Notes under the pieces: model-generated | Told to the model about the DNA's origin: nothing | What the model saw: the letters and a program-made list of their open reading frames with translations, nothing else | Database searches by the model: none | Position numbers and translations under genes: made by a program | Part shown: one piece after another, positions 1 to 64,000 of the stretch | Layout of the letters: each line of letters begins with the position of its first letter | How positions within the stretch are numbered: the stretch's first letter is position 1 | Assembly (NCBI RefSeq): GCF_040958095.1 | Contig: NC_091208.1 | Location: forward strand, 10,268,326 to 10,332,325 | Source of the DNA: Procambarus clarkii | Taxonomy: Eukaryota; Arthropoda; Malacostraca; Decapoda; Cambaridae | Direction of reading: 5' to 3' | Length of the DNA: 64,000 nucleotides

Positions 1-480
1 CCCTCCCTCCATACCTCCCTCCCTCCCTCCTCCCATCCCTCCCTCCCTCCCTCCCTCCCTCCTCCCATCCCTCCTTCCCTCCCTCCCTCCTTCCCTCCCT
101 CCCTCCCTCCCTCCTCCCATCCCTCCCTCCCTCCCTCCCTCCCTTCCTCCCTCCCTCCCTCCCTCCTCCCATCCCTCCTTCCCTCCCTCCCTCCCTCCCT
201 CCCTCCCTCCCTCCCTCCCTCCCTCCCTCCTTTCATCCCTCCCTACCTCCCTCCCTCCCTCCCTCCTTCCCTCCCTCCCTCCCTCCCTCCCTCCCTCCCT
301 CCCTCCCTCCCTCCCTCCCTCCCTCCCTCCCTCCCTCCCTCCCTCCCTCCCTCCCTCCCTCCCTCCTTCCATCCCTCCCTCCTTCCATCCCTCCCTCTCT
401 CCCTGCCTCCCTGCCTCCCTCCCTCCCTTCTTCCCTCCCTCCCTTCCCTCCCTTCTTCCTTCCATCCATCCATCCATTCA
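1..480. repeat. (CCCT)n-type polypyrimidine tract
   Basis: Almost pure CCCT/CCTCC simple sequence with scattered T and A interruptions. The complementary strand is purine-only, so the tract could adopt triplex (H-DNA) structure. Glycine/arginine/glutamate-rich open frames on the - strand are by-products of the tetranucleotide repeat, not genes. The tract runs off the left edge of the window. Confidence 0.97.
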
Positions 481-800
481 TCCAAAATTTTAAGAAACAT
501 CTGGTTCACTGGGTCAAGTGTGTTAGGCTTATCAGTGAGCCGGTCCTTCCCCCACCACCGACACACCTCCCCCACCTGCCACCCCCCCCCCCCCCCCCAT
601 ACTTCCCATACACACGCTGTCTCTGCTTTAAGATCCATCCCTCCCTCCCTCCTTCCCTCCCTCCCTCCTTCCCTCCCTCCCTCCCTCCCTCCCTCCCTCC
701 ATCAATCCATTTATCCATCAATCTCCATCCTACCATCCATCTCCATCCTCTCCCTCCCTGCCTAACACCCAGCCTCTGGCTGCCTCCCTCCCAAGTTCTG
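481..800. repeat. Simple-sequence flank with C17 run and second CCCT tract
   Basis: Non-repetitive bases are interrupted by a 17-base C run at 582-598 and a shorter CCCT tract at 637-703, followed by ATCC-rich sequence. No gene is seen. Confidence 0.85.
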
Positions 801-920
801 CTTGCCTGCCTCCCTCCTTGCCTCTCCTTCCCTGCCTCTGCCTGCCTGCCTCCCTCCTTGCCTCTCCTTCCCTGCCTCTGCCTGCCTGCCTCCCTCCTTG
901 CCTCTCCCTCCCTGCCTACC
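801..920. repeat. 40-bp minisatellite, 3 copies
   Basis: Three consecutive 40-base units start at 801, 841 and 881 with only one to three differences, each beginning with a C(C/T)TGCCTGCC motif. It probably grew out of the neighbouring polypyrimidine tract. Confidence 0.9.
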
Positions 921-1255
921 TCCCAAGCTCTGCAGGACTGACACAATGAGTGTATTTGGAGCCGACATGGTGCACGGATGTTCCTTGATTGTGCAGATAT
1001 GTCCAACATAGTCACAGAATGAACACTCCAGCCTCATGACAAATCAAAACAATGTGCCCTGAATCTGTGACGTCACAGGGTAGAAGGCACTAGAGTGGTG
1101 GACCCAGTGGCTGTCTGTAAAAAATATATCTTACCTGAATGTTACTTGAAAAATTATAGACACTTAACTTCGGAAATACCAGAGCTCTGGAAATAACGAC
1201 CAGGGTACGGCCCTATATAGGCTGTTAAATCGAATAAATACTGGTTTACCCGCCG
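921..1255. other. Unannotated spacer
   Basis: No coding frame, repeat or RNA gene is recognised. One isolated TGACGTCA palindrome occurs at 1068-1075. The boundary to the DIRS fragment is set where similarity to the inner DIRS copy begins. Confidence 0.5.
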
Positions 1256-1650
1256 GGTTGGGCCTGGTGACTCCTCTGCTGGATTCTCTGCTTTTGGCTC
1301 TCCGTGCGGTTCATATCTGGGGAGTGTCCAACGGCCTATCTCCGTTCATTCCCCTGTCCACAGAATGGACGGTCAACGCCGACTTGGTCAGTTGGCTCTG
1401 CCAAACGTCCAAGGCTCCCAGAGGCGGATCTCTTTTCATTGGCATGGTCTCAGCATCTACCGATATATGTGGCGCTTTTCTCCGACTGTGTATCCATCGT
1501 GGTCGATGCCTTTCGGCAGGATTGGTGGCTGGCCCAGCCTTGGTTTTAGGCACAGCTTGCTCTGTGTCGAACCCCGCTTCTTCCAGCAGATCGGACTGGT
1601 CCAGTACATGGCTGGTTTGGTCTACTCTTCTGCTCTTTGCTTCTGGTCTT
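1256..1650 (+). mobile_element. Outer DIRS retroelement, left part (RNase H end, truncated)
   Basis: This stretch aligns base for base with 5510-5990 of the inner DIRS copy: a shared run reads CTCCGTGCGGTTCAT, followed by the LSTEWTV and VDAF-type region downstream of RNase H. It starts abruptly at 1256, so the 5' part of this older copy is missing. At 1650 it stops exactly where the inner element's left end begins, and the alignment resumes at about 7643 with the next bases of the same element. It is therefore the left half of a DIRS copy split by a younger DIRS insertion. The frame is broken. Confidence 0.8.
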
Positions 1651-2090
1651 TCTGTGGGGAGCTCCTACGACTCCCTGGAGCTAATCGGGCTAATGTATGT
1701 TATATTAGACCGGGACATTACCTATAGAGTTCAGACCCACCAGGGACCAGTGCCAGAACCTGGCCCCTTCAGAGAAGTTTCAGGGAGCAACGGCCCTGGA
1801 AAACTCCATTGTGGTTGGGGGGTTTTCCCTTATCTGCCATCGACCGGGGTTAGGCACCCAAAAAGGTAGACATAACAAAACAAACCCCCACATGGTAAGA
1901 AACTAAAACAAAAAACGAACGGAGAGATAGAAACTCCCTACAATCCCAAGGAAACAAGCAAACAAACAATCACAATTTACTGCTGCGCCGGTCGTCCGCG
2001 CAGCCCTCCCCTCCCCGAGAGGGGGAGGGGGGTCCCCGGACCTCACCGCACCGGCTGCCTTCAGTTCGTAAGCTAGTGTTAACCGGGATA
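1651..2090. repeat. Left inverted terminal repeat of inner DIRS
   Basis: The reverse complement of this segment matches 7185-7642, including the polypurine G-rich block near 2010-2040, the ACATGGTAAGAAACTAAAAC stretch near 1895 and the TAATGT/GGGACATTA block near 1695-1730. Divergence by point changes and small indels is visible, so the element is not recent. Confidence 0.9.
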
Positions 2091-2718
2091 GATGCTTCTC
2101 TGGCCTCAAATTCTTGGGCGGTGTTTGCCTTGTGTGGTGTTCTCTGATGTCTTAGTGTGGTGTGCGGTGGCCAGGAATACCTCATCAGTGCCGGGGCTGC
2201 ATGCGCTTAGGGGCTTTGTTCCCTAGGCGCCCTTTGAGTACTGCCCCTGCGTGTCAGGGTTATCTTCCCTGGCGCGTTCGGGAACCGCTCTCGTAGGGGT
2301 TCTTGCTGCTCGGCATTTGCCTCGCCCTTGGGGCCAGCTGGGGCTTGGGGCCCTTGTTAGGCCTTGGGTAGGGAGTGGTGTTGTGCTGGTTAGGGCGTCA
2401 AGGTGTTGCATGACCTGCCACCTAAGCTGCGACCGGTTCCTGTTGCCTCTGGGGACGGTGTAGTTCTGCAGGGTTTTTCTTTTGCTTTGTTTTTGTTTAC
2501 CTGGTTGAGGTTCTGCCTCGGGGGCCTATAGTTCCCTTGATACTGTTTTGGTGGCCCTCTGCTAGGCCCCCGTGCTTGTACACATCCCAGGGGTTTCAGT
2601 ATAATCATCTACCCCTTGTTTGTTTGAGTTTCTTAACCGGTTAATAACACCTTGCCCTGGCTTCCCGTAGTTGTTACTCTACAGGCCCTGGAAACCCCTG
2701 TCGGGGCTCGATGGACCA

Positions 2719-4460
2719 ATGGATGCGTCTCCCGAGTTCCAGCCTGACTTGAGCGGGTTTGAAGGTTGCTGTGTGCCCTTGTCTCAGGGTGACAGTCACC
2801 TGTTTTGCCTCCGTCATGCTGCCTGTTGGGTCAACGACACCTTTGACCCGGAGTCTTGGGAGTCGTGCTCTCTGCTTGTGCTCCAGTTTTACTCTGAGGA
2901 TATTCCTGTTAGGGTACAGGCAGCATCAGCATTGCATGTTAGGTTTAGGTTACTGCAACGTGCTAGGTTGGTTTCCCATCCGGATGTCCCGAGGCTGCCC
3001 CGTTTTGGTTTTAGGGACCCGAACCTGGGGGCATTAGTCACTTCAACTTTGGCTCCTTCTGCGCTCCCTGGTCGTTCCTCTGTGGTTCATCCTGCACCTC
3101 CCCCCCTCCCCCTGTGTCCGGCTTCAAAACATCTAAGGGTTTCGGCTTCGGCACAGGGTTTAGTTAGTAATGAGGCTCAGGCGGCCTTGGGGGCTGCCCT
3201 ATTCGGGTCGGAGACGGAGGCATTTGAACCGGTTCCTCCTGCCGAGGCTTCTGGGTCCCACCAGCAGACCCCCTTCTTGTCTGCCTTATCCCTGGACTCT
3301 GCCTTTTCTTCAGGGGTAGAGGGTTTAGAGAACAGCTTTGCCCTGGGTCCCGACGTGGGCGATCCTGGGGCTGGGGAGGAGTCAACCTGGGGGCCTTGGG
3401 CCCCCTTTGACCGCGCTTGGGTGCTTTTGCCCTCCTTGCGGGGTTTATTGTTGCAGGGGGAGGAGGTTTTCTTACCCCTCTTCCCTGTATGAGTATGATT
3501 TGGGTTCGGTTCCTCTCCGGGTTCGGTTCCGGGCTCCTTTGGGTACCTCGGCTTTGTCTTTCCAGAGGTTTTCTACTTCCCGTATCTCCGCAAAGGCGGC
3601 TTGGGAGGCTCTTGCTGCATACCTCATGTGAGACCCGGTTTATGCCTCTGTGATGGATCCGTCCTTGTTTGAGTTCGGTTCTTCTACCCGCTTTTGGTGC
3701 ATTTGGGTTTGGTGCTGTCAGACTGCCCTTTCTTTTCGTTGGGGGCGTGGCATGGGTTCTGTCAGACCCGCACACTTGATTGGCGTGAAACTTCTACATT
3801 GATGCAGGTTTATTTGAGGGGCGAATTTGAGCACCTTTAATGCGTGCTTGTTCGCTTCCGTGTTTTCTCGGGATGTTGGTCTTTTCCAGCTTTACGTGCA
3901 GGTTCCTCTTCTTTCAGCATCGTTGGTTGCGGAGGATTTGCGCGCCCGTGGGCATTTGGCTTTGGTCTTACATTTCTTTTCCCTTCTCGAGCTGTCTTCT
4001 GCCTGACTTGAGGAGGATGTGGGAGAGTTGAGTGAAGGGCCTTCGTCTGGAGCGCTGACTTCTGCAGCTAGGGCGTTGGCTGCACTGTTGAAGCTCTTTG
4101 CGCCCATCCTGAAGGAAGCGGTGTCTCTGTTTTTTGCTTCTCGCCTCGCGTGCAGTCATTCTGCACTCGCCCTCTCTTTGGAATCCGCTTGGGCCGTGGC
4201 TCTTAGGTTCTCATCTGCGTTTTGTCCGTTGCTGTTTGCAGGGACTGTAGTCTCACAGTTTCTGCAAGCAGCTTTGTCTAGTTGTTGTCCTATGTTGGAC
4301 TTGTTGATTCTTCGGGGCGGTCCTTTTCGGCAGTCTCGGAAGGGTCGTGCCAGGGTTCCGGGTTCCGCTGGTCAAGGTGGGCCATTGGTGCCAGTTTCTG
4401 AGCCAATGTTCCCTTCGGGGCCAGCGTATTCTGGTCGGAGCGGTGATCGCCCTGTTTGAC
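2719..4460 (+). pseudogene. DIRS gag-like ORF (broken)
   Basis: The first open part runs from an in-frame ATG at 2719 to a stop at 3490-3492 and reads MDASPEFQPDLSGFEG. Coding-like sequence then continues through several stops and frame changes (segments near 3490-3630, 3840-4000 and 4019-4459) up to the RT region. DIRS gag proteins are poorly conserved, so the assignment rests on position between the left ITR and the RT/RNase H region and on similar alanine/leucine/serine composition. The frame was open upstream of 2719 from 2671 without an ATG. It cannot make a full protein. Confidence 0.6.
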
Positions 4461-4479
4461 ATTTGGGTTCTCGTAACGG

Positions 4480-5235
4480 GCGTCGACCCTTTCTCAGTTC
4501 GCCCTGTTGACGGGGCAATGGGGGGAAGGCTCACTCTGTTTGCCCACGCTTGGTCCCACTGGTCCCACGATTTGTGGGCTTTTTTTTGGTCGTATCATCC
4601 AGCCTGCGGCGGCATTAGGCAGCCTGTCCTCCTTTGGGGGGTTTGGGGCTAACAGGGCAGGTTTCTTCTGCGCTTCAAGTCATCTTGGAGTGGGTGCGCT
4701 TGGGCGTGGTCGAAACCACTCTGTCCCTCAGGTGGGTTTCCCGCCTGTTTCCAGTGCCGGAACGGGACTGTGCAAATCTGAGGTTCAAATCTGTTCAAAT
4801 CTGAGACGAGCTTGTCTGCTCGCCAGGAATAAGGTTCATTCCCAGCTCGCCAGGTTCGGGTTCCTGGTGAACTGGAGGAAGTCCCATCTGGTTCCGTCCC
4901 AGGTTCGAACCTGCCTGGGTCTTGTTTGGGATTCTTGGACCGCTTCCTTGTCTCTCCCTCCAGAGGCGTTGCTGTGGCTGCAGGCCTGCTGTCGGTTGTT
5001 TCTGAGGGAGTCCCAGGTCACTCAGTGGTTGCTCGAGTGGTTGTGCGGGAGTCTGAACTTCGCTGTGCTGATCTACCCGCCTGGTCGGGTTTGGCTTCGG
5101 CGACTGTTTTGGTTCCTTCTGGGACGTCCCTTCCACCTCTCTTGCGATCGTTGGGTTCGTCCTCCGGGGGCCTTGTGTCAGTTGGTGCATCACTGGCTTC
5201 CTCTTCGGGGTTTTCAGGGTTCCGTGCCTTGATGC
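4480..5235 (+). pseudogene. DIRS reverse transcriptase remnant, catalytic core missing
   Basis: The N-terminal RT piece (FAHAWSHWSHDLWAF type, near 4530-4580) and the C-terminal thumb/connection piece (NWRKSHLV, near 4870-4900, then the SLNFAVL and RVWLRRL blocks) are both recognisable from the DIRS family. The segment that should carry the LDLS, SLDL and catalytic Y/F-x-DD motifs is absent around 4650-4790. A related third copy in the window (10419-10815) still shows the LVPK and SLDL motifs, so the absence here is a deletion. The copy cannot encode active RT. Confidence 0.75.
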
Positions 5236-5990
5236 CTTCCCGAGCCTTTGCTCGATGTGTTCACGGGCGCATCGTCTCTCGGCTGGGGCTTTATGACTAG
5301 TGCTCACCAGGCTGGCCAGGGATGGTGGGGTCCGTCGTTCCGTCGGGCTCACAGCACGGTTCGGGAGTTTGCGGCAGTCTGGTTCGCGCTTCGGAGGGTT
5401 CGGGTCGCTTGGGGATCGACCATCCGGCTCCATTTGGAATGTTCTCCAGTGGTTCATTGCCTGAACAGCAGGGGTTCTCTTCGGTCCTTGGCTCTCTGGG
5501 GTTGGTCCCTTCAAGTCGTTCATCTGCTAGATTCTTGGGGTTTGGTTCTCCGTGCGGTTCATGTCCGGGGAGTCCAACGGCCTGTCTCGCTTCATTTCCC
5601 TGTCCACTTAATGGATGGTCGACAACGATTCATTTTGTTGGATCTGCCAGTCTTCCAGAAGTGGACCTCTTCGCATCGGCGTGGTCTGGGTGTCGCCCAG
5701 TCTATGTGACGCCTTTCCCTGACTGCAAGGCGTTCGTGGTGGATGCCTTTCGGCAGGACTGGTTGAGGTGTGGGTTCAGCTGTTGCTTCGGGTTCTGTCT
5801 CGGTTGGAGACCTTCCCAGGGAGAGTATTCTTTGTGGCCTCTTGGTGGCCGGCACGGCCTTGATTTCCGGCGCTATTGGCTCGGTGTCCGAACCCGGGGC
5901 GTTTCCCGCGGCTCTGCCTTTTTCAGCAGGTCGGACTGGTCTGGTACGCAGCTGGTTCGACCTTCTCCTCTGCTCTTCGCTTTTGGTCTT
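5236..5990 (+). pseudogene. DIRS RNase H domain and tail
   Basis: The frame starting at 5248 reads LDVFTGASSLGWGF, which fits the FTDAS-x-x-GWG start of DIRS RNase H with the first catalytic D replaced by G. It is followed by the REFAAVWFALRRV helix and HLECSPVVHCLN, where a D would be expected at E. Beyond a frameshift the family tail PEVDLFASAWSGCRPVYV is visible. The missing acidic residues and the frameshift argue for a non-functional domain. Confidence 0.8.
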
Positions 5991-6002
5991 TTTGACGCGG
6001 GT

Positions 6003-7010
6003 GTATCTATGATGATCAGGTGACTTCGTCGAAGGTGTCCCACCTGAGAGCTTCGTCTCGGCGACAGTATGAAGTTTCCTGGTGTTTTTTTTTTTTTTTG
6101 CCATTTTCTTGCTCTTCGTAGGTTGTCTTATCTTTTGGATCGAGTTGTGTTGTCCTTTCTTTCTTGGCTTTTTCAGGACTGTCATTTGATGCATAATACT
6201 GTCGCCTCGTATTGTGCGGCGCTGGCAGAGCTGCTCAAGCTAGTGTTCAGGGTGGATGTCAGATCCGCCCCGTTCCATAAGCTTTCTCGTGCTATGTTTC
6301 ACCTCCGGCCTGCTTATGCGCCTCCTTAGCCGTCCTGGTCCTTGGACAGGGTGCTCTCCTATCTTTCCTCTTCTCGGTTTGTGGTGGCCCTTTCGGTTCC
6401 AGATTGTTTTTCCAAGGCTTTGTTTTTGTTGGTATTGGCCTCTGGGGGTCGGGTAGGGGAGCTTCATGCTCTCCTGCGGCACAGGGGTTTCTGCTCTTTT
6501 GGTCCTGGGGGGTAGGTTTTTCCGTTTGCAGCCTTCTCCATCTTTTCTGGCAAAGAATGAGACTGCTGCTTTCCGGAGGGGTCCGTGGGTCATTGATGCT
6601 TGGTAGGTTCGGCCGGGGGTGCATCATGTGTTGTGTCCGGTTGCGGCTCTTTGGCGTTACCTGCCCGCCTCAGCTGGGATGGTGGGGATGCGCTTTGGGT
6701 TGATCCGGTTTCCCTCGTTCCCTGTTCCAGGGTTCGGGTCTCCCAGGTTGTCCGCAGGGTTATTAAGTCTAGCCAGCCTGCGGTCTATCCTCGCACCCAT
6801 GACATTCGGAAGTTTACAGCTTTGGTTGTTGTGTTTGGTAACATGTCTTAGGCTCATATTCGGGCGCGTGGATTTTGGAAGTCGAACAGGGTCCTGGCCG
6901 CCCGTTATTTGGTGAACCAGCCTGCTCCTCGTCGTTCTTGTGTTGCTTTGGGTCACAGATTGCAGCCAGTTGTCTCGACTTCGCATTGAGGAGTTTGTGG
7001 CCGCCGCCTC
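6003..7010 (+). pseudogene. DIRS tyrosine recombinase (inner copy, broken)
   Basis: Conceptual pieces in order: HNTVASYCAALAELLKL (N-terminal SAM-like part), SGGRVGELHAL near 6445-6475 containing the first catalytic arginine, HDIRKFTAL near 6800-6820 containing the H-x-x-R pair, and RVLAARYLV near 6890-6915 with the candidate nucleophilic tyrosine. Stops occur after the first third and again after the GGRVGEL block, and a T-run near 6080 has shifted the start. The family function is integration of circular DNA. This copy is inactive. Confidence 0.82.
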
Positions 7011-7050
7011 CTGGGGTAAGTCCCTATTATCCTTCTCTTTGGGTATGTAG

Positions 7051-7139
7051 CTCCAGGGAGCCGTAGGGGCTCCCCACAGAAAGCCAGCATTGAATGTAAT
7101 GAAACACCATTTTCTGGGTGAGCCCCGGAGGCTCCCTGG
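7051..7139. repeat. Internal complementary region (ICR) of inner DIRS
   Basis: 7051-7081 is complementary to the left terminus (CTCCAGGGAG...CCCCACAGAA against 1650-1680), and 7082-7139 is complementary to the right terminus (AGCCAGCATTGAATGTAATG against 7620-7642). The two end complements are joined head to tail, which is the diagnostic DIRS-1-type arrangement thought to template completion of the ends through a circular intermediate. Confidence 0.88.
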
Positions 7140-7184
7140 CTACCCTCCCTCCCATTCGGTCGGTGTTTTTTTTCGTGTTGGTTG

Positions 7185-7642
7185 AAGCCTAGTTTCCGAA
7201 CTGAAGGCAGCCGGCGTGGTGAAGTCTGGGGCCCCCACCCCTCCCCTTCTCAGGGAGGGGAGGGCTGCGTGGACGACCGGCGCAGCAGTAAATTATGATA
7301 ATTGCTTGTTTGCTTGTTTCCTTGGGATTGTAGGGAGTCTCTACCTCTCTGTTTTTTTGTTTTAGTTTCTTACCATGTGGGGTTTGTTTTGTTATGCCTA
7401 CCTTTTTGGTTGCCTAACCCCGGTCGATGGCAGATAAGAAAAAACCCCAACCACAATGGGGTTTTCCAGAGCCATTGCTCCCTGAAATATCTCTGAAGGG
7501 GCCAGGTTCTGGCGCTGGTCCCTGGTAGGTTTGAACTCCATAACTAATGTCCCGGTCTAATATAATATACATTAGCTTGATAAGCTCTAGGGAGCCTCCG
7601 TGACTTACCCAGAAAATGGCATTTCATTACATTCAACGCTGG
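7185..7642. repeat. Right inverted terminal repeat of inner DIRS
   Basis: Reverse-complement partner of 1651-2090. It extends about 30 bases further out than the left repeat (the part ending CATTCAACGCTGG), as the ICR predicts. Confidence 0.9.
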
Positions 7643-7664
7643 TTTATTGATGCGGGTGTATCAC

Positions 7665-8745
7665 CACTTGTTTGGTGATCAGGTGGCTTCTTTGATGGTG
7701 TCCCACTTGCAAGCTTCGTATCGGCGACAATATGAAGTTTCCTCGCTTTCTTTTTGCCATTTCCTCACTCTTTGTAGGTTGTCTTCTATTTCTAATCGGG
7801 TTGTTTTGTCCTGGCTGTTTCAGGACCATCATTTGATGCATTTGATGATGCCTAATACTGTTGCCTTTTATTGTGAGACGTTGGCGGAGGCTCTTTATCT
7901 TGCGTTTGGGGTGGATGTCACTTCTGCCCCATCCCATAGCCTTTCTCATGCTTTGTTTCACCTCCGACCTGTTCATGTGCTGCCTGGGCCGTCCTGGTCC
8001 TTTGACTGGGTGCTCTCTTTTCTCTCTTCTCCTTGGTTTGTAGTGGCCCCTTCAGTTAAAGATCGTTTTGCCAAGGTGCTGTTTCTGTTAACATTGGCCT
8101 GTGGGGGGTCGGGTTGGTAAGCTTCATGCTCTCCTCCGGCACAGGGGATTCTGCTCTTTCGGTCCTGGTGGTCGGTTTGTTCAGTTTCAGCTGTCTTCTT
8201 CTTTTCTGGCGAAGAATGAGACGGCGGCTTTCCGGAGGGGCCCTTGGGTCATTGATGCTTGGTTTGTCAGGCTGGGGGTGCATCATGTGTTATGTTAGGT
8301 TGCGGAGCTTTCCCGTTATCTGCATGCCTCGGCTTTTGTGGCTGGGGATATGCTCTGGGTTGATCCGGTTTCCCCTCATTCCCTGTTCCAGGGCTAGCTA
8401 GGGTCTCCCAGGTCGTCCACAGGTTTATTAAGTATAATAAGTATACATAATGTATACTAAGTATACGTATAAGTATAATAAGTTTATTAAGTATAATAAA
8501 CCCACAGGTTTATTAAGTCTAGACAGCCTGCAGTCTATACTCGTGCTTATGACATTCTCAAGTTTGCTGCTTTGGCTGCCGTTTTCGGCAACATGTCTTG
8601 GACTGACATTCGGGCACGGGGATTTTTTAAGTCGAACAGGGTTCTGGCCACCTGTTAGTTGGTAAATGTTCTGGTCTCAGTCATTCTTATGTGGCTTTGG
8701 GTCACAGGTTGCAGCCAGTTGTCTCGACTTTGAGTTGATGAGCGC
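7665..8745 (+). pseudogene. DIRS tyrosine recombinase (outer copy, broken)
   Basis: The open segment 7647-8120 reads SHLQASYRRQYEVSSLS, then VAFYCETLAEALYLAFGVDV and ends at a stop where the inner copy has GGRVGEL (here a frameshift leaves GGSGW). Later pieces are recognisable in other frames: RRGPWVIDAW near 8235, and a remnant of the HDIRKF block near 8549 as TCGTGCTTATGACATTC, in which the catalytic histidine codon has changed. An AT-rich expansion lies inside at 8428-8515. Confidence 0.8.
8428..8515. repeat. AT-rich microsatellite expansion inside DIRS
   Basis: Imperfect repeats of TATTAAGTATAATAAG separate two copies of the phrase CACAGGTTTATTAAGTCT. The inner DIRS copy has only one copy of this phrase, so this is a local expansion in the outer copy. 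Confidence 0.8.
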
Positions 8746-8795
8746 GTGGCGGCTGCCTAACGGATAAGTCCTTTTACTTGTCTTTAGTTTGGTAG

Positions 8796-8885
8796 CTCCA
8801 GGGAGTCGAAGGGGCTCCCCACAGAAAACAAACGTTAAATGTAATGAAACACCATTTTTCTGGGTGAGCCCCGGGGGCTCCCTGG
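8796..8885. repeat. ICR of outer DIRS
   Basis: Same two-part arrangement as the inner ICR (CTCCAGGGAG...CCCCACAGAA followed by the complement of the right terminus), diverged by several bases. Confidence 0.82.
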
Positions 8886-8934
8886 CACCCTCCATCCCTC
8901 TGGTTGGTGGATTTGTTTTGTTTTGATACTCGGC

Positions 8935-9415
8935 CTCTGAACTGGAGGTGTGAGTAGCCGATGCAAAGGGGTCCGGGGCTCCCAATCCCGGGAATGGAAG
9001 AGCTGTGTGGACAAGTGGCGCAGCTGCGGTGTATGATGTTTGATTGTTTGCTTGTTTCTTTAGATTTGAGAGAGTTCTACCTCTCTGTTCGGTCTTCGGT
9101 AGCAATTTTCTTACCATGTGGGGTCTGTTTTGTTATGCCTACCTTTCTGGGTACCTAACCCTGGTTGATGGCACACATGGAATGCCCCCAAATACATGGA
9201 GGTTTCCATAGGCCATTGCTTCCTTTGCCTCTTTGAGGGGGCTAAGTTCGAGCTCGTGGTCCCGTACGCTGAACTCCAATTGACTGATGCCTCCAGACTA
9301 ATATAGCATATCTCTTTCTGATAGCTCCAGTTAGCCAGAGTCTCCATGGAGCAAGCTATTAGAAGCCCTATTTCTGGGCTCGTCCAGAAAATGATGTTTC
9401 ATTACATTCAATGCT
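8935..9415. repeat. Right inverted terminal repeat of outer DIRS
   Basis: Aligns with 7195-7642, including TTACCATGTGGGGT near 9110 and GTTATGCCTACCTTT near 9132. Its left partner is not in the window because the element is 5'-truncated. Confidence 0.82.
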
Positions 9416-9668
9416 GTTTTTTTTGTTAATTATTCTCTCAAGAATATTCTCTTTCTTGCCAACTAATAATACCCAAGATTTATAATGTCATGCAGCAATT
9501 CATTATAATAACTACCTTTTACAAGACTTTAAATAGGCATATTTTATATCCTACCAATTCCTAAGAATTGAGCTTTAATCTGCCGTGTTGAATACAAAGT
9601 AAAATATCATTACAATATTATATAATAATTTCTTTATTAACTGTAATAAGATTATTTCTGTCTTTCAG
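9416..9668 (+). other. AT-rich intron end in front of GSTK1 exon
   Basis: AT-rich, no repeats recognised, ending in a pyrimidine stretch and the acceptor TCTGTCTTTCAG at 9657-9668. It is interpreted as the 3' part of the intron that also contains the nested DIRS elements. Confidence 0.65.
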
Positions 9669-9812
9669 GCATTTGGATTACCTGCTATAGTTGCCCATAT
9701 TGGAGGGAAGCCAATGCTCTTCTTTGGCTCAGACAGGTTTCCTGTCTTAGCCCAAGAGATAGGAGAAAAATGGCTTGGGCCAGAACCTGATGTACCTCAA
9801 ACAAGGTTATAA
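9669..9812 (+). CDS. GSTK1: Glutathione S-transferase kappa, last coding exon
   Basis: After the acceptor at 9667-9668 the exon reads in phase 0 for 47 residues and a TAA stop. Blocks AFGLPAIVAHIGG, FFGSDRFPVLAQ and GEKWLGPEP match the C-terminal end of metazoan GST kappa (in the human protein the corresponding blocks are FGLPITVAH, LFGSDRMELLA and GEKWMGP). GST kappa has a thioredoxin-like fold with an inserted DsbA-like helical domain, conjugates glutathione, and is mitochondrial and peroxisomal in mammals. The protein ends in TRL. The mammalian form ends in ARL, which acts as a peroxisomal targeting signal, so a PTS1-like role here is possible but not shown. No other exon is found in the window; upstream exons must lie left of base 1 or in unrecognised sequence. 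Identification by motif recognition only. Confidence 0.88.
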   Translation, partial: AFGLPAIVAHIGGKPMLFFGSDRFPVLAQEIGEKWLGPEPDVPQTRL

Positions 9813-9929
9813 AAGCATGGGATGTTCATATATCTACATGTATATGCAGTGTATAATAATGCTAGAAATTTGGGGATCTTGCATATTCTTACAGACTTGC
9901 AAGACTTTTTAAGGGGAAGACTTTGCTTA

Positions 9930-9935
9930 AATAAA
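9930..9935 (+). promoter_or_regulatory. Polyadenylation signal AATAAA of GSTK1
   Basis: AATAAA lies 118 bases past the stop codon, followed by T-rich sequence. It is the first canonical signal downstream and gives a short 3' UTR of about 130-150 bases. Confidence 0.65.
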
Positions 9936-9949
9936 ATCTTTAATACTTT

Positions 9950-10418
9950 TCTCTTGTGGGAATGTCAGTAGCTCCCAGAGTTAAGTGCTGGTCCAGTCAA
10001 GTCTTAGAGATGTACGAGCCCTCAGACCAACCCTTGCATGCCGGGAGCCAGGACCAGAATGAGCCAAACTGCCACCAGGTGGCAGCTCAGGTCACCCAGA
10101 GTCACAGCCAGCCTGCTATTCACTCGCTCACCTGGTTACAACATCCATCTTCTGATATCCCTGGAACAGTTCTGCTGGGGGATTTTGCTTTCTGATCTTT
10201 ATCCTTTCTCTTTCAAAATTGTGATTGGTAGACCCTGGCTTCAGTTTCTTGCAGGACCAGTGTCCATGTTCCTTAGATTCCTGGATGGGTAGGGGTTCTT
10301 GTGTGCTTGATTGTGATTGCATGTGCAATCACATGCCAGTTGCGTGTGATTGCATTTGACAGTTGGTGGAGTTTGGCTTGCCAGCCTTCATAGTCTGCCA
10401 ACATAACAGTATAATGGG
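9950..10418. other. Sequence between GSTK1 and third DIRS copy
   Basis: Moderate-GC sequence with no clear domain. Codon-like pieces near 10040-10290 could be decayed DIRS sequence upstream of the RT, but no motif proves it. Confidence 0.35.
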
Positions 10419-10815
10419 ATGATGTCTGAGCGCTTTCCAACACACTTGGTCCCAGAATTTCTGGACATATTGCGTAGTATGTCGGGGTCTTTGGTTGATA
10501 TAGTACTCCTCATGTCCAGTGTTTTGTTGACCAGCCCAGCCATGCGGAATTTGTTGACAAAAGTGTGCTTGCAACCCATCACAACCCATCGTTGCAAAGG
10601 GTGCCCCCACTTCTTTCTTGTCCCCAAGTGGAATACTTTAGAGGTTCATTTTATTTTTTACCTGTCAGTTCTCAAAGGGTTAATTTCTTCTCCCACGTTA
10701 CATATGACCACAGCATTTCAGGTTCACCAGGTGGTTTTGAACCGCTTTTGGCTTAGTTCATTAGATCTTTAGGAGGCTATTTGCACTTTTCATCCATCTG
10801 GGTTTTAGTTTTGAC
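10419..10815 (+). pseudogene. Third DIRS copy: reverse transcriptase fragment
   Basis: The frame from 10419 contains HFFLVPKWNTLEVHFIFYLS, then TLHMTTAFQV and FWLSSLDL. These align with the DIRS RT blocks LFLVPK-x-LVLDLSVLN, PTFRMTTA and W-x-SLDL (the last carrying the first catalytic aspartate). A stop follows directly where DAYWH is expected, and FHPSGF follows in place of IHPGFR. The copy is much more diverged than the pair at 1.2-9.4 kb. Confidence 0.75.
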
Positions 10816-10959
10816 TTGTGTTCAGTGGCGTTTAGTGTAACAGTGTTTTTTCCTATCTCGATAGCTGACTGGTGTGGGTGGGTTTAAACTCTTCCAGCTT
10901 ATCTGCAGGCCAGGAATCTGTTTTTTTCCCAGTTGGCTTGCTTCAGCTTTCTGGTTGGG

Positions 10960-13235
10960 ATTGATGTAAAATACTACAACTACCTCGATTGATTTCAGCA
11001 AATTGAACTTCAATATTAAACAGGTAAACTGGGAGCAAATAAACCAAGACTTCACAGAAATAAGCTGGGAAGAACAGCTAGAAAATGCAAACCTGAACCA
11101 GTGCCTGGAAAAAATAAGCTCATAGAACTAGTAATATGCTCAAACTAGATACCCCTAAAAAAAAAGAGGAAGAGATGCAGATTGGAAGAGGAACATCGTT
11201 CCCACTATAGGCGAAGAAAACTAATCACGAAACAACTTGAGTCGCACCCCATCTCAAGAATGGCGAAGAAGGTTAGGTAGAGAAATAGAAACAATTGAAT
11301 TAAAGCTACAAGAAGAATCACACAAAACCCAGGAGAGGCAAAGAGAGCAAAAGGTCATCAGTGAAATAGAGAAATCCTAAATATTTTTTCTCCTATGCAA
11401 AATCAAGATCAAAAACCACATCTAGTATCGGGCCCCTGCAAAATGGAGATGGAAGTTTCACCGATGACAACATAGAAATGAGCGAGTTACTGAGGAAGCA
11501 GTATGACTGTTTTCAGCGAGCCACTAGACACACTAAAGATTGATAACCAAATGAATTTTTCATGGATACGATACAACAACAAATCATGTATCAGACGTCA
11601 CCCTATCCCCACTGGATTTTGAAGAAGCCATAAACAGTATGCCTATACACTCTGCACCAGATTCTGATTCTTAGAACCCAATATTCATCAAGAACCGTAA
11701 AAAGCCGCTATCGCAGGCCCTCCACATTCTTTGGAGACAAAGCCTAGATACTGGCATTATCCCTGACATACTAAAAACAGTAGAGATAGCACCACACCAT
11801 AAAGGAGGAAATAAGGCAGAGGTAAAAAATTACAGATAGCACAAACATCGTACATCGTAAAAATCTTTGAGAGTGCTAAGAAGTGAGATCACAAAATACA
11901 TGGAATTACAGCATCTCCATAACCCTGGACAACATGGTTTCAGAATAGGGCGCTCTTGCCTGTCACAGTTGCTGGACCACTATGACATGGCCTTAGATGC
12001 CATGGAAGACAAACAAGATGCTGATGTGATTTACACAGATTTCGCAAAAGCCTTTGACAAATGTGACTATGGTGTTATTGCACATAAAATGCGTTCAAAA
12101 GGAATTAAGGGAAAAATAGGCAGATGGATCTACAATTTCCTGACTAACAGAACCCAACGTGTAATAGCCAACAAAATAAAATCCGGTCCATCTACCGTGA
12201 AGAGCTCAGTACCCCAAGGATACTGTGCTTGCTCCAGTACTTTTTTCTCATCCTCACTTCGAACATAGACAAGGATACAATCTATAGTACTGTATCATCC
12301 TTTGCAGATGACGCTAGGATTTTCATGAGAGAAGACAACATAGAGGACACAGCAAACCTCCAATCAGATGTAAATCATGTCTTTCTATGGGCTACAGAAA
12401 ATAATATGGTGCTTAAAGAAGATAAGTTCCAGCTTGTGCGCCACTGAAAAAATGAAAATATAAAAACGGAAACCACGTACAAAACTCAGTCAAATCACAA
12501 CATAGAACGAAAAAGCAATGTCGGAAGACCTTACCTTTAAATAACACAATAAAGTAGCCATCACAACTGCAAGAAAAATGACAGGTTGGATAACAAGAAC
12601 CTTTCACACTAGAGATGCTATACCGATGATGATACTTTTCAAAACGCTAGTGCTCTCTAGAGCGGAGTACTGCTTCACATTCACAGCCCCTTTCAAAGCT
12701 GGAGAAATTGCTGACCTGGGGAGCATGCAGAGATCTTTTACTGCTAGAATCCACTCAGTAAAACATCTAAACTACTGGGACCGACTAAAGAGCCTAAATC
12801 TGTATTTCCTTGAGCGCAGCTTGGAGAGATACATAATAATTTATACGTGGAAAATAGTAGAGGGGCTGGTCCCATACCTGTACACAGAAATAACATCACA
12901 TGAGACCAGGAGGCATGGATGGATGTGCAAAATACCCCCATTGAAAAGCAGAGGTGCAACAGGTACTCTGGGAGAAAACTTTATCAACATCAGTGGCCCG
13001 AGACTGTTCAACACGCTTCCACTACACATAAGGGGCATAACTGGCCGACCCCTCACAGTGTTCAAGAGAGAACTTGATAAGTACCTCCAAAGGATACCTG
13101 ATCAACCAGGCTGTGATTCATACATCAGGCTGCAAGCAGCCGCATCCAATAGCCTGTTTGACAGTCCAGCAACGAGGAGGCCTGGTAGACGACCGGGCCG
13201 CGGGGACACTAAGCCCCGGAAGCACCTCAAGGTAA
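10960..13235 (+). mobile_element. CR1/Jockey-like LINE, 5'-truncated and decayed, inserted in third DIRS
   Basis: RT motifs occur in three frames. In 11867-12268: QHGFRIGRSCLSQLLDHYDM then DVIYTDFAKAFDKCDYG (motif A). In 12229-12447: SSFADDARIF (motif C, F/Y-x-DD). In 12578-13240: thumb and C-terminal region with SRAEYC, SMQRSFTARI, YWDRLKSLNLYFLERS and FNTLPLHIR. The upstream piece near 11590-11700 has SMPIHSAP, matching the LINE fragment captured in the macrosatellite. The element ends in a short repeat (AAGGTAAGGTAAG), like the 3' ends of CR1/L2/Jockey-type LINEs. Frameshifts near 12240 and 12450-12580 and early stops make it inactive. DIRS RT lies to its left and DIRS RNase H to its right, so it split that element. 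Clade not certain. Confidence 0.82.
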
Positions 13236-13489
13236 GGTAAGATACCTCCTTCCCTCTTCCACTGTAGCAGCTGCTCTACTTTCTCCAACTGGTAGTGGGG
13301 AGGTCTCAGTTTTTCCATCAGGGCCTCAAACACCATGTGGACGGCCTCAACTTGCCTTGCATGGAACTTGGCCACTTTATCCAGTTGGCATCCTTTTGCT
13401 GGTGTTGGGACAGTGCATCACATGCCCTGCTTCACTTAAGGGGAATCTTGCATTGCCATTTTCCTTTTCTGGCTTTGTGAGGTTCAGTT

Positions 13490-13740
13490 CCATGGTGATC
13501 TCCATTGGTTGAGCTGTTCATGGATGCATCGAACCTCTACTGTTTCTTCATCTCCCAGCTGTCGCCATGAAAATTGGGACGCCTCCTCGGCCACAATGGG
13601 CATATACCTTGCTGCAGGAATTTGCAGTTGTTTGGACAGCAGTTCAGCACATTCAACTTCAACAGGGCTTTGCTCTGTCTTTATGTAGATTTCTCTGCTG
13701 TAGTTTATTGCCCCAACAGTGGTGGTTCAGTCATTATCTT
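13490..13740 (+). pseudogene. Third DIRS copy: RNase H fragment
   Basis: Pieces LFMDAS (FTDAS equivalent), LLQEFAVVWTAVQHIQLQQG (the EFAAVWFALRRV helix) and VDFSAVVYCPNSGGSV (HLE-CSPVVHCLN-GGSL) follow the order of the inner DIRS copy. The segment 13235-13490 is probably the connecting part of the same element but is too decayed to prove. Confidence 0.65.
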
Positions 13741-13741
13741 C

Positions 13742-14010
13742 CAATGTTTGCACTTTTCTTGATATCCTTAAAAAAGCAAGAGTAACGCCAATTCATAAAG
13801 GAAGCGAGACAGTTGTCATAACCAGTTACAAACCAATATCAAGTCTACCTATACTCTCAAAAATATTTGAAAAATTATTTACAGACAGCTCTATTCCTAC
13901 ATTGTAAAACTCAACATAGTCCTTGCCAGTTTGGCTTCTGTGGCCAAAAGAATTCCAATGATGTCATTATTAGTCGGGTTCATATAATCTACACAGCCCT
14001 TGACAAAAAA
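13742..14010 (+). pseudogene. LINE reverse transcriptase fragment
   Basis: LDILKKARVTPIHKGSETVV followed by ITSYKPISSLPILSKIFEKL is the standard non-LTR RT opening (A-x-V-x-PIFKGG...YRPIS-LP-x-SKIFEK). A continuation in another frame carries the QFGF block near 13928. It ends near an A12 run at 14006-14017. It interrupts the DIRS RNase H/recombinase interval. Confidence 0.78.
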
Positions 14011-14179
14011 AAAAAAGAGTTCACACTAACCCAGCCAGCAGCCCTAGGGCATTCTGGAAATTTTTTCCAAGATGACTGCCTCTCACTAGAGGTCTCAAGA
14101 GTTCATTTCACACACAACCTACTGCGCACACATTTTGAATGGGTACGATATGTGCAAAAAGTGTTTTCTCGGTTGGCAC

Positions 14180-15172
14180 AGTTTCCCACCGACTGAGTTT
14201 TCTCGGTTGGCACAGCACAGTAGTTAAGGATGATTTTCTTCTGGCTTAGACTTCCAGCTGGCAGGTTGTGAAGCCTCACACTCTTCCATTAAAGCATTGT
14301 CTGAGTTAGGTAATGGTTTTCTTCTCCACCATTTTTAGCTAAGAATAAGACTTATGTTTTTTGGCTGAGGGTGTATCATATACTCTGTACTGTGTCTGCG
14401 TTGTGGCATTATTTGTGCACTGCTTATGCTCTTTAAGTTGAGGCCTTGTTTGCCAACCCCTTGTATCATGTCCCCTGTTCCAAAGCAAGCTCTTCCAGGT
14501 TATGCGAAGGGTGGTTCACGTCACACAGTCTGCTGTGTATTCTTTCTCATGATTTACTGAAAATTCACTGCTCTGATGCTCACAGCTAAAGTTCTTCTGC
14601 CTAGGCACCCTTCTGCCATTTTCTCATGGATAATCCCTGGCTTCATTTTTCTGTTAGCTAATTTTTTTTTTAAGAAATGCCGGCTGCTTCTACCCAGACA
14701 TTGTTTAGTTAGTTCAGCTATTGAGGGGTCCTTCCCAATAATTGTGTTGATTGTAACAAAATCCCTTTTTCTGGTGGGGCCCTCAGTAGCTTCTTATTCT
14801 GGCCCTGTTTCTATCTTTCACGTGGCGTGGAAGGGTTTGATCTGGGTGGGTTGTGAGCAAGGAGGTAGGCTGTCTGGGACCTCAGGTGACCTAGACAGCC
14901 ACCTGGTGGTGATCAGATGCATCACGGAAGAGTATGCAATTGTCACTTGCTTCATTACCATCGGGTGCCAAATTCTCTTCAAGCAGTTGCTTGTTTTGTT
15001 GCACTTCAGCTTTCTGTAGAGAACCATATTCTAGGCTTGACTTCCTATAGGCAAGGGTGGGTCTCTGACATTTGGTGCATTTTCCTAAGGTTTGGCTGGG
15101 TCAGCGCTTACCTCGGAGGTACGTAATGTAACGGTAAATGACCAGGAAAGGTCATTTCATTACAATGAAGGC
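14180..15172 (+). pseudogene. Third DIRS copy: recombinase remnant, ICR trace and right end
   Basis: Near 14465-14575 a remnant reads as MRRVVHVTQSAVYSFSHDLL, aligning with QVVRRVIKSSQPAVYPRTHDIR of the inner copy, so the histidine of the H-x-x-R motif is still visible. Near 14735-14795 a degenerate ICR is visible (TTGATTGTAACA, then TTTTTCTGGTGGGGCCC), and near 15142-15172 a terminus-like CATTTCATTACAATGAAGG occurs. Together with 10419-10815 and 13490-13740 this gives a third DIRS copy running in the same direction. Confidence 0.6.
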
Positions 15173-15744
15173 TTGATTATTTCTAGCCTTTTATATACTT
15201 ACCAACACTGCCTTGTAAATTTTATTTGTGAAAATATTTTATGATTTCTTATTCTCCAAAGATATGCCAAATTAAAAGCTGTATATTTTAGCCAAATAAA
15301 AGTAGAAATTATTTGTGTTTTAACTACTAAACTACTTTATTACTATATTTGCATAGTAGTTAATCAATGGTACATTTACTGTAGCTTAAATAAACCAAGC
15401 ACAAATGTCTTCCAAGCATATTGTGCAGTCTTTACGACCTGTGCAACTGCTAGTAAAGTAATTATTTAGTCTGTTACTGTACACAATGTTACTGTTAGTG
15501 AGAGGCGTCTGAGAGTTCTATATTTCTACTTGAACATGCTTCACATTGCAGGTATTAGATGGGAAATATTTTAGTACAGTAATTGCAAAATAGTAATGGC
15601 AAAATTTAGTAATTGCTAAATTTTCAATAGTTGGTTTCCCAAAGTCAGGCACGGAAAGATCTCTCTAAATCAGAGAGCCAACTGCTGACATTTCCCAGGA
15701 TGCAATTTACAATAGTTTTCTAACTCCTGGGGGCATGTTTAATA
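15173..15744. other. AT-rich unannotated spacer
   Basis: No frames, motifs or tandem repeats stand out. Confidence 0.5.
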
Positions 15745-15865
15745 CTAGGTTAACAGAGGCATCTGGTAAAAGGAAACATTGCCCAAATGCTATAGTTCTG
15801 CCATAAGAATTAAACCGAAGACCTTTTGGCTGTGACCTGACTGCAAGCACCACTATGCCACTGGA
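15745..15865 (-). repeat. tRNA-like SINE head
   Basis: On the - strand the sequence has a polymerase III A-box-like TGGCATAGTGG and, about 40 bases on, a B-box-like GGTTTAATTC (one change from GGTTCRANNC). The arrangement suits a tRNA-derived SINE. It is not a functional tRNA: no clean cloverleaf is evident. Confidence 0.4.
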
Positions 15866-15939
15866 AAAACAGTACAGTACTTGCAAAACTACTAACTGCA
15901 GGAAATTACAACAAACATAATAAGGTGAGTACGTACTTG

Positions 15940-16300
15940 AGTCAGATGCCCCCTCCCTTTCCAGCCTGTTGCCGTCATGAGGGGATGGGCGACTGCCGGA
16001 GTGGGATGCTCAGTATGACAGCATGTCCTCTTGCCTTTTGAAGCCTTATGCTCCTGCTGCTGTCTTCATTAATTTTGCTAGTTGCTTTTTCTTCTTCTTT
16101 CAAATGTTTCATTTTTCCTCCTCACCTCTCCTTTCTGATTGTTCTCTTCCTGCTGACTTTTTGCCATTCTTGAATATTCTTTCCGATGCTTTCTGTTTTG
16201 ATGCCGGGTGTTTGGGGAGGCACACACACACACACACACACACACAATTCAAAAGGTGACACCCCTAGGGTCAACACTTGCAGCAGAGGAGCTCCAGCAT
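15940..16300 (+). mobile_element. I-clade LINE 5' UTR fragment
   Basis: Aligns with the 5' UTR of the intact LINE at 48150-48420: shared phrases GACTGCCGGAGTG/GGCTGCCGGAGTG, ATGCTCCTGCTGCTGTC/GTGCTCCTGCTGCCGTC, TTTTGATGCCGGGTG/TTTTGACGCCCGGGTG and GGGGAGGCA/TGAGGAGGCA. It carries a (CA)13 microsatellite at 16221-16246 and has no ORF downstream, so it is a 3'-deleted relict or an internal fragment. Confidence 0.7.
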
Positions 16301-16734
16301 AATTCAACAATCCTAAGTATTATAGTACAGGTTGATGGTAGTGAGTGGTGTCCCAGAGAACATAAAGGTATAATGCTCTTGAAAAATAGGTGAGATAACA
16401 GGAAAGTGCCAAGGGAAGTGAAAAATCGGATTAACGATTATTTTCATATTAACATATTATTTTCATATTTCATATTAACATGTTAATATTAACATGTTTA
16501 ATATTAACTGTAATCGGGACTGGATGAAAAAACGTAAAAATGACCCCTCACTTGCTCTAGTGCTCTTGGGAGGTGGTATATCTTTGGAGTGTATAAATAC
16601 TCCGAAATTACCATCTCTTTTAAGGGTCTGAGCAGGTGGTGGAGTGGGTTAAGGCGTACCTGTTATGCCAGTTGCTGGAAGGCTTCTGTTGCTGGCTTCT
16701 GTGCTATCTGTATCTATGTATCTATCTCGATAGA

Positions 16735-16882
16735 TACAGCGATAGCAGGCGGCTTGACGTTTGCGAGGCACTACACATCAAGAAGTCAACACCAGCAATC
16801 AACAGCCAATTATTGCACAACTATATTCTACCCACCTCAAGACTCCGCTCCAATATAGAAGCATCAAGAAATATGGACCAAT
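16735..16882 (+). pseudogene. Penelope-like element, C-terminal end of ORF
   Basis: A frame ending at 16882 reads RRLDVCEALHIKKSTPAINS, resembling the end of the GIY-YIG endonuclease domain of Penelope-like ORFs (family pattern L-x-I-x-EAL-x-I-x-K-x-x-P-x-x-N). It is followed directly by sequence of the element's pLTR, in the correct order for a tandem junction of two copies. Only about 50 residues remain. Confidence 0.5.
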
Positions 16883-16899
16883 AGGCTTTCTACAAACAC

Positions 16900-17184
16900 T
16901 TCTATTCAATATCCATTGTTTCGTGTTCTGTCTTGTGTAGATGAAATTAATACCCTATTAATACTCTTGTTCTGTCTTGTGTTGATGAAATTAATACCCT
17001 ATTAATACCACATCTTGTTCTGTCTTGTGTTAATGCCACATCACCCCTTCCACCTCACTCAAATGTAGATATAAAATCGGAGATGCGTAAGTTCTATTCA
17101 GTTGTGTATTTGTGAACTAAAGTCTTTGAAAATGTAATAAGTTTTACGAAACGCGCTCGTGTCGCGTCAGACTAGAAATAAAAA
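16900..17184 (+). mobile_element. Penelope-like element pLTR
   Basis: Contains three imperfect copies of a roughly 43-bp unit (GTTCTGTCTTGTGT...ACCCTATTAATAC) starting at 16927, 16969 and 17014, then a hammerhead-like fold and the start of an ORF at 17185. Penelope-like retroelements are known to carry hammerhead motifs in such terminal repeats between tandem copies. Confidence 0.6.
17121..17173 (+). ncRNA. Hammerhead ribozyme remnant (Penelope type)
   Basis: Stem I AGTCT (17121-17125) pairs with AGACT (17169-17173). Stem III ACGCG (17151-17155) pairs with CGCGT (17163-17167) around a 7-base loop. The GAAA core box is at 17148-17151, and the expected cleavage-site C is 17168. A stem II can form from AAAAT and GTTTT. 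The conserved CUGANGA box, however, reads CTTTGAA here, so the G5 and A6 positions are lost and self-cleavage is unlikely. Confidence 0.55.
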
Positions 17185-17337
17185 ATGAATTTTGGAGAAT
17201 TGATTTTTTATTTACCTCCAACAGTGAAACGAAATGTACGAAAGATTGAGAAAATTCGTGTTAGAATTATTAATCTTACTTTTTCGGTCATATTTAATAA
17301 TATATGTCTACAGGAAAGACTGCTACCAAAATATACT
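17185..17337 (+). pseudogene. Penelope-like element, N-terminal start of ORF (truncated)
   Basis: ATG at 17185 opens MNFGELIFYLPPTVKRNVRK and continues with FNNICLQERLLPKYTNI. The latter resembles the N-terminal region of Penelope-like ORFs (F-x-x-x-C-x-x-x-x-L-x-PKY). The frame runs into an AT microsatellite and is lost. Confidence 0.5.
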
Positions 17338-17361
17338 AATATATATATATATATATATATA
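17338..17361. repeat. (AT)n microsatellite
   Basis: Uninterrupted TA repeats at the right edge of the Penelope fragment. Confidence 0.9.
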
Positions 17362-17700
17362 TTACCCAGGGCCAAACACTATTTCCTTGTGTAAATTCAT
17401 ACATCGCTGTAAAAATTTATACAATGTCACGAAACAGAGATTTAGGTAAATGTATAGAGAAGGAAATGTAAAAGACATTGCTGAAAACCTTTATCTGTAG
17501 CAGTCCGAATCATTATCCCTTTTCCCTTCATCTTCCCCTTCCTTCCCTCCCCCTCACCCTCTCTTCCTCTCTCCCTCTCTTCTCTACAAACTTTTGCATT
17601 TTCTCCCCATCAAACAGTGGCTGTCAATATAGTTGGGAAAACATTAAATCAGCATTTACATGAGATGAAGTTAGGGTGCCCTTATTACACTGAGTCTCCG
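17362..17700 (+). repeat. Macrosatellite 5' module, copy 1
   Basis: Aligns with 57155-57445 (shared ATTACCC, TACATCGCTGTAAAA, ACAATGTCAC and CCCATCAAAC phrases). In both places it precedes the 33-bp module A, so it belongs to the same composite repeat family. Confidence 0.75.
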
Positions 17701-17777
17701 TTAAATGACGAATCTGAGTTATTAATATAAGTGCAATAGTGTAATTTGGCATTACATATCAAGGCTGATCTCTCTCC

Positions 17778-18318
17778 TTGTGGCCACCTGCTGACTCTAG
17801 GCTTACTGCTCTGTGGCCACCTGCTGGCTCTAGGCTTAGTGCTCTGTGGCCACCTGGTGACTCTAGGCTTACTGCTCTGTGGCTACTTACTGCCTCTAGA
17901 CTTACTGCTCTGTGGCCACCTGCTGGCTCTAGGCTTACTGCTCTGTGGCCACCTGCTGGCTCTAGGCTTACTGCTCTGTGGCGCCCTGCTGGCTCTAGGC
18001 TTACTGCTCTGTGGCCACCTGCTGGCGCTAGGCTTACTGCTCTGTGGCCACCTGCTGGCTCTAGGCTTACTGCTCTGTGACCACCTGCTGGCTCTAGGCT
18101 TACTGCTCTGTGGCCACCTGCTGGCTCTAGGCTTACTGCTCTGTGGCCACCTGCTGGCTCTAGGCTTACTGCTCTGTGGCCACCTGCTGGCTCTAAGCTT
18201 ACTGCTCTGTGGCCACCTGCTGGCTCTAGGCTTACTGCTCTGTGGCCACCTGCTGGCTCTAGGCTTACTGCTCTGTGGCCACCTGCTGGCTCTAGGCTTA
18301 CTGCTCTGTGGCCACCTG
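17778..18318 (+). repeat. 33-bp minisatellite, module A (about 16 copies)
   Basis: Monomer: CTGTGGCCACCTGCTGGCTC followed by TAGGCTTACTGCT. Monomers differ by only a few bases. 33 is a multiple of three and the monomer lacks stops in several frames, which produces long open frames on both strands; these are not considered genes. Confidence 0.95.
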
Positions 18319-18480
18319 ACCGTAACACTAACATTAAAAATCACCTGTTGAATGGTTAAATTTTGACAACTACTGGCCTCAGAACAGGGTACACAGTAGC
18401 TGAATGTCCCCAACACTAACAAATGCGACGATCACCGTATTACACAGTAGATATATGATCCCAGCCCGCTGCCGACAGCA
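18319..18480 (+). repeat. Macrosatellite C-flank segment (copy outside the main block)
   Basis: Contains ATCACCTGTTGAA, CTGGCCTCAGAACA and GGTACACAGTAGCT phrases, matching the segment that follows module C in the main block (for example 25405-25530). Confidence 0.75.
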
Positions 18481-18645
18481 AAGTTTAATGGGTGCTTTGT
18501 GCACTCAAAATTTTAAAACTTTCAGTATTAATTAAGGAATAAAGAACACTGTTTCCCAAAAATGGTGGGTTTTCTGAGTGGAAGAAAACGTATGTCTGGA
18601 AGCTGACTTTAACCGCCCCAAGCTGCGCGCGCATTGACCCGAGGT

Positions 18646-18653
18646 TATATAAA
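18646..18653 (+). promoter_or_regulatory. TATA box
   Basis: TATATAAA in a GC-richer context, about 125 bases upstream of an ATG. It leaves room for a start site near 18675-18685 and a 5' leader of about 95 bases. Confidence 0.45.
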
Positions 18654-18773
18654 CCAGGACGGAGACGGCGTGGGCCCCCTTTCACAAGCCAGCAGCTGCT
18701 CTTACATAACGACTCACTGCTGCTCAGCGAGTCGTAAACACAGAAGTTTAGCCCGCTCAACTGTTCTCCCAGC

Positions 18774-18851
18774 ATGGACCCTACACCAGTTCCTCTCGAC
18801 AACGACGAGGAGCGTCCCGTCAGGGGCGTCCTGCCCTTCTCAACATTTAAG
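18774..18851 (+). CDS. Candidate first coding exon (unknown protein)
   Basis: ATG at 18774 in a good context (CCCAGCATGG) opens 26 codons beginning MDPTPVPLDNDEERP and ending FSTFK, with AAG|GTAGTG as a possible donor at 18851/18852. The acidic, proline-containing start resembles a real N-terminus, and a TATA box lies at the expected distance upstream. No downstream exon could be linked with confidence. A possible acceptor precedes 22043 (TTCCTTATTACAG), but its frame soon stops. The product is not recognised. It could also belong to a mobile element. Confidence 0.35.
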
Positions 18852-19129
18852 GTAGTGTTTGTGTTTTGTTGGCGCGCCAGACCAGTGTTTGTGTCGTTGG
18901 CGCGTCGGACCAGTGTTTGTCTCTGTGTTGGCGCGCGCGCTCTGATGCACGCCTGCTGGTTCAGCCTTGGTGACCAAATGCAGGTGCAGTGGTCCTAGAG
19001 GGGGTGGTGACCCTCGGTGTTATGGGGCACTGGTTTTCTCCAGTAGGTGGCTGTAATTTGGAGCACACTCGGGAGGAGGCCTGACCACTTCCCCCCCCCA
19101 CCCCCACCCTCTCCAGTCGACGTGAGGCT
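18852..19129. repeat. Short imperfect repeats behind the candidate exon
   Basis: Three copies of a roughly 28-30-base unit with GTGTTTGT and GTTGGCGCG cores between 18854 and 18945, then a C-rich stretch near 19090-19112. No coding signal. Confidence 0.6.
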
Positions 19130-19770
19130 TTACATTCAGGTTTGTTTTAACTTTTGCTTATTGCCTATAAGTTATTAGGTAAAGTCAGCTAGGTTAGGCT
19201 AGCTGCCGAGTCACAGGCCTCTGGCCACTAGCTTTGTTTTCATGGACTAGTTTTTCCATAAGTTTCCTTAACTTATTAATGAATTTAATGCAGTGTCAAG
19301 CCCCATGTTTCTTTTGCAGGTTGTACATTTAGGTTTATTTAACTTTTGCTTATTGCCTTTAAGTTATTAGGGAAAGTCAGCTAGGTTAGGCTAGCTGCTG
19401 TGTCACACGCCTCTGGCCCCTAGCTTTGTTTTCATGGACTTGTTTTCCCACAAGTTTCCTTAATTTACTACTGAAATTTATGCAGTGTCAAGCTGCATGT
19501 TTCTTTAGCTGGTTTTACATTTGTTTGTTTAACTTTTGCTATTGCCTTTAAGTTATTAGGTAAAGTTAGCTAGGTTAGGCTAGCTGCAGTGTCACAGGCC
19601 TCTGGCCCCTAGCTTTGTTTTATGGATTTGTTTTTCCATAAGTTTCCTTAATTTACAGTATTAATGAATCTTATGCGGTGTCAAGCTGTGTGTTTCTTTG
19701 CTGGTTTTACATTTATGTTTGTTTAACCTCTGCTTTGCCTTTTATGTGATTATGTAAAGTCAGCCATGAT
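19130..19770 (+). repeat. About 190-bp tandem repeat, 3.3 copies
   Basis: Phrases TTAACTTTTGCTTATTGCCT, AGTCAGCTAGGTTAGGCTAG and CATAAGTTTCCTTAA recur at about 19147, 19337, 19530 and (partly) 19722. Units are diverged by point changes and small indels. Confidence 0.9.
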
Positions 19771-19844
19771 GTGTTAGTTGTAGGCGTCTCCAGGCGTCTC
19801 GTCGGGCCGGTTTAGCCCGCACGTTCGTCCCCAGATGTTCTTGC

Positions 19845-20500
19845 CTGGCCGGTTTAGCCCGCACGTTTGTCCCAGACGTTGTCGTAAGTCCGGTGTAGCC
19901 CGGTACATTTGTTCCCAGACATTTCGTCCGGCTGGTATAGCCGGCACGTTCGTACCCAGACGTTTTCGTCTGGCCGGTGTAGCCCGGTACATTTGTTCCC
20001 AGACGTTTCGTCCGGCTGGTATAGCCGGCACGTTCGTACCCAGACGTTTTCGTCTGGCCGGTGTAGCCCGGTACATTTGTTCCCAGACGTTTCGTCCAGC
20101 TGGTATAGCCAGCACGTTCGTACCCAGACGTTTTCGTCTGGCCGGTGTAACCCAGTACATTTGTTCCCAGACGTTTCGTCCGGCTGGTATAGCCAGCACG
20201 TTCGTACCCAGACGTTTTCGTCTGGCCTGTGTAGCCCGGTACATTTGTTCCCAGACGTTTCGTCCAGCTGGTATAGCCAGCACGTTCGTACCCAGACGTT
20301 TTCGTCTGGCCGGTGTAGCCCGGTACAGTTGTTCCCAGACGTTTCGTCCAGCTGGTATAGCCGGCATGTTCGTACCCAGACGTTTCGTCTGGCCGGTGTA
20401 GCCCGGTACATTTGTCCCAGACGTCTCGTCCGGCTGGTATAGCCGGCACGTTCGTACCCAGACGTTTTCGTCTGGCCGGTGTAGCCCGGTACGTCAATTC
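19845..20500 (+). repeat. 84-bp hairpin-rich minisatellite (about 7.5 copies)
   Basis: Each 84-base monomer is two related half-units. One contains CCGGCTGGTATAGCCGG (6-bp arms). The other contains CCAGACGTTTTCGTCTGG (perfect 7-bp arms, TTTT loop) next to CCGGTGTAGCCCGG. Stem-forming positions are largely preserved between copies. Long frames on both strands follow from the length being a multiple of three. Confidence 0.93.
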
Positions 20501-21315
20501 CACCACGTTTCGTTCGAATGCTGTAGCACAATATTCCCGTGTTTTCCTTGGTCGCGTGTACCAGATGTTGGTCTGCCTGGAGTGCCCGGTTACGCGGGCC
20601 CCCTTCCTCATCCCAAGTTTTCAGCGTCCAGCCTAATGCCTGGCCGTGCGGTCTGCCGCTTGAGCGACTTCAAATCAAATCAAATGTTTATTTAGGTAAG
20701 GTACATATATACAAGAGATTTTACGAGTAATGGATTTAATTCTAATTATTGCGGTCATTTTTAATTAATTCTGTTCAATTTTATTACATTCCTTTATTTA
20801 GACTTTCAGCTTGATTAGTTTCATTACGCGGCAAATTTAGGAAATTTATAGCATTGCTTACACCTCTTGCCTAAAAAAAAAAAAAAAAAAAAATCTATTC
20901 GTAAAAGAATTCGTATTTTCATGTCAATTTAGTGAACGGGAGCCCGCTCCTGTTTTGGTGATTTACGTTCCTCCATCATTAACCAAACGCTTACTAAAAT
21001 AACTTGTTATATCCTTAGTCTCCCAGTCATGACATGTATTATGACTAAAGTTTTCCTCAATTTAGCATGGAGCAAGCCTCTGACTTTAGATTATTCCTGC
21101 ACTTGTTTTATGAGTCAATTCCCTCAGCAATTTGTTACTGCAATTTATGCATTGCGTTTGCTCCACGTTTTATTTAACTTTTCTGCCGCGATTAAACTTT
21201 CAGTTTATTCCTCAATTCAGTCGGAAGGTACTGCTGCTTCCCAGCCGACGTCCTTCCTGTGACGAGTTAAGCCGGCGATGTTTTCAGTTTTATATTTATT
21301 TGGTCATATAAATAG
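20501..21315. other. AT-rich spacer with a LINE/SINE-type tail
   Basis: At 20682-20715 CAAATCAAATCAAATG is followed by TTTATTTAGGTAAGGTAC, resembling short-repeat 3' ends of LINE/SINE elements (compare AAGGTAAGGTAAG at 13225). An A-run lies at 20873-20893. No gene is seen. Confidence 0.45.
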
Positions 21316-21472
21316 GCGGCCTCCCAGGCCGCTGGTTTATCCAGACGTGTTGTCTGCCCGGTGTAGCCCGGATGTCACTGCGGCCTCCCAGGCCGCTGGT
21401 TTACCCAGACGTGTTGTCTGCCCGGTGTAGCCCGGATGTCACAGCGGCCTCCTAGGCCGCTGGTCGCGAAGT
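21316..21472 (+). repeat. 64-bp hairpin-rich repeat (2.4 copies)
   Basis: Units start at 21316, 21380 and 21444. Each holds GCGGCCTCCCAGGCCGC (perfect 7-bp arms), CAGACGTGTTGTCTG (5-bp arms) and CCCGGTGTAGCCCGG. The last two motifs are shared with the 84-bp array 1 kb upstream, so the two arrays are related. Confidence 0.9.
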
Positions 21473-22619
21473 TCCAGCTGACGTGTCTTTTTTCACTCCT
21501 TTTCGTAATTGTATTTGGTTGTATTTACCTCGGCTCAGTGTTAATCCCGTTTCTCTAACGAGTTATAGTCCAGCTTCATTTTGAGCATACTTTGTTTTGC
21601 AATTTATAATTATTTATAATTAATTATAGTTATAATTGGTTTATAATTTTATTATTTACACCATTTTATTTAAGATTATTCACGTAATATAATTTATTAC
21701 ATTGTTAGGCTTTTACAACGACGTCGTCCCAGCCGGTGTTGTTCCTGCAGAGGATGGGCCAGCTGGTGGCTCGGCCGTAGCTGTTGCAGCGGGTTCCCTC
21801 ACAGACTCGGCTAGTTTCAGCAGACGATGTTACAGCTGCTAACACCCCAGTTCCATCTTAGGCTTCCCGGCAGCCGATGCTTCAGTCAGGAACCTCCAGC
21901 TGAAGCGTTCCAACCGACGTTGCGCCCAGCAATTTATTTTTCTTCCATTCTGCGGCACTTGCCGTCATCGGTTATTTACGATATTACATTGTATTCTTAC
22001 ATTGTACGATTATTTACGACATTGTATTCTTAATATTATTCCTTATTACAGTTACTGGATGACGGTTCCCTGCCGTCGATTTCACTTTGCTCCTGTTCTA
22101 AAAGTTGTAGTCGAAGTTCACGGCGCACTAGCTGCGGCTTGCAGACGCTCATTGACAACACAAGACTACACTCAGCGGCCACTTAAGGCAGACTCCTTGG
22201 CTTCTATCCAGCCCTATCACCCGTCTGGAGGCAGAGATGGGATGGAGACCAAGGGTAATGTTCCCCGCTCACATTCTACATCCGCTTAGGACACAAGCAT
22301 GTTATAGATTTGGCTTTAAGAATTGGTTCTTATTCCATTTTATGGTTTATGTATATATTGCTTTATTGTATATACCCGTTCTTGGTATATGTATTGTTAT
22401 ATTCAAGATTTATAGTGTTTCGTATTATCCCTGTTTATAGTTGCTTTGTGCTGCTTTGCTGCTCTCCTACTGGCTTTTCTCCCACCTTTGCTCTTAGCAA
22501 AGGTACTTCCCCCTTCCGTTTGCTGGAAGATTCTTAGAATTGTTAGCCCCCTTCATTGCTACAGTATAATTATTCGGAAAACTCTTTATTCATCCAGGAT
22601 TGTTAATTAAGGAATCTCT
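21473..22619. other. Unresolved region with possible exon-like pieces
   Basis: AT-rich with moderately GC-rich islands at 21715-21930 and 22043-22255. The second island follows an acceptor-like TTCCTTATTACAG and ends AAGG|GTAATG, but no frame could be tied to a known protein. These may be host exons or decayed transposon sequence. Confidence 0.3.
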
Positions 22620-23375
22620 TAATTCCTGTGCCGGGCTCCCTCCCCCCGTTTTCGTCTCCGTATTGATTCAGCTAGGGTTTCCCTCTCGTCTGTGCCCTTG
22701 CCTGTCACGATAACACTGCATGCCGCTTCTGCCCACCCTTACTGCCTTATATCTTTCAGCCCGGGGGAGGTGATCTACGCGACAAAAAATCGACGCACGC
22801 TCCGACTGGACCAGGTATCGCTTACATGGTCAGGAATCAACACTCTTCGGATCCTGCAAGCGCAGTGCAGGATGCACGCATACCCTAGCTCAACGAGCGC
22901 CCCCCGGCAAGTTCTACCCGGCCCGTGCCCAGTGAACAGGCAACACTTCAGGGCGATTAATTCGCGCCGCCCTCGCAGAGCTAGGCTCGCCTTCAGCCGA
23001 CCACGCCCTCTTACCTTTAGAATTGACAGGGCCACTCGGCTCTCTTGACGGGCTAGCCATCGGAGTTAACGGCGGGTCCAGCAACCAGCTGGAACACCCA
23101 ACTGACTACGTCCGGGACGTTGTTGCACTGCCACTCTGAGGCCTCCTTGCAACCAGCGGGCCTCGCCCTTCGGGGGGGGGGGGGGGGTCCGGCCAGCTGG
23201 CCTGCGGTGGGGGTGCAGCGCCGGTCCCCAAGTGTCCCGCTGTCCGCAGCTAATCCTTTGCCCAGTCTACATGCTAGTAAGAGTAAGGACCCCCTTCTCC
23301 TTAATCCTTCTCCCGCTGGCCCTCGCGGGATTGGGGGTGCTCCGCCGGAACCCCCAAAGTGATAAGCCTGCAGAT
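22620..23375 (+). other. GC-rich unclassified block
   Basis: Clear GC rise with sharp edges against AT-rich flanks, including a G18 run at 23169-23186. Open pieces exist in several frames (for example 22692-23048 and 23120-23362 on +), but none is recognised. The sharp compositional edges suggest an inserted element or a relict coding block. Confidence 0.35.
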
Positions 23376-24110
23376 AGCTAAGAAATATTCCCATGAATTG
23401 TAATTAGTCTAATTAATGCAACTTTCATTTACTACTTATGGATGTAGTTATTAATTGTAATTGATCTCTCCTTTATCATTAAGGATTATTCATTATAATT
23501 ATTCCTTAATACTTTATTGTTATGCACTAGTCAATAATTATTTATCATTCATCCTAATTAGCTATTTGATTCATTAAAAATAATTGCTTATCATTATACT
23601 ATGTTATTATTATTATTTATTATATAATAATAATTTTATTAATTATTAATTTATTATTCATTAATTTATATAATAAATTAATTTATTATATATTAATTTA
23701 TTATATATCAATTTATTATTTACCATTATAAAATAAACAAGTCCCCAATCTGAGCACGTTTTCTTCCAACCTCAGAAAAAGTGTCTTTTTATATAAGTAA
23801 AATAAAATTACAGAAAATAAATACAGTAAAATTTTATGTTAAATTTATACATGTGTTTACAAATTTAAAAAAATAATTATAGCCTTTTTTTAAATCTCAT
23901 ATTAACGTAAAAGTTTTATATTAAAATATTTTCTTGTCGTTACCTAATCAAATTTAAAAGGTAATAATTATTAATATCCTGCACACATATGGTCGTGGTT
24001 TTCTATACCGATTTAATGGGTAATTGTTTAATTTAATTTTTTTATGTTTCATTCTAACAAAAATAGTTTTAATATTATGAATACCTTATTAATATCCCCT
24101 TTGTGTACCG
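23376..24110. repeat. AT-rich block with ATT repeats leading into macrosatellite core
   Basis: 23570-23720 is ATT/TAA-rich. From about 23740 it resembles the AT-rich core of the composite unit (GTCTTTTTATATAA, TTTTATGTTAAA and GGTCGTGGTTTTCTATACC phrases). Confidence 0.65.
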
Positions 24111-24414
24111 TATTCTTAGGCCACTGTCACAGTCGTCAGTAAGTGGGGATCACTTAGCTACTGGGTACCATTCCTTCCTTCCATTCCACCCTCCACCCTA
24201 CAACCTTCCCAGTCCTATCCCAAATCCTTATCCTGTAACGGGATGCAGGTTTTGCAGATGCAGTGCACACTGCATCAACACAGTGCAGTGTTGAGTGCAG
24301 AAATATTGAGATATTGTTATTGAATTCAAGAAACAACCAGAAAGCAAGTGTTTAACTGTGCCTTACAATGATCACTGCACTGAGCAGTGAGTCCATTCAC
24401 ATGTCAGGGTCCCC

Positions 24415-24958
24415 ACATTCATGAGGGGTTCTGCTTAGTGCATGACGTCACTGGGGTCCTGCTTAGTGCATGACTTCACTGGGATTCCGATTAGTGCATG
24501 ACGTCGCTGGGGTCCTGCTTACTGCATGAAGTCACTGGGGTTATGCTTAGTGCATTACGTCACTGGGGTCATGCTTAGTGCATGAAATCACTGGGTCCTG
24601 CTTAGTGCATAGCGTCATTCGGTTCCTGCTTAGTGCATGACGTCACTAGGGCCCTGCTTAGTGAATAACGTCACTAGGGTCCTGCTTAGTGCTTGACATC
24701 ACTGGAGTCCTGCTTAGTGCATGACGTCACTGGGGTTATGCTTAGTGCATGACGTCACTGGGGTCCTGTTTAGTGCATGACGTCGCTGGGGTCCTGCTTA
24801 GTGCAAGACGTCACTGTGGTTCTGCTTAGTGCATGACGTCACTGGGGTCCTGCTTGGTGCATGACGTCACTGGGGTCCTGCTTAGTGCATGACGTCGCTG
24901 GGGTCCTGCTTAGAGCATGCCGTCACTGAGGTCCTGCTTAGAGCATGAAGACACTGGG
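24415..24958 (+). repeat. Module B array 1 (28 bp, about 19 copies)
   Basis: Monomer GGGGTCCTGCTTAGTGCATG followed by ACGTCACT. The TGACGTCA palindrome (CRE/ATF consensus) is intact in most copies; variants are mainly CpG changes such as GACATCA. Confidence 0.95.
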
Positions 24959-25012
24959 ATTAAGTACTCTGTGACCACCTGCTGGCTCTATGCTTAGTGC
25001 AATGTGGCCACC

Positions 25013-25405
25013 TGACCAAAACACCAACAACAAGAAACACCAGCGTGACCAAAACACCAACAACAAGAAACACCAGCGTGACCAAAACACCAACAACAAG
25101 AAACACCAGCGTGACCAAAACACCAACAACAAGAAACACCAGCGTGACCAAAACACCAACAACAAGAAACACCAACGTGACCAAAACACCAACAACAAGA
25201 AACACCAGCGTGACCAAAACACCAACAACAAGAAACACCAGCGTGACCAAAACACCAACAACAAGAAACACCAGCGTGACCAAAACACCATCAACAAGAA
25301 ACACCAGCGTGACCAAAGCACCAACAACAAGAAACACCAGCATGACCAAAACACTAACAACAAGAAACACCAGCGTGACCAAAACACTAACAACAAGAAA
25401 CAGCT
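25013..25405 (+). repeat. Module C array 1 (33 bp, about 12 copies)
   Basis: Monomer ACCAAAACACCAACAACAAG plus AAACACCAGCGTG, nearly identical between copies. It follows one and a half diverged module A copies (24968-25012). Confidence 0.95.
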
Positions 25406-26095
25406 GTTGAAAGGTGAGTTTCTGTATCAACCACTGGCCTCAGAACACGGTACACAGTAGCTAAGTGTCCCCCCACACTCTAACAACTGTGACAACCACT
25501 GTAGTACACAGTATCTAAGTTATACCTTCTCACGATCGAAAGTAAAGTTTAATCTTTTGCGTGTATATTGTACACATAAAGTTTTATAAATTTGTATTGG
25601 ATGTGTAATAAAAGTAGTGCCTAAACATATAAATAATTTTTTCGTACAAATTTTTTTTTTTAATTTTGTGCTAAAATAAAAACAATTAAATAACACAAAA
25701 CAAAATTTAAACTGATTTTTTTTAAATTGTATATTGTTAAACAAACCCTATTATCAATATTTTTGTAACGATCTAATTATATTTAAGTAATAAATAATAA
25801 AATGCTTTTCCTTCCACACTATCAAGGTTGGTCGGGGTTTCCTGTACTACCTTTATGGGTAACTTTTATATTCAATAATTCATACGTTTCATTCTAACAG
25901 AAATTTTGTGTTGATACTCTGAATACCCTATTAATATCCCCATTGTGTACCATATTCTAAGGCCACTGTCACAGTCGTCAGTAAGTGGGGATCACTTAGC
26001 TACTGGGCACCATTCCTTCCTCCACCACCTCCTTCGCCGTCCTATCCCAAATCCTTATCCTGTTATTGGATGCAGTGTCTAACAACATAACCAGT
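25406..26095 (+). repeat. Unit U1 conserved flank, AT core and pre-D segment
   Basis: Conserved with the same segments of other units (CAGAACACGGTACACAGTAG, TATTAATATCCCC, GTGGGGATCACTTAG). Just before module D, ACAACATAACCAG at 26080-26092 is the reverse complement of the start of a D monomer, a small inverted piece. Confidence 0.8.
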
Positions 26096-26525
26096 CCAGG
26101 TTATGGTGTGGCTGAGGGTGTGGAGGCTGGTGTTGATGTTGTTCAGGGCCTTGTTGAGGTTGGTAATGCAGTGCCTGGTTATGGTTATGTTGTGGCTGAG
26201 GGTGTGGAGGCTGGTGTTGATGTTGTTCAGGGCCTTGTTGAGGTTGGTGATGCAGTGTCTGGTTATGGTTATGTTGTGGCTGAGGGTGTGGAGGCTGGTG
26301 TTGATGTTGTTCAGGGCTTTGTTGAGGTTGGTGATGCAGTGCCTGGTTATGGTTATGTTGTGGCTGAGGGTGTGGAGGCTGGTGTTGATGTTGTTCAGGG
26401 CCTTGTTGAGGTTGGTGATGCAGTGTCTGGTTATGGTTATGTTGTGGCTGAGGGTGTGGAGGCTGGTGTTGATGTTGTTCAGGGCCTTGTTGAGGTTGGT
26501 GATGCAGTGCCTGGTTATGGTTATA
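26096..26525 (+). repeat. Module D array 1 (84 bp, about 5 copies)
   Basis: Monomer begins GGTTATGGTTATGTTGTGGC and contains GTGTGGAGGCTGGTGTTGAT and GGCCTTGTTGAGGTTGGTGA. The first copy is shortened. Open frames on both strands arise from the 84-bp period. Confidence 0.95.
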
Positions 26526-26576
26526 ACAATAAGCACTACAATAAACAGCATGGAAATGATAGATCCAGACAACTTC

Positions 26577-27575
26577 TGTCGGAAAATCCGACACCATTTA
26601 ATAATCATACAGATAATAGCTGTATTGTATAAACAAGTTACCCATAGAAAACGTAACTTGTAGTGGAATTACCGTCTAAAGAAAACGGGATATCATCACC
26701 ACATACCATTATAAATTGACCAGCTATTCTGCTGGGAATTATTCTTAAATACATTAGTCTTTGGACTTTACCATCATAAAAACATCTTATATAAATTAAC
26801 TTAATTATCAATATTAAAGTAGAGTAAATGTGACCCTTCTATCACTTTCTGACATGTGGACAATGTAAGCCAGGCGTCAGAGGGAGGAAGGAGGGCAGCC
26901 ATTGTTGTTTATACTAGACCAGAGGCTCACACGGGAGCAAATTCGGCTCCTGTTAATTTTACTTGGACGTAGTGTTATGGAAACCAAAGGTGTACCATTA
27001 TCAACACGCTGTCTACAAATTCAAGTTAAGAGTTCTTTCCGAAACCCATTATCTATCATTAGTGGCCATTAATGTCATTGGGTAGGGTTAGCCGGTTAGA
27101 ACGCGAAATCGCCTCAAACTAAAGGTAATTAAGCCAGGTCTTCAATGTTCCATGTACAGTATTTTCTCTGATATAACTTGTCATATATAGGTATCTGGCT
27201 TTACAGCTAGCGCCCTTTTGACAGGTCAAGACGAGGAGGAAGATTTTGTGCACCAGTTACTGGGTGACGGAAGCTACCTCAAAGAGGATAATTTGGTGTC
27301 TACACCCTAGTTATACCTGGTGGACTAGCCTGCTGTACTATAAGATAAGGAACCTCTTCAATGTATGTAGTTAATTCTGTAGTTTGATTGGCTGCATATA
27401 TATTAATTTAATAAACCCCCCTAATGTGTAGAGGATCGATTTGTGAGATTATGAGATTATTGCAGAAATACAGTCCACTTATCATTATACAAATCGCTAT
27501 CGAAGTATATAAATTAACGTAAATATAAATTCATATAAATTAAATAAATATAAATCTCACAGGTCGGTTCCCACA
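26577..27575 (+). mobile_element. Solo LTR, family 2, copy 1 (TSD ACTTC)
   Basis: 999 bases starting TGTCGG and ending CCCACA, flanked by ACTTC at 26572-26576 and 27576-27580. The uninterrupted site is seen in the sister unit at 37416-37430. The 5' end is a perfect small hairpin (TGTCGGAAAATCCGACA). AATAAA near 27411 suggests + orientation. The short direct repeats and TG...CA ends identify an LTR; the TGTCGG start is reminiscent of BEL/Pao LTRs, but the superfamily is unproven without the internal region. Confidence 0.85.
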
Positions 27576-27580
27576 ACTTC

Positions 27581-27766
27581 TTTATGCGTGATATCCAAAC
27601 TTCTGTAAACATAATTGATATCAACACGAGCGAGACAGATTTTGCAAGAGAAATTGTCAACAAGCCCATGCACTCAGCCCCGGGTCCAGACTCATGGAAT
27701 TCAATATTTATAATGAAATATTTTTCTAAACTGTATTCTAAACTAAAAAATGAGTTAGAAGCATGA
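27581..27766 (+). pseudogene. Captured LINE RT fragment, unit U1
   Basis: Reads MRDIQTSVNIIDINTSETDF followed by REIVNKPMHSAPGPDSWNS, then IFIMKYFSKL. The APGPDS-x-x-x-x-IF block is the usual start of non-LTR RT and is homologous to SMPIHSAP near 11640. Its first codons lie left of the solo LTR (26545-26576). It is part of the tandem unit, not a separate insertion. Confidence 0.75.
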
Positions 27767-28066
27767 TGATGTTGCAACACGTCTTCCTACTTGTTACACT
27801 GCAACATTGTTCAGATTTTGGACATTTCTTTTTCATTCACCTGCTATGTAGTATTTAAGTACGGGTTAAAGGGAAGATTGCGACGCCGTTGTCAAGGAGA
27901 CATCACCCTCCTCCTCCTCTTGACTGATGTTTACACATTTACGCCATTCACCGCTGTTCATTCACCGAATTCAAGAAACAACCAGAAAGCAGGTGTTTAA
28001 CAGTGACTAACAATTATCACTGCAAACAGTAGTGAATCCATTCTTATGTCAGAGTCCTCACATTCA
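27767..28066 (+). repeat. Unit U1 tail and U2 head
   Basis: Contains CAACATTGTTCAGATTTTGG, the GACGCCGTTGTCA segment, the GACTGATGTTTACACATTTA segment and then the unit head. The 0.7-kb conserved tail found in other units is missing here. Confidence 0.75.
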
Positions 28067-29395
28067 TGAGGGGTCCTGCTTAGTTCATGACGTCACTTGG
28101 GTCCTGCTTAGTACATGACGTCACTGGGGTTCTGCTTAGTGCATGATGTCACTAAGGTTCCTGCTTAGAGCATGACGTCACCTGGGTCCTTCTTAGTGCA
28201 TGACGTCACTGGGGTCCTGCTTAGTGTATGACCTCACTGGGGTCCTGCTTAGTGCATGACGTCACTGGGATTCCGATTAGTGCATGACGTCACTGGGATC
28301 CTGCTTAGTGCATGAAGTCACTGGGGTTATGCTTAGTGCATTACGTCACTGGGGTCATGCTTAGTGCATGAAGTCACTGGGATCTGCTTAGTGTATAGCG
28401 TCATTCGGGTCCTGCTTAGTGCATGACGTCACTAGGGTCCTGCTTAGTGCTTGACATCACTGAAGTCCTGCTAAGTGCATGACGTCACTGGGGATATGCT
28501 TAGTGCATGACGTTACTGGGGTTCTGCTTAGTACATGACGGTACTAGGGTCCTGTTTAATGCATGACGTAACGGGTCCTGTTTAATGCATGACGCCACTG
28601 GGTCCATGTTTATTGCATGACGTCACTAGTCCTGCTTAGTGCATGATGTCACTGGGGTCCTGCTTAGTGCATGACATCACTGGGGTCCTGCTTAATCCAT
28701 GACGTCACTGGGATCGTGCTTAGTGCATGACGTCACTGGGGTCCTGCTTAGTGCATGACGTCACTTGGATCCTGCCTAGTGCATGACTTCACTGGGGTCC
28801 TGCTTAGTGCATGACTTCACTGGGGGGGTCCTGCTTAGTGCATGACTTCATTGGGGTCCTGCTTAGTGCATGAATTTACTGGGGTCCTGCTTAGTTTAAG
28901 ACGTCATTGGGGTCCTGCTTGGTGCATGCCATCACTGGAGTCCTGCTTAGTGCATAACATCACTAGGGTCCTGTTTAAAGCATGCCGTCACTGAGGTCCT
29001 GCTTAGTGCATGACGTCACTGTGATCCTGCTTAGTGCATGACGTCACTGAGGTCCTGCTTAGTGCATGACGTCACTGGATTCCTGCTTAATCTATGACGT
29101 CACTGGGATCGTGGTTAGTGCATGACGTCACTGGGGTCCTGCTTAGTGCATGACGTCAGTGGGGTCCTGCTTAGTGCATGACGTCACAGAGGTCCTGCTT
29201 AGTGCATGACGTCTCTGGGGTCCTGCTTAGTGCATGACGTCACTAGGGTCCTGCTTAGTTCATGACATCACAGGGGTCCTGTGTAGTGCATGACGTCACT
29301 GGAGTCCTGCTGAGTGCATGACGTTACTGGGATCATGCTTAGTACATGACATCACTGGAGTCCTGGTGAGTGCATGACATCACTGGGATTAAGTA
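28067..29395 (+). repeat. Module B array 2 (about 46 copies)
   Basis: Same 28-bp monomer. Shares a distinctive series of variant monomers with array 4 (ACTAAGGTTCCT, CTTAGAGCATG, GGGATTCCGATTAG), so the two arrays are copies of one ancestral array. Confidence 0.95.
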
Positions 29396-30120
29396 CTCTG
29401 TGGCCACCTGAACAAAACACTAACAACAAGAAACACCAGAGAGACCAAAACAACAACAAGAAACACCTGTTGAAAAGTGAGTTTCTGTGACAATCACGGA
29501 CCTCAGAACAGGTACACAGTAGCTAAGTGTCCCCCACTCTAACAACTGCGACGACTAGTGTAGTAGACATTCTCTAAGTGATCCCTAATCACTGCATAGT
29601 TTAATGTGTATAATGTTTCCTAAAAATTTTTGTGTTCTCAACTCCATAACTAATATAACTAAAAGTTTCTTTTTATATAAATTAAATTATTTGACTAAAA
29701 ATTTATGTAAAAAATTTTGTGTTAAAATTCTTAGAACTTTATACGAAATAGAAAATAACTAAAAAATTTTTATTTACTTTTATATTAGTAGTAAAATTTT
29801 TATATCAATATTTTTCATGATACAAAATGTTTGTATTTAATAAATAATAAATATTACCTTGCTTATCCTCTCACACACAAATCATTGAATTGTCGTGATT
29901 TTCTATACCTCTTTAATGATTAACTTTTATATTTAATTTTTTTTTTCTTTTTTACCAGAAATTTTATGTTGATACTTTCAATGCCTTATTAATATCCGCT
30001 TTGTGTACCATATTCTTAGTCCATTGTCAAAGTTGTCAGTAAGTAAGGATAACTTAGCTGCTGGGCACCAATCCTTCCTCCCCCCCCCCCCCCGTCCAAT
30101 CCCTAATCCTTATCTTGTAA
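29396..30120 (+). repeat. Unit U2 C-flank, AT core and pre-D segment
   Basis: Only about one and a half module C copies remain (29405-29475). A C-run occurs at 30080-30093. Otherwise collinear with the other units. Confidence 0.8.
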
Positions 30121-30308
30121 TTGGATGCAGTGCCTGGTTATGGTTATGTTGTGGCTGAGGGTGTGGAGGCTGATGTTGTTCAGGGCCTTGTTGAGGTTGG
30201 TGATGCAGTGCCTGGTTATGGTTATGTTGTGGCTGAGGGTGTGGAGGCTGGTGTTGATGTTGTTCAGGGCCTTGTTGAGGTCAGTGGTGCAGTGCCTGGT
30301 TATGGTTA
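30121..30308 (+). repeat. Module D array 2 (about 2.2 copies, one shortened)
   Basis: The first monomer lacks GTGTTGATG, leaving 75 bases. Confidence 0.92.
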
Positions 30309-30317
30309 TAACAATAA

Positions 30318-30480
30318 ACTGCATGAAAGTGGAAGATCCGGAAAACTTCATTATCGTATTATCCAAACTCTTGTAAAAATAATTGATATCAACACGAGCG
30401 AGGCAGATTTTGCAAGAGAAATTGTCAACATCTCCATGCACTCGGCCCGGGTCCAGACTCAAGGAATTCAATATTTATAA
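30318..30480 (+). pseudogene. Captured LINE RT fragment, unit U2
   Basis: Reads IIDINTSEADFAREIVNISM, then loses frame at CGGCCCGGGTCC by a one-base deletion. The same deletion is present in the U4 copy (43300-43325), showing common descent. Confidence 0.72.
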
Positions 30481-30499
30481 TGAAATATTATTCTAAGCT

Positions 30500-30840
30500 A
30501 TAAAAGGAGTTTAAAAACATGATATTGCAACATATCATGATACTTAGGTCATAGAGTTAAGAAGTATGATGATGTTGCAGCTTATCCTAATATTTGAGCA
30601 TAGAGTTTAGAAGCAAGAAGATGTTGCAACATATCCTAATATTTGATCATAGAGTTTAGAAGCATGATGATGTTGCAACATGTCCTAATACTTGGTCATA
30701 GAATTTAGAAGCATGATGATGTTGCAACATATCCTAATCCTGGATCATAGAGCTTAGAAGGAAGATGACCGATGACGTTGCAACATATCTTAATACTTCG
30801 ATCATAGAGTTAGGAAACATGATGGTGTTGCAACACGTCT
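30500..30840 (+). repeat. Module E array 1 (about 50 bp, 6-7 copies)
   Basis: Monomers contain GATGATGTTGCAACATATCC, TAATACTTGG and CATAGAGTTTAGAAGCAT, with noticeable divergence and one longer copy. Confidence 0.85.
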
Positions 30841-31715
30841 TCCTACTTGTTATACTTCAACATTGTTCAGGTTTTGGACATTTCTTTCTCATTCACCTGT
30901 TATATAGTATTTAAATACTGGTTAAAAGAAAGATGCGACGCCGTTGTCATGGAGACATCCCTCCTCCTCCTGACTGATGTTTACACATTTAAGCCATAAA
31001 CTGCATACATGTCCTGTTTTATGCCCTCCAAAAGAAGCAAAGAGCCGGGTTTGTCATATAGGAAACTGGGCCTTCAGGGGTGAATTCATCGACTAAATGT
31101 CGCCTGTATCTGTGTGAGGAGCGAGGTGGTTGAGAGATGGTGTTGGGTCGCAGAGGGAGAGAGAGAGAGAGCCTCGACTCCCTGCCTTGGAAGCTCAAGG
31201 AAATAAATGATAGATTTTACAGGACGTGTTCTGAGATCATTGGGGGTGGAGAGTCCTCAAAGGAAATTTGAAAGTGATTGATGGACAACGAGTGTTTTCA
31301 TGTCCACTAATTCAGTAGTGAATAAGATAATATTAATGTAAGAAATGAATGCGTAATTACACAAAAAATTCTCATCGTCCCAAAAATAATGCTTCCTCTT
31401 TATCTTCAAAGCAATTGATTCTCAATGTTGCAAGGAGTATAGATTATCTGGAGGCATTAAGAGAGGGAAGATGGATGTCCTGTCGAGGGGAGACTAGGTA
31501 ATCTTGCTCTACAGTTGCATTGATCAGCTGAAGAAGAATTTGGGTTGCTGTAAACGTCATAGACTTGTCAACCATAGAGTGTACCTAACTGAGTGCTTCA
31601 TGCAAAGTTCTTCAGCTATGTCTGACGTCGTTGTATATCTTTATCTGTCGATCATGTCAGTGTTGCTGGTCAGCATACCTCAGGTGATGGTCTAGTTGTG
31701 TGCAGAAATATTGTG
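30841..31715 (+). repeat. Conserved unit tail, copy 1
   Basis: About 0.7 kb from TGTCCTGTTTTATGCCCTCC to GTGTGCAGAAATATTGTG, also at 43895-44600, 47385-47620 (partial) and 60245-60965. It includes a (GA)n stretch near 31160. No convincing gene is seen. Confidence 0.82.
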
Positions 31716-32163
31716 TTATTGGGATACAGTTCCTGGTTATGTTGTGGCTGAGGGTGTGGAGGCTGGTGTGGATATTGTTCAGGGCCTTGTTGAGGTTGGT
31801 GATGCAGTGCCTGGTTATGGTTATCTTGTGGCTGAGGGTGTGGAGGCTGGTGTTGATGTTGTTCAGGGCCTTGTTGAGATTGGTGATGATGTGTCTGGTT
31901 ATGGTTATGTTGTGGCTGAGGGTGTGGAGGCTGGTGTTGATGTTGTTCAGGGCCTTGTTGAGGTTGGTGATGCAGTGCCTGGTTATGGTTATGTTGTGGC
32001 TGAGGGTGTGGAGGCTGGTGTTGATGTTGTTCAGGGCCTTGTTGAGGTTGGTGATGCAGTGCCTGGTTATAGTTACGTTGTGGCTGATGGTGTGGAGGCT
32101 GGTGTTCATGTTGTTCAGGGCCTTGTTGAGGTTGGTGATGCAGTGCCTGGTTATGGTTATAAC
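31716..32163 (+). repeat. Module D array 3 (about 5 copies), joined directly to the tail
   Basis: The tail runs straight into GATACAGTTCCTGG and D monomers, without head, B, C or core. The joint is at an ATTG shared by both parent sequences (compare 44595 and 46820). Confidence 0.92.
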
Positions 32164-32179
32164 AATAATCACTACAATA

Positions 32180-32330
32180 AACAACATGAAAGTGGAAGAT
32201 CCGCAATCCATCATTATGCGTGATTTCCAAACCACTGTAAATATAATTGATATCAACACGAGCGAGACAGATTTTGTAAGGGAAATTGATAACATGCCCA
32301 TGCACTCATCCCCGGGTGCAGACTAGTGGA
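32180..32330 (+). pseudogene. Captured LINE RT fragment, unit U2b
   Basis: Reads MRDFQTTVNIIDINTSETDF then REIDNMPMHSSPGAD and a stop (TAG where others have TCATGG). More diverged than the U1 and U3 copies. Confidence 0.7.
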
Positions 32331-32369
32331 ATTCAATATTTATAATGAAATAGTATTCTAAACTAATAA

Positions 32370-32810
32370 AGGAGTTCAGAAGCATGATGATATTGCAACA
32401 CATCCTAATTCTTGGATCATAGAGTTTAGAACCTTGATGTTGCAACATATCATAATGCTTGGTCATATAGTTTAGAAAATTGATGATATATCAACATATC
32501 CTAATGCTTGGGTCATGGAGTTAGGAATCATGATGATGTTGCAACACGTCTTCTTACTTGTTAAACTGCAACATTGTTCAGATTTTGGACATTTCTTCCT
32601 CATTCATTTGTTATGTAGTATTTAAATACCGGTTAAAGGGAAGATTGCGACGCCGTTGTCATGGAGACATCACCCCTCCTCCTCCTGACTGATGTTTACA
32701 CATTTACGCCATTCACCGCCTAGCTGGTGTTTAACAGTGCCTTACAATGATCACTGCAAAAAGCAATGAATCCATTCGCATGTCAGAGTCCTCACATTCA
32801 TGAGGGGTCC
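32370..32810 (+). repeat. Module E array 2, short tail and U3 head
   Basis: About four E monomers, then the GACGCCGTTGTCATGGAGAC segment and the unit head up to GGGGTCC, where the solo LTR is inserted. Confidence 0.8.
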
Positions 32811-33826
32811 TGTTACGGCCCTCTCGGGACGCAACGGGGTTCTTACTCTGATGTTGTTAGAGGAAGTTGTATCCGACCCCAAGCCAGTAGTGGCTTTCAA
32901 GGGATGAGATCCGTGACGCAAGAAACTTAAAGGGGGAAGGGAAAGAAAGTTAAGAACTTAAGATTATAATTTACCATCACCATATAAATAATATATAAAA
33001 GAGTGCACAGGGGGAGGGGTATAAACACTATACAGGGGGATTATTCACAATCGTTGTCTTCTGCTGAAGACTCTGGTGCAAAGCTCTCGGTGCTGAGTCC
33101 TCGGTGCTTTCGTGGTCCCTTGACGAATTCTTCTGAGAAGTTGAACCTACCCTGGCCACAGGTCAGCCAAAACACAGGTCCACTGGGGGCACCGCCGTGG
33201 AGGCCGTCAACCACACGTCCAGCAGGTCTACTGGCAGGTTCCGGATCAGCAAGGCTGGTCAGGCCACTCCACGGGCGATATTAGGGTAACGCCCTAGACA
33301 GGAGCCTCGTGTGATACCACCAATCACTCTCCTGTCCTGAATACCCCAGTGGATAATCGTCTCCAGCAGTCGGTCCCGGGTAATCCTTCTACTGCCACTC
33401 CACTGGCAGGGTAACACCACAGTGTTCTTCCGGGGGACGACTTCACCGCTGCTACAGCAAAGCACAAGGTATGGAGACGGCTGCCTTGGGTTGACTGACT
33501 CGACTTCCATCACAGCAGTCCCAGGTCGACTCTGTAAGCAGACACGTCATCAATAACAGGGACACTAAAACACCTCACTTACAGGCTCAGACACAAACGC
33601 CCACCTATCCACTCCATAGATGGCGCTGGTGTCTGAGCACCACCTCACCAGAGGTCAGCAGCGGCTGTGTTGAGCGCTGAACCGGACTAGAAACTGGCCC
33701 TCGAGGCCAATACCTCCCGTCCTCGCCAGGTGTCGTCGTCCATTTGGAGGGGGTTTCGGGAGCTGACCCACAGATGGCGTGGTCGTCACTGCTCCGTGCT
33801 CGGACGCTGGATCCGGGTTCGTAACA
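32811..33826. mobile_element. Solo LTR, family 1, copy 1 (TSD GGTCC)
   Basis: 1016 bases from TGTTACGG to CGTAACA, with GGTCC at 32806-32810 and 33827-33831. Sister units show the intact site (TCATGAGGGGTCCTGCTTAG). The copy at 45543-46558 is the same length in the opposite orientation. No internal coding sequence remains. Superfamily not determined. Confidence 0.9.
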
Positions 33827-36152
33827 GGTCCTGCTTAGTGCATGATGTCACAGGGGTACTGCTTAGTGCATGACGTCACTGGGGTCCTGCTTAGTGCATG
33901 ACGTCACTGGGGTCCTGCTTAGTGCATGACGTCACTAGGGTCCTGCTTAGTGCTTGACATCACTGGAATCCTGCTTAGTGCATGACGTCACTGGGATCCT
34001 ACTTAGTGCATGACGTCACTGGGGTCCTGCTTAGTGCATGACGTCAATAGGGTCCTGCTTAATGCATGACGTCAATGGGGCCTTGCTTAGTGCATGACGT
34101 CACGGGTCCTGCTTAGTGCTTGACGTCTCTGGGGTCCTGTTTAGTTCATGAAACACTTGGGTCCTGCTTAGTGCATGACGTCACAGGGGTCCTGCTTAGT
34201 ATATAACGTCACTGGGGTCCTGCTTAGTGCATGAAGTCACTGGGGTCCTGCTTAGTGCATGAAGTCACTGGGTCCTGCTTAGTGCATGGCGTCACTGGGG
34301 TCCTGCTTAGTCCATGACATCACTAGGGTCCTGCTTAGTGAATGACGTCACTAGGGTCCTGCTTAGTGCTTGACATCACTGGAGTAATGCTTAGTGCATG
34401 ACGTCACTGGAGTCATGCTTAGTGCATGACGTCACTGGGGTCCTGCTTAGTGCATGACGTTACTGGGGTCCTGTTTAATGCTTGACGTCACTGGGGTCTT
34501 GTTTAATGCATGACGTCACTGGGTCCCTGCTTATTGCATGACGTCACTGTGGTCCTGCTTAGTGCATGACGTCACTGGGGTCCTGCTTAGTGCATGACGT
34601 CACTGGGGTCCTGTTTAATCCATGACGTCACTGGAATCGTGCTTAGTGCATGACGTCACTGGTGTCCTGCTTAGCGCATGACGTCACTGGGGTCCTGCTT
34701 ATTGCATGACGTCACGGGTCCTGTTTAATCCATGACGTCACTAAAATCGTGCTTAGTGCATGACGTCACTAGGGTCCTGCTTAGTGCATGACGTCACTTA
34801 AGTCCTGCTTAGCGCACGACGTCACAGAGGTCCTGTTTAGTGCATGACGTCACTGTGGTCCTGCTTAGTGCATGACGTCACTGGGGTTTTGCTTAGTACA
34901 TGACGTCACTGGGGTCCTACTCAGTGCATGACGTCACTGGGGTCCTGCTTTGTGCATGACGTCACTGGGGTCCTGCTTAGTGAATGACGTCACTTGGGTC
35001 CTGCTTAGTGCATGACGTCACTAGGGTCCTGCTTAGTGCATGACGTCACTGGGGTCCTGCTTAGTGCATGACGCCACTGGGGTTCTGCTTAGTGCGTGAC
35101 GTCAGTGCGGTCCTGCTTAGTACATGACGTCACTGGGGTCCTGCTTAGTGCATGACGTCACTGGGGTCCTGCTTAGTGCATGACGTCACTGGGGTTCTGC
35201 CAAGTGCATGACGTCACTGGGGTCTTGCTTAGTGCATGCCGTCACTGTGGTCCTGTTTAGTGCGTGACGTCACTTCGGTTCTGCTTAGTGCATGACGTCA
35301 CTGGGGTCCTGCTTAGTGCATGACGTCACTCGGTTTCTGTTTTGTGCATGACATCACTGGGGTCCGGTTTAGTGCATGACTTCGCTGGGGTTCTGCTTAG
35401 TGCATGACGTCACTGGGGTCCTGCTTTGTGCATGACGTCACTGGGATTCTGCTTAGTGCGTGACGTCACTGGGGTTGTGCTTAGTGCATGACGTCACTCG
35501 GGTCCTGTTTTGTGCATGACATCACTGGGGTCCTGCTTAGTGCATGACGTCACTGGGGTCCTGCTTAATGCATGACGTCACTGGGGTCCTGCTTAGTGCA
35601 TGAAGTCTCTGGAGTCTTGCTTAGTGCGTGACGTCACTGGGGTTCTGCTTAGAGCATGACGTCACTGGGGTCCTGCTTAGTGCATGACGTCCCTGGGTCC
35701 TGCTTAGTGCATGACGTCACTGGGGTCCTGTTTAGTGCATGACGTCACTGGGGTTCTGCTTAGCGCGTGACGTCACTGGGGTATTGCTTAGTGCATGACG
35801 TAACTCGGGTCCACTTTTATGCATGACATCACTGGTGTCCTGCTTAGTGCTTGACGTCACTGTGTTCCTGCTTAGTGCATGACGTCACAGAGGTCCTGCT
35901 TAGTGTATGACGTCGCTGGGGTCCTGCTTAGTGCATGACGTCACTGGAGTCTTGCTTAGTGCGTGACGCCACTGGGGTTCTGCTTAGTGCGTGACGTCAC
36001 TGGGGTCCTGCTTAGTGTATGACGTCACTGGGACCCTGCTTAGTGCATGACGTCACTAGGGTCCTACTTAGTGCATGACGTCACTGGCGTTCTGCTTAGT
36101 GCATGACGTCACGGGTTCTGCTTAGTGCATGACGTCACTGGGATTAAGTACT
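33827..36152 (+). repeat. Module B array 3 (about 80 copies, longest)
   Basis: 2.3 kb of the 28-bp monomer with TGACGTCA in most copies. It begins immediately after the solo LTR and ends at the GGGATTAAGTACTCTGTG junction used by every array. Confidence 0.95.
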
Positions 36153-36844
36153 CTGTGACCACCTTAACAAAACACTAATCACAAGAAACACCTGTTAAAA
36201 AGTGAGTTTCTGTGAGAACCACTGGCCTTAGAACACGGTACACAGTAGCCAAGTGTTCCCTACTCTAACAATCGCGACGACTACTGCAGTAAACAGTCAC
36301 TTAGTGATCCCTAATTACTGCATAGGTTAATGTGTATAATTTACACTAAAAATTTTAATATATTTAGTTTCCAATAATTTAACTGAAGTTTCTTCTTATA
36401 TAAATTTAAAATTTTTATTTTATATATAAAACATAAAGTTTTGTGCTAAAATTAATAAAGCTTTCAACAAGTTTTAAAGCATTTAAAATTACTTTATTTA
36501 ATTTTATATTTTTAGCTATATTTTATATATGATTTTTTTTCATATAACACAATATATGTATTTTTTACGAATAAATATTAATATCTTGCTCATCCTCTCA
36601 CATCCACATCCTCGAACTGTCGTGGTTTTCTATATATTTTTACGATTAACCTTTATATTCAAAACTATTTTGTTTCATTTTACCAACAATTTTATGTTGA
36701 TATTTTGAATGGCTTATCTATATCCCCTTTGTGTACCGTATTCTTAGGTCATTGTCAAAGTTGTCAGTAAATAAGGATCACTTAGCTGCTGGGTACCATT
36801 TCTTCCTCCCTCCGTCCAATCCCTAATCCTTATCCTGCAATTTG
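36153..36844 (+). repeat. Unit U3 C-flank, AT core and pre-D segment
   Basis: One module C copy only, then conserved flank and an AT-rich core of about 300 bases. No gene. Confidence 0.8.
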
Positions 36845-37378
36845 ATGCAGTGCCTGGTTATGGGTATGTTGTGGCTGAGGGTGTGGGGGCTGGTGTTGAT
36901 GTTGTTCAGGGCCTTGTTGAGGTTGGTGATGCAGTGCCTGGTTATGGTTATGTTGTGGCTGAGGGTGTGGAGGCTGGTGTTGATGTTGTTCAGGGCCTTG
37001 TTGAGGTTGGTGATGCAGTGCCTGGTTATGGTTATGTTGTGGCTGAGGGTGTGGAGGCTGGTGTTGATGTTGTTCAGGGCCTTGTTGAGGTTGGTGATGC
37101 AGTGCCTGGTTATGGTTATGTTGTGGCTGAGGGTGTGGAGGCTGGTGTTGATGTTGTTCAGGGCCTTGTTGAGGTTGGTGATGCAGTGCCTGGTTATGGT
37201 TATGATGTGGCTGAGGGTGTGGAGGCTGGTGTTGATGTTGTTCAGGGCCTTGTTGAGGTTGGTGATGCAGTGTCTGGTTATGGTTATGTTGTGGCTGAGG
37301 GTGTGGAGGCTGGTGTTGATGCTGTTCAGGGCCTTGTTGAGGTTGGTGATGCAGTGCCTGGTTATGGTTATAACAATA
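36845..37378 (+). repeat. Module D array 4 (about 6 copies)
   Basis: Very uniform monomers; one has GATGTGGCTG in place of GTTGTGGCTG. Confidence 0.95.
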
Positions 37379-37389
37379 AGCACTACAAT

Positions 37390-37609
37390 AAACAGCATGG
37401 AAATGATAGATCCAGACAACTTCTTTATGCGTGATATCCAAACTTCTGTAAATATAATTGATATCAACACGAGCGAGACAGATTTTGCAAGAGAAATTGT
37501 CAACAAGCCCATGCACTCAGCCCCGGGTCCAGACTCATGGAATTCAATATTTATAATGAAATATTTTTCTAAACTGTATTCTAAACTAAAAAATGAGTTA
37601 GAAGCATGA
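37390..37609 (+). pseudogene. Captured LINE RT fragment, unit U3
   Basis: Uninterrupted counterpart of the U1 fragment: MRDIQTSVNIIDINTSETDF, REIVNKPMHSAPGPDSWNS and KYFSKLYSKLKNELEA. Provides the empty site for the family 2 solo LTR of U1. Confidence 0.78.
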
Positions 37610-37713
37610 TGATGTTGCAGCACGTCTTCCTACTTGTTACACTGCAACATTGTTCAGATTTTGGACATTTTTTTCTCATTCACCTGCTATGTAGTATTTA
37701 AATACCGGTTAAA

Positions 37714-38654
37714 GGGGGCATATTTTTGTAAAATTAAAAGTGGTTCAATTTGCTTATACATTTATTTATGCAATGGTTATAGAAAGGGCTGCAGCTGGTC
37801 CAGGTTTCACCATCACACCCTAAACAGAAAAGGAGAAAAAAAATACACAACGAATTATGCAACGAATTTTCAAATAGTTTCAGGGAACACATGTGTCAAC
37901 TAAAATCATTTCTATAACACTCAGATATTAAATTTAGCACATAATAAAGGATTGTAGTGATCAGTTTTATCAAAAAAGTGTTTAGTGCAATAATATAATT
38001 ATTCAAAGTTATTCTTCTAAAAAATATGCAATATATGATATTTATAAATTTTTATAAAATCAACAAATAGACTTTGGACTAAAATGTCTACTACATTCTG
38101 TAGAAGCACAAACGCTACATATAAGGTGTAATTTGCATGTAAATTGATTAAATATATGAAAGCTCTGAAGTACTTTGAAGTTGTAAATTACTTTCCAGAG
38201 TAAAATAAAGATCCAAGTTCGGCCACCTGTAGCTGAGCTTGACTTCGACAGATTTCGTTCATAATTGGCACCCTTGCAGATAGGCATCCATTGAGCAAGG
38301 TGTGCAAGCTTCATGCCCTTGATAACAAACGAAAAAAAAATTGGGCAAAAAAAAGAAGAAAAAAAAGAAAAAAAAAAAAATTACATATAAATATATTGCA
38401 CATACATATTACAAGAGTTTGTGCTTCTACAGCACATAGTAGACATTTTAGTTGACACATGTGTTCCCTGAGATTATTTGAGAATGTTGAACATTCGTTT
38501 CATAATACGTTGTGTATTTTTTTCTCTTTTTCTGTTTAGGGTGTGATGGTGAAACTTGGACCAGTTGCAGCCCTTTCTATAACCATTTCATAAATAAATT
38601 TATAAGCAAATTGAACAACTTTTAATTTATAAAGATTTTAAAAGTTATGCCCCC
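37714..38654. mobile_element. Foldback/MITE element with about 220-bp TIRs
   Basis: 941 bases bounded by GGGGGCAT...ATGCCCCC, flanked by TAAA on both sides (37710-37713, 38655-38658). The empty site GGTTAAAGGGAAGA is present in other units. About 220 bases at each end are inverted copies (for example GGTTATAGAAAGGGCTGCA at 37778 and its complement near 38560; ACACATGTGTCAACTAAAAT at 37886 and its complement near 38450). The centre is AT-rich without a transposase. Superfamily undetermined. Confidence 0.85.
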
Positions 38655-38861
38655 TAAAGGGAAGATTGCTACGCCGTTGTCATTGAGACATCACCCTCCT
38701 CCTCCTCTTGACTGATGTTTACACATTTACGCCAATCACCGCTGTTCATTCACCGAATTCAAGAAACAACCAGAAAGCAGGTGTTTAACAGTGACTAACA
38801 ATTATCACTGCAAACAGTAGTGAATCCATTCTTATGTCAGAGTCCTCACATTCATGAGGGG
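38655..38861 (+). repeat. Unit U3 tail remainder and U4 head
   Basis: Continues the tail after the foldback element, then the head segment ending CATGAGGGGTCC. The 0.7-kb conserved tail is absent, as in U1. Confidence 0.78.
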
Positions 38862-40487
38862 TCCTGCTTAGTGCATAACGTCACTTGGGTCCTGCTTAGT
38901 ACATGACGTCACTGGGGTTCTGCTTAGTGCATGATGTCACTAAGGTTCCTACTTAGAGCATGACGTCACCTTGGTCCTTCTTAGTGCATGACGTCACCGG
39001 GGTCCTGCTTAGTGTATGACCTCACTGGGGTCCTGCTTAGTGCATGACGTCACTGGGATTCCGATTAGTGCATGACGTCACTGGGGTCATGCTTCGTGCA
39101 TGAAGTCACTGGGTCCTGCTTAGTGCATAGCGTCATTCGGGTCCTGCTTAGTGCATGATGTCACTAAGGTTCCTACTTAGAGCATGACGTCACCTTGGTC
39201 CTTCTTAGTGCATGACGTCACCGGGGTCCTGCTTAGTGTATGACCTCACTGGGGTCCTGCTTAGTGCATGACGTCACTGGGATTCCGATTAGTGCATGAC
39301 GTCACTGGGGTCATGCTTCGTGCATGAAGTCACTGGGTCCTGCTTAGTGCATAGCGTCATTCGGGTCCTGCTTAGTGCATGACGTCACTAGGGTCCTGCT
39401 TAGTGAATGACGTCACTAGGGTCCTGCTTAGTGCTTGACATCACTGGAGTCCTGCTTAGTGCATGACGTCACTGGGGTTATGCTTAGTGCATGACGTTAC
39501 TGGGGTCCTGCTTAGTACATGACGTTACTGGGGTCCTGTTTAATGCATGACGTCACGGGTCCTGTTTAATGCATGACGTCACTGGGTCCCTGTTTATTGC
39601 ATGACGTCACTAGTCCTCCTTAGTGCATGACGTCACTGGGGTCCTGCTTAGTGCATGACGTCACTGGGGACCTGCTTAGTGCATGACGTCACTGGGGTCC
39701 TGCTTAATCCATGACGTCACTGGACTCGTGCTTAGTGCATGACGTCACTGGGGTCCTGCTTAGTGCATGACGTCACTTGGATCCTGCTTAGTGCATGACG
39801 TCACTGGGGTCCTGCCTAGTGCATGACTTCACTGGGGTCCTGCTTAGTGCATGACTTCACTGGGGGGTCATGCTTAGTGCATGACTTCATTGGGGTCCTC
39901 CTTAGTGCATGACTTTACTGGGGTCCTGCTTAGTTTAAGACGTCATTGGGGTCCTGCTTAGTGCATGCCATCACTGGAGTCCTGCTTAGTGCATAACATC
40001 ACTAGGGTCCTGTTTAAAGCATGATTTCACTGAGTTCCTGCTTAGTGCATGACGTCACTGTGATCCTGCTTAGTGCATGACGTCACTGAGGTCCTGCTTA
40101 GTGCATGACGTCACTGGATTCCTGCTTAATCTATGACGTCACTGGGATCGTGGTTAGTGCATGACGTCACTGGGGTCCTGCTTAGTGCATGACGTCACTG
40201 GGGTCCTGCTTAGTGCATGACGTCACAGAGGTTCTGCTTAGTGCATGACGTCTCTGGGGTCCTGCTTAGTGCATGACGTCACTACTTTCCTGTTCAGTAC
40301 ATGACGTCACTGGGGTCCTGCTTAGTGCATGACGTCACTAGGGTCCTGCTTAGTTCATGACATCACAGGGGTCCTGTGTAGTGCATGGCGTCACTGGAGT
40401 CCTGCTGAGTGCATGACGTCACTGGGATCATGCTTTGTACATGACATCACTGGAGTCCTGGTGAGTGCATGACGTCACTGGGATTAA
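38862..40487 (+). repeat. Module B array 4 (about 57 copies) with a 224-bp duplication
   Basis: Eight consecutive monomers starting at 38927 recur from 39151 with no difference noted by eye, an exact 224-bp (8 x 28) duplication inside the array. Confidence 0.94.
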
Positions 40488-41212
40488 GTACTCTGTGGCC
40501 ACCTGAACAAAACACTAACAACAAGAAACACCAGCGTGACCAAAACAACAAGAAAACACCTGTTGAAAAGTGAGTTTCTGTGACAATCACGGACCTCAGA
40601 ACATGGTCCACAGTAGCAAAGTGTCCCCCACTCTAACAACTGCGACGACTAGTGTAGTAGACAGTCTCTAAGTGAACTCTAATCACTGCATAGTTTAATG
40701 TGTATAATGTACACTTAAAATTTTTGTATTGTCAACTCCATAACTAATATAACTAAAAGTTTCTTTTTATATAAATTAAATTATTTGACTAAAAATTTAT
40801 GTAAAAAATTTTGTGTTAAAATTCTTAAAACTTTATACAAAATAGAAAATAACTAAAATGTTTTTATTTACTTTTATATTAGTAGTAAAATTTTTATATC
40901 AATATTTTTCCTGGTACAAAATGTTTGTAATTAATAAACAATAAATATTATCTTGCTCATCCTCTCACACCCAAATCATTGAATTGTCGTGATTTTCTAT
41001 ACCTCTTTAATGATTAACTTTTATATTTAATTTTTTTTTCTTTTTTACCAGAAATTTTATGTTGATACTTTCAATGCCTTATTAATATCCGCTTTGTGTA
41101 CCATATTCTTAGGCCATTGTCAAAGTTGTCAGTAAGTAAGGATAACTTAGCTGCTGGGCACCAATCCTTCCTCCCCCCCGTCCAATCCCTAATCCTTATC
41201 TTGTAATTGGAT
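40488..41212 (+). repeat. Unit U4 C-flank, AT core and pre-D segment
   Basis: Collinear with and close to the same segment of U2 (29396-30120), including the TTTTTTTTTCTTTTTTACCAG phrase. Confidence 0.8.
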
Positions 41213-41268
41213 GCAGTGCCTGGTTATGGTTATGTTGTGGCTGAGGGTGTGGAGGCTGGTGTTGATGT

Positions 41269-43127
41269 TGTAACGGTTCTATTGTTACGTAAAGTATGGT
41301 GACAAATAAACACAGACACTAAGATACTATATATATATTTGGTCGAATATACAGGAGTACACAGGTGATACGTTGGTGGGAGTTGAGCGCACTGAGCGTC
41401 GGTACAGTATCTCGCAAGTGTCTGCTCTAGACCACACTTGAAAGTAGACTAGCCAATGTTCGCTACACCGCTGCTTATATGCTCGGGCAACACCTCACCG
41501 TGTTGCCCAGGCAACGCCTCACCTCATTCATCTCCAAAGGTTGACAGGAATATTAACAATGCATTTGGAGCGAGTATATTATTGGGATAATCTACTCGCT
41601 ACAGAACTCCCCCTCCCAGGGGATGAAAGGAAAAATACTTGATCAAGGAACTTAGCTGGTCGGCGAATTGTACGCCCTGCTCGCGTTACATAACCATCAA
41701 AGTTAACTTCCTCCTCTTCGCTGATGTCATCTAACTGGGGTCGTAGGGTGGGAGGTCGCACAGGATCGTCCGTCGTCGCAAGATCAGGTTGTGGTGCGGC
41801 TGGTAACTGGGGTTGTAGGGTGAGAGGTCGTACAGGATCGTCCGTTGTCGTAGGTGGCGGTGCTGCTGGTAACTGTGGTCGAAAAGTGAACTGCGTAGTC
41901 GGCGGATGTGTCTCTGGAGGGATGTCTGGGGCAGCGTCACAGTGTGCTGGTTTAAGGCGATCGATGGAGATGTTTACCCGCTGTCCTCGGCGTTCAATGG
42001 TGAAGAACTTCGGTGTTCGAGAAACCACTTTAAATGGTCCTTTGTAAGGTGACTGTAGAGGGCGTCGAACAGCGTCGACTCTTACAAACACGTGTTCAGT
42101 TGTGTGGAGCTCATGAGGCACATATGTAGCACGAGTTGTCGGTTGGCGTGGTGGTGTAGGCCGAATGTTTGTCATGGCCGCCCGTAATTTCTGGACAAAA
42201 GTGGGGTCTGGGGGTGTGATAAGTGGCGTTGGGGTTAAGAATTCGCCCGGAAGCCGCAGGCTAGATCCGTATACTAAGTCTGCTGCCGAGAATCCACTGC
42301 CCTCCTTCGTGGCCGAACGGATGCCAAGCAAGACTAATGGAAGGTTGTCGATCCAATCATCAGGGCGTGCTTGAGCTCTTAGGGCAGCTTTTAGTTGTCT
42401 ATGAAAGCGTTCTACCATTCCGTTCGACTCAGGGTGGTATGCTGTGGTTCGGTTATGTGTGGTGCCGAGGAATTCCATAAGTTCCTTCCATAGATATGAT
42501 TCGAACTGTCGTCCTTGGTCGGTGATGATGACCGAGGGGCTGCCAAAACGGGCGACCCATCCAGAGAGGAAAGCCTGGACCACTGACTCAGCTGAGATGT
42601 TGATTAATGGGATTGCTTCCGGAAATCTGGAGAATCGATCGATGCAGGTGAGTAGATAAGAATATCCTCTTGCCGACGGTAATGGTCCAACGATGTCTAC
42701 ATGCACCACCTCGAAACGGTCAGAAGGTAACGGAAACTGTTGAAGAGGGCTCTTTGTAAGGCTGGGTGTTCGGGTCACTCCGGGGTCACCAATGTAACGG
42801 TTCTATTGTTACGTAAAGTATGGTGACAAATAAACACAGACACTAAGATACTATATATATATTTGGTCGAATATACAGGAGTACACAGGTGATACGTTGG
42901 TGGGAGTTGAGCGCACAGAGCGTTGGTACAGTATCTCGCAAGTGTCTGCTCTAGACCACACTTGAAAGTAGACTAGCCAATGTTCGCTACACCGCTGCTT
43001 ATATGCTCGGGCAACACCTCACCGTGTTGCCCAGGCAACGCCTCACCTCATTCATCTCCAAAGGTTGACAGGAATATTAACAATGCATTTGGAGCGAGTA
43101 TATTATTGGGATAATCTACTCGCTACA
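41269..43127 (-). mobile_element. Integrase-only Gypsy element, LTRs nearly identical (TSD ATGT)
   Basis: 1859 bases. LTRs of 335 bases at 41269-41603 and 42793-43127 differ at only two positions by eye (41381/42905 and 41387/42911 area). Direct repeats ATGT at 41265-41268 and 43128-43131. Reading the - strand, the 5' LTR is followed by TTGGTGACCCCGG, a primer-binding site that fits the 3' end of tRNA-Trp (TGGTGACCCCG), as in CsRn1-like elements. A purine-rich GGGAGGGGGAG tract precedes the other LTR. Only integrase sequence remains; gag, protease, RT and RNase H are absent. Confidence 0.92.
41579..42778 (-). CDS. Ty3/Gypsy integrase (N-terminally truncated pol)
   Basis: Open for 399 codons; the apparent first codon is GTG, so a separate start is not evident. 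Integrases insert LTR-element cDNA using a DDE triad. Visible here are FEVVHVDIVGPLP (first D), VIITDQGRQFES (second D) and HPESNGMVERFHRQLK (E), then PLVLLGIRSA and a GPY/F-type module SPYKGPFKVVSRTPKFF. The N-terminal HHCC zinc domain is missing, and a proline-rich tail with duplicated TTDDPVRP units extends to a stop inside the LTR. The intact frame and young LTRs suggest recent mobilisation in trans or a recent internal deletion. Production of a functional protein is unproven. Confidence 0.85.
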   Translation of the reverse strand: MTRTPSLTKSPLQQFPLPSDRFEVVHVDIVGPLPSARGYSYLLTCIDRFSRFPEAIPLINISAESVVQAFLSGWVARFGSPSVIITDQGRQFESYLWKELMEFLGTTHNRTTAYHPESNGMVERFHRQLKAALRAQARPDDWIDNLPLVLLGIRSATKEGSGFSAADLVYGSSLRLPGEFLTPTPLITPPDPTFVQKLRAAMTNIRPTPPRQPTTRATYVPHELHTTEHVFVRVDAVRRPLQSPYKGPFKVVSRTPKFFTIERRGQRVNISIDRLKPAHCDAAPDIPPETHPPTTQFTFRPQLPAAPPPTTTDDPVRPLTLQPQLPAAPQPDLATTDDPVRPPTLRPQLDDISEEEEVNFDGYVTRAGRTIRRPAKFLDQVFFLSSPGRGSSVASRLSQ

Positions 43128-43184
43128 ATGTTGTTCAGGGCCTTGTTGAGGTTAGTGGTGCAGTGCCTGGTTATGGTTATAACA

Positions 43185-43392
43185 ATAAACTGCATGAAAG
43201 TGGAAGATCCTGACAACTTCATTATCGTATTATCCAAACTCCTGTAAAAATAATTGATATCAACACGAGTGAGGCAGATTTTGCAAGAGAAGTTGTCAAC
43301 ATCTCCATGCACTCGGCCCGGGTCCAGACTCATGGAATTCAATATTTATAATGAAATATTATTCTAATCTATATTCTAAACTATAAAGGGAG
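43185..43392 (+). pseudogene. Captured LINE RT fragment, unit U4
   Basis: Shares with the U2 copy the one-base deletion in CGGCCCGGGTCC; otherwise reads IIDINTSEADFAREVVNISM. Confidence 0.72.
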
Positions 43393-43394
43393 TT

Positions 43395-43720
43395 TAAAAG
43401 CATGATATTGCAACATATCATGATTCTTGGGTCATAGAGTTAAGAAGCATGATGATGTTGCAGCTTATCCTAATATTTGAGCGTAGAGTTTAGAAGCATG
43501 AAGATGTTGCAACATATCCTAATATATGATCATAGATTTTAGAAGCATGATGATGTTGCAACATGTCCTAATACTTGGTCATAGAATTTAGAAGCATGAT
43601 GATGTTGCAACATATCCTAATCCTGGATCATAGAGCTTAGAAGGAAGATGACCGATGACGTTGCAACATATCTTAATACTTCGATCATAGAGTTAGGAAA
43701 CATGATGGTGTTGCAACACG
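43395..43720 (+). repeat. Module E array 3 (6-7 copies)
   Basis: Collinear with module E array 1 (30500-30840), including the longer monomer ACCGATGACGTTGCAACATA. Confidence 0.85.
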
Positions 43721-44711
43721 TCTTCCTACTTGTTATACTTCAACATTGTTCAGGTTTTGGACATTTCTTTCTCATTCACCTGTTATATAGTATTTAAATA
43801 CTGGTTAAAAGAAAGATGCGACGCCGTTGTCATGGAGACATCCCTCCTCCTCCTGACTGATGTTTACACATTTAAGCCATAAACTGCATACATGTCCTGT
43901 TTTATGCCCTCCAAAAGAAGCAAACAGCCGGGTTTGTCATTTAGGAAACTGGGCCTTCAGGGGTGAATTCATCGTCTAAATGTTGCCTGTATCTGTGTGA
44001 GGAGCGAGGTGGTTGAGAGATGGTGTTGGGTCGCAGAGGGAGAGAGAGAGAGAGCCTCGACTCCCTGCCTTGGAAGCTCAAGGAAATAAATGATAGATTT
44101 TACAGGACGTGTTCTGAGATCATCGGGGGTGGAGGGTCCTCAAAGGACATTTGAAAGTGATTGATGGACAACGAGTGTTTTCATGTCCACTAATTCAGTA
44201 GTGAATAAGATAATATTAATGTAAGAAATAAATGCGTAATTACACAAAAAATTCTGATCGTCCCAAAAATAATGCTTCCTATTTATCTTCAAAGCAATTG
44301 ATTCTCAATGTTGCAAGGAGTATAGATTATCTGGAGGCATGAAGAGAAAGAAGATGGATGTCCTGTCGAGGGGAGACTAGGTAATCTTGCTCTACAGTTG
44401 CATTGATCAGCTGAAGAAGAAGTTGGGTTGCTGTAAACGTCATAGACTTGTCAACCATAGAGTGTACCTAACTGAGTGCTTCATGCAAAGAGCTTCAGCT
44501 ATGTCTGACGTCGTTGTATATCTTTATCTGTCGATCATGTCAGTGTTGCTGGTCAGCATACCTCAGGTGATGGTCTAGTTGTGTGCAGAAATATTGTGAT
44601 ATTGCTATTGAATTCAAGAAACAACCAGAAAGCCGGTGTTAAACAGTGCCTTTCAATGATAACTGCACAGAGCAGTGAGTCCATTCGCATGTCAGAGTCC
44701 TCACATTCATG
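43721..44711 (+). repeat. Conserved unit tail, copy 2, and U5 head
   Basis: Collinear with 30841-31715, then continues properly into ATTGAATTCAAGAAACAACC and the head segment. It shows the arrangement lost at 31715. Confidence 0.82.
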
Positions 44712-44998
44712 AGGGGTCCTGCTTAGTACATGACGTCACAGGTCTTTCTTAGTGCATGACGTCACAGGGGGTCCTGCTTAGTACATGACGTCACAGGTCT
44801 TTCTTAGTGCATGACGTCACAGGGGGTCCTGCTTAGTACATGACGTCACAGGTCTTTCTTAGTGCATGACGTCACAGGGGTCCTGCTTAGTGCATGACGT
44901 CACTGGGATCCTGCTTAGTACATGACGTCAATGGGTTCCTGCTTAGTGCATGACGTCACTGAGGTCCTGCTTAGTGCTTGACGTCACTGGGATTAAGT
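44712..44998 (+). repeat. Module B array 5 (about 10 copies, dimeric start)
   Basis: Begins with three identical 55-bp dimers (44716, 44771, 44826) of a TACATGACGTCACAGG monomer and a GTGCATGACGTCACAGG monomer. Confidence 0.94.
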
Positions 44999-45542
44999 AC
45001 ACTGTGGCCACCTGACCAAAACACTAACAACAAGAAACACCTGTTGAAAAGTGAGTTTCTGTGAAAACCACTGACCTCAGAACACGGTACATGGTAGCTA
45101 AGTGTCCCCCCACACTCTAATAACTGTGACGACTACTGCAGTAGACAGTCTCTAAGTGATCCCTAATCACTGCATAGTTTAATTAATGTGTATAATGGAA
45201 CACTTAAAAAAAATTTGCAAGAATTCTATAACTAATTTAAGTGTTGTTGCTGTTAAAAATTCGTTACCTGGAACAAAAATTTCCAAGTAACACGGGCTAT
45301 GATGAGCCCGTAGATAGTTATTTGTAATGTAACTAAAGTTTCTTTTTAAATAAATAAAATTATTTTACTAACAATTTAGGTAAAAAACTTTTGTGCTAAA
45401 CTTCTTAAAACTTTTTACAAAATAAAAAATACTTAATTTTTTTTGTTTACTTCTATATTGGTAATAAAATTTTTATATCAATATTTTTCATGGTACAAAA
45501 TGTTTGTATTTAATAAATAATGAATATTAACATCTTGCTCAT
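44999..45542 (+). repeat. Unit U5 C-flank and AT core with 85-bp extra segment
   Basis: At about 45243-45330 an extra segment contains ACCTGGAACAAAA and a hairpin with arms ACGGGCT/AGCCCGT. It is shared only with 61925-62010 and absent from U1-U4, so it is a derived insertion. Confidence 0.75.
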
Positions 45543-46558
45543 TGTTACGGACCCTGATCCAGCGTCCAATCTCTAAACAGTGACGGCCGCGCCATCTGTG
45601 GGTCAGCTCCCGAAACCCCCTCCAAACCGACGACGTGTACTAGCTACGAGGGCCAGTTTCCAGCCCCGTTCAGCGCTCAACGCCGCCGCCGCTGACCTCT
45701 GGTGAGGTGGTGCTCAGACTACAACGCCGTCTATGGAGTGGATATGTCGGGCGTTTGTGTCTGAGCCTGTAAGTGTGGTGTTTTAGTGTCCCTGTTATTG
45801 ATGACGTGTCTGCTTACAGAGCCGACCTGGGACCACTGTGTTGAAGGTGGAGTCAGTCTACCCGAGGCAGCCAGTCTCCATACCTTGAAGTTTGCTGCAG
45901 TTGTTGTGACGTCGTCCCCCCGGAAGAACACTGTGGTGTGTTAAGCCTGCCAGTGGAGTGGCAGTGGAAGGATTTACCCGGGACCGACGGTTGGAGACGA
46001 TAATCCACTGGGGTATTGAGGACAGGAGGGTGATTGGTGATATCACACGAGACTCCTGTCTAGGGCGTACCCCTTTTATCGTTCGTGGAGTGGCCGTACC
46101 AGCCTTGGTGGCTCTGTACCTGCCAGCAGACCTGCGCTGGACGTGTGGTTGACGGCCTCCACGACGGTGCCCCCAGTGGACCTGTGTTGTGGCTGACCTG
46201 TGGCCAGGGTAGACTCGGCGTTCTCAGAGGACACGTCTTGAGGCCACGAAGAAAGCACCGCGGACTCAGCACCTAGCTTCTTAATCAAGAGTCTTCAGCA
46301 GAAGACTAGATTGTGCACGATCCCCTTGGAAAGTGTTAATACCCCTCCCCCTTGTGTACGTTTTACTTTTATATATTTAAATGGTGAAGGTTATATTATA
46401 TTATATTAAGTTCTTACCTTTCTTTCCCTACTCCCTTTAAGTTACTTGCGTCACGGATCGCATCCCTTGATAGCCTCTACTGGCTTGGGGCCGGATATAT
46501 ATCTTCCTCTAACTACATCAGAGTAAGAACCCCGTTGCGTCCCGAGAGGGCCGTAACA
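45543..46558. mobile_element. Solo LTR, family 1, copy 2, inverted (TSD CTCAT)
   Basis: 1016 bases, TGTTACGG to CGTAACA, reverse complement of the copy at 32811-33826. CTCAT at 45538-45542 and 46559-46563. Empty sites CTTGCTCATCCTCTCAC exist at 40960 and 62226. Confidence 0.92.
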
Positions 46559-46925
46559 CTCATCCTCTCACATCTACATCGTTGAATTGTCGTGGTTTTC
46601 TATACCTCTTTAGTGATTAACTTTTAAATTCAAAACTTTTTTTTTGTTTCATTTTACCAGAAATTTTAAGTTGATACTTTCAATGCCTTATTAATATCCC
46701 CTTTGTTTACTGTATTCTTAGGCCATTGTGAAAGATGTCAGTAAGTAAGGATAACTTAGCTGCTGAGCACCAATCTTTCCTCCCCCCCCCCCGCCCAATC
46801 CCTAATCCTTATCCTGTAATTGGATACAGTTCCTGGTTATGTTGTGGCTGAGGGTGTGGAGGCTGGTGTTCATGTTGTTCAGGGCCTTGTTGAGGTTGGT
46901 GATGCAGTGCCTGGTTATGGTTATA
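46559..46925 (+). repeat. Unit U5 pre-D segment and module D array 6 (about 1 copy)
   Basis: GATACAGTTCCTGGTTATG start, a single D monomer with GTGTTCATG, then the LINE fragment. Confidence 0.85.
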
Positions 46926-46939
46926 ACAATAAAGACTTC

Positions 46940-47183
46940 GATAAATAGCATGAAAGTGGTAGATCTGGACAACTTCTTTATGCGTGATATCCAAACTCCT
47001 GTAAATATAATTTATATCAACACGAGCATAGTAGAATTTGCAAGAGAAATTGGCAACATGTCAATGCACTCAGCCCCGGGTTTCAACTCATGGAATTCAA
47101 TATTTATAAAGAAATATTTTACTAAACTAAAAAAAAAGTTTAGAACCTTGATAATGCAAAATATCCTAATACTTGGGTCATAG
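46940..47183 (+). pseudogene. Captured LINE RT fragment, unit U5
   Basis: Subtype reading IIYINTSIVEFAREIGNMSM, close to the U6 copy and unlike U1-U4 (SETDF or SEADF). Runs on in frame through YFTKLKKKF to NILILGS, so module E started as LINE-adjacent sequence. Confidence 0.73.
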
Positions 47184-47620
47184 AGTTTAGAAGCATGATG
47201 ATGTTGCAACACGTCTTCCTACTTGTTTCACTTCAACATTGTTCAGATTTTGGACATTTCTTTCTCATTCACTTGTTATATAGTATTTAAAAACCGGTTA
47301 AAGGGAAGATGCGACGCCGTTGTCATGGAGACATCACCCCTCCTCCTCCTCCTGAGTGATGTTTACACATTTACGCCATAAACTGCATATATGTCATATT
47401 TTATGCCCTCCAAAGGAAGCAAACAGCCAGGTTTGTCATGTAAGAAACTGGGCTTTTAGGGAAGAATTCATCGTCTAAATATCACCTGTATCTGTGTGAG
47501 GAGCGTGGTGGTTGAGAGATGGTGTTGGGTGGCAAAGGGGGAGAGAGAGAGCCTCGACCCCCTGCCTTGGAAACTCAAGGAAATATATGATAGATTTTAC
47601 AAGACCTGTTCTGAGATCGT
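47184..47620 (+). repeat. Conserved unit tail, copy 3 (truncated)
   Basis: Follows the other tails up to GTTCTGAGATC at 47619, where module B sequence in inverted orientation begins. Confidence 0.78.
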
Positions 47621-47757
47621 CACCCCAGTGACGTCATGCACCTCTTAGTGCATGACGTCACTGGGGTCCTGCTCAGTGCATGATGTCCCTGGGGTTCTGC
47701 TTAGTGCATGATGTGACTGGGGTCCTGCTTAGTGCATGACGTCACTGGTCTCCTCTC
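47621..47757. repeat. Module B array 6 with inverted junction
   Basis: ACCCCAGTGACGTCATGCA (47622-47640) is the exact reverse complement of TGCATGACGTCACTGGGGT (47649-47667), with an 8-base spacer; three further forward monomers follow. Confidence 0.9.
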
Positions 47758-47976
47758 ACTGTCAGTACCTGGTCACGTGACCCTAAATGGGTCACTGAAT
47801 ACTGTGAAGTTGTTCTACTTTCCATCATCGTGTTTAACGGAAATAATTCATTAACATACAGAGCCTGACACCAACCTCATTACATAATACACTGTAATAT
47901 TACAGCCAATTTTCCTGGGTAGCGTGTCAAGCCGTCCTCCTAATGGAACGTTGCATTTTGACGTATAGTCTACCTA
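47758..47976. other. Flanking sequence left of the LINE nest
   Basis: Not recognised as a module. It should be continuous with 56831 onward once the 47991-56830 insertion is removed. Confidence 0.5.
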
Positions 47977-48121
47977 AGACCAAAAGAAGTTTTTTTTTTG
48001 TTTATTTTTACATGCAAAGCATGTAACTTAAATACAATAAAAACAACACAGAATACAGAACAGAACAAAAGAAAACAATAGACCACCGGCCAGAATGGCC
48101 GATAGCATTTCACAATAAACC

Positions 48122-48654
48122 CCCCCTCCCCGCTCAGCTCGTTGTCGCCGTGTGGGGGCTTGGTGGGCGGCTGCCGGAGTGTGATGCTCCTTGGGACAGT
48201 CCTGTCCTTTTCTAGCCTTGTGCTCCTGCTGCCGTCCTCTCCAATTCTGCTGGGCATCTTTTCCTTTTCCTTCTGTTTCGTTTTTCTCCCCCCTCTTCTC
48301 CTATCTGCTTGCCGTTTCCTGCCGACCTTTTGCTCGTTCTGGTTCTTCCCTTGGACTTCTTCTATTTTGACGCCCGGGTGCTTGAGGAGGCATACTCTTG
48401 CACCCGTAGAACTGCAGTACCCGACGTCGAGAGCGAGGGGAACCTTTTATTGTCAATCCCCACTTCGTCACTGAACCCGATCTCGACGGACTGTCGGTTT
48501 CTTAAGGTGGCGTTTGTGGGGCGTATACTCACGACGCACCCCTAGGAGGCCCCGACAAGATCGGCGATAGCTTCTTGTTGGGTGTCCTGCCTCTAATTGT
48601 GGCTCCATGGTGGGTGTGGGGGCACATTCGTGAGTGAATTCTTCTTTCGTCAAG
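48122..48654 (+). promoter_or_regulatory. 5' UTR / internal promoter region of I-clade LINE
   Basis: 533 bases, pyrimidine-rich in the middle. Full-length LINEs of this group carry an internal promoter in the 5' UTR; no specific element is identified here. A diverged copy of its first part lies at 15940-16300. Confidence 0.5.
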
Positions 48655-50577
48655 ATGATTACCCCTGCTTCGGCTTCTTCTGGTTTACCTTCTCAGGCTC
48701 GTGGGGTGGGCGACCAAGCCCCCGAGTCGGTCCGTATTGGAAGACCGGGCTCTGTAGCCTCCGCTGCATTGGGCCCCGACCTTGCTCCTCCTTTGGCCTC
48801 TCTGACTCCTTCCCCTGGCTCCCCTCCCTCCTCTGTGGTTGGGTCGAGCCCCAAGCCCCCAGTGGTGACTACCTCGTCCCCTGGCGCGGCTCCTTCTCTC
48901 GTTGTTACTACTGCGCCTTTTAACCCCTCTCTCTCTGGGGGTTCTCACCGCCGTTCTCGTCACGGCCGCCCTCGCTCGATTCCTTCCAGTTCTGCTACCT
49001 ATCAAGCCTTGTTTGGTCCCGCTTCGTGGGCCAAATATTTTGATCTCCTCCCTCTTGATTCTGCGCCTCCTGACGATTTCTCCCTTCATCGACATCTCAT
49101 TGATTCCGTGGATGCCTCCATTACTTTTAACCCCACTCGTCTCGGTACGCGTGTCGTTGCTGCTCCTTCTCAGGATGCTGCTTCCCGCTTGGCTGCCTTA
49201 TCCTGCCTTGGCGAGACCCCCGTTCGGGTCTCGAAGAACGTCCAGTTGAATGCCAGTGTTGGCACTATTTTGCTCCCGCCCCATGTTGCGACCGGTGTTC
49301 GGGACCTACGCGACTGCCACGACGATATTCGACATATCCTCGCTGCCCAGGGCCATTCTATTCTCCAGGTGGACACGTTTACTCGTCCCCCTCGTGGTAG
49401 TCGCCGTCAACCCCTCCGGGTTGTGAAGATTACCTTTGATGGTAGGACCCTTCCACCCTCTGTCATTCTTGCTGGTGCCAGGTGCTCTGTCCAGGAGTAC
49501 ATTCCTTCTCCTCGGCTCTGCAACAAGTGCTGGGGGTTTGGGCATGGTGCCCTCCGCTGCTCCGGGACTGTCTCTCTCTGTCCTTTGTGTGGTGGCGAAG
49601 GTCACTCTAAGTCGGAGTGCGCTTCTCCCCAGGCTCGTTGCCTCAACTGCGGTGAGGCCCATCCTACCTTCTCCCGTGCGTGTGTCCATTACAAGCTTGA
49701 GGCAGCCGTCCTCAACTTGAAGCACCGGGAGCGTTTATCTTTTCCTGAGGCGAGGCGCCAGGTTCGCCGGCTCCCGCCTTATGCTAATATCTCTTATGCT
49801 CGCGTGTTGCGCTCTTCCTCTCCTCGTCCTTCCCGCCTTCCTCAGACTCACAACCGTTTCCAGGCCTTGGACCCTGATGCGCCCACTGCCCCCTCCTCTG
49901 TCCCTTTGGGTTCTCTCCCGAAGGATCCTCCTCCTGGTCCTCTGTCTGGGGTTCCCCTTCCTTCTACCCGGTCTGTCGTGTCTTCTGTGTCTCCTTCCTC
50001 GTCCCCCTCCGATCCTCCTTCCCATCCTCTTCCTCCATCTATCGGCTCTCCCCGTCGCCTGTCGGTGCGGGCGGATGTCCATCGCTCTCCTAACGGCCGT
50101 CGTGTGTGCTCTCGTTCGGCTTCTCCTGTTGAGACACTGGAATCCGTTGCCCGGTACGTAGTTGATGGGACACCGGTCTCTTTAAGTCAGAAGCGTAAGC
50201 CTGGCTCCTCTCCTTCCTCTTCCCCGGCGGGTAAGAAGGCTTCGCTTTCTTCCTCAGCTCCTCCTTCTGGCTCTGTTGCTCCTTCCACTCCCGTTTCAGT
50301 GCTTGCGCCCCCTGTTCCTGCTATGGAGGTTTCTTTGGCCCCTGCTTCCCTTTCGGTTGCTGCTCTTGCTGGGGTGCTCTCCTCTCTTTCTACTCCCCCT
50401 CTTCCTGCTGCTGTCCTTGACTGCTCCTCTCCGTTGTCTCCTCCTCCTCCTCCTCCGGACCCTGCCCGCCCACCTCTGATCTGTTCTCCCGTTTCCTTCC
50501 CTCCGTCTTTGCTCAGTTTACCCATGCCCCCTAACCCTGACTTTGCTGACCCTGATCCCGACCCTGATATTCTTTAA
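48655..50577 (+). CDS. LINE ORF1 (gag-like nucleic-acid-binding protein)
   Basis: 640 codons from the ATG at 48655 (context CAAGATGA); the frame is open from a GTG at 48634, but the ATG is the better start. ORF1 proteins bind the element RNA and form the ribonucleoprotein. The N-terminal third is Ser/Pro/Ala-rich. A globular part follows around residues 115-280. Three CCHC knuckles come at about residues 289-345: CNKCWGFGHGALRC, CPLCGGEGHSKSEC and CLNCGEAHPTFSRAC. The long C-terminal tail is Ser/Pro-rich. Three tandem knuckles followed by a proline/serine tail is usual for I/Jockey ORF1. The TAA at 50575-50577 overlaps the open start of ORF2. Confidence 0.88.
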   Translation: MITPASASSGLPSQARGVGDQAPESVRIGRPGSVASAALGPDLAPPLASLTPSPGSPPSSVVGSSPKPPVVTTSSPGAAPSLVVTTAPFNPSLSGGSHRRSRHGRPRSIPSSSATYQALFGPASWAKYFDLLPLDSAPPDDFSLHRHLIDSVDASITFNPTRLGTRVVAAPSQDAASRLAALSCLGETPVRVSKNVQLNASVGTILLPPHVATGVRDLRDCHDDIRHILAAQGHSILQVDTFTRPPRGSRRQPLRVVKITFDGRTLPPSVILAGARCSVQEYIPSPRLCNKCWGFGHGALRCSGTVSLCPLCGGEGHSKSECASPQARCLNCGEAHPTFSRACVHYKLEAAVLNLKHRERLSFPEARRQVRRLPPYANISYARVLRSSSPRPSRLPQTHNRFQALDPDAPTAPSSVPLGSLPKDPPPGPLSGVPLPSTRSVVSSVSPSSSPSDPPSHPLPPSIGSPRRLSVRADVHRSPNGRRVCSRSASPVETLESVARYVVDGTPVSLSQKRKPGSSPSSSPAGKKASLSSSAPPSGSVAPSTPVSVLAPPVPAMEVSLAPASLSVAALAGVLSSLSTPPLPAAVLDCSSPLSPPPPPPDPARPPLICSPVSFPPSLLSLPMPPNPDFADPDPDPDIL

Positions 50578-53500
50578 CGTGCTCTGTTGGTCTTTCGCCT
50601 TTGTTTCTTCCTTGTTCTCTGTTTTTGTCCTTTCTCTTCTCGTCGTTGTCCATTCTTCAATGGAACGTTCGAGGTTATTACGCCAATTTCCTCGAACTCC
50701 AACTTCTGGTTTCGCGGTTTTCGCCCCTTTGTGTCTGTCTCCAGGAGCCGATGCTTGGTGCTCGTCCTGGTCGTTTTCGTGGCTATTCCTTTCTCTCCCC
50801 CCCCCCAGCCATTGCTGGGGCTTCTAATTCTTCTGCTCTCTTGATTCGGGCTGATGTTCCCTTTGTTCCTTTACTTTTTCCTTCGCCTCTCCATTGTTCT
50901 GCTGCTCGTATCTTTGTGGGGAAATGGTACACAGTTTGTTCCATTTATCTCCCCCCGAGTGTCCCGCTCTCTCTTCCTGATTTGAAACACCTCCTAGACT
51001 CCTTGCCGGAGCCTGTGCTCCTGCTGGGTGACTTCAATTGTCGTCATTCTCTTTGGGGTGACGTTCTGACGAATACCCGGGGTCGCCTCCTTGAGCCGTT
51101 TCTCCTCTCTTCTTCCCTGTCTCTTCTGAATTCTGGTGAGCCCACTCATTTGGACTCTCGAACTCGCACCCTTTCTTGTCTTGATCTTTCTCTCTGCTCT
51201 TCCTCTCTTTACTTAGATTTCACATGGCAGGTTCTTGATGACCTCCATGGAAGTGATCATTTCCCCATCCTTGTTTCCTTTTTCTCTTTTCGCCCTTCCC
51301 TCTCTTTCCCTAGATGGCAGTTTGCTAAGGCGGACTGGACCCTGTTTTCCCTCAGTGCTACTCTCTCTGACCTCTCCCTTCTGCCCCTCTCTCGCGCTCT
51401 CCTCCTTTTTCATGACACTGTCTTCGACGCTGCCCTCCGCTCTATTCCTCGCTCTTCCTCTCGGGGTCCACGGAAGTGCGTTCCCTGGTGGAATGCGGAC
51501 TGTGCTCGGGCTGTCCGCTGTAAGCGTGCAGCCTGGAAGAAGCACCGCCGTAGGCAGACGACCGATTCTTTTCTTTTCTTTCGGAAAGCGAGTGCGGTGG
51601 CCCGTAGGGCCATCCGTACGGCTAAACGTGAATGTTGGGCTTCTTATGTCTCGACAATTACGTCCGAAACCCCTCTGGCCCAGATCTGGAAGCGTATCCG
51701 CAAGATAGCGGGTAAGTTCGTTCCCGATGTTTCACCGGTCCTTCACCTCCATGATACTCTTGTGGCGGACCCGTTGCAGGTCGCTTCCGAACTGGGTTCC
51801 CACTTTTCTTCTGTTAGCTCTGGTCTTCATCTTCCCCAATCTTTCCTTCTTCGTAAACCTGTCCTTGAGTCTCGTCCTTTAGATTTCTGCACTCATCTTC
51901 AGCTTCCCTATAATGATCCCTTCTCTCTCTCTGAACTTCGTTCTGCCCTGGCCCTCTGCGGTTCTACGGCGGCGGGCTCCGATGGTATTCATTATGAGAT
52001 GCTTCGCCATCTCCCTCCGAGCACGTCTCAGTATTTACTGAGTCTGTATAATCGGATCTGGGAGTCGTCGTCAGTCCCTGAGGACTGGCTCGATGCCGTT
52101 GTCCTCCCTGTTCGCAAACCAGGGTCTCTGGGTACTTCCCCTAAGGACTTTCGCCCTATTGCTCTCACAAGTTGTGTCTGCAAACTCTTTGAACGTATGG
52201 TTAACGTTCGTCTGATGTGGTTCCTGGAACACCATCACCTCCTCTCCCCTTCTCAATTTGGTTTCCGCAAGTGCCGCAGCACGACAGATGTCCTGGTGAA
52301 CTTGGAGGTCTATATACGTACTGCTTTTGCTGCGAAGACCTCCGTTGTTGCCGTCCTTTTTGACCTAGAAAAGGCTTACGACACCACTTGGCGTTATCAT
52401 ATCCTATCTCAACTTCATTCTTTTGGCCTTCGTGGTCATCTCCCTCTCTTTCTCCGCAGCTTCCTCTCTCGTCGTTCCTTTCGGGTGCGCCTTGGTACCG
52501 CTCTCTCTCCCCCTTTTCAGCAATACGAAGGTGTGCCCCAGGGTAGTGTTCTGAGCACTACTCTTTTTCTGGTTGCCCTCAATGGTCTTCTTTCCTCTCT
52601 TCCTTCTGGTGTCTTCTCCGCTCTCTATGTCGATGATCTTACCCTTTGTTGTCAGGGTGATGATTCGCCTCTCCTTCAACGCCGGCTTCAACTTGCGATT
52701 GATGCCGTGTCGTCTTGGGCCACAGGTCATGGCTTCAAGTTCTCTACTTCTAAGACTTGTGCCATGACTTTTACGCGGAAACGGGTTGTTCTTCGTCCCT
52801 CTTTGTCACTTTATGGTCATCCCCTTGAATACAAAGATTCCGCGAAGCTTTTGGGGTTATTCCTTGACACTCGTTTGTCTTGGTCTCCCCATATCTCTTA
52901 CCTCCGTGTTGAGTGCTCTAAGTCCCTTACCCTCCTTCGGGTCTTGTCCCATACTTCTTGGGGGGCAGATAGGCGCACTCTCCTTGCTTTACATTCCTCT
53001 CTCGTCCTGTCTAAGCTCGATTATGGTTGCCCTGCTTACTCGTCTGCTTCTCCTTCTACTCTTCGCCGTCTTGATGCTTTGCACCATACTGGGTTGCGCC
53101 TCAGTTCTGGTGCCTTTCGTTCGACTCCCGTCCTTAGCTTGTATGTTGACACTGGCTTCCTGTCTCTCCAGGACCGCCGTGATCGCTACTGTCTTCGGTA
53201 TCTTGCGCGGTCCTTGCAACATCCTTCCTCTCGTCTCTGTCGTGCTTTAACTTTTACCCCTCCTGCGGTTCCTGTTCCTCTTCACCACCTCCCTCTTTCT
53301 GTCCGGTTATCTCGCCTGCAGGATTCTCTTTCCGTTCGTATTTCTGATGTTTCTCCTCGTGTTGTTCCTTCTTTGCCCCCGTGGAGGGTCCCTCTTCCGC
53401 GGTTTTGTACATCCTTGACTCGCATCACTAAAGCTTTTACCCCTCCTACAGTTCTCAAACGCCTTTTCCTCGAGCACTTTTCTTCTCACTCCCGCTCCGT

Positions 53501-54326
53501 TTCTGTCTTCACCGATGGGTCTAAGTCAGCGGACGGTGTTGGCTACTCTGTTGTTTTTCCTGATCGCACTTATATGTGTCGCTTGCCTCCGGAGACTAGC
53601 ATCTTTACAGCGGAACTTTATGCTATTCTCTATGCTCTTCGTCTCCTGCTTTCTCGTTGTCAGTCTTCCTTTGTGGTTGTTGTTGACTCTCGTAGTGCCC
53701 TCATGGCTCTCGGGTGCTTTAATCCAGTTCATCCGGTAGTTGTCGAGATCCAGCATTGGCTGTTTCTCGTTCACAGTAAATTTAAGTCGGTTGAGTTTTG
53801 TTGGGTTCCCAGCCATATTGGCGTGTCTTTAAATGAGCGTGCGGATGCTGCCGCTAAGGACGCTGTCCGCTCTTGTCCCATCTCTCGTAAAGGCATTCCG
53901 TATTCCGACTTTTACCCGGTTATCCATTCCTCAGTCCTTACCCGTTGGCGGGCTTCTTGGTTGTCTGTTACTGGTAACAAGCTACGTACTCTTAAATGTT
54001 GTGTTTCCTCGTGGCCGTCCTCCTTCCACCGTAACCGGCGGTGGGAAACAGCTCTAGCGAGGTTGCGTATTGGCCATACTCGCTTAACCCATGGTCACTT
54101 GATGGAGCGCCGCCCTGCTCCTTATTGTCCTAGTTGCATTGTCCCTCTTACGGTCGTGCATGTCCTTCTTGAATGTCCTGACTTCCAGGACGAGCGTGTG
54201 TCTTGCTTTCCGACCGCCCCTCGCGGTCACCTGTCCCTCGATAGAATTCTTGGTGACTCGGATACTTTTGATATCGTTCGCCTTATGCGTTTTTGTTCTC
54301 GTATTGGCATCCTTGGTGATATTTAG
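50568..54326 (+). CDS. LINE ORF2 (endonuclease, reverse transcriptase, RNase H)
   Basis: Open frame from 50568, overlapping the ORF1 stop in the -1 frame. Residue numbers below count from 50601. AP-type endonuclease: LQWNVRG (20), CLQEP, LLGDFNCRHS (about 143) and GSDHFP (about 217). RT: LPVRKPGS, FRPIALTSCVCKLFERM, QFGFRKCRSTTD, VLFDLEKAYDT (motif A, about 586), GVPQGSVLS and YVDDL (motif C, about 676). RNase H: VFTDGSKS (about 970), FTAELYAI, VVDSRSAL and NERADAAAK, giving the D-E-D-D set. Near residue 1176 CPSC-x8-H-x4-C forms the usual C-terminal zinc motif. The protein cleaves the target and primes reverse transcription there. No ATG lies in frame before the first endonuclease motif, so initiation must be by reinitiation, frameshift or a non-AUG codon. 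Confidence 0.93.
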   Translation, partial: YSLTCSVGLSPLFLPCSLFLSFLFSSLSILQWNVRGYYANFLELQLLVSRFSPLCVCLQEPMLGARPGRFRGYSFLSPPPAIAGASNSSALLIRADVPFVPLLFPSPLHCSAARIFVGKWYTVCSIYLPPSVPLSLPDLKHLLDSLPEPVLLLGDFNCRHSLWGDVLTNTRGRLLEPFLLSSSLSLLNSGEPTHLDSRTRTLSCLDLSLCSSSLYLDFTWQVLDDLHGSDHFPILVSFFSFRPSLSFPRWQFAKADWTLFSLSATLSDLSLLPLSRALLLFHDTVFDAALRSIPRSSSRGPRKCVPWWNADCARAVRCKRAAWKKHRRRQTTDSFLFFRKASAVARRAIRTAKRECWASYVSTITSETPLAQIWKRIRKIAGKFVPDVSPVLHLHDTLVADPLQVASELGSHFSSVSSGLHLPQSFLLRKPVLESRPLDFCTHLQLPYNDPFSLSELRSALALCGSTAAGSDGIHYEMLRHLPPSTSQYLLSLYNRIWESSSVPEDWLDAVVLPVRKPGSLGTSPKDFRPIALTSCVCKLFERMVNVRLMWFLEHHHLLSPSQFGFRKCRSTTDVLVNLEVYIRTAFAAKTSVVAVLFDLEKAYDTTWRYHILSQLHSFGLRGHLPLFLRSFLSRRSFRVRLGTALSPPFQQYEGVPQGSVLSTTLFLVALNGLLSSLPSGVFSALYVDDLTLCCQGDDSPLLQRRLQLAIDAVSSWATGHGFKFSTSKTCAMTFTRKRVVLRPSLSLYGHPLEYKDSAKLLGLFLDTRLSWSPHISYLRVECSKSLTLLRVLSHTSWGADRRTLLALHSSLVLSKLDYGCPAYSSASPSTLRRLDALHHTGLRLSSGAFRSTPVLSLYVDTGFLSLQDRRDRYCLRYLARSLQHPSSRLCRALTFTPPAVPVPLHHLPLSVRLSRLQDSLSVRISDVSPRVVPSLPPWRVPLPRFCTSLTRITKAFTPPTVLKRLFLEHFSSHSRSVSVFTDGSKSADGVGYSVVFPDRTYMCRLPPETSIFTAELYAILYALRLLLSRCQSSFVVVVDSRSALMALGCFNPVHPVVVEIQHWLFLVHSKFKSVEFCWVPSHIGVSLNERADAAAKDAVRSCPISRKGIPYSDFYPVIHSSVLTRWRASWLSVTGNKLRTLKCCVSSWPSSFHRNRRWETALARLRIGHTRLTHGHLMERRPAPYCPSCIVPLTVVHVLLECPDFQDERVSCFPTAPRGHLSLDRILGDSDTFDIVRLMRFCSRIGILGDI

Positions 54327-54404
54327 CGCCCTCTGATTATTTTGCGTATTTGATGGTGCTACATAGCCTTCCCGGTTTGGTGCCTTCTTTTGATAATTAC
54401 TTAC
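54327..54404 (+). other. 3' UTR of I-clade LINE
   Basis: 78 bases ending TTGATAATTACTTAC with no poly(A), consistent with I-type elements that end in short defined or TAA-like tails. Confidence 0.65.
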
Positions 54405-54417
54405 TTCACAATAAACC

Positions 54418-54889
54418 ACAAACACGATAAAGGCATAGAAAAATACAGCATACAACAAGGCACAAAGTAGAATACAATGGCAAACTAGCATGCACAGTAA
54501 CATCATAAAACAAAACATACATCAAAGGCACAACAAGGAACATAACAGTACAATCACAATACATTCCAAACAAAACATAAAGAACAAACACGTACAACAG
54601 GTAAAGTACGCCATAACAAACGGAAGGCAAAACAAAATGGCACAACCGAACAAAGAGCACTCGCCAACAGCCTGAAGGGCACACAATATGACATACACAA
54701 GCGCATACGACATCCACAACCGAACACACAAATACACAGGAACCGTACACCCACCCACCAGCCATACAAAGAAACCCTACAACATACACCGGAGCACGCA
54801 GGAACCGGGAAACAAAACCCACCCCACCCACTCACACACACACACCCCATCCTCACCGCACACAACAGGAAACACAGAATACACAGAAA
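54418..54889 (-). other. 3' UTR of the gag-only element (part)
   Basis: On the - strand T/G-rich non-coding sequence; the remaining part continues at 48108-47991 with an AATAAA and the poly(A). No RT or EN motif was found in any frame. Confidence 0.65.
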
Positions 54890-56686
54890 TCATTTGCGAG
54901 GAACAGCGTGAGAAATGTACTTCTCCGGGAAAACAACGGAAGGATACTTCTTCTTGTAAGCCTCCCAGACCAAATCTTCAAGGTCGGTAGGGTTTTTGAT
55001 CCATCATAAACTCAGGAACATCGATATCGGGCGGCATCGGCCAACGCCCTAGGTCACTGACGCAAGTCGCATAACGAGGCCGGGGAGCGCCATCCACGCC
55101 CATCGAGGAAGCAGACGACACTGGAGAAGCGGACGAGGGCCGCCGAGACTGTCACGCCGTCGCACACATAGGAGCAGGGGCCGGACGACGAGACTGTAGC
55201 ACTTCCATGGATACCGCAGGAGACACAGAAGAGACTGCTGGAGACGGAAGAGGCGACAAGACCGCTGCCGAGGAAACGGGTAACGAGGAAGGGGCCACAG
55301 AACTCTCAGAGCGAGCATTCTTTCTCCACACCATCACCAGGCCACCCCACTCACCACCAACCACAGCAGGGGGAACCACCCCCCACGAAGAACCGGAGCC
55401 ACCCCACGCAGGCAACGCACCTGAAGCAGGACCCTCGGACACCAGACCAGGAAGGGAGGCCGAAACGCCGGCACCGGCATCCTCAGGCAAGCGTACCTCC
55501 GCCACCACCATAGTGTGCACCACATCCGGAGCCACCCCACTGTCAACGGAAGGACGACACTCGTCTAAGTCGCCAACTTCAGCCCACGCAGAAGAACGCC
55601 GGGAACGCTTAGGCTCGGGCTGCACATCATCAGACCCGGAGGCAGACTCAGTGACCCGCGCAGCACTAGCCGGGCGAACCGACGCACGCCGCAGTACGGC
55701 AGCCTCCTCAACCACATGGGGCACCAGGCCAGGCACAGGAGGGAATGTTGGATCCACCCCAGCTCCCAGCACAGCCGGAACAGACGGCGAGGGTGCAGGG
55801 ACCGGGACAGACACAGCAGAGGAAGAACTGGAAGACGAGGGGTCCGAGCAAACGGCAGTCGGAAGAGGCTCAGAGACACCAGTCGGAGCAGGCGGAGCAT
55901 TAGGCGAGGACACAACCTCCGGAGGAGATGCGGCAACAACAGGGGGCGCAACAGGCGGAGCAACAGCTGACACAGAGGGCACCTCCTCAGCCGAAGAGAC
56001 GTCCACACCCACCGAATCATCCCCCACAGGAAGGGGCGGAAAATCCTCCTCACTGAAGAGATTCACCGGTGCAACAGCAGGCGCAGAACAGGCAGCAGCC
56101 TGATGGCCCAAAAGACCACAACGATAACACGTCCGCGGCTGGCGGGCGTAAAACACCCGAACGTTGTACCCCATAAGGCGCACAGAGGACGGAATATCCG
56201 CCCGGAGTCTCATGCCCAGGGTGCGAATGTTAGACCTCACACCCTTAAGAGGACTAGAAGACACCACGTTCACCCTCACACTAACTACCGCGCCAAACCG
56301 CCGAAATCCCGCCGTAGCAGAGCCTCTGGAAACTCCAAGGGAGCCCCATGCACACTGATGTAAGTAAGTGCACCACTTCTATCCGAGAGGGTTACAGTGC
56401 CCGCACCATCCGGCAGGGGTAGTGTCCGCCCCTCGTATCGCCGGAGAAAATCGCGATACGCCACCTCCTCCGTGAACTTCACAATCGCCGTAAGGCGATT
56501 GTGAAGTTCAACTACCATCAACTGGTGTTGATGGTAGTTGGTAACGGCCAACTCGACCCCATAAATCTCAAACACAGGGACAGAGAGCATTTCACAAGCC
56601 AGTGCAATCTCTGGGTAACCAGCCCGCACAGAAAACTCTAGTCCCACAGACTGAGCCCGGACGACAGGGGGTAGAGGGACCCCCAT
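54890..56686 (-). pseudogene. ORF1/gag of the gag-only element (frameshifted)
   Basis: Reads from ATG at 56686 (MGVPLPPVVRAQSVGLEF) through an RRM-like region with GRTLPLPDGAGTVTLSD and GALTYISVHGAPLEFPEALL. It shifts frame near 56281 and continues with RVNVVSSSPLKGVRSNIRTL and one CCHC knuckle CYRCGLLGHQAAAC (56088-56129). A long Ser/Pro/Val-rich stretch follows, then shifts near 55155 and 55000 to a C-terminal piece DLEDLVWEAYKKKYPS and a stop at 54890-54892. The order (RRM, knuckle, low-complexity tail, short C-terminal motif) suits the ORF1 of LINEs in the I/Nimb or L1-Tx1 range. At least three frameshifts make it non-functional. Two perfect hairpins lie inside it at 56473-56540. Confidence 0.78.
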
Positions 56687-56830
56687 CGTAACGCCACGTC
56701 AGCACAGGCGAGCAGAGACACACCCGCCCCCAACCGGCCGAAACTGGCAAACAACACCAACTGCTGGAGCGCCGATGCAATACGTCTGTCCCCTACCGAA
56801 GCTAGGGCCAGACCTCAGACCAAAAGAAGT

Positions 56831-57154
56831 CGTGGGAAACAGAAGCGGCTCGCGAAAGTGACATACTGTCCCGTTTTCTGTTATGGGTCTTCTGGTTGGT
56901 TAGGATTAGGGCACTTTAATACGACAGTTTCTTGACGTTTGGAAGCGTTAGGAGGATTAGCTGAATGTGTATTCTTTTCAAATTTGTTATGCTTCCAATG
57001 TAGGGGAAAAAATGGATATTATTGCATTTAAGCTTTAAATTGTGCCTTTGATCCTTGCCCTAGATATCTTCCGTAAACTCTCTAAGATAAGTTTCTAAAA
57101 AATAATAACGATTTTCTAGATTTTGGAGACATAAACAATTACAAAATATATATT
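56831..57154. repeat. Sequence right of the LINE nest (dispersed-repeat-like)
   Basis: Contains ACATACTGTCCCGTTTTCTG and ATTAGGGCACTTTAATACGA; it has the look of a dispersed repeat, but no ends or coding sequence can be defined. Confidence 0.35.
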
Positions 57155-57460
57155 ACCCAACGCCAAAAACTGTTACATTGTATAAATTTTTACATCGCTG
57201 TAAAATTGCCTACAATGTCACAAAACAAAGTTTCAGGTAAGGGTAAAGAAAATACTTTGCTGAAAGCACTTATCTAAAGCAGCCCAAATCAGAATCCCTT
57301 TTGCGCTTCTTCTTCTTCACCCTCTTCCCTTCTCATCCTTTCTTCTATACAATCCTCAGCATTTTCTTCCCATCAAACCAGAGCTGTTAATATTGATTGG
57401 GAAAACATTTACATAAGTTGATATTAAGTTGCCTTTATTACACTTACAATACAATTTCCA
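57155..57460 (+). repeat. Macrosatellite 5' module, copy 2
   Basis: Aligns with 17362-17700, including TACATCGCTGTAAAA and the TCTTCCCATCAAAC phrase. Confidence 0.75.
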
Positions 57461-57467
57461 ATCAAGA

Positions 57468-57750
57468 ATGTAGCACTCAGCGTAGGCAGTTCTAATCGTC
57501 TACAAGACGCTACAACTTCGACACAGAACAGGCAGCAGACTAGGACCTCATCGAGCTATACAACGCTCTCCCACATAGAGCTCCGCGACTCCGGTCACAC
57601 TCAGCTCTGCTCTGCTCCAAGCTCCGTCTCAACGTCGACGACACTGCTGTATCCAGGACTACTAAATAAATATGAAACTCACTAAAAACTGTGTATCTAA
57701 TGTACCCAACCACCTAACATAATCGTACGTTACATTGGTAACGTACGATA
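57468..57750 (+). mobile_element. Possible LTR end with primer-binding site, and perfect hairpin
   Basis: Runs from TGTAGCACTCAGCG to GTTACA at 57734 and contains AATAAA near 57664. It is followed by TTGGTAACG, positioned like the PBS of the Gypsy element at 42780. 57722-57733 and 57738-57749 form a perfect 12-bp-arm hairpin (ATCGTACGTTAC, loop ATTG). No second LTR or TSD is seen. Confidence 0.35.
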
Positions 57751-57849
57751 ACACCATCCACTTTATAGTTTTTTAAAACGTTTCATCTTATTTAAATAAT
57801 ATTTTTTAAAAATTATTAAAATAATAAAAGATTTTGCTAAAATTTATAA

Positions 57850-59015
57850 TTTAAGTACACTGTGGCCGCCTGCTCGCTCGAAGCTTATAGCTCTGTGGCC
57901 ACTTGTTGGCTCTAGGCTTACTGCTCTATGGCCACTTTGTCGGAAAATCCGACACCATTTAATATCATACAGATAATAGCTGTATTACCAACAAGTTACC
58001 CATAGAAAACGTAACTTGTAGTGGAATTACCGTCTATAGAAAACGGGATATCATCACCACATACTATTATAATTCACCACCTATTATGGTGGGAATTATT
58101 CTTAAATACATTAGTCTTTGGACTTTACCATCATAAAAACATCTTATATAAATTAACTTAATTATCAATATTAAAGTAGAGTAAATGTGACCCTTCTATC
58201 ACTTTTTGAAATCTGGACAAAGTAAGCCAGGCGTCAGAGTGAGGAAGGAGGGAGCCATTGTTATACGAGACCAGAGGCTCACACGGGAGCAAATTCGGCT
58301 CCTGTTAATTTTACTTGGACGTAGTGTTATGGAAACCAGAAGTGTACCATTGTCAACACGCTGTCTACAAATTCAAGTTAAGTGTCTATCCGAAACCCGT
58401 TTATCATTCATTTATGGCCATTAATGTCAGGATATAGGGTGACCCGGTTAGATCGCGAAATCGCCTCAAACTAAAGGTAATTAAGCCAGGTCTTCATGTT
58501 CTATGTACTGTATAGTGTTTTCTCTGATATAGCTTGTCATATATAGGATTCTGGCTTCACAGCTAGCGCACTTTTGACAGGTCAAGACGAGGATGCAAGA
58601 TTTGTGCACCAGTTACTGGGTGATATGGAAGCTACCTCAAAGAGGATAATTTGGTGTCTACACCCTAGTTATACCTGGTGGACTAACCTGCTGTACTATA
58701 AGATAAGGAACCTCTTCAATGTATGTAGTTAATTTTGTAGTTTGATTGGCTGCATATATATATAAACTATTAAACCCCCCCTAATGTGTAGAGGATCGAT
58801 TTGTGAGATTATGAGATTATTGCAGAAATACAGTCCACTCATTATTATACAAATTGCTATCGAAGTATATAAATTAACGTAAATATAAATTCTATATATA
58901 TTCATATAAATTAAATAAATATAAATCTCACAGGTCGGTTCCCACACACTTGTTGGCTCAAGGTTTACGCTCTGTAACTACCTTTTGGCTCTAGGCTTAG
59001 TGCTATGTGGCCACC
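57850..59015 (+). repeat. Module A remnant (about 4 diverged copies), split by a solo LTR
   Basis: GTGGCCGCCTGCTCGCTCGA, GGCCACTTGTTGGCTCTAGG and similar units to 57937, resuming at 58952 up to the ACCAAAATACCAATAAC of a short module C trace. Confidence 0.8.
57938..58946 (+). mobile_element. Solo LTR, family 2, copy 2 (TSD CACTT)
   Basis: 1009 bases, TGTCGG to CCCACA, same orientation as 26577-27575. CACTT at 57933-57937 and 58947-58951. Differs from copy 1 by scattered substitutions and small indels. Confidence 0.88.
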
Positions 59016-59674
59016 TGACCAAAATACCAATAACAAGAAACACCATCGTGACCAAAACTGTGACGACCACTGTAGTACACAGTATCTCAGTGATCCCTAC
59101 TCACTGAAAACTGTAAAGTTTGATGTGTACATTGTACACCAAAAATAATTGCAATATTTTTTACAGCCATCCAAGGCAGCCATAATCTATAGAAGTTTTA
59201 ACGTTTCATCGTATATAAATAATATATTTCTTTTAAATTATTAAATAAATAAAAGTTTTTGCTAAAATTTTTAAATTTCTTAACACTTAAAAAAAAGATT
59301 TACTTGGCTTTTTATATTTTTATCTTATTAATAAAATCGTAATATAAATATATTTGCAAATTACTAACTGTTGTATTTAAAAATAAATAAATTATGACAT
59401 CATGCTCTTTCTCTCACACTCATAAGGTTGTCTGGTCGTGATTTTCTATACCGCCTTAATGGGTAACTTCAATATTCAAAATTTTTATGTTTCATTCCAC
59501 AAGAAATTTTGTGTTGATACTTCGAATACCTTATTAAAATCCCGTTTGCGTACCGTATTCTTAGGCCACTGTCATAGTCATCAGTAAATGGGGATCACTT
59601 AGCTAATGGGGACCATTCGTTCCACACCCCCCCCCCCTCCTCCATCCAATCCCAAACCCTTATCCTGCAATTGG
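59016..59674 (+). repeat. Unit U6 C-flank, AT core and pre-D segment
   Basis: Distinct subtype (ATACCGCCTTAATGGG, AAAATCCCGTTTGCGTACCG) whose closest relative is the inverted copy at 63270-64000. Confidence 0.8.
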
Positions 59675-59790
59675 ATGCAGTGCCTGGTTATGGTTATGTT
59701 GTGGCTGAGGGTGTTGAGGCTGGTGTTGATGTTGTTCAGGGCCTTGTTGAGGTTGGTGAATCAGTGCCTGGTTATGTTATAACAATAAAC
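59675..59790 (+). repeat. Module D array 7 (about 1.3 copies)
   Basis: One D monomer followed by a partial copy with GGTGAATCAGTGCC. Confidence 0.9.
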
Positions 59791-59799
59791 ACTACAATA

Positions 59800-60045
59800 A
59801 ACAGCATGAAAGTGGTAGATCCGGACAACTTCTTTATGCGTGATATCCAAACTTCTGTAAATATAATTTATATCAACACGAGCGTAGTAGAATTTGCAAC
59901 AGAAATTGACAACATGCCAATGCACTCAGCCCCGGGTTCGGACTCATGGAATTCAATATTTATAAAGAAATATTTTACTAAACTGAAAAAAACACAGTTG
60001 AGAACCTTGATGATGTTGCAAAATATCCTAATACTTGGGTCATAG
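59800..60045 (+). pseudogene. Captured LINE RT fragment, unit U6
   Basis: Reads MRDIQTSVNIIYINTSVVEF, MPMHSAPGSDSWNSIFIKK and continues in frame to NILILGS. Subtype shared with U5. Confidence 0.75.
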
Positions 60046-61075
60046 AGTTTAGAAGCATGATGATGTTGCAACACGTCCTCCTACTTGTTTCACTTCAACA
60101 TTGTGAAGATTTTGGACATTTCTTTCTCATTCACTTGTTATATAGTATTTAAATACCGGTTAAAGGGACGATGCGACGCCGTTGTCACGGAGACATCACC
60201 CCTCCTCCTCCTGACTGATGTTTACACATTTAAGCCGTAAACTGCATATATGTCCTGTTTTATGCCCTCCAAAGGAAGCAAACAGCCGGGTTTGTCATTT
60301 AGGAAACTGGGCCTTCAGAGGATAATTCATCGTCTAAATGTCGCCTGTATCTGTGTGAGGAGCGAGGTGGTTGAGAGATGGTGTTGGGTCGCAGAGGGAG
60401 AGAGAGAGAGAGCCTCGACTCCCTGCCTTGGAAGCTCAAGGAAATAAATGATAGATTTTACAGGACGTGTTCTGAGATCGATGGGGGGGGGGGTGGGGAG
60501 GGTCCTCAAAGTAGATTTGAAAGTGATTGATGGACAACGAGTGTTTTCATGTCCAATAATTCAGTAGTGAATAAGATAATATTAATGTAAGAAATAAATG
60601 CGTAATTACATATAAAATTCTCGTCGTCCCAAAAATAATGCTTCCTCTTCATCTTCAAAGCAATTGATTCTCAATGTTGCAAGGAGTATAGATTATCTGG
60701 AGGCATGAAGAGAGGGAAGATGGATGTCCTGTCGAGGAGAGACTAGGTAATCCTGCTCTGCAGTTGCATTGATCAGCTGAAGAAGAAGTTGGGTTGGTGT
60801 AAACGTCTTAGACTTGTCAACCATGGAGTGCATCTAACTGAGTGCTTCATGCAACGTGATTCAGCTATGTCTGACGTCGTTGTATATCTATATCTGTCGA
60901 TCATGTTAGTGTTGCTGGTCAGCATACCTCAGGTGATGGTCTAGTTGTGTGCAGAAATATCGTGATATTGCTATTGAATTCAAGAAACAACCAGAAAGCC
61001 GGTGTTTAACAGTGCCTTTCAATGATGACTGCACAGAGCAGTGAGTCCATTCGCATGTCAGAGTCCTCACATTCA
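60046..61075 (+). repeat. Conserved unit tail, copy 4, and U7 head
   Basis: Collinear with 43721-44711, with a G-run at 60483-60492 and a (GA)n stretch near 60397. Confidence 0.82.
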
Positions 61076-61392
61076 TGAGGGGTCTTGCTTAGTACATGAC
61101 GTCACTGGGTTCCTGCTTAGTGCATGATGTCACTGGGGTCTTGCTTAGTGCGTGACGTCACTGTAGTCCTGCTTAGTGTATGACGGCACTGAGGTCCTGT
61201 TCAGTGCAAGACGTCACTGGGGTCCTGCTTAGAGCCATACGTCACTGGGGTCCTGCTTAGAGCCATACGTCACTGGGGTCCTGCTTAGTACATGACGTCA
61301 ATAGGTTCCTGCTTAGTGCATGACGTCACTGGGGTCCTGCTTAGTACATGACGTCAATAGGTTCCTGCTTAGTACTTGACGTCATTGGGATT
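61076..61392 (+). repeat. Module B array 7 (about 11 copies)
   Basis: 28-bp monomers, including two copies of an unusual AGAGCCATACGTCACTGG variant at 61231 and 61259. Confidence 0.94.
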
Positions 61393-61410
61393 AAGTACAC
61401 TGTGGCCACC

Positions 61411-61738
61411 TGACCAAAACACCAACAACAGGAAACACCAGCGTGACCAAAACACTAACAACAAGAAACACCAGCGTGACCAAAACACCAACAACAAGAA
61501 ACACCAGCGTGACCAAAACACCAACAACAAGAAACACCAGCGTGACCAAAACACCAACAACAAGAAACACCAGCGTGACCAAAACACCAACAACAAGAAA
61601 CACCAGCGTGACCAATACACCAACAACAAGAAACACCAGCGTGACCAAAACACCAACAACAAGAAACACCAGCGTGACCAAAACACCAACAACAAGAAAC
61701 ACCAACGTGACCAAAACACCAACAACAAGAAACACTTG
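61411..61738 (+). repeat. Module C array 2 (33 bp, about 10 copies)
   Basis: Nearly identical to module C array 1 at 25013-25405, although about 36 kb apart. Confidence 0.95.
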
Positions 61739-62494
61739 TTGAAAGATGAGTTTCTGTGACTACCACTGACCTCAGAACACGGTACACAGTAGCTATGTGT
61801 CCGCCACTCTCTAACAACTGCGATGACAACTGTAACAAACAATCTGTAAGTGATCCCTAATCACTGCATAGTTTAATGTGTATAATGTACACTTAAATTT
61901 GTTTTGCATTAACTCTATAACTAATTTAACTGTTGTTGCTGTTAAAAATTCGCTACCTGGAACAAAAAGTTCCAAGTAACACGGGCTATGGTGAGCCCGT
62001 AGATAGTTATTTTAACGTAACTAAAGTTTCTTTTTATATAAATAAAATTATTTGATTAAAAATTTAGGTAAAAAAAATTTGTGCTGAACTTCTTTAAACT
62101 TTTTACAAAAAAAAAAAAATACGTAAAATTTTTTTGTTTACTTCTATATTAGTAATACAATTTTTATATCAGTATTTTTCAGGGAACAAAATGTTTGTAT
62201 TTAATAAATAATAAATATTAACATCTTGCTCATCCTCTCACATCTACATCGTTGAATTGTCGTGGTTTTCTATACCTCTTTAATGATTAACTTTTATATT
62301 CAATTTTTTTTTTTGTTTCATTTTAACAGAAATTTAATGTTGATACTTTCAATGCCTTATTAATATCCCACTTTGTGTACTGTATTCTTAGGCCATTGTC
62401 AAAGTTTAGTAAGTAAGTAAGGATAACTTAGCTGCTGGGCACCATTCCTTCCTCACCCCCGTCCAATCCCTAATCCTTATCCTGTAATTGGATA
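61739..62494 (+). repeat. Unit U7 C-flank, AT core and pre-D segment
   Basis: Contains the 85-bp extra segment (61925-62010) shared only with U5, and the uninterrupted CTTGCTCATCC site. Confidence 0.8.
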
Positions 62495-63252
62495 CAGTTC
62501 CTGGTTATGTTGTGGCCGAGGGTGTGGAGGCTGGTGTTGATGTTATTCAGGGCTTTGTTGAGGTTGGTGATGCAGTGCCTGGTTATGGTTATGTTGTGGC
62601 TGAGCGTGTGGAGGCCGGTGTTGATGTTGTTCAGGGCCTTGTTGAGGTTGGTGGTGCAGTGTCTGGTATGGTTATGTTGTGGCTGAGGGTGTGGTGGCTG
62701 GTGTTGATGTTATTCAGGGCTTTGTTGAGGTTGGTGATGCAGTGTCTGGTTATGGTTATTTTGTGGCTGAGGGTGTGGAGGCCGGTGTTGATGTTGTTCA
62801 GGGCCTTGTTGAGGTTGGTGGTGCAGTGTCTGGTATGGTTATGTTGTGGCTGAGGGTGTGGAGGCTGGTGTTGATGTTATTCAGGGCTTTGTTGAGGTTG
62901 GTGATGCAGTGCCTGGTTATGGTTATGTTGTGGCTGAGCGTGTGGAGGCCGGTGTTGATGTTGTTCAGGGCCTTGTTGAGGTTGGTGGTGCAGTGTCTGG
63001 TATGGTTATGTTGTGGCTGAGGGTGTGGAGGCTGGTGTTGATGTTATTCAGGGCTTTGTTGAGGTTGGTGATGCAGTGTCTGGTTATGGTTATGTTGTGG
63101 CTGAGGGTGGGGAGGCCGGTGTTGATGTTGTTCAGGGCCTTGTTGAGGTTGGTGGTGCAGTGTCTGGTATGGTTATGTTGTGGCTGAGGGTGTGGAGGCT
63201 GGTGTTGATGTTATTCAGGGCTTTGTTGAGGTTGGTGATGCAGTGTCTGGTT
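62495..63252 (+). repeat. Module D array 8: 167-bp higher-order repeat
   Basis: Alternating 84- and 83-base monomers (GGTTATGG versus GGTATGG); identical phrases recur at 62679, 62846, 63013 and 63180. Monomer types also alternate in GTTATTCAGGGCTTTG versus GTTGTTCAGGGCCTTG. The missing base shifts the frame once per dimer. Confidence 0.95.
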
Positions 63253-63256
63253 CGGT

Positions 63257-64000
63257 CAGCCACAACATAACCATAACCAGGCACTGCATAAAATTGCAAG
63301 ATAAGGATTTGGGATTGGACGGAGGAGTGGGAGGGGGGTGGAACGAATGGTGCCCATTAGCTAAGTGATTCCCATTTACTGATGACTGTGACAGTGGCCT
63401 AAGAATACGGTACGCAAACGGGATTTTAATAAGGTATTCGAAGTATGAACACAAAATTTCTTGTGGAATGAAACATAAAAATTTTGAATATTGAGGTCAC
63501 CCATTAAGGCGGTATAGAAAATCAAGACTAGACAACCTTATGAGTGTGAGAGAAAGAGCAGGATGTCAATATTTATTTCTTTTTAAATACAACAGTTCGT
63601 ATTTTGCAAATACATTCATATTACGATTTAATTAACAAGATAAAAATATTAAAGGAAAGCAAATAGTTTTTTTATGTATTAAGATATTTATAAATTTTAG
63701 CAAAAACTGTTACTTGTTTAATAATTTATAAAAAAATATTATTTATATAAGATGAAACGTTTATACAATAGATTTTTTTTTTTTTTTTTTTTTTTAACAA
63801 GAGTTGTTACATTCTTGTATATTGTGGATAGTTCCAGTGGATGCTTTAATATTGCAAAAGTTTATGGTGTACAGTGTACACATCAAACTTTACAGTCTTC
63901 AGTGAGTAGGGATCACTGAGATACTGTGTACTACAGTGGTCGTCACAGTTTTGGTCACGATGGTGTTTCTTGTTATTTGTATTTTGGTCAGGTGGCCACA
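63257..64000 (-). repeat. Inverted macrosatellite unit (copy of U6 type)
   Basis: Reverse complement of the D start, pre-D segment, AT core, C-flank and GGCCACCTGACC junction of U6 (59006-59700). It includes a T-run at 63773-63795 and runs off the right edge. Confidence 0.88.

Follow-up and report, generated by a model that had tools for sequence, protein, structure and literature searches.

A probable chromosome-restricted, composite, retroelement-derived macrosatellite in the crayfish Procambarus clarkii

Examination of a 64-kb stretch (hereafter the window) of the 34.8-Mb contig C59 of the Procambarus clarkii genome (4.03 Gb, 2,308 contigs) reveals a repeat block that is very likely a chromosome-restricted, composite, retroelement-derived crayfish macrosatellite, with the absence of any sequence-dependent role as its likeliest condition. 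TRF, self-BLAST and a module map of the window show multi-kilobase units recurring head-to-tail across the block, which bears out the composite unit with a common module order described in an initial annotation of this DNA. The order is preB, B (28-bp array), C (33 bp), an AT core, D (84-bp array), a LINE fragment, E (~49-bp array) and tail, with a step between units of roughly 3-6 kb. Head-to-tail arrays of such kilobase units, as in macrosatellites, occur with the same module order in the window and in the loci L029, L030 and L031; two adjacent units of L030, on C59 outside the window, match at 98.1% across 4,144 bp.

The unit modules lie on the forward strand except where stated; arrays were delimited with TRF and other parts by the module map unless another source is named. 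To the left, at 17779-18318, stands the true A array, 16 copies of 33 bp outside the block, with a piece of the C/AT1 segment behind it (18364-18462, 73.5%); the initial annotation had placed module A and the 5' module at 17.4-18.5 kb. The first unit trace, U0 (23777-24248; self-BLAST, AT3 matches), is a partial AT core (AT2-AT3) that starts left of 24.11 kb and is closely followed by preB, with D, RT fragment, E and tail absent; it is 70-71% identical to other AT cores, and 78-80% in its 3' half. U1 comprises preB (24290-24424, 90.4% to 44578-44712), a B array of 19 copies of the 28-bp unit with TGACGTCA (24425-24958), a C array of 12 copies of 33 bp (25013-25402), an AT core (25403-26098) and five 84-bp D copies (26099-26524), antisense to a LINE ORF1 repeat by direct match. 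A forward-strand solo LTR of family II with the 5-bp flank ACTTC (26577-27575), recognized through an LTR pair of that family in locus L022, separates these from the LINE reverse transcriptase (RT) fragment (27576-27767; 45 aa match a LINE ORF at 62% identity) and a short tail (27780-28069), in which positions 1-162 of tail1 lead into preB at its position 33.

The B array of U2 (28070-29387, 47 copies) is collinear with that of U4 (1288 aligned bp including 142 gap positions, 95.8%), while the TRF match inside each is only 83%. It is followed by two copies of C with the AT core (29409-30123), D (30124-30309), the RT fragment (30344-30502, 89.4% to the U3 copy), an E array of 6.3 copies of 49 bp (30519-30835) and a full tail of tail1, tail2 and the preB start (30836-31721; 99.0% and 97.6% to 43719-44577). 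A partial extra copy, U2b, then carries a second D array of 5 copies, an RT fragment, E, a short tail and preB (31734-32803, module map), and a reverse-strand family I solo LTR with the 5-bp target duplication GGTCC (32811-33826) precedes U3. The latter has the longest B array in the window (83 copies, 33827-36142), a C remnant with AT core (36168-36842), 6.3 copies of D (36843-37371) and an RT fragment (37416-37610) with a protein match to the LINE in locus L021 (E 4e-12 against the whole window). A short tail and preB (38655-38857) run into U4, whose B array (58 copies, 38858-40482) leads to C, AT core (97.5% to U2) and the start of D (40504-41268). Within D lies an LTR element (41269-43127, no strand assigned; self-BLAST) with two 335-bp LTRs that are 99.4% alike, an antisense integrase frame and the 4-bp flank ATGT; beyond it, 43128-44712 holds the remainder of D and the RT fragment, then E at 43390-43718, a full tail and preB. 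U5 combines ten B copies with a 55-bp higher-order period (44713-44991), C and the first AT core part (45013-45542), a forward-strand family I solo LTR with the 5-bp target duplication CTCAT inside the AT core (45543-46558), and AT3, a single D, RT fragment, short E, tail1 and a B remnant (46559-47748).

Beyond ~10 kb of LINE-bearing sequence (47.75-57.9 kb) and a further solo LTR (57938-58946), U6 contains C, an AT core of diverged type, D, RT fragment, E and full tail (59016-60943, module map). U7 consists of preB and 11 B copies (60944-61389), ten C copies with the AT core (61411-62502) and nine D copies with a two-monomer (167-bp) higher-order period (62503-63252). An inverted, reverse-strand AT core with a C piece (63279-63990; AT core 91.5% to that of U6) marks the right end as a rearrangement, and units restart 3.4-9.6 kb outside the window, in L029. 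The block is thus discontinuous, being interrupted by four solo LTRs, one LTR element and the LINE-bearing stretch.

Several particulars of the initial annotation survive this mapping. Its ranges of about 4 to about 80 copies for B and 1 to 9 for D agree with 3.8 to 83 copies in the seven B arrays and 1 to 9 copies at eight D places in the window (the D of U4 being split by the LTR element), and its E arrays and tail are as claimed; elsewhere on C59, D arrays reach 20 copies. The LINE fragment is found at seven places, namely in every unit retaining the D-to-tail interval (7/7), from which it follows, as had been claimed, that its capture preceded amplification. A 33-bp C array stands for two units (12 and 10 copies), the others having 1-2 copies. 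Module A, in contrast to its claimed presence in every unit, is a vestige at most within units, apart from a brief degenerate run that flanks the 57.9-59.0 kb solo LTR on either side.

Two of the modules are traceable to LINEs. The RT fragment is about 195 bp long and lies in sense orientation, deriving from the reverse transcriptase region of one LINE, with a clear protein match over 45 codons; a PDB search with it gave chance matches only (3, best E 0.46). D reproduces, in antisense, a 28-residue (84-bp) tandem coding repeat in ORF1 of a second, dispersed LINE. This qualifies the earlier view of several independent minisatellites, which does not hold for D. All eight fetched LINE loci carry the ORF1 repeat, and the D dimer matches all eight at 86.5-96.4%, one being the query's own place. 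A LINE ORF1 query gave 40 rows on 25 contigs and none on C59 (best 40 of 213 candidates scored), and the matches listed for a D tag (100 of 1,854) comprise 34 on C1-C58 and 66 in C59:1.62-2.45 Mb. The D dimer and the RT fragment thus provide the homology to a dispersed retroelement typical of retroelement-derived satellites, and the ORF1 rows and listed D tags the combination of dispersed element and local expansion. D as a living coding repeat was ruled out because silent changes are not in excess in any frame (91 monomers, 67 distinct changes, stretches with fewer than 76 of 84 reference matches being dropped beforehand; lowest shuffle share reaching the observed count 0.32). A literature search on ORF1-derived internal repeats found nothing of use.

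Ages are module-specific, as B, AT core and D differ in identity (95.8% for B between U2 and U4, 67.5-97.5% between AT cores, and 92-100% to one reference for most D monomers). D is near-uniform while adjacent AT cores differ by up to 32%. Such uniformity beside drifting AT cores could reflect selection or an active homogenizing process rather than neglect.

The units appear to be confined to C59. An exact tail 32-mer has 63 genome-wide matches (control 0), all 63 on C59 and none on the remaining 2,307 contigs, which places the repeat on a single chromosome as is usual for macrosatellites; being an exact match, the 32-mer could miss diverged copies on other contigs. Its matches span 1.6-15.2 Mb (13.5 Mb) and recur at 28.5 and 32.9 Mb. 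A tail1 24-mer (202 matches) and a B tag (204) are on C59 throughout the 100 matches listed for each; matches are listed in contig order, and these halves cover contigs as far as C59. The predicted tens to thousands of clustered copies genome-wide are borne out by the two tail tags. Alignment queries agree, with 41/41 rows on C59 for the tail (best 40 of 257 candidates scored) and 72/72 for AT3-D-RT (best 40 of 3,135), against 41 rows on 24 contigs for the family I solo LTR from the units as control (best 40 of 5,028). Single pieces (RT, D, part of C/AT1) are also present on other contigs. Tag order on C59 indicates multi-unit duplications, both direct and inverted and megabases apart: ten collinear 3-tag runs, some sharing blocks, were found, whereas 1,000 shuffles gave 0.6 on average and never more than 5. 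Instead of the single main block originally envisaged, the units form numerous clusters, linked through segmental duplications, across 31 Mb of one chromosome.

Could this domain be centromeric or pericentromeric DNA of one chromosome, maintained for that role? We consider this rather unlikely. The tags extend over 13.5 Mb and reappear at 28.5 and 32.9 Mb, and the units are full of other elements; the absence of a CENP-B-like box from the window carries little weight, as arthropods need not have one. In its favor, units cluster at 1.6-15.2 Mb in a large tandem domain containing inverted block pairs, which resemble the macro-dyad arrays proposed for Tribolium (as described in PMC13081366), and in Lathyrus retrotransposon tandem repeats are described as becoming satellites mainly in primary constrictions (PMC7004042). 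A more speculative proposal, to which we give low credence, is that a chromosome-private domain confers sequence identity on one of about 94 look-alike chromosomes, for homologue pairing or the centromere; D would then be homogenized along 31 Mb, while neighboring modules drift, by a process acting on arrays seeded by LINE coding repeats.

A slim chance attaches to a regulatory macrosatellite akin to Dxz4, in which the B arrays bind a CREB/ATF-type factor and organize or transcribe the locus. In the window, 139 of the 141 occurrences of TGACGTCA, which we take to be a CREB/ATF site, fall in B arrays (about 232 units), and mouse Dxz4 is reported as about seven 3.8-5.7 kb units with an internal VNTR (PMC3491370). 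However, B units are only 83-87% alike inside most arrays (TRF), and copy numbers per array lie anywhere between 4 and 83; both points speak against tight constraint. It is very improbable that the unit is a non-autonomous, for instance Helitron-like, transposon with internal tandem repeats inserting beside itself: Helitron-type elements with central tandem repeats are among the described sources of tandem repeats (PMC9659126), but all 63 exact tail tags and all rows scored for the tail and AT3-D-RT queries lie on C59, against the 24 contigs of a true mobile element of the window (best 40 of 5,028), and partial copies end at varied module positions. Equally improbable is an assembly artefact in which repeats were collapsed or misplaced onto one scaffold. 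The repeat-rich 4-Gb genome in 2,308 contigs invites this reading, and Hi-C scaffolding might have pulled repeat-bearing pieces together; yet the window units differ (module identities from 67.5% to 100%), and bear their own LTR insertions with target duplications, and the tail 32-mer is absent from the other 2,307 contigs.

Least credible is a sex chromosome region. Non-recombining regions typically show chromosome restriction and block duplications, and both fit, as would satellite richness; nevertheless, one primer of the pair for a published P. clarkii sex marker, searched genome-wide, has exactly one match, at 31.14 Mb of C23 and not on C59, a result resting on one study (PMC12842422). 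The position given there for the marker, 6.02 Mb on Chr38, shows that the study's coordinates differ from those used here; the primer and 16 bases of its partner are absent from 49 loci, among which are C59:6024651-6025180 and the intervals with these coordinates on nine further contigs. An rDNA spacer or other RNA-gene repeat was dropped because the window contains neither a tRNA nor any Rfam family that reaches gathering score.

We therefore return to the retroelement-derived macrosatellite, which is probably without sequence-specific function. B, C, D and E would each expand and contract at a separate pace through slippage and unequal exchange, whole units would multiply through unequal crossing-over, and blocks may have been carried along the chromosome by segmental duplication and inversion; the confinement of the units to C59 would follow from their not being mobile. 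LTR elements landed within units; in the window, four out of five survive as solo LTRs. The likeliest role would be one that needs no particular sequence, the arrays forming passive heterochromatin-like bulk in a duplication-tolerant region.

Among decapods, the complex satellite of the Bermuda land crab (Gecarcinus lateralis) has a kilobase unit with internal amplified segments; the likeness to the crayfish unit is one of description, not of sequence, and a literature search gave no paper on it among the matches listed. A search for crustacean chromosome-specific satellites likewise gave nothing fitting among the matches listed. In Lathyrus sativus, short tandem arrays in dispersed retrotransposons are described as expanding into longer satellite arrays at restricted chromosomal places (PMC7004042). 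The crayfish D similarly originates in a tandem repeat carried by dispersed LINEs, but the source is an antisense ORF1 coding repeat rather than an LTR retrotransposon, and D is one of several arrays in a larger duplicated unit on one chromosome. Chicken HinfI/CR1 and Phodopus PROsat/LINE-1 are satellites with LINE ORF2 fragments (PMC9659126) and share the LINE coding fragment within an amplified satellite; unlike them, as there described, the crayfish unit draws on two LINEs in opposite strands plus internal minisatellites. Mouse Dxz4 is also a single-chromosome tandem array of kilobase units with an internal tandem repeat that makes them unequal in length, and its units diverge by over 5%; however, it is reported as a single locus of about seven units with just one VNTR, of ~900 bp (PMC3491370), against numerous clusters spread across 31 Mb and four kinds of internal array here. 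Crayfish satellitomes, P. clarkii included, feature many minisatellites, and Cambaridae satellite units reach 4,898 bp (PMC13130569). These are short-read clusters, with no composite or chromosome-restricted unit in that paper's abstract and early Results; B, C or D may stand as separate families in its supplements.

What is new is the source of D, an antisense coding repeat of a dispersed LINE's ORF1. Several stages of satellite birth are thereby seen in one genome: a coding minisatellite in the ORF1 of dispersed LINEs, its antisense capture without coding constraint, growth of D arrays from a single copy up to 20, and duplication of the entire composite along one chromosome. With 2n = 188 (PMC12842422), P. 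clarkii has chromosomes that are hard to distinguish, and the tail is a candidate chromosome-specific FISH probe. The system makes it possible to test why some retroelement tandem repeats turn into satellites and what holds a repeat to a single chromosome.

TRF found the 28-, 33-, 84- and 49-bp arrays where the initial annotation had placed them, and self-BLAST together with a module map showed that the module order preB-B-C-AT core-D-RT fragment-E-tail recurs in successive units (U1-U7) from 23.8 to 63.3 kb. In the module map the 33-bp C module forms an array in two units and lacks a true array elsewhere. Of A, the other 33-bp component, the units keep no more than a trace, including a few degenerate copies at 57.9-59.0 kb. 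The units do repeat across the 24-64 kb block, but not continuously: five LTR insertions, each with 4-5-bp flanking duplications, and LINE-bearing sequence at 47.75-57.9 kb break it, and an inversion at about 63.26 kb ends the unit order on the right, units starting again in the right flank of the window (L029). Between units the modules share 67.5-100% identity; hence, their recurrence is far from chance and is not a simple copy artefact. Of the 141 copies of TGACGTCA in the window, 139 lie in B arrays, and in one of these arrays, at 44713-44991, TRF detects a higher-order period of 55 bp; the D array at 62502-63251 has one of 167 bp, corresponding to two monomers (TRF and monomer comparison).

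The 84-bp D module is antisense to a QHP-rich repeat in ORF1 of a second LINE (in L027, a locus fetched from the same genome), upstream of a CCHC knuckle labelled by motif only, this ORF1 having no Pfam hit; the frames after ORF1 match Exo_endo_phos (1.4e-10) and RVT_1 (4.8e-12). ORF1 outside the repeat, used as query, gave 40 rows on 25 contigs, none of them on C59, the contig carrying the window (best 40 of 213 scored). The repeat itself is present, at 86.5-96.4% identity to a D dimer, in all eight LINE loci fetched, which include L027's own place and three that are nearly alike in the repeat. Repeat and knuckle share one open frame in seven of these (L027/L032 among them), the exception being L037, where the frame reported with the knuckle does not contain the repeat. 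Given that the repeat is part of a dispersed LINE, the direction of capture would be from LINE to macrosatellite. A silent-change test gave no sign of coding constraint on D in the macrosatellite. D monomers are mostly 92-100% identical to one reference (77-84 of 84 positions), with a few out-of-register stretches lower, whereas the adjoining AT cores fall to 67.5%. Separately, 13 exact D tags (k-mers) lie within 5 kb at C15:22625362-22630428, which suggests that the ORF1 repeat has also expanded independently on that contig.

The RT fragments of U1 and U3 are 62% identical over 45 residues (E 4e-12 when the whole window was searched) to an open frame of a LINE in L021, and this frame continues into reverse transcriptase beyond the match. 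Five of the seven RT fragment copies match this LINE well; U4 and U2 match in short pieces only, for which a smaller search gave E 4e-4 and 0.015. The window itself has a relative at 11.6-12.5 kb. Another piece lies in L024 (87% over 125 bp), beside a frame at L024:7600-8300 that we take to resemble Penelope-like reverse transcriptase.

Several other elements were seen in the window. A LINE at 48634-54326, which may be a recent insertion, has two long open frames. One, of 647 aa, is ORF1-like and shows a knuckle motif by eye but no match in Pfam; the other, of 1,252 aa, contains endonuclease, RVT_1 and RNase H domains. A short LTR element at 41269-43127 has LTRs 99.4% alike and encodes an integrase core in a 407-aa antisense frame; since only about 1.2 kb separates its LTRs, it is probably internally deleted. 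A 408-aa frame on the minus strand at 55152-56378 matches a zinc knuckle, at a score short of the Pfam threshold, and several broken frames at 1168-9132 resemble DIRS-type retroelements. TRF and the module map place three tandem arrays outside the family, of 192, 84 and 64 bp, at 19129-21464; the 84-bp array has no match to D and consists by eye of two 42-bp halves.

The assembly comprises 4,027,284,227 bp in 2,308 contigs (for P. clarkii, PMC12842422 gives 2n = 188 and a 4.03-Gb assembly), of which C59 accounts for 34,769,288 bp, the window being C59:10268326-10332325; among 20 contigs looked at, size falls with number, C1 having 65.5 Mb and C100 4.9 Mb. Two alignment queries hit C59 alone: the tail, with 41 rows (best 40 of 257 scored), and AT3-D-RT, with 72 rows (best 40 of 3,135), those that span most of the AT3-D-RT query being 81-100% identical to it. 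In contrast, a solo LTR of the window gave 41 rows on 24 contigs (best 40 of 5,028). Because such searches score the best candidates only, exact tags were added, which are counted across the whole genome. All 63 matches of a tail2 32-mer are on C59, as are the 100 listed of 202 for a tail1 24-mer and the 100 listed of 204 for a B 56-mer (two B units); the controls, for the 32-mer its reversed sequence, gave none. Matches are listed in contig-number order, as the D tag shows, and thus neither the tail1 nor the B tag occurs on C1-C58; beyond C59, absence is shown by the tail2 32-mer. The composite unit is missing from all 20 background loci (10 kb each), with single pieces present in some: RT in L021 and L024, D in L027, part of C/AT1 in L011, L012, L018 and L022, short AT3 pieces in L017 and L025, and the LTR family of the solo LTR in U1 (family II) in L022 and L028. 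Positions 200-270 of C/AT1, dispersed in L012, L018 and L022 with a CGGGCT...AGCCCG inverted motif, may come from a small repeat of that kind which the unit took up.

On C59, two head-to-tail units at 4.03 Mb are 98.1% identical across 4,144 bp, and D tags at 2.350-2.445 Mb are spaced mostly 5.5-9 kb apart among the matches listed. In the first 100 tail1 tags, 10 collinear three-tag runs (spacing within 3%; 7 in direct and 3 in inverted orientation, some with blocks in common) recur elsewhere on the contig, against an expected mean of 0.6 and maximum of 5 in 1,000 shuffles. Judged by sequence, U2 and U4 are a comparable duplicated pair within the window (preB 100%, AT core 97.5%, RT 96.9%, tail1 99%, tail2 97.6%). 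Their B arrays are collinear at 95.8% (1,288 bp aligned, 142 gap positions), as against a match within each array of 83% (TRF) or 76-77% (gap-sensitive lag count), which indicates that amplification of B preceded duplication of the block. The modules do not agree in which units are sisters, U1 with U3 and U5 with U6 for the RT fragment, and U2 with U4, U5 with U7 and U6 with the inverted piece for the AT core; this points to exchange between units, with breakpoints that would lie inside the unit.

Nothing in these observations demands a function. A centromeric role is the main alternative, and a regulatory role a weaker one. Sex linkage is also weaker because a published sex-marker primer has its one genome match on C23 at 31.14 Mb (control none); PMC12842422 places it at Chr38, 6.02 Mb, and therefore that paper's assembly differs in naming or build. 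Retroelement-derived satellites (PMC7004042), LINE fragments within satellites (PMC9659126) and single-chromosome macrosatellites (PMC3491370) are already known. What we did not find described in the open-licence literature searched is the combination seen in this crayfish: a LINE ORF1 coding repeat captured antisense, several arrays within the unit that differ in age, and confinement to a single chromosome, along 31 Mb of it.
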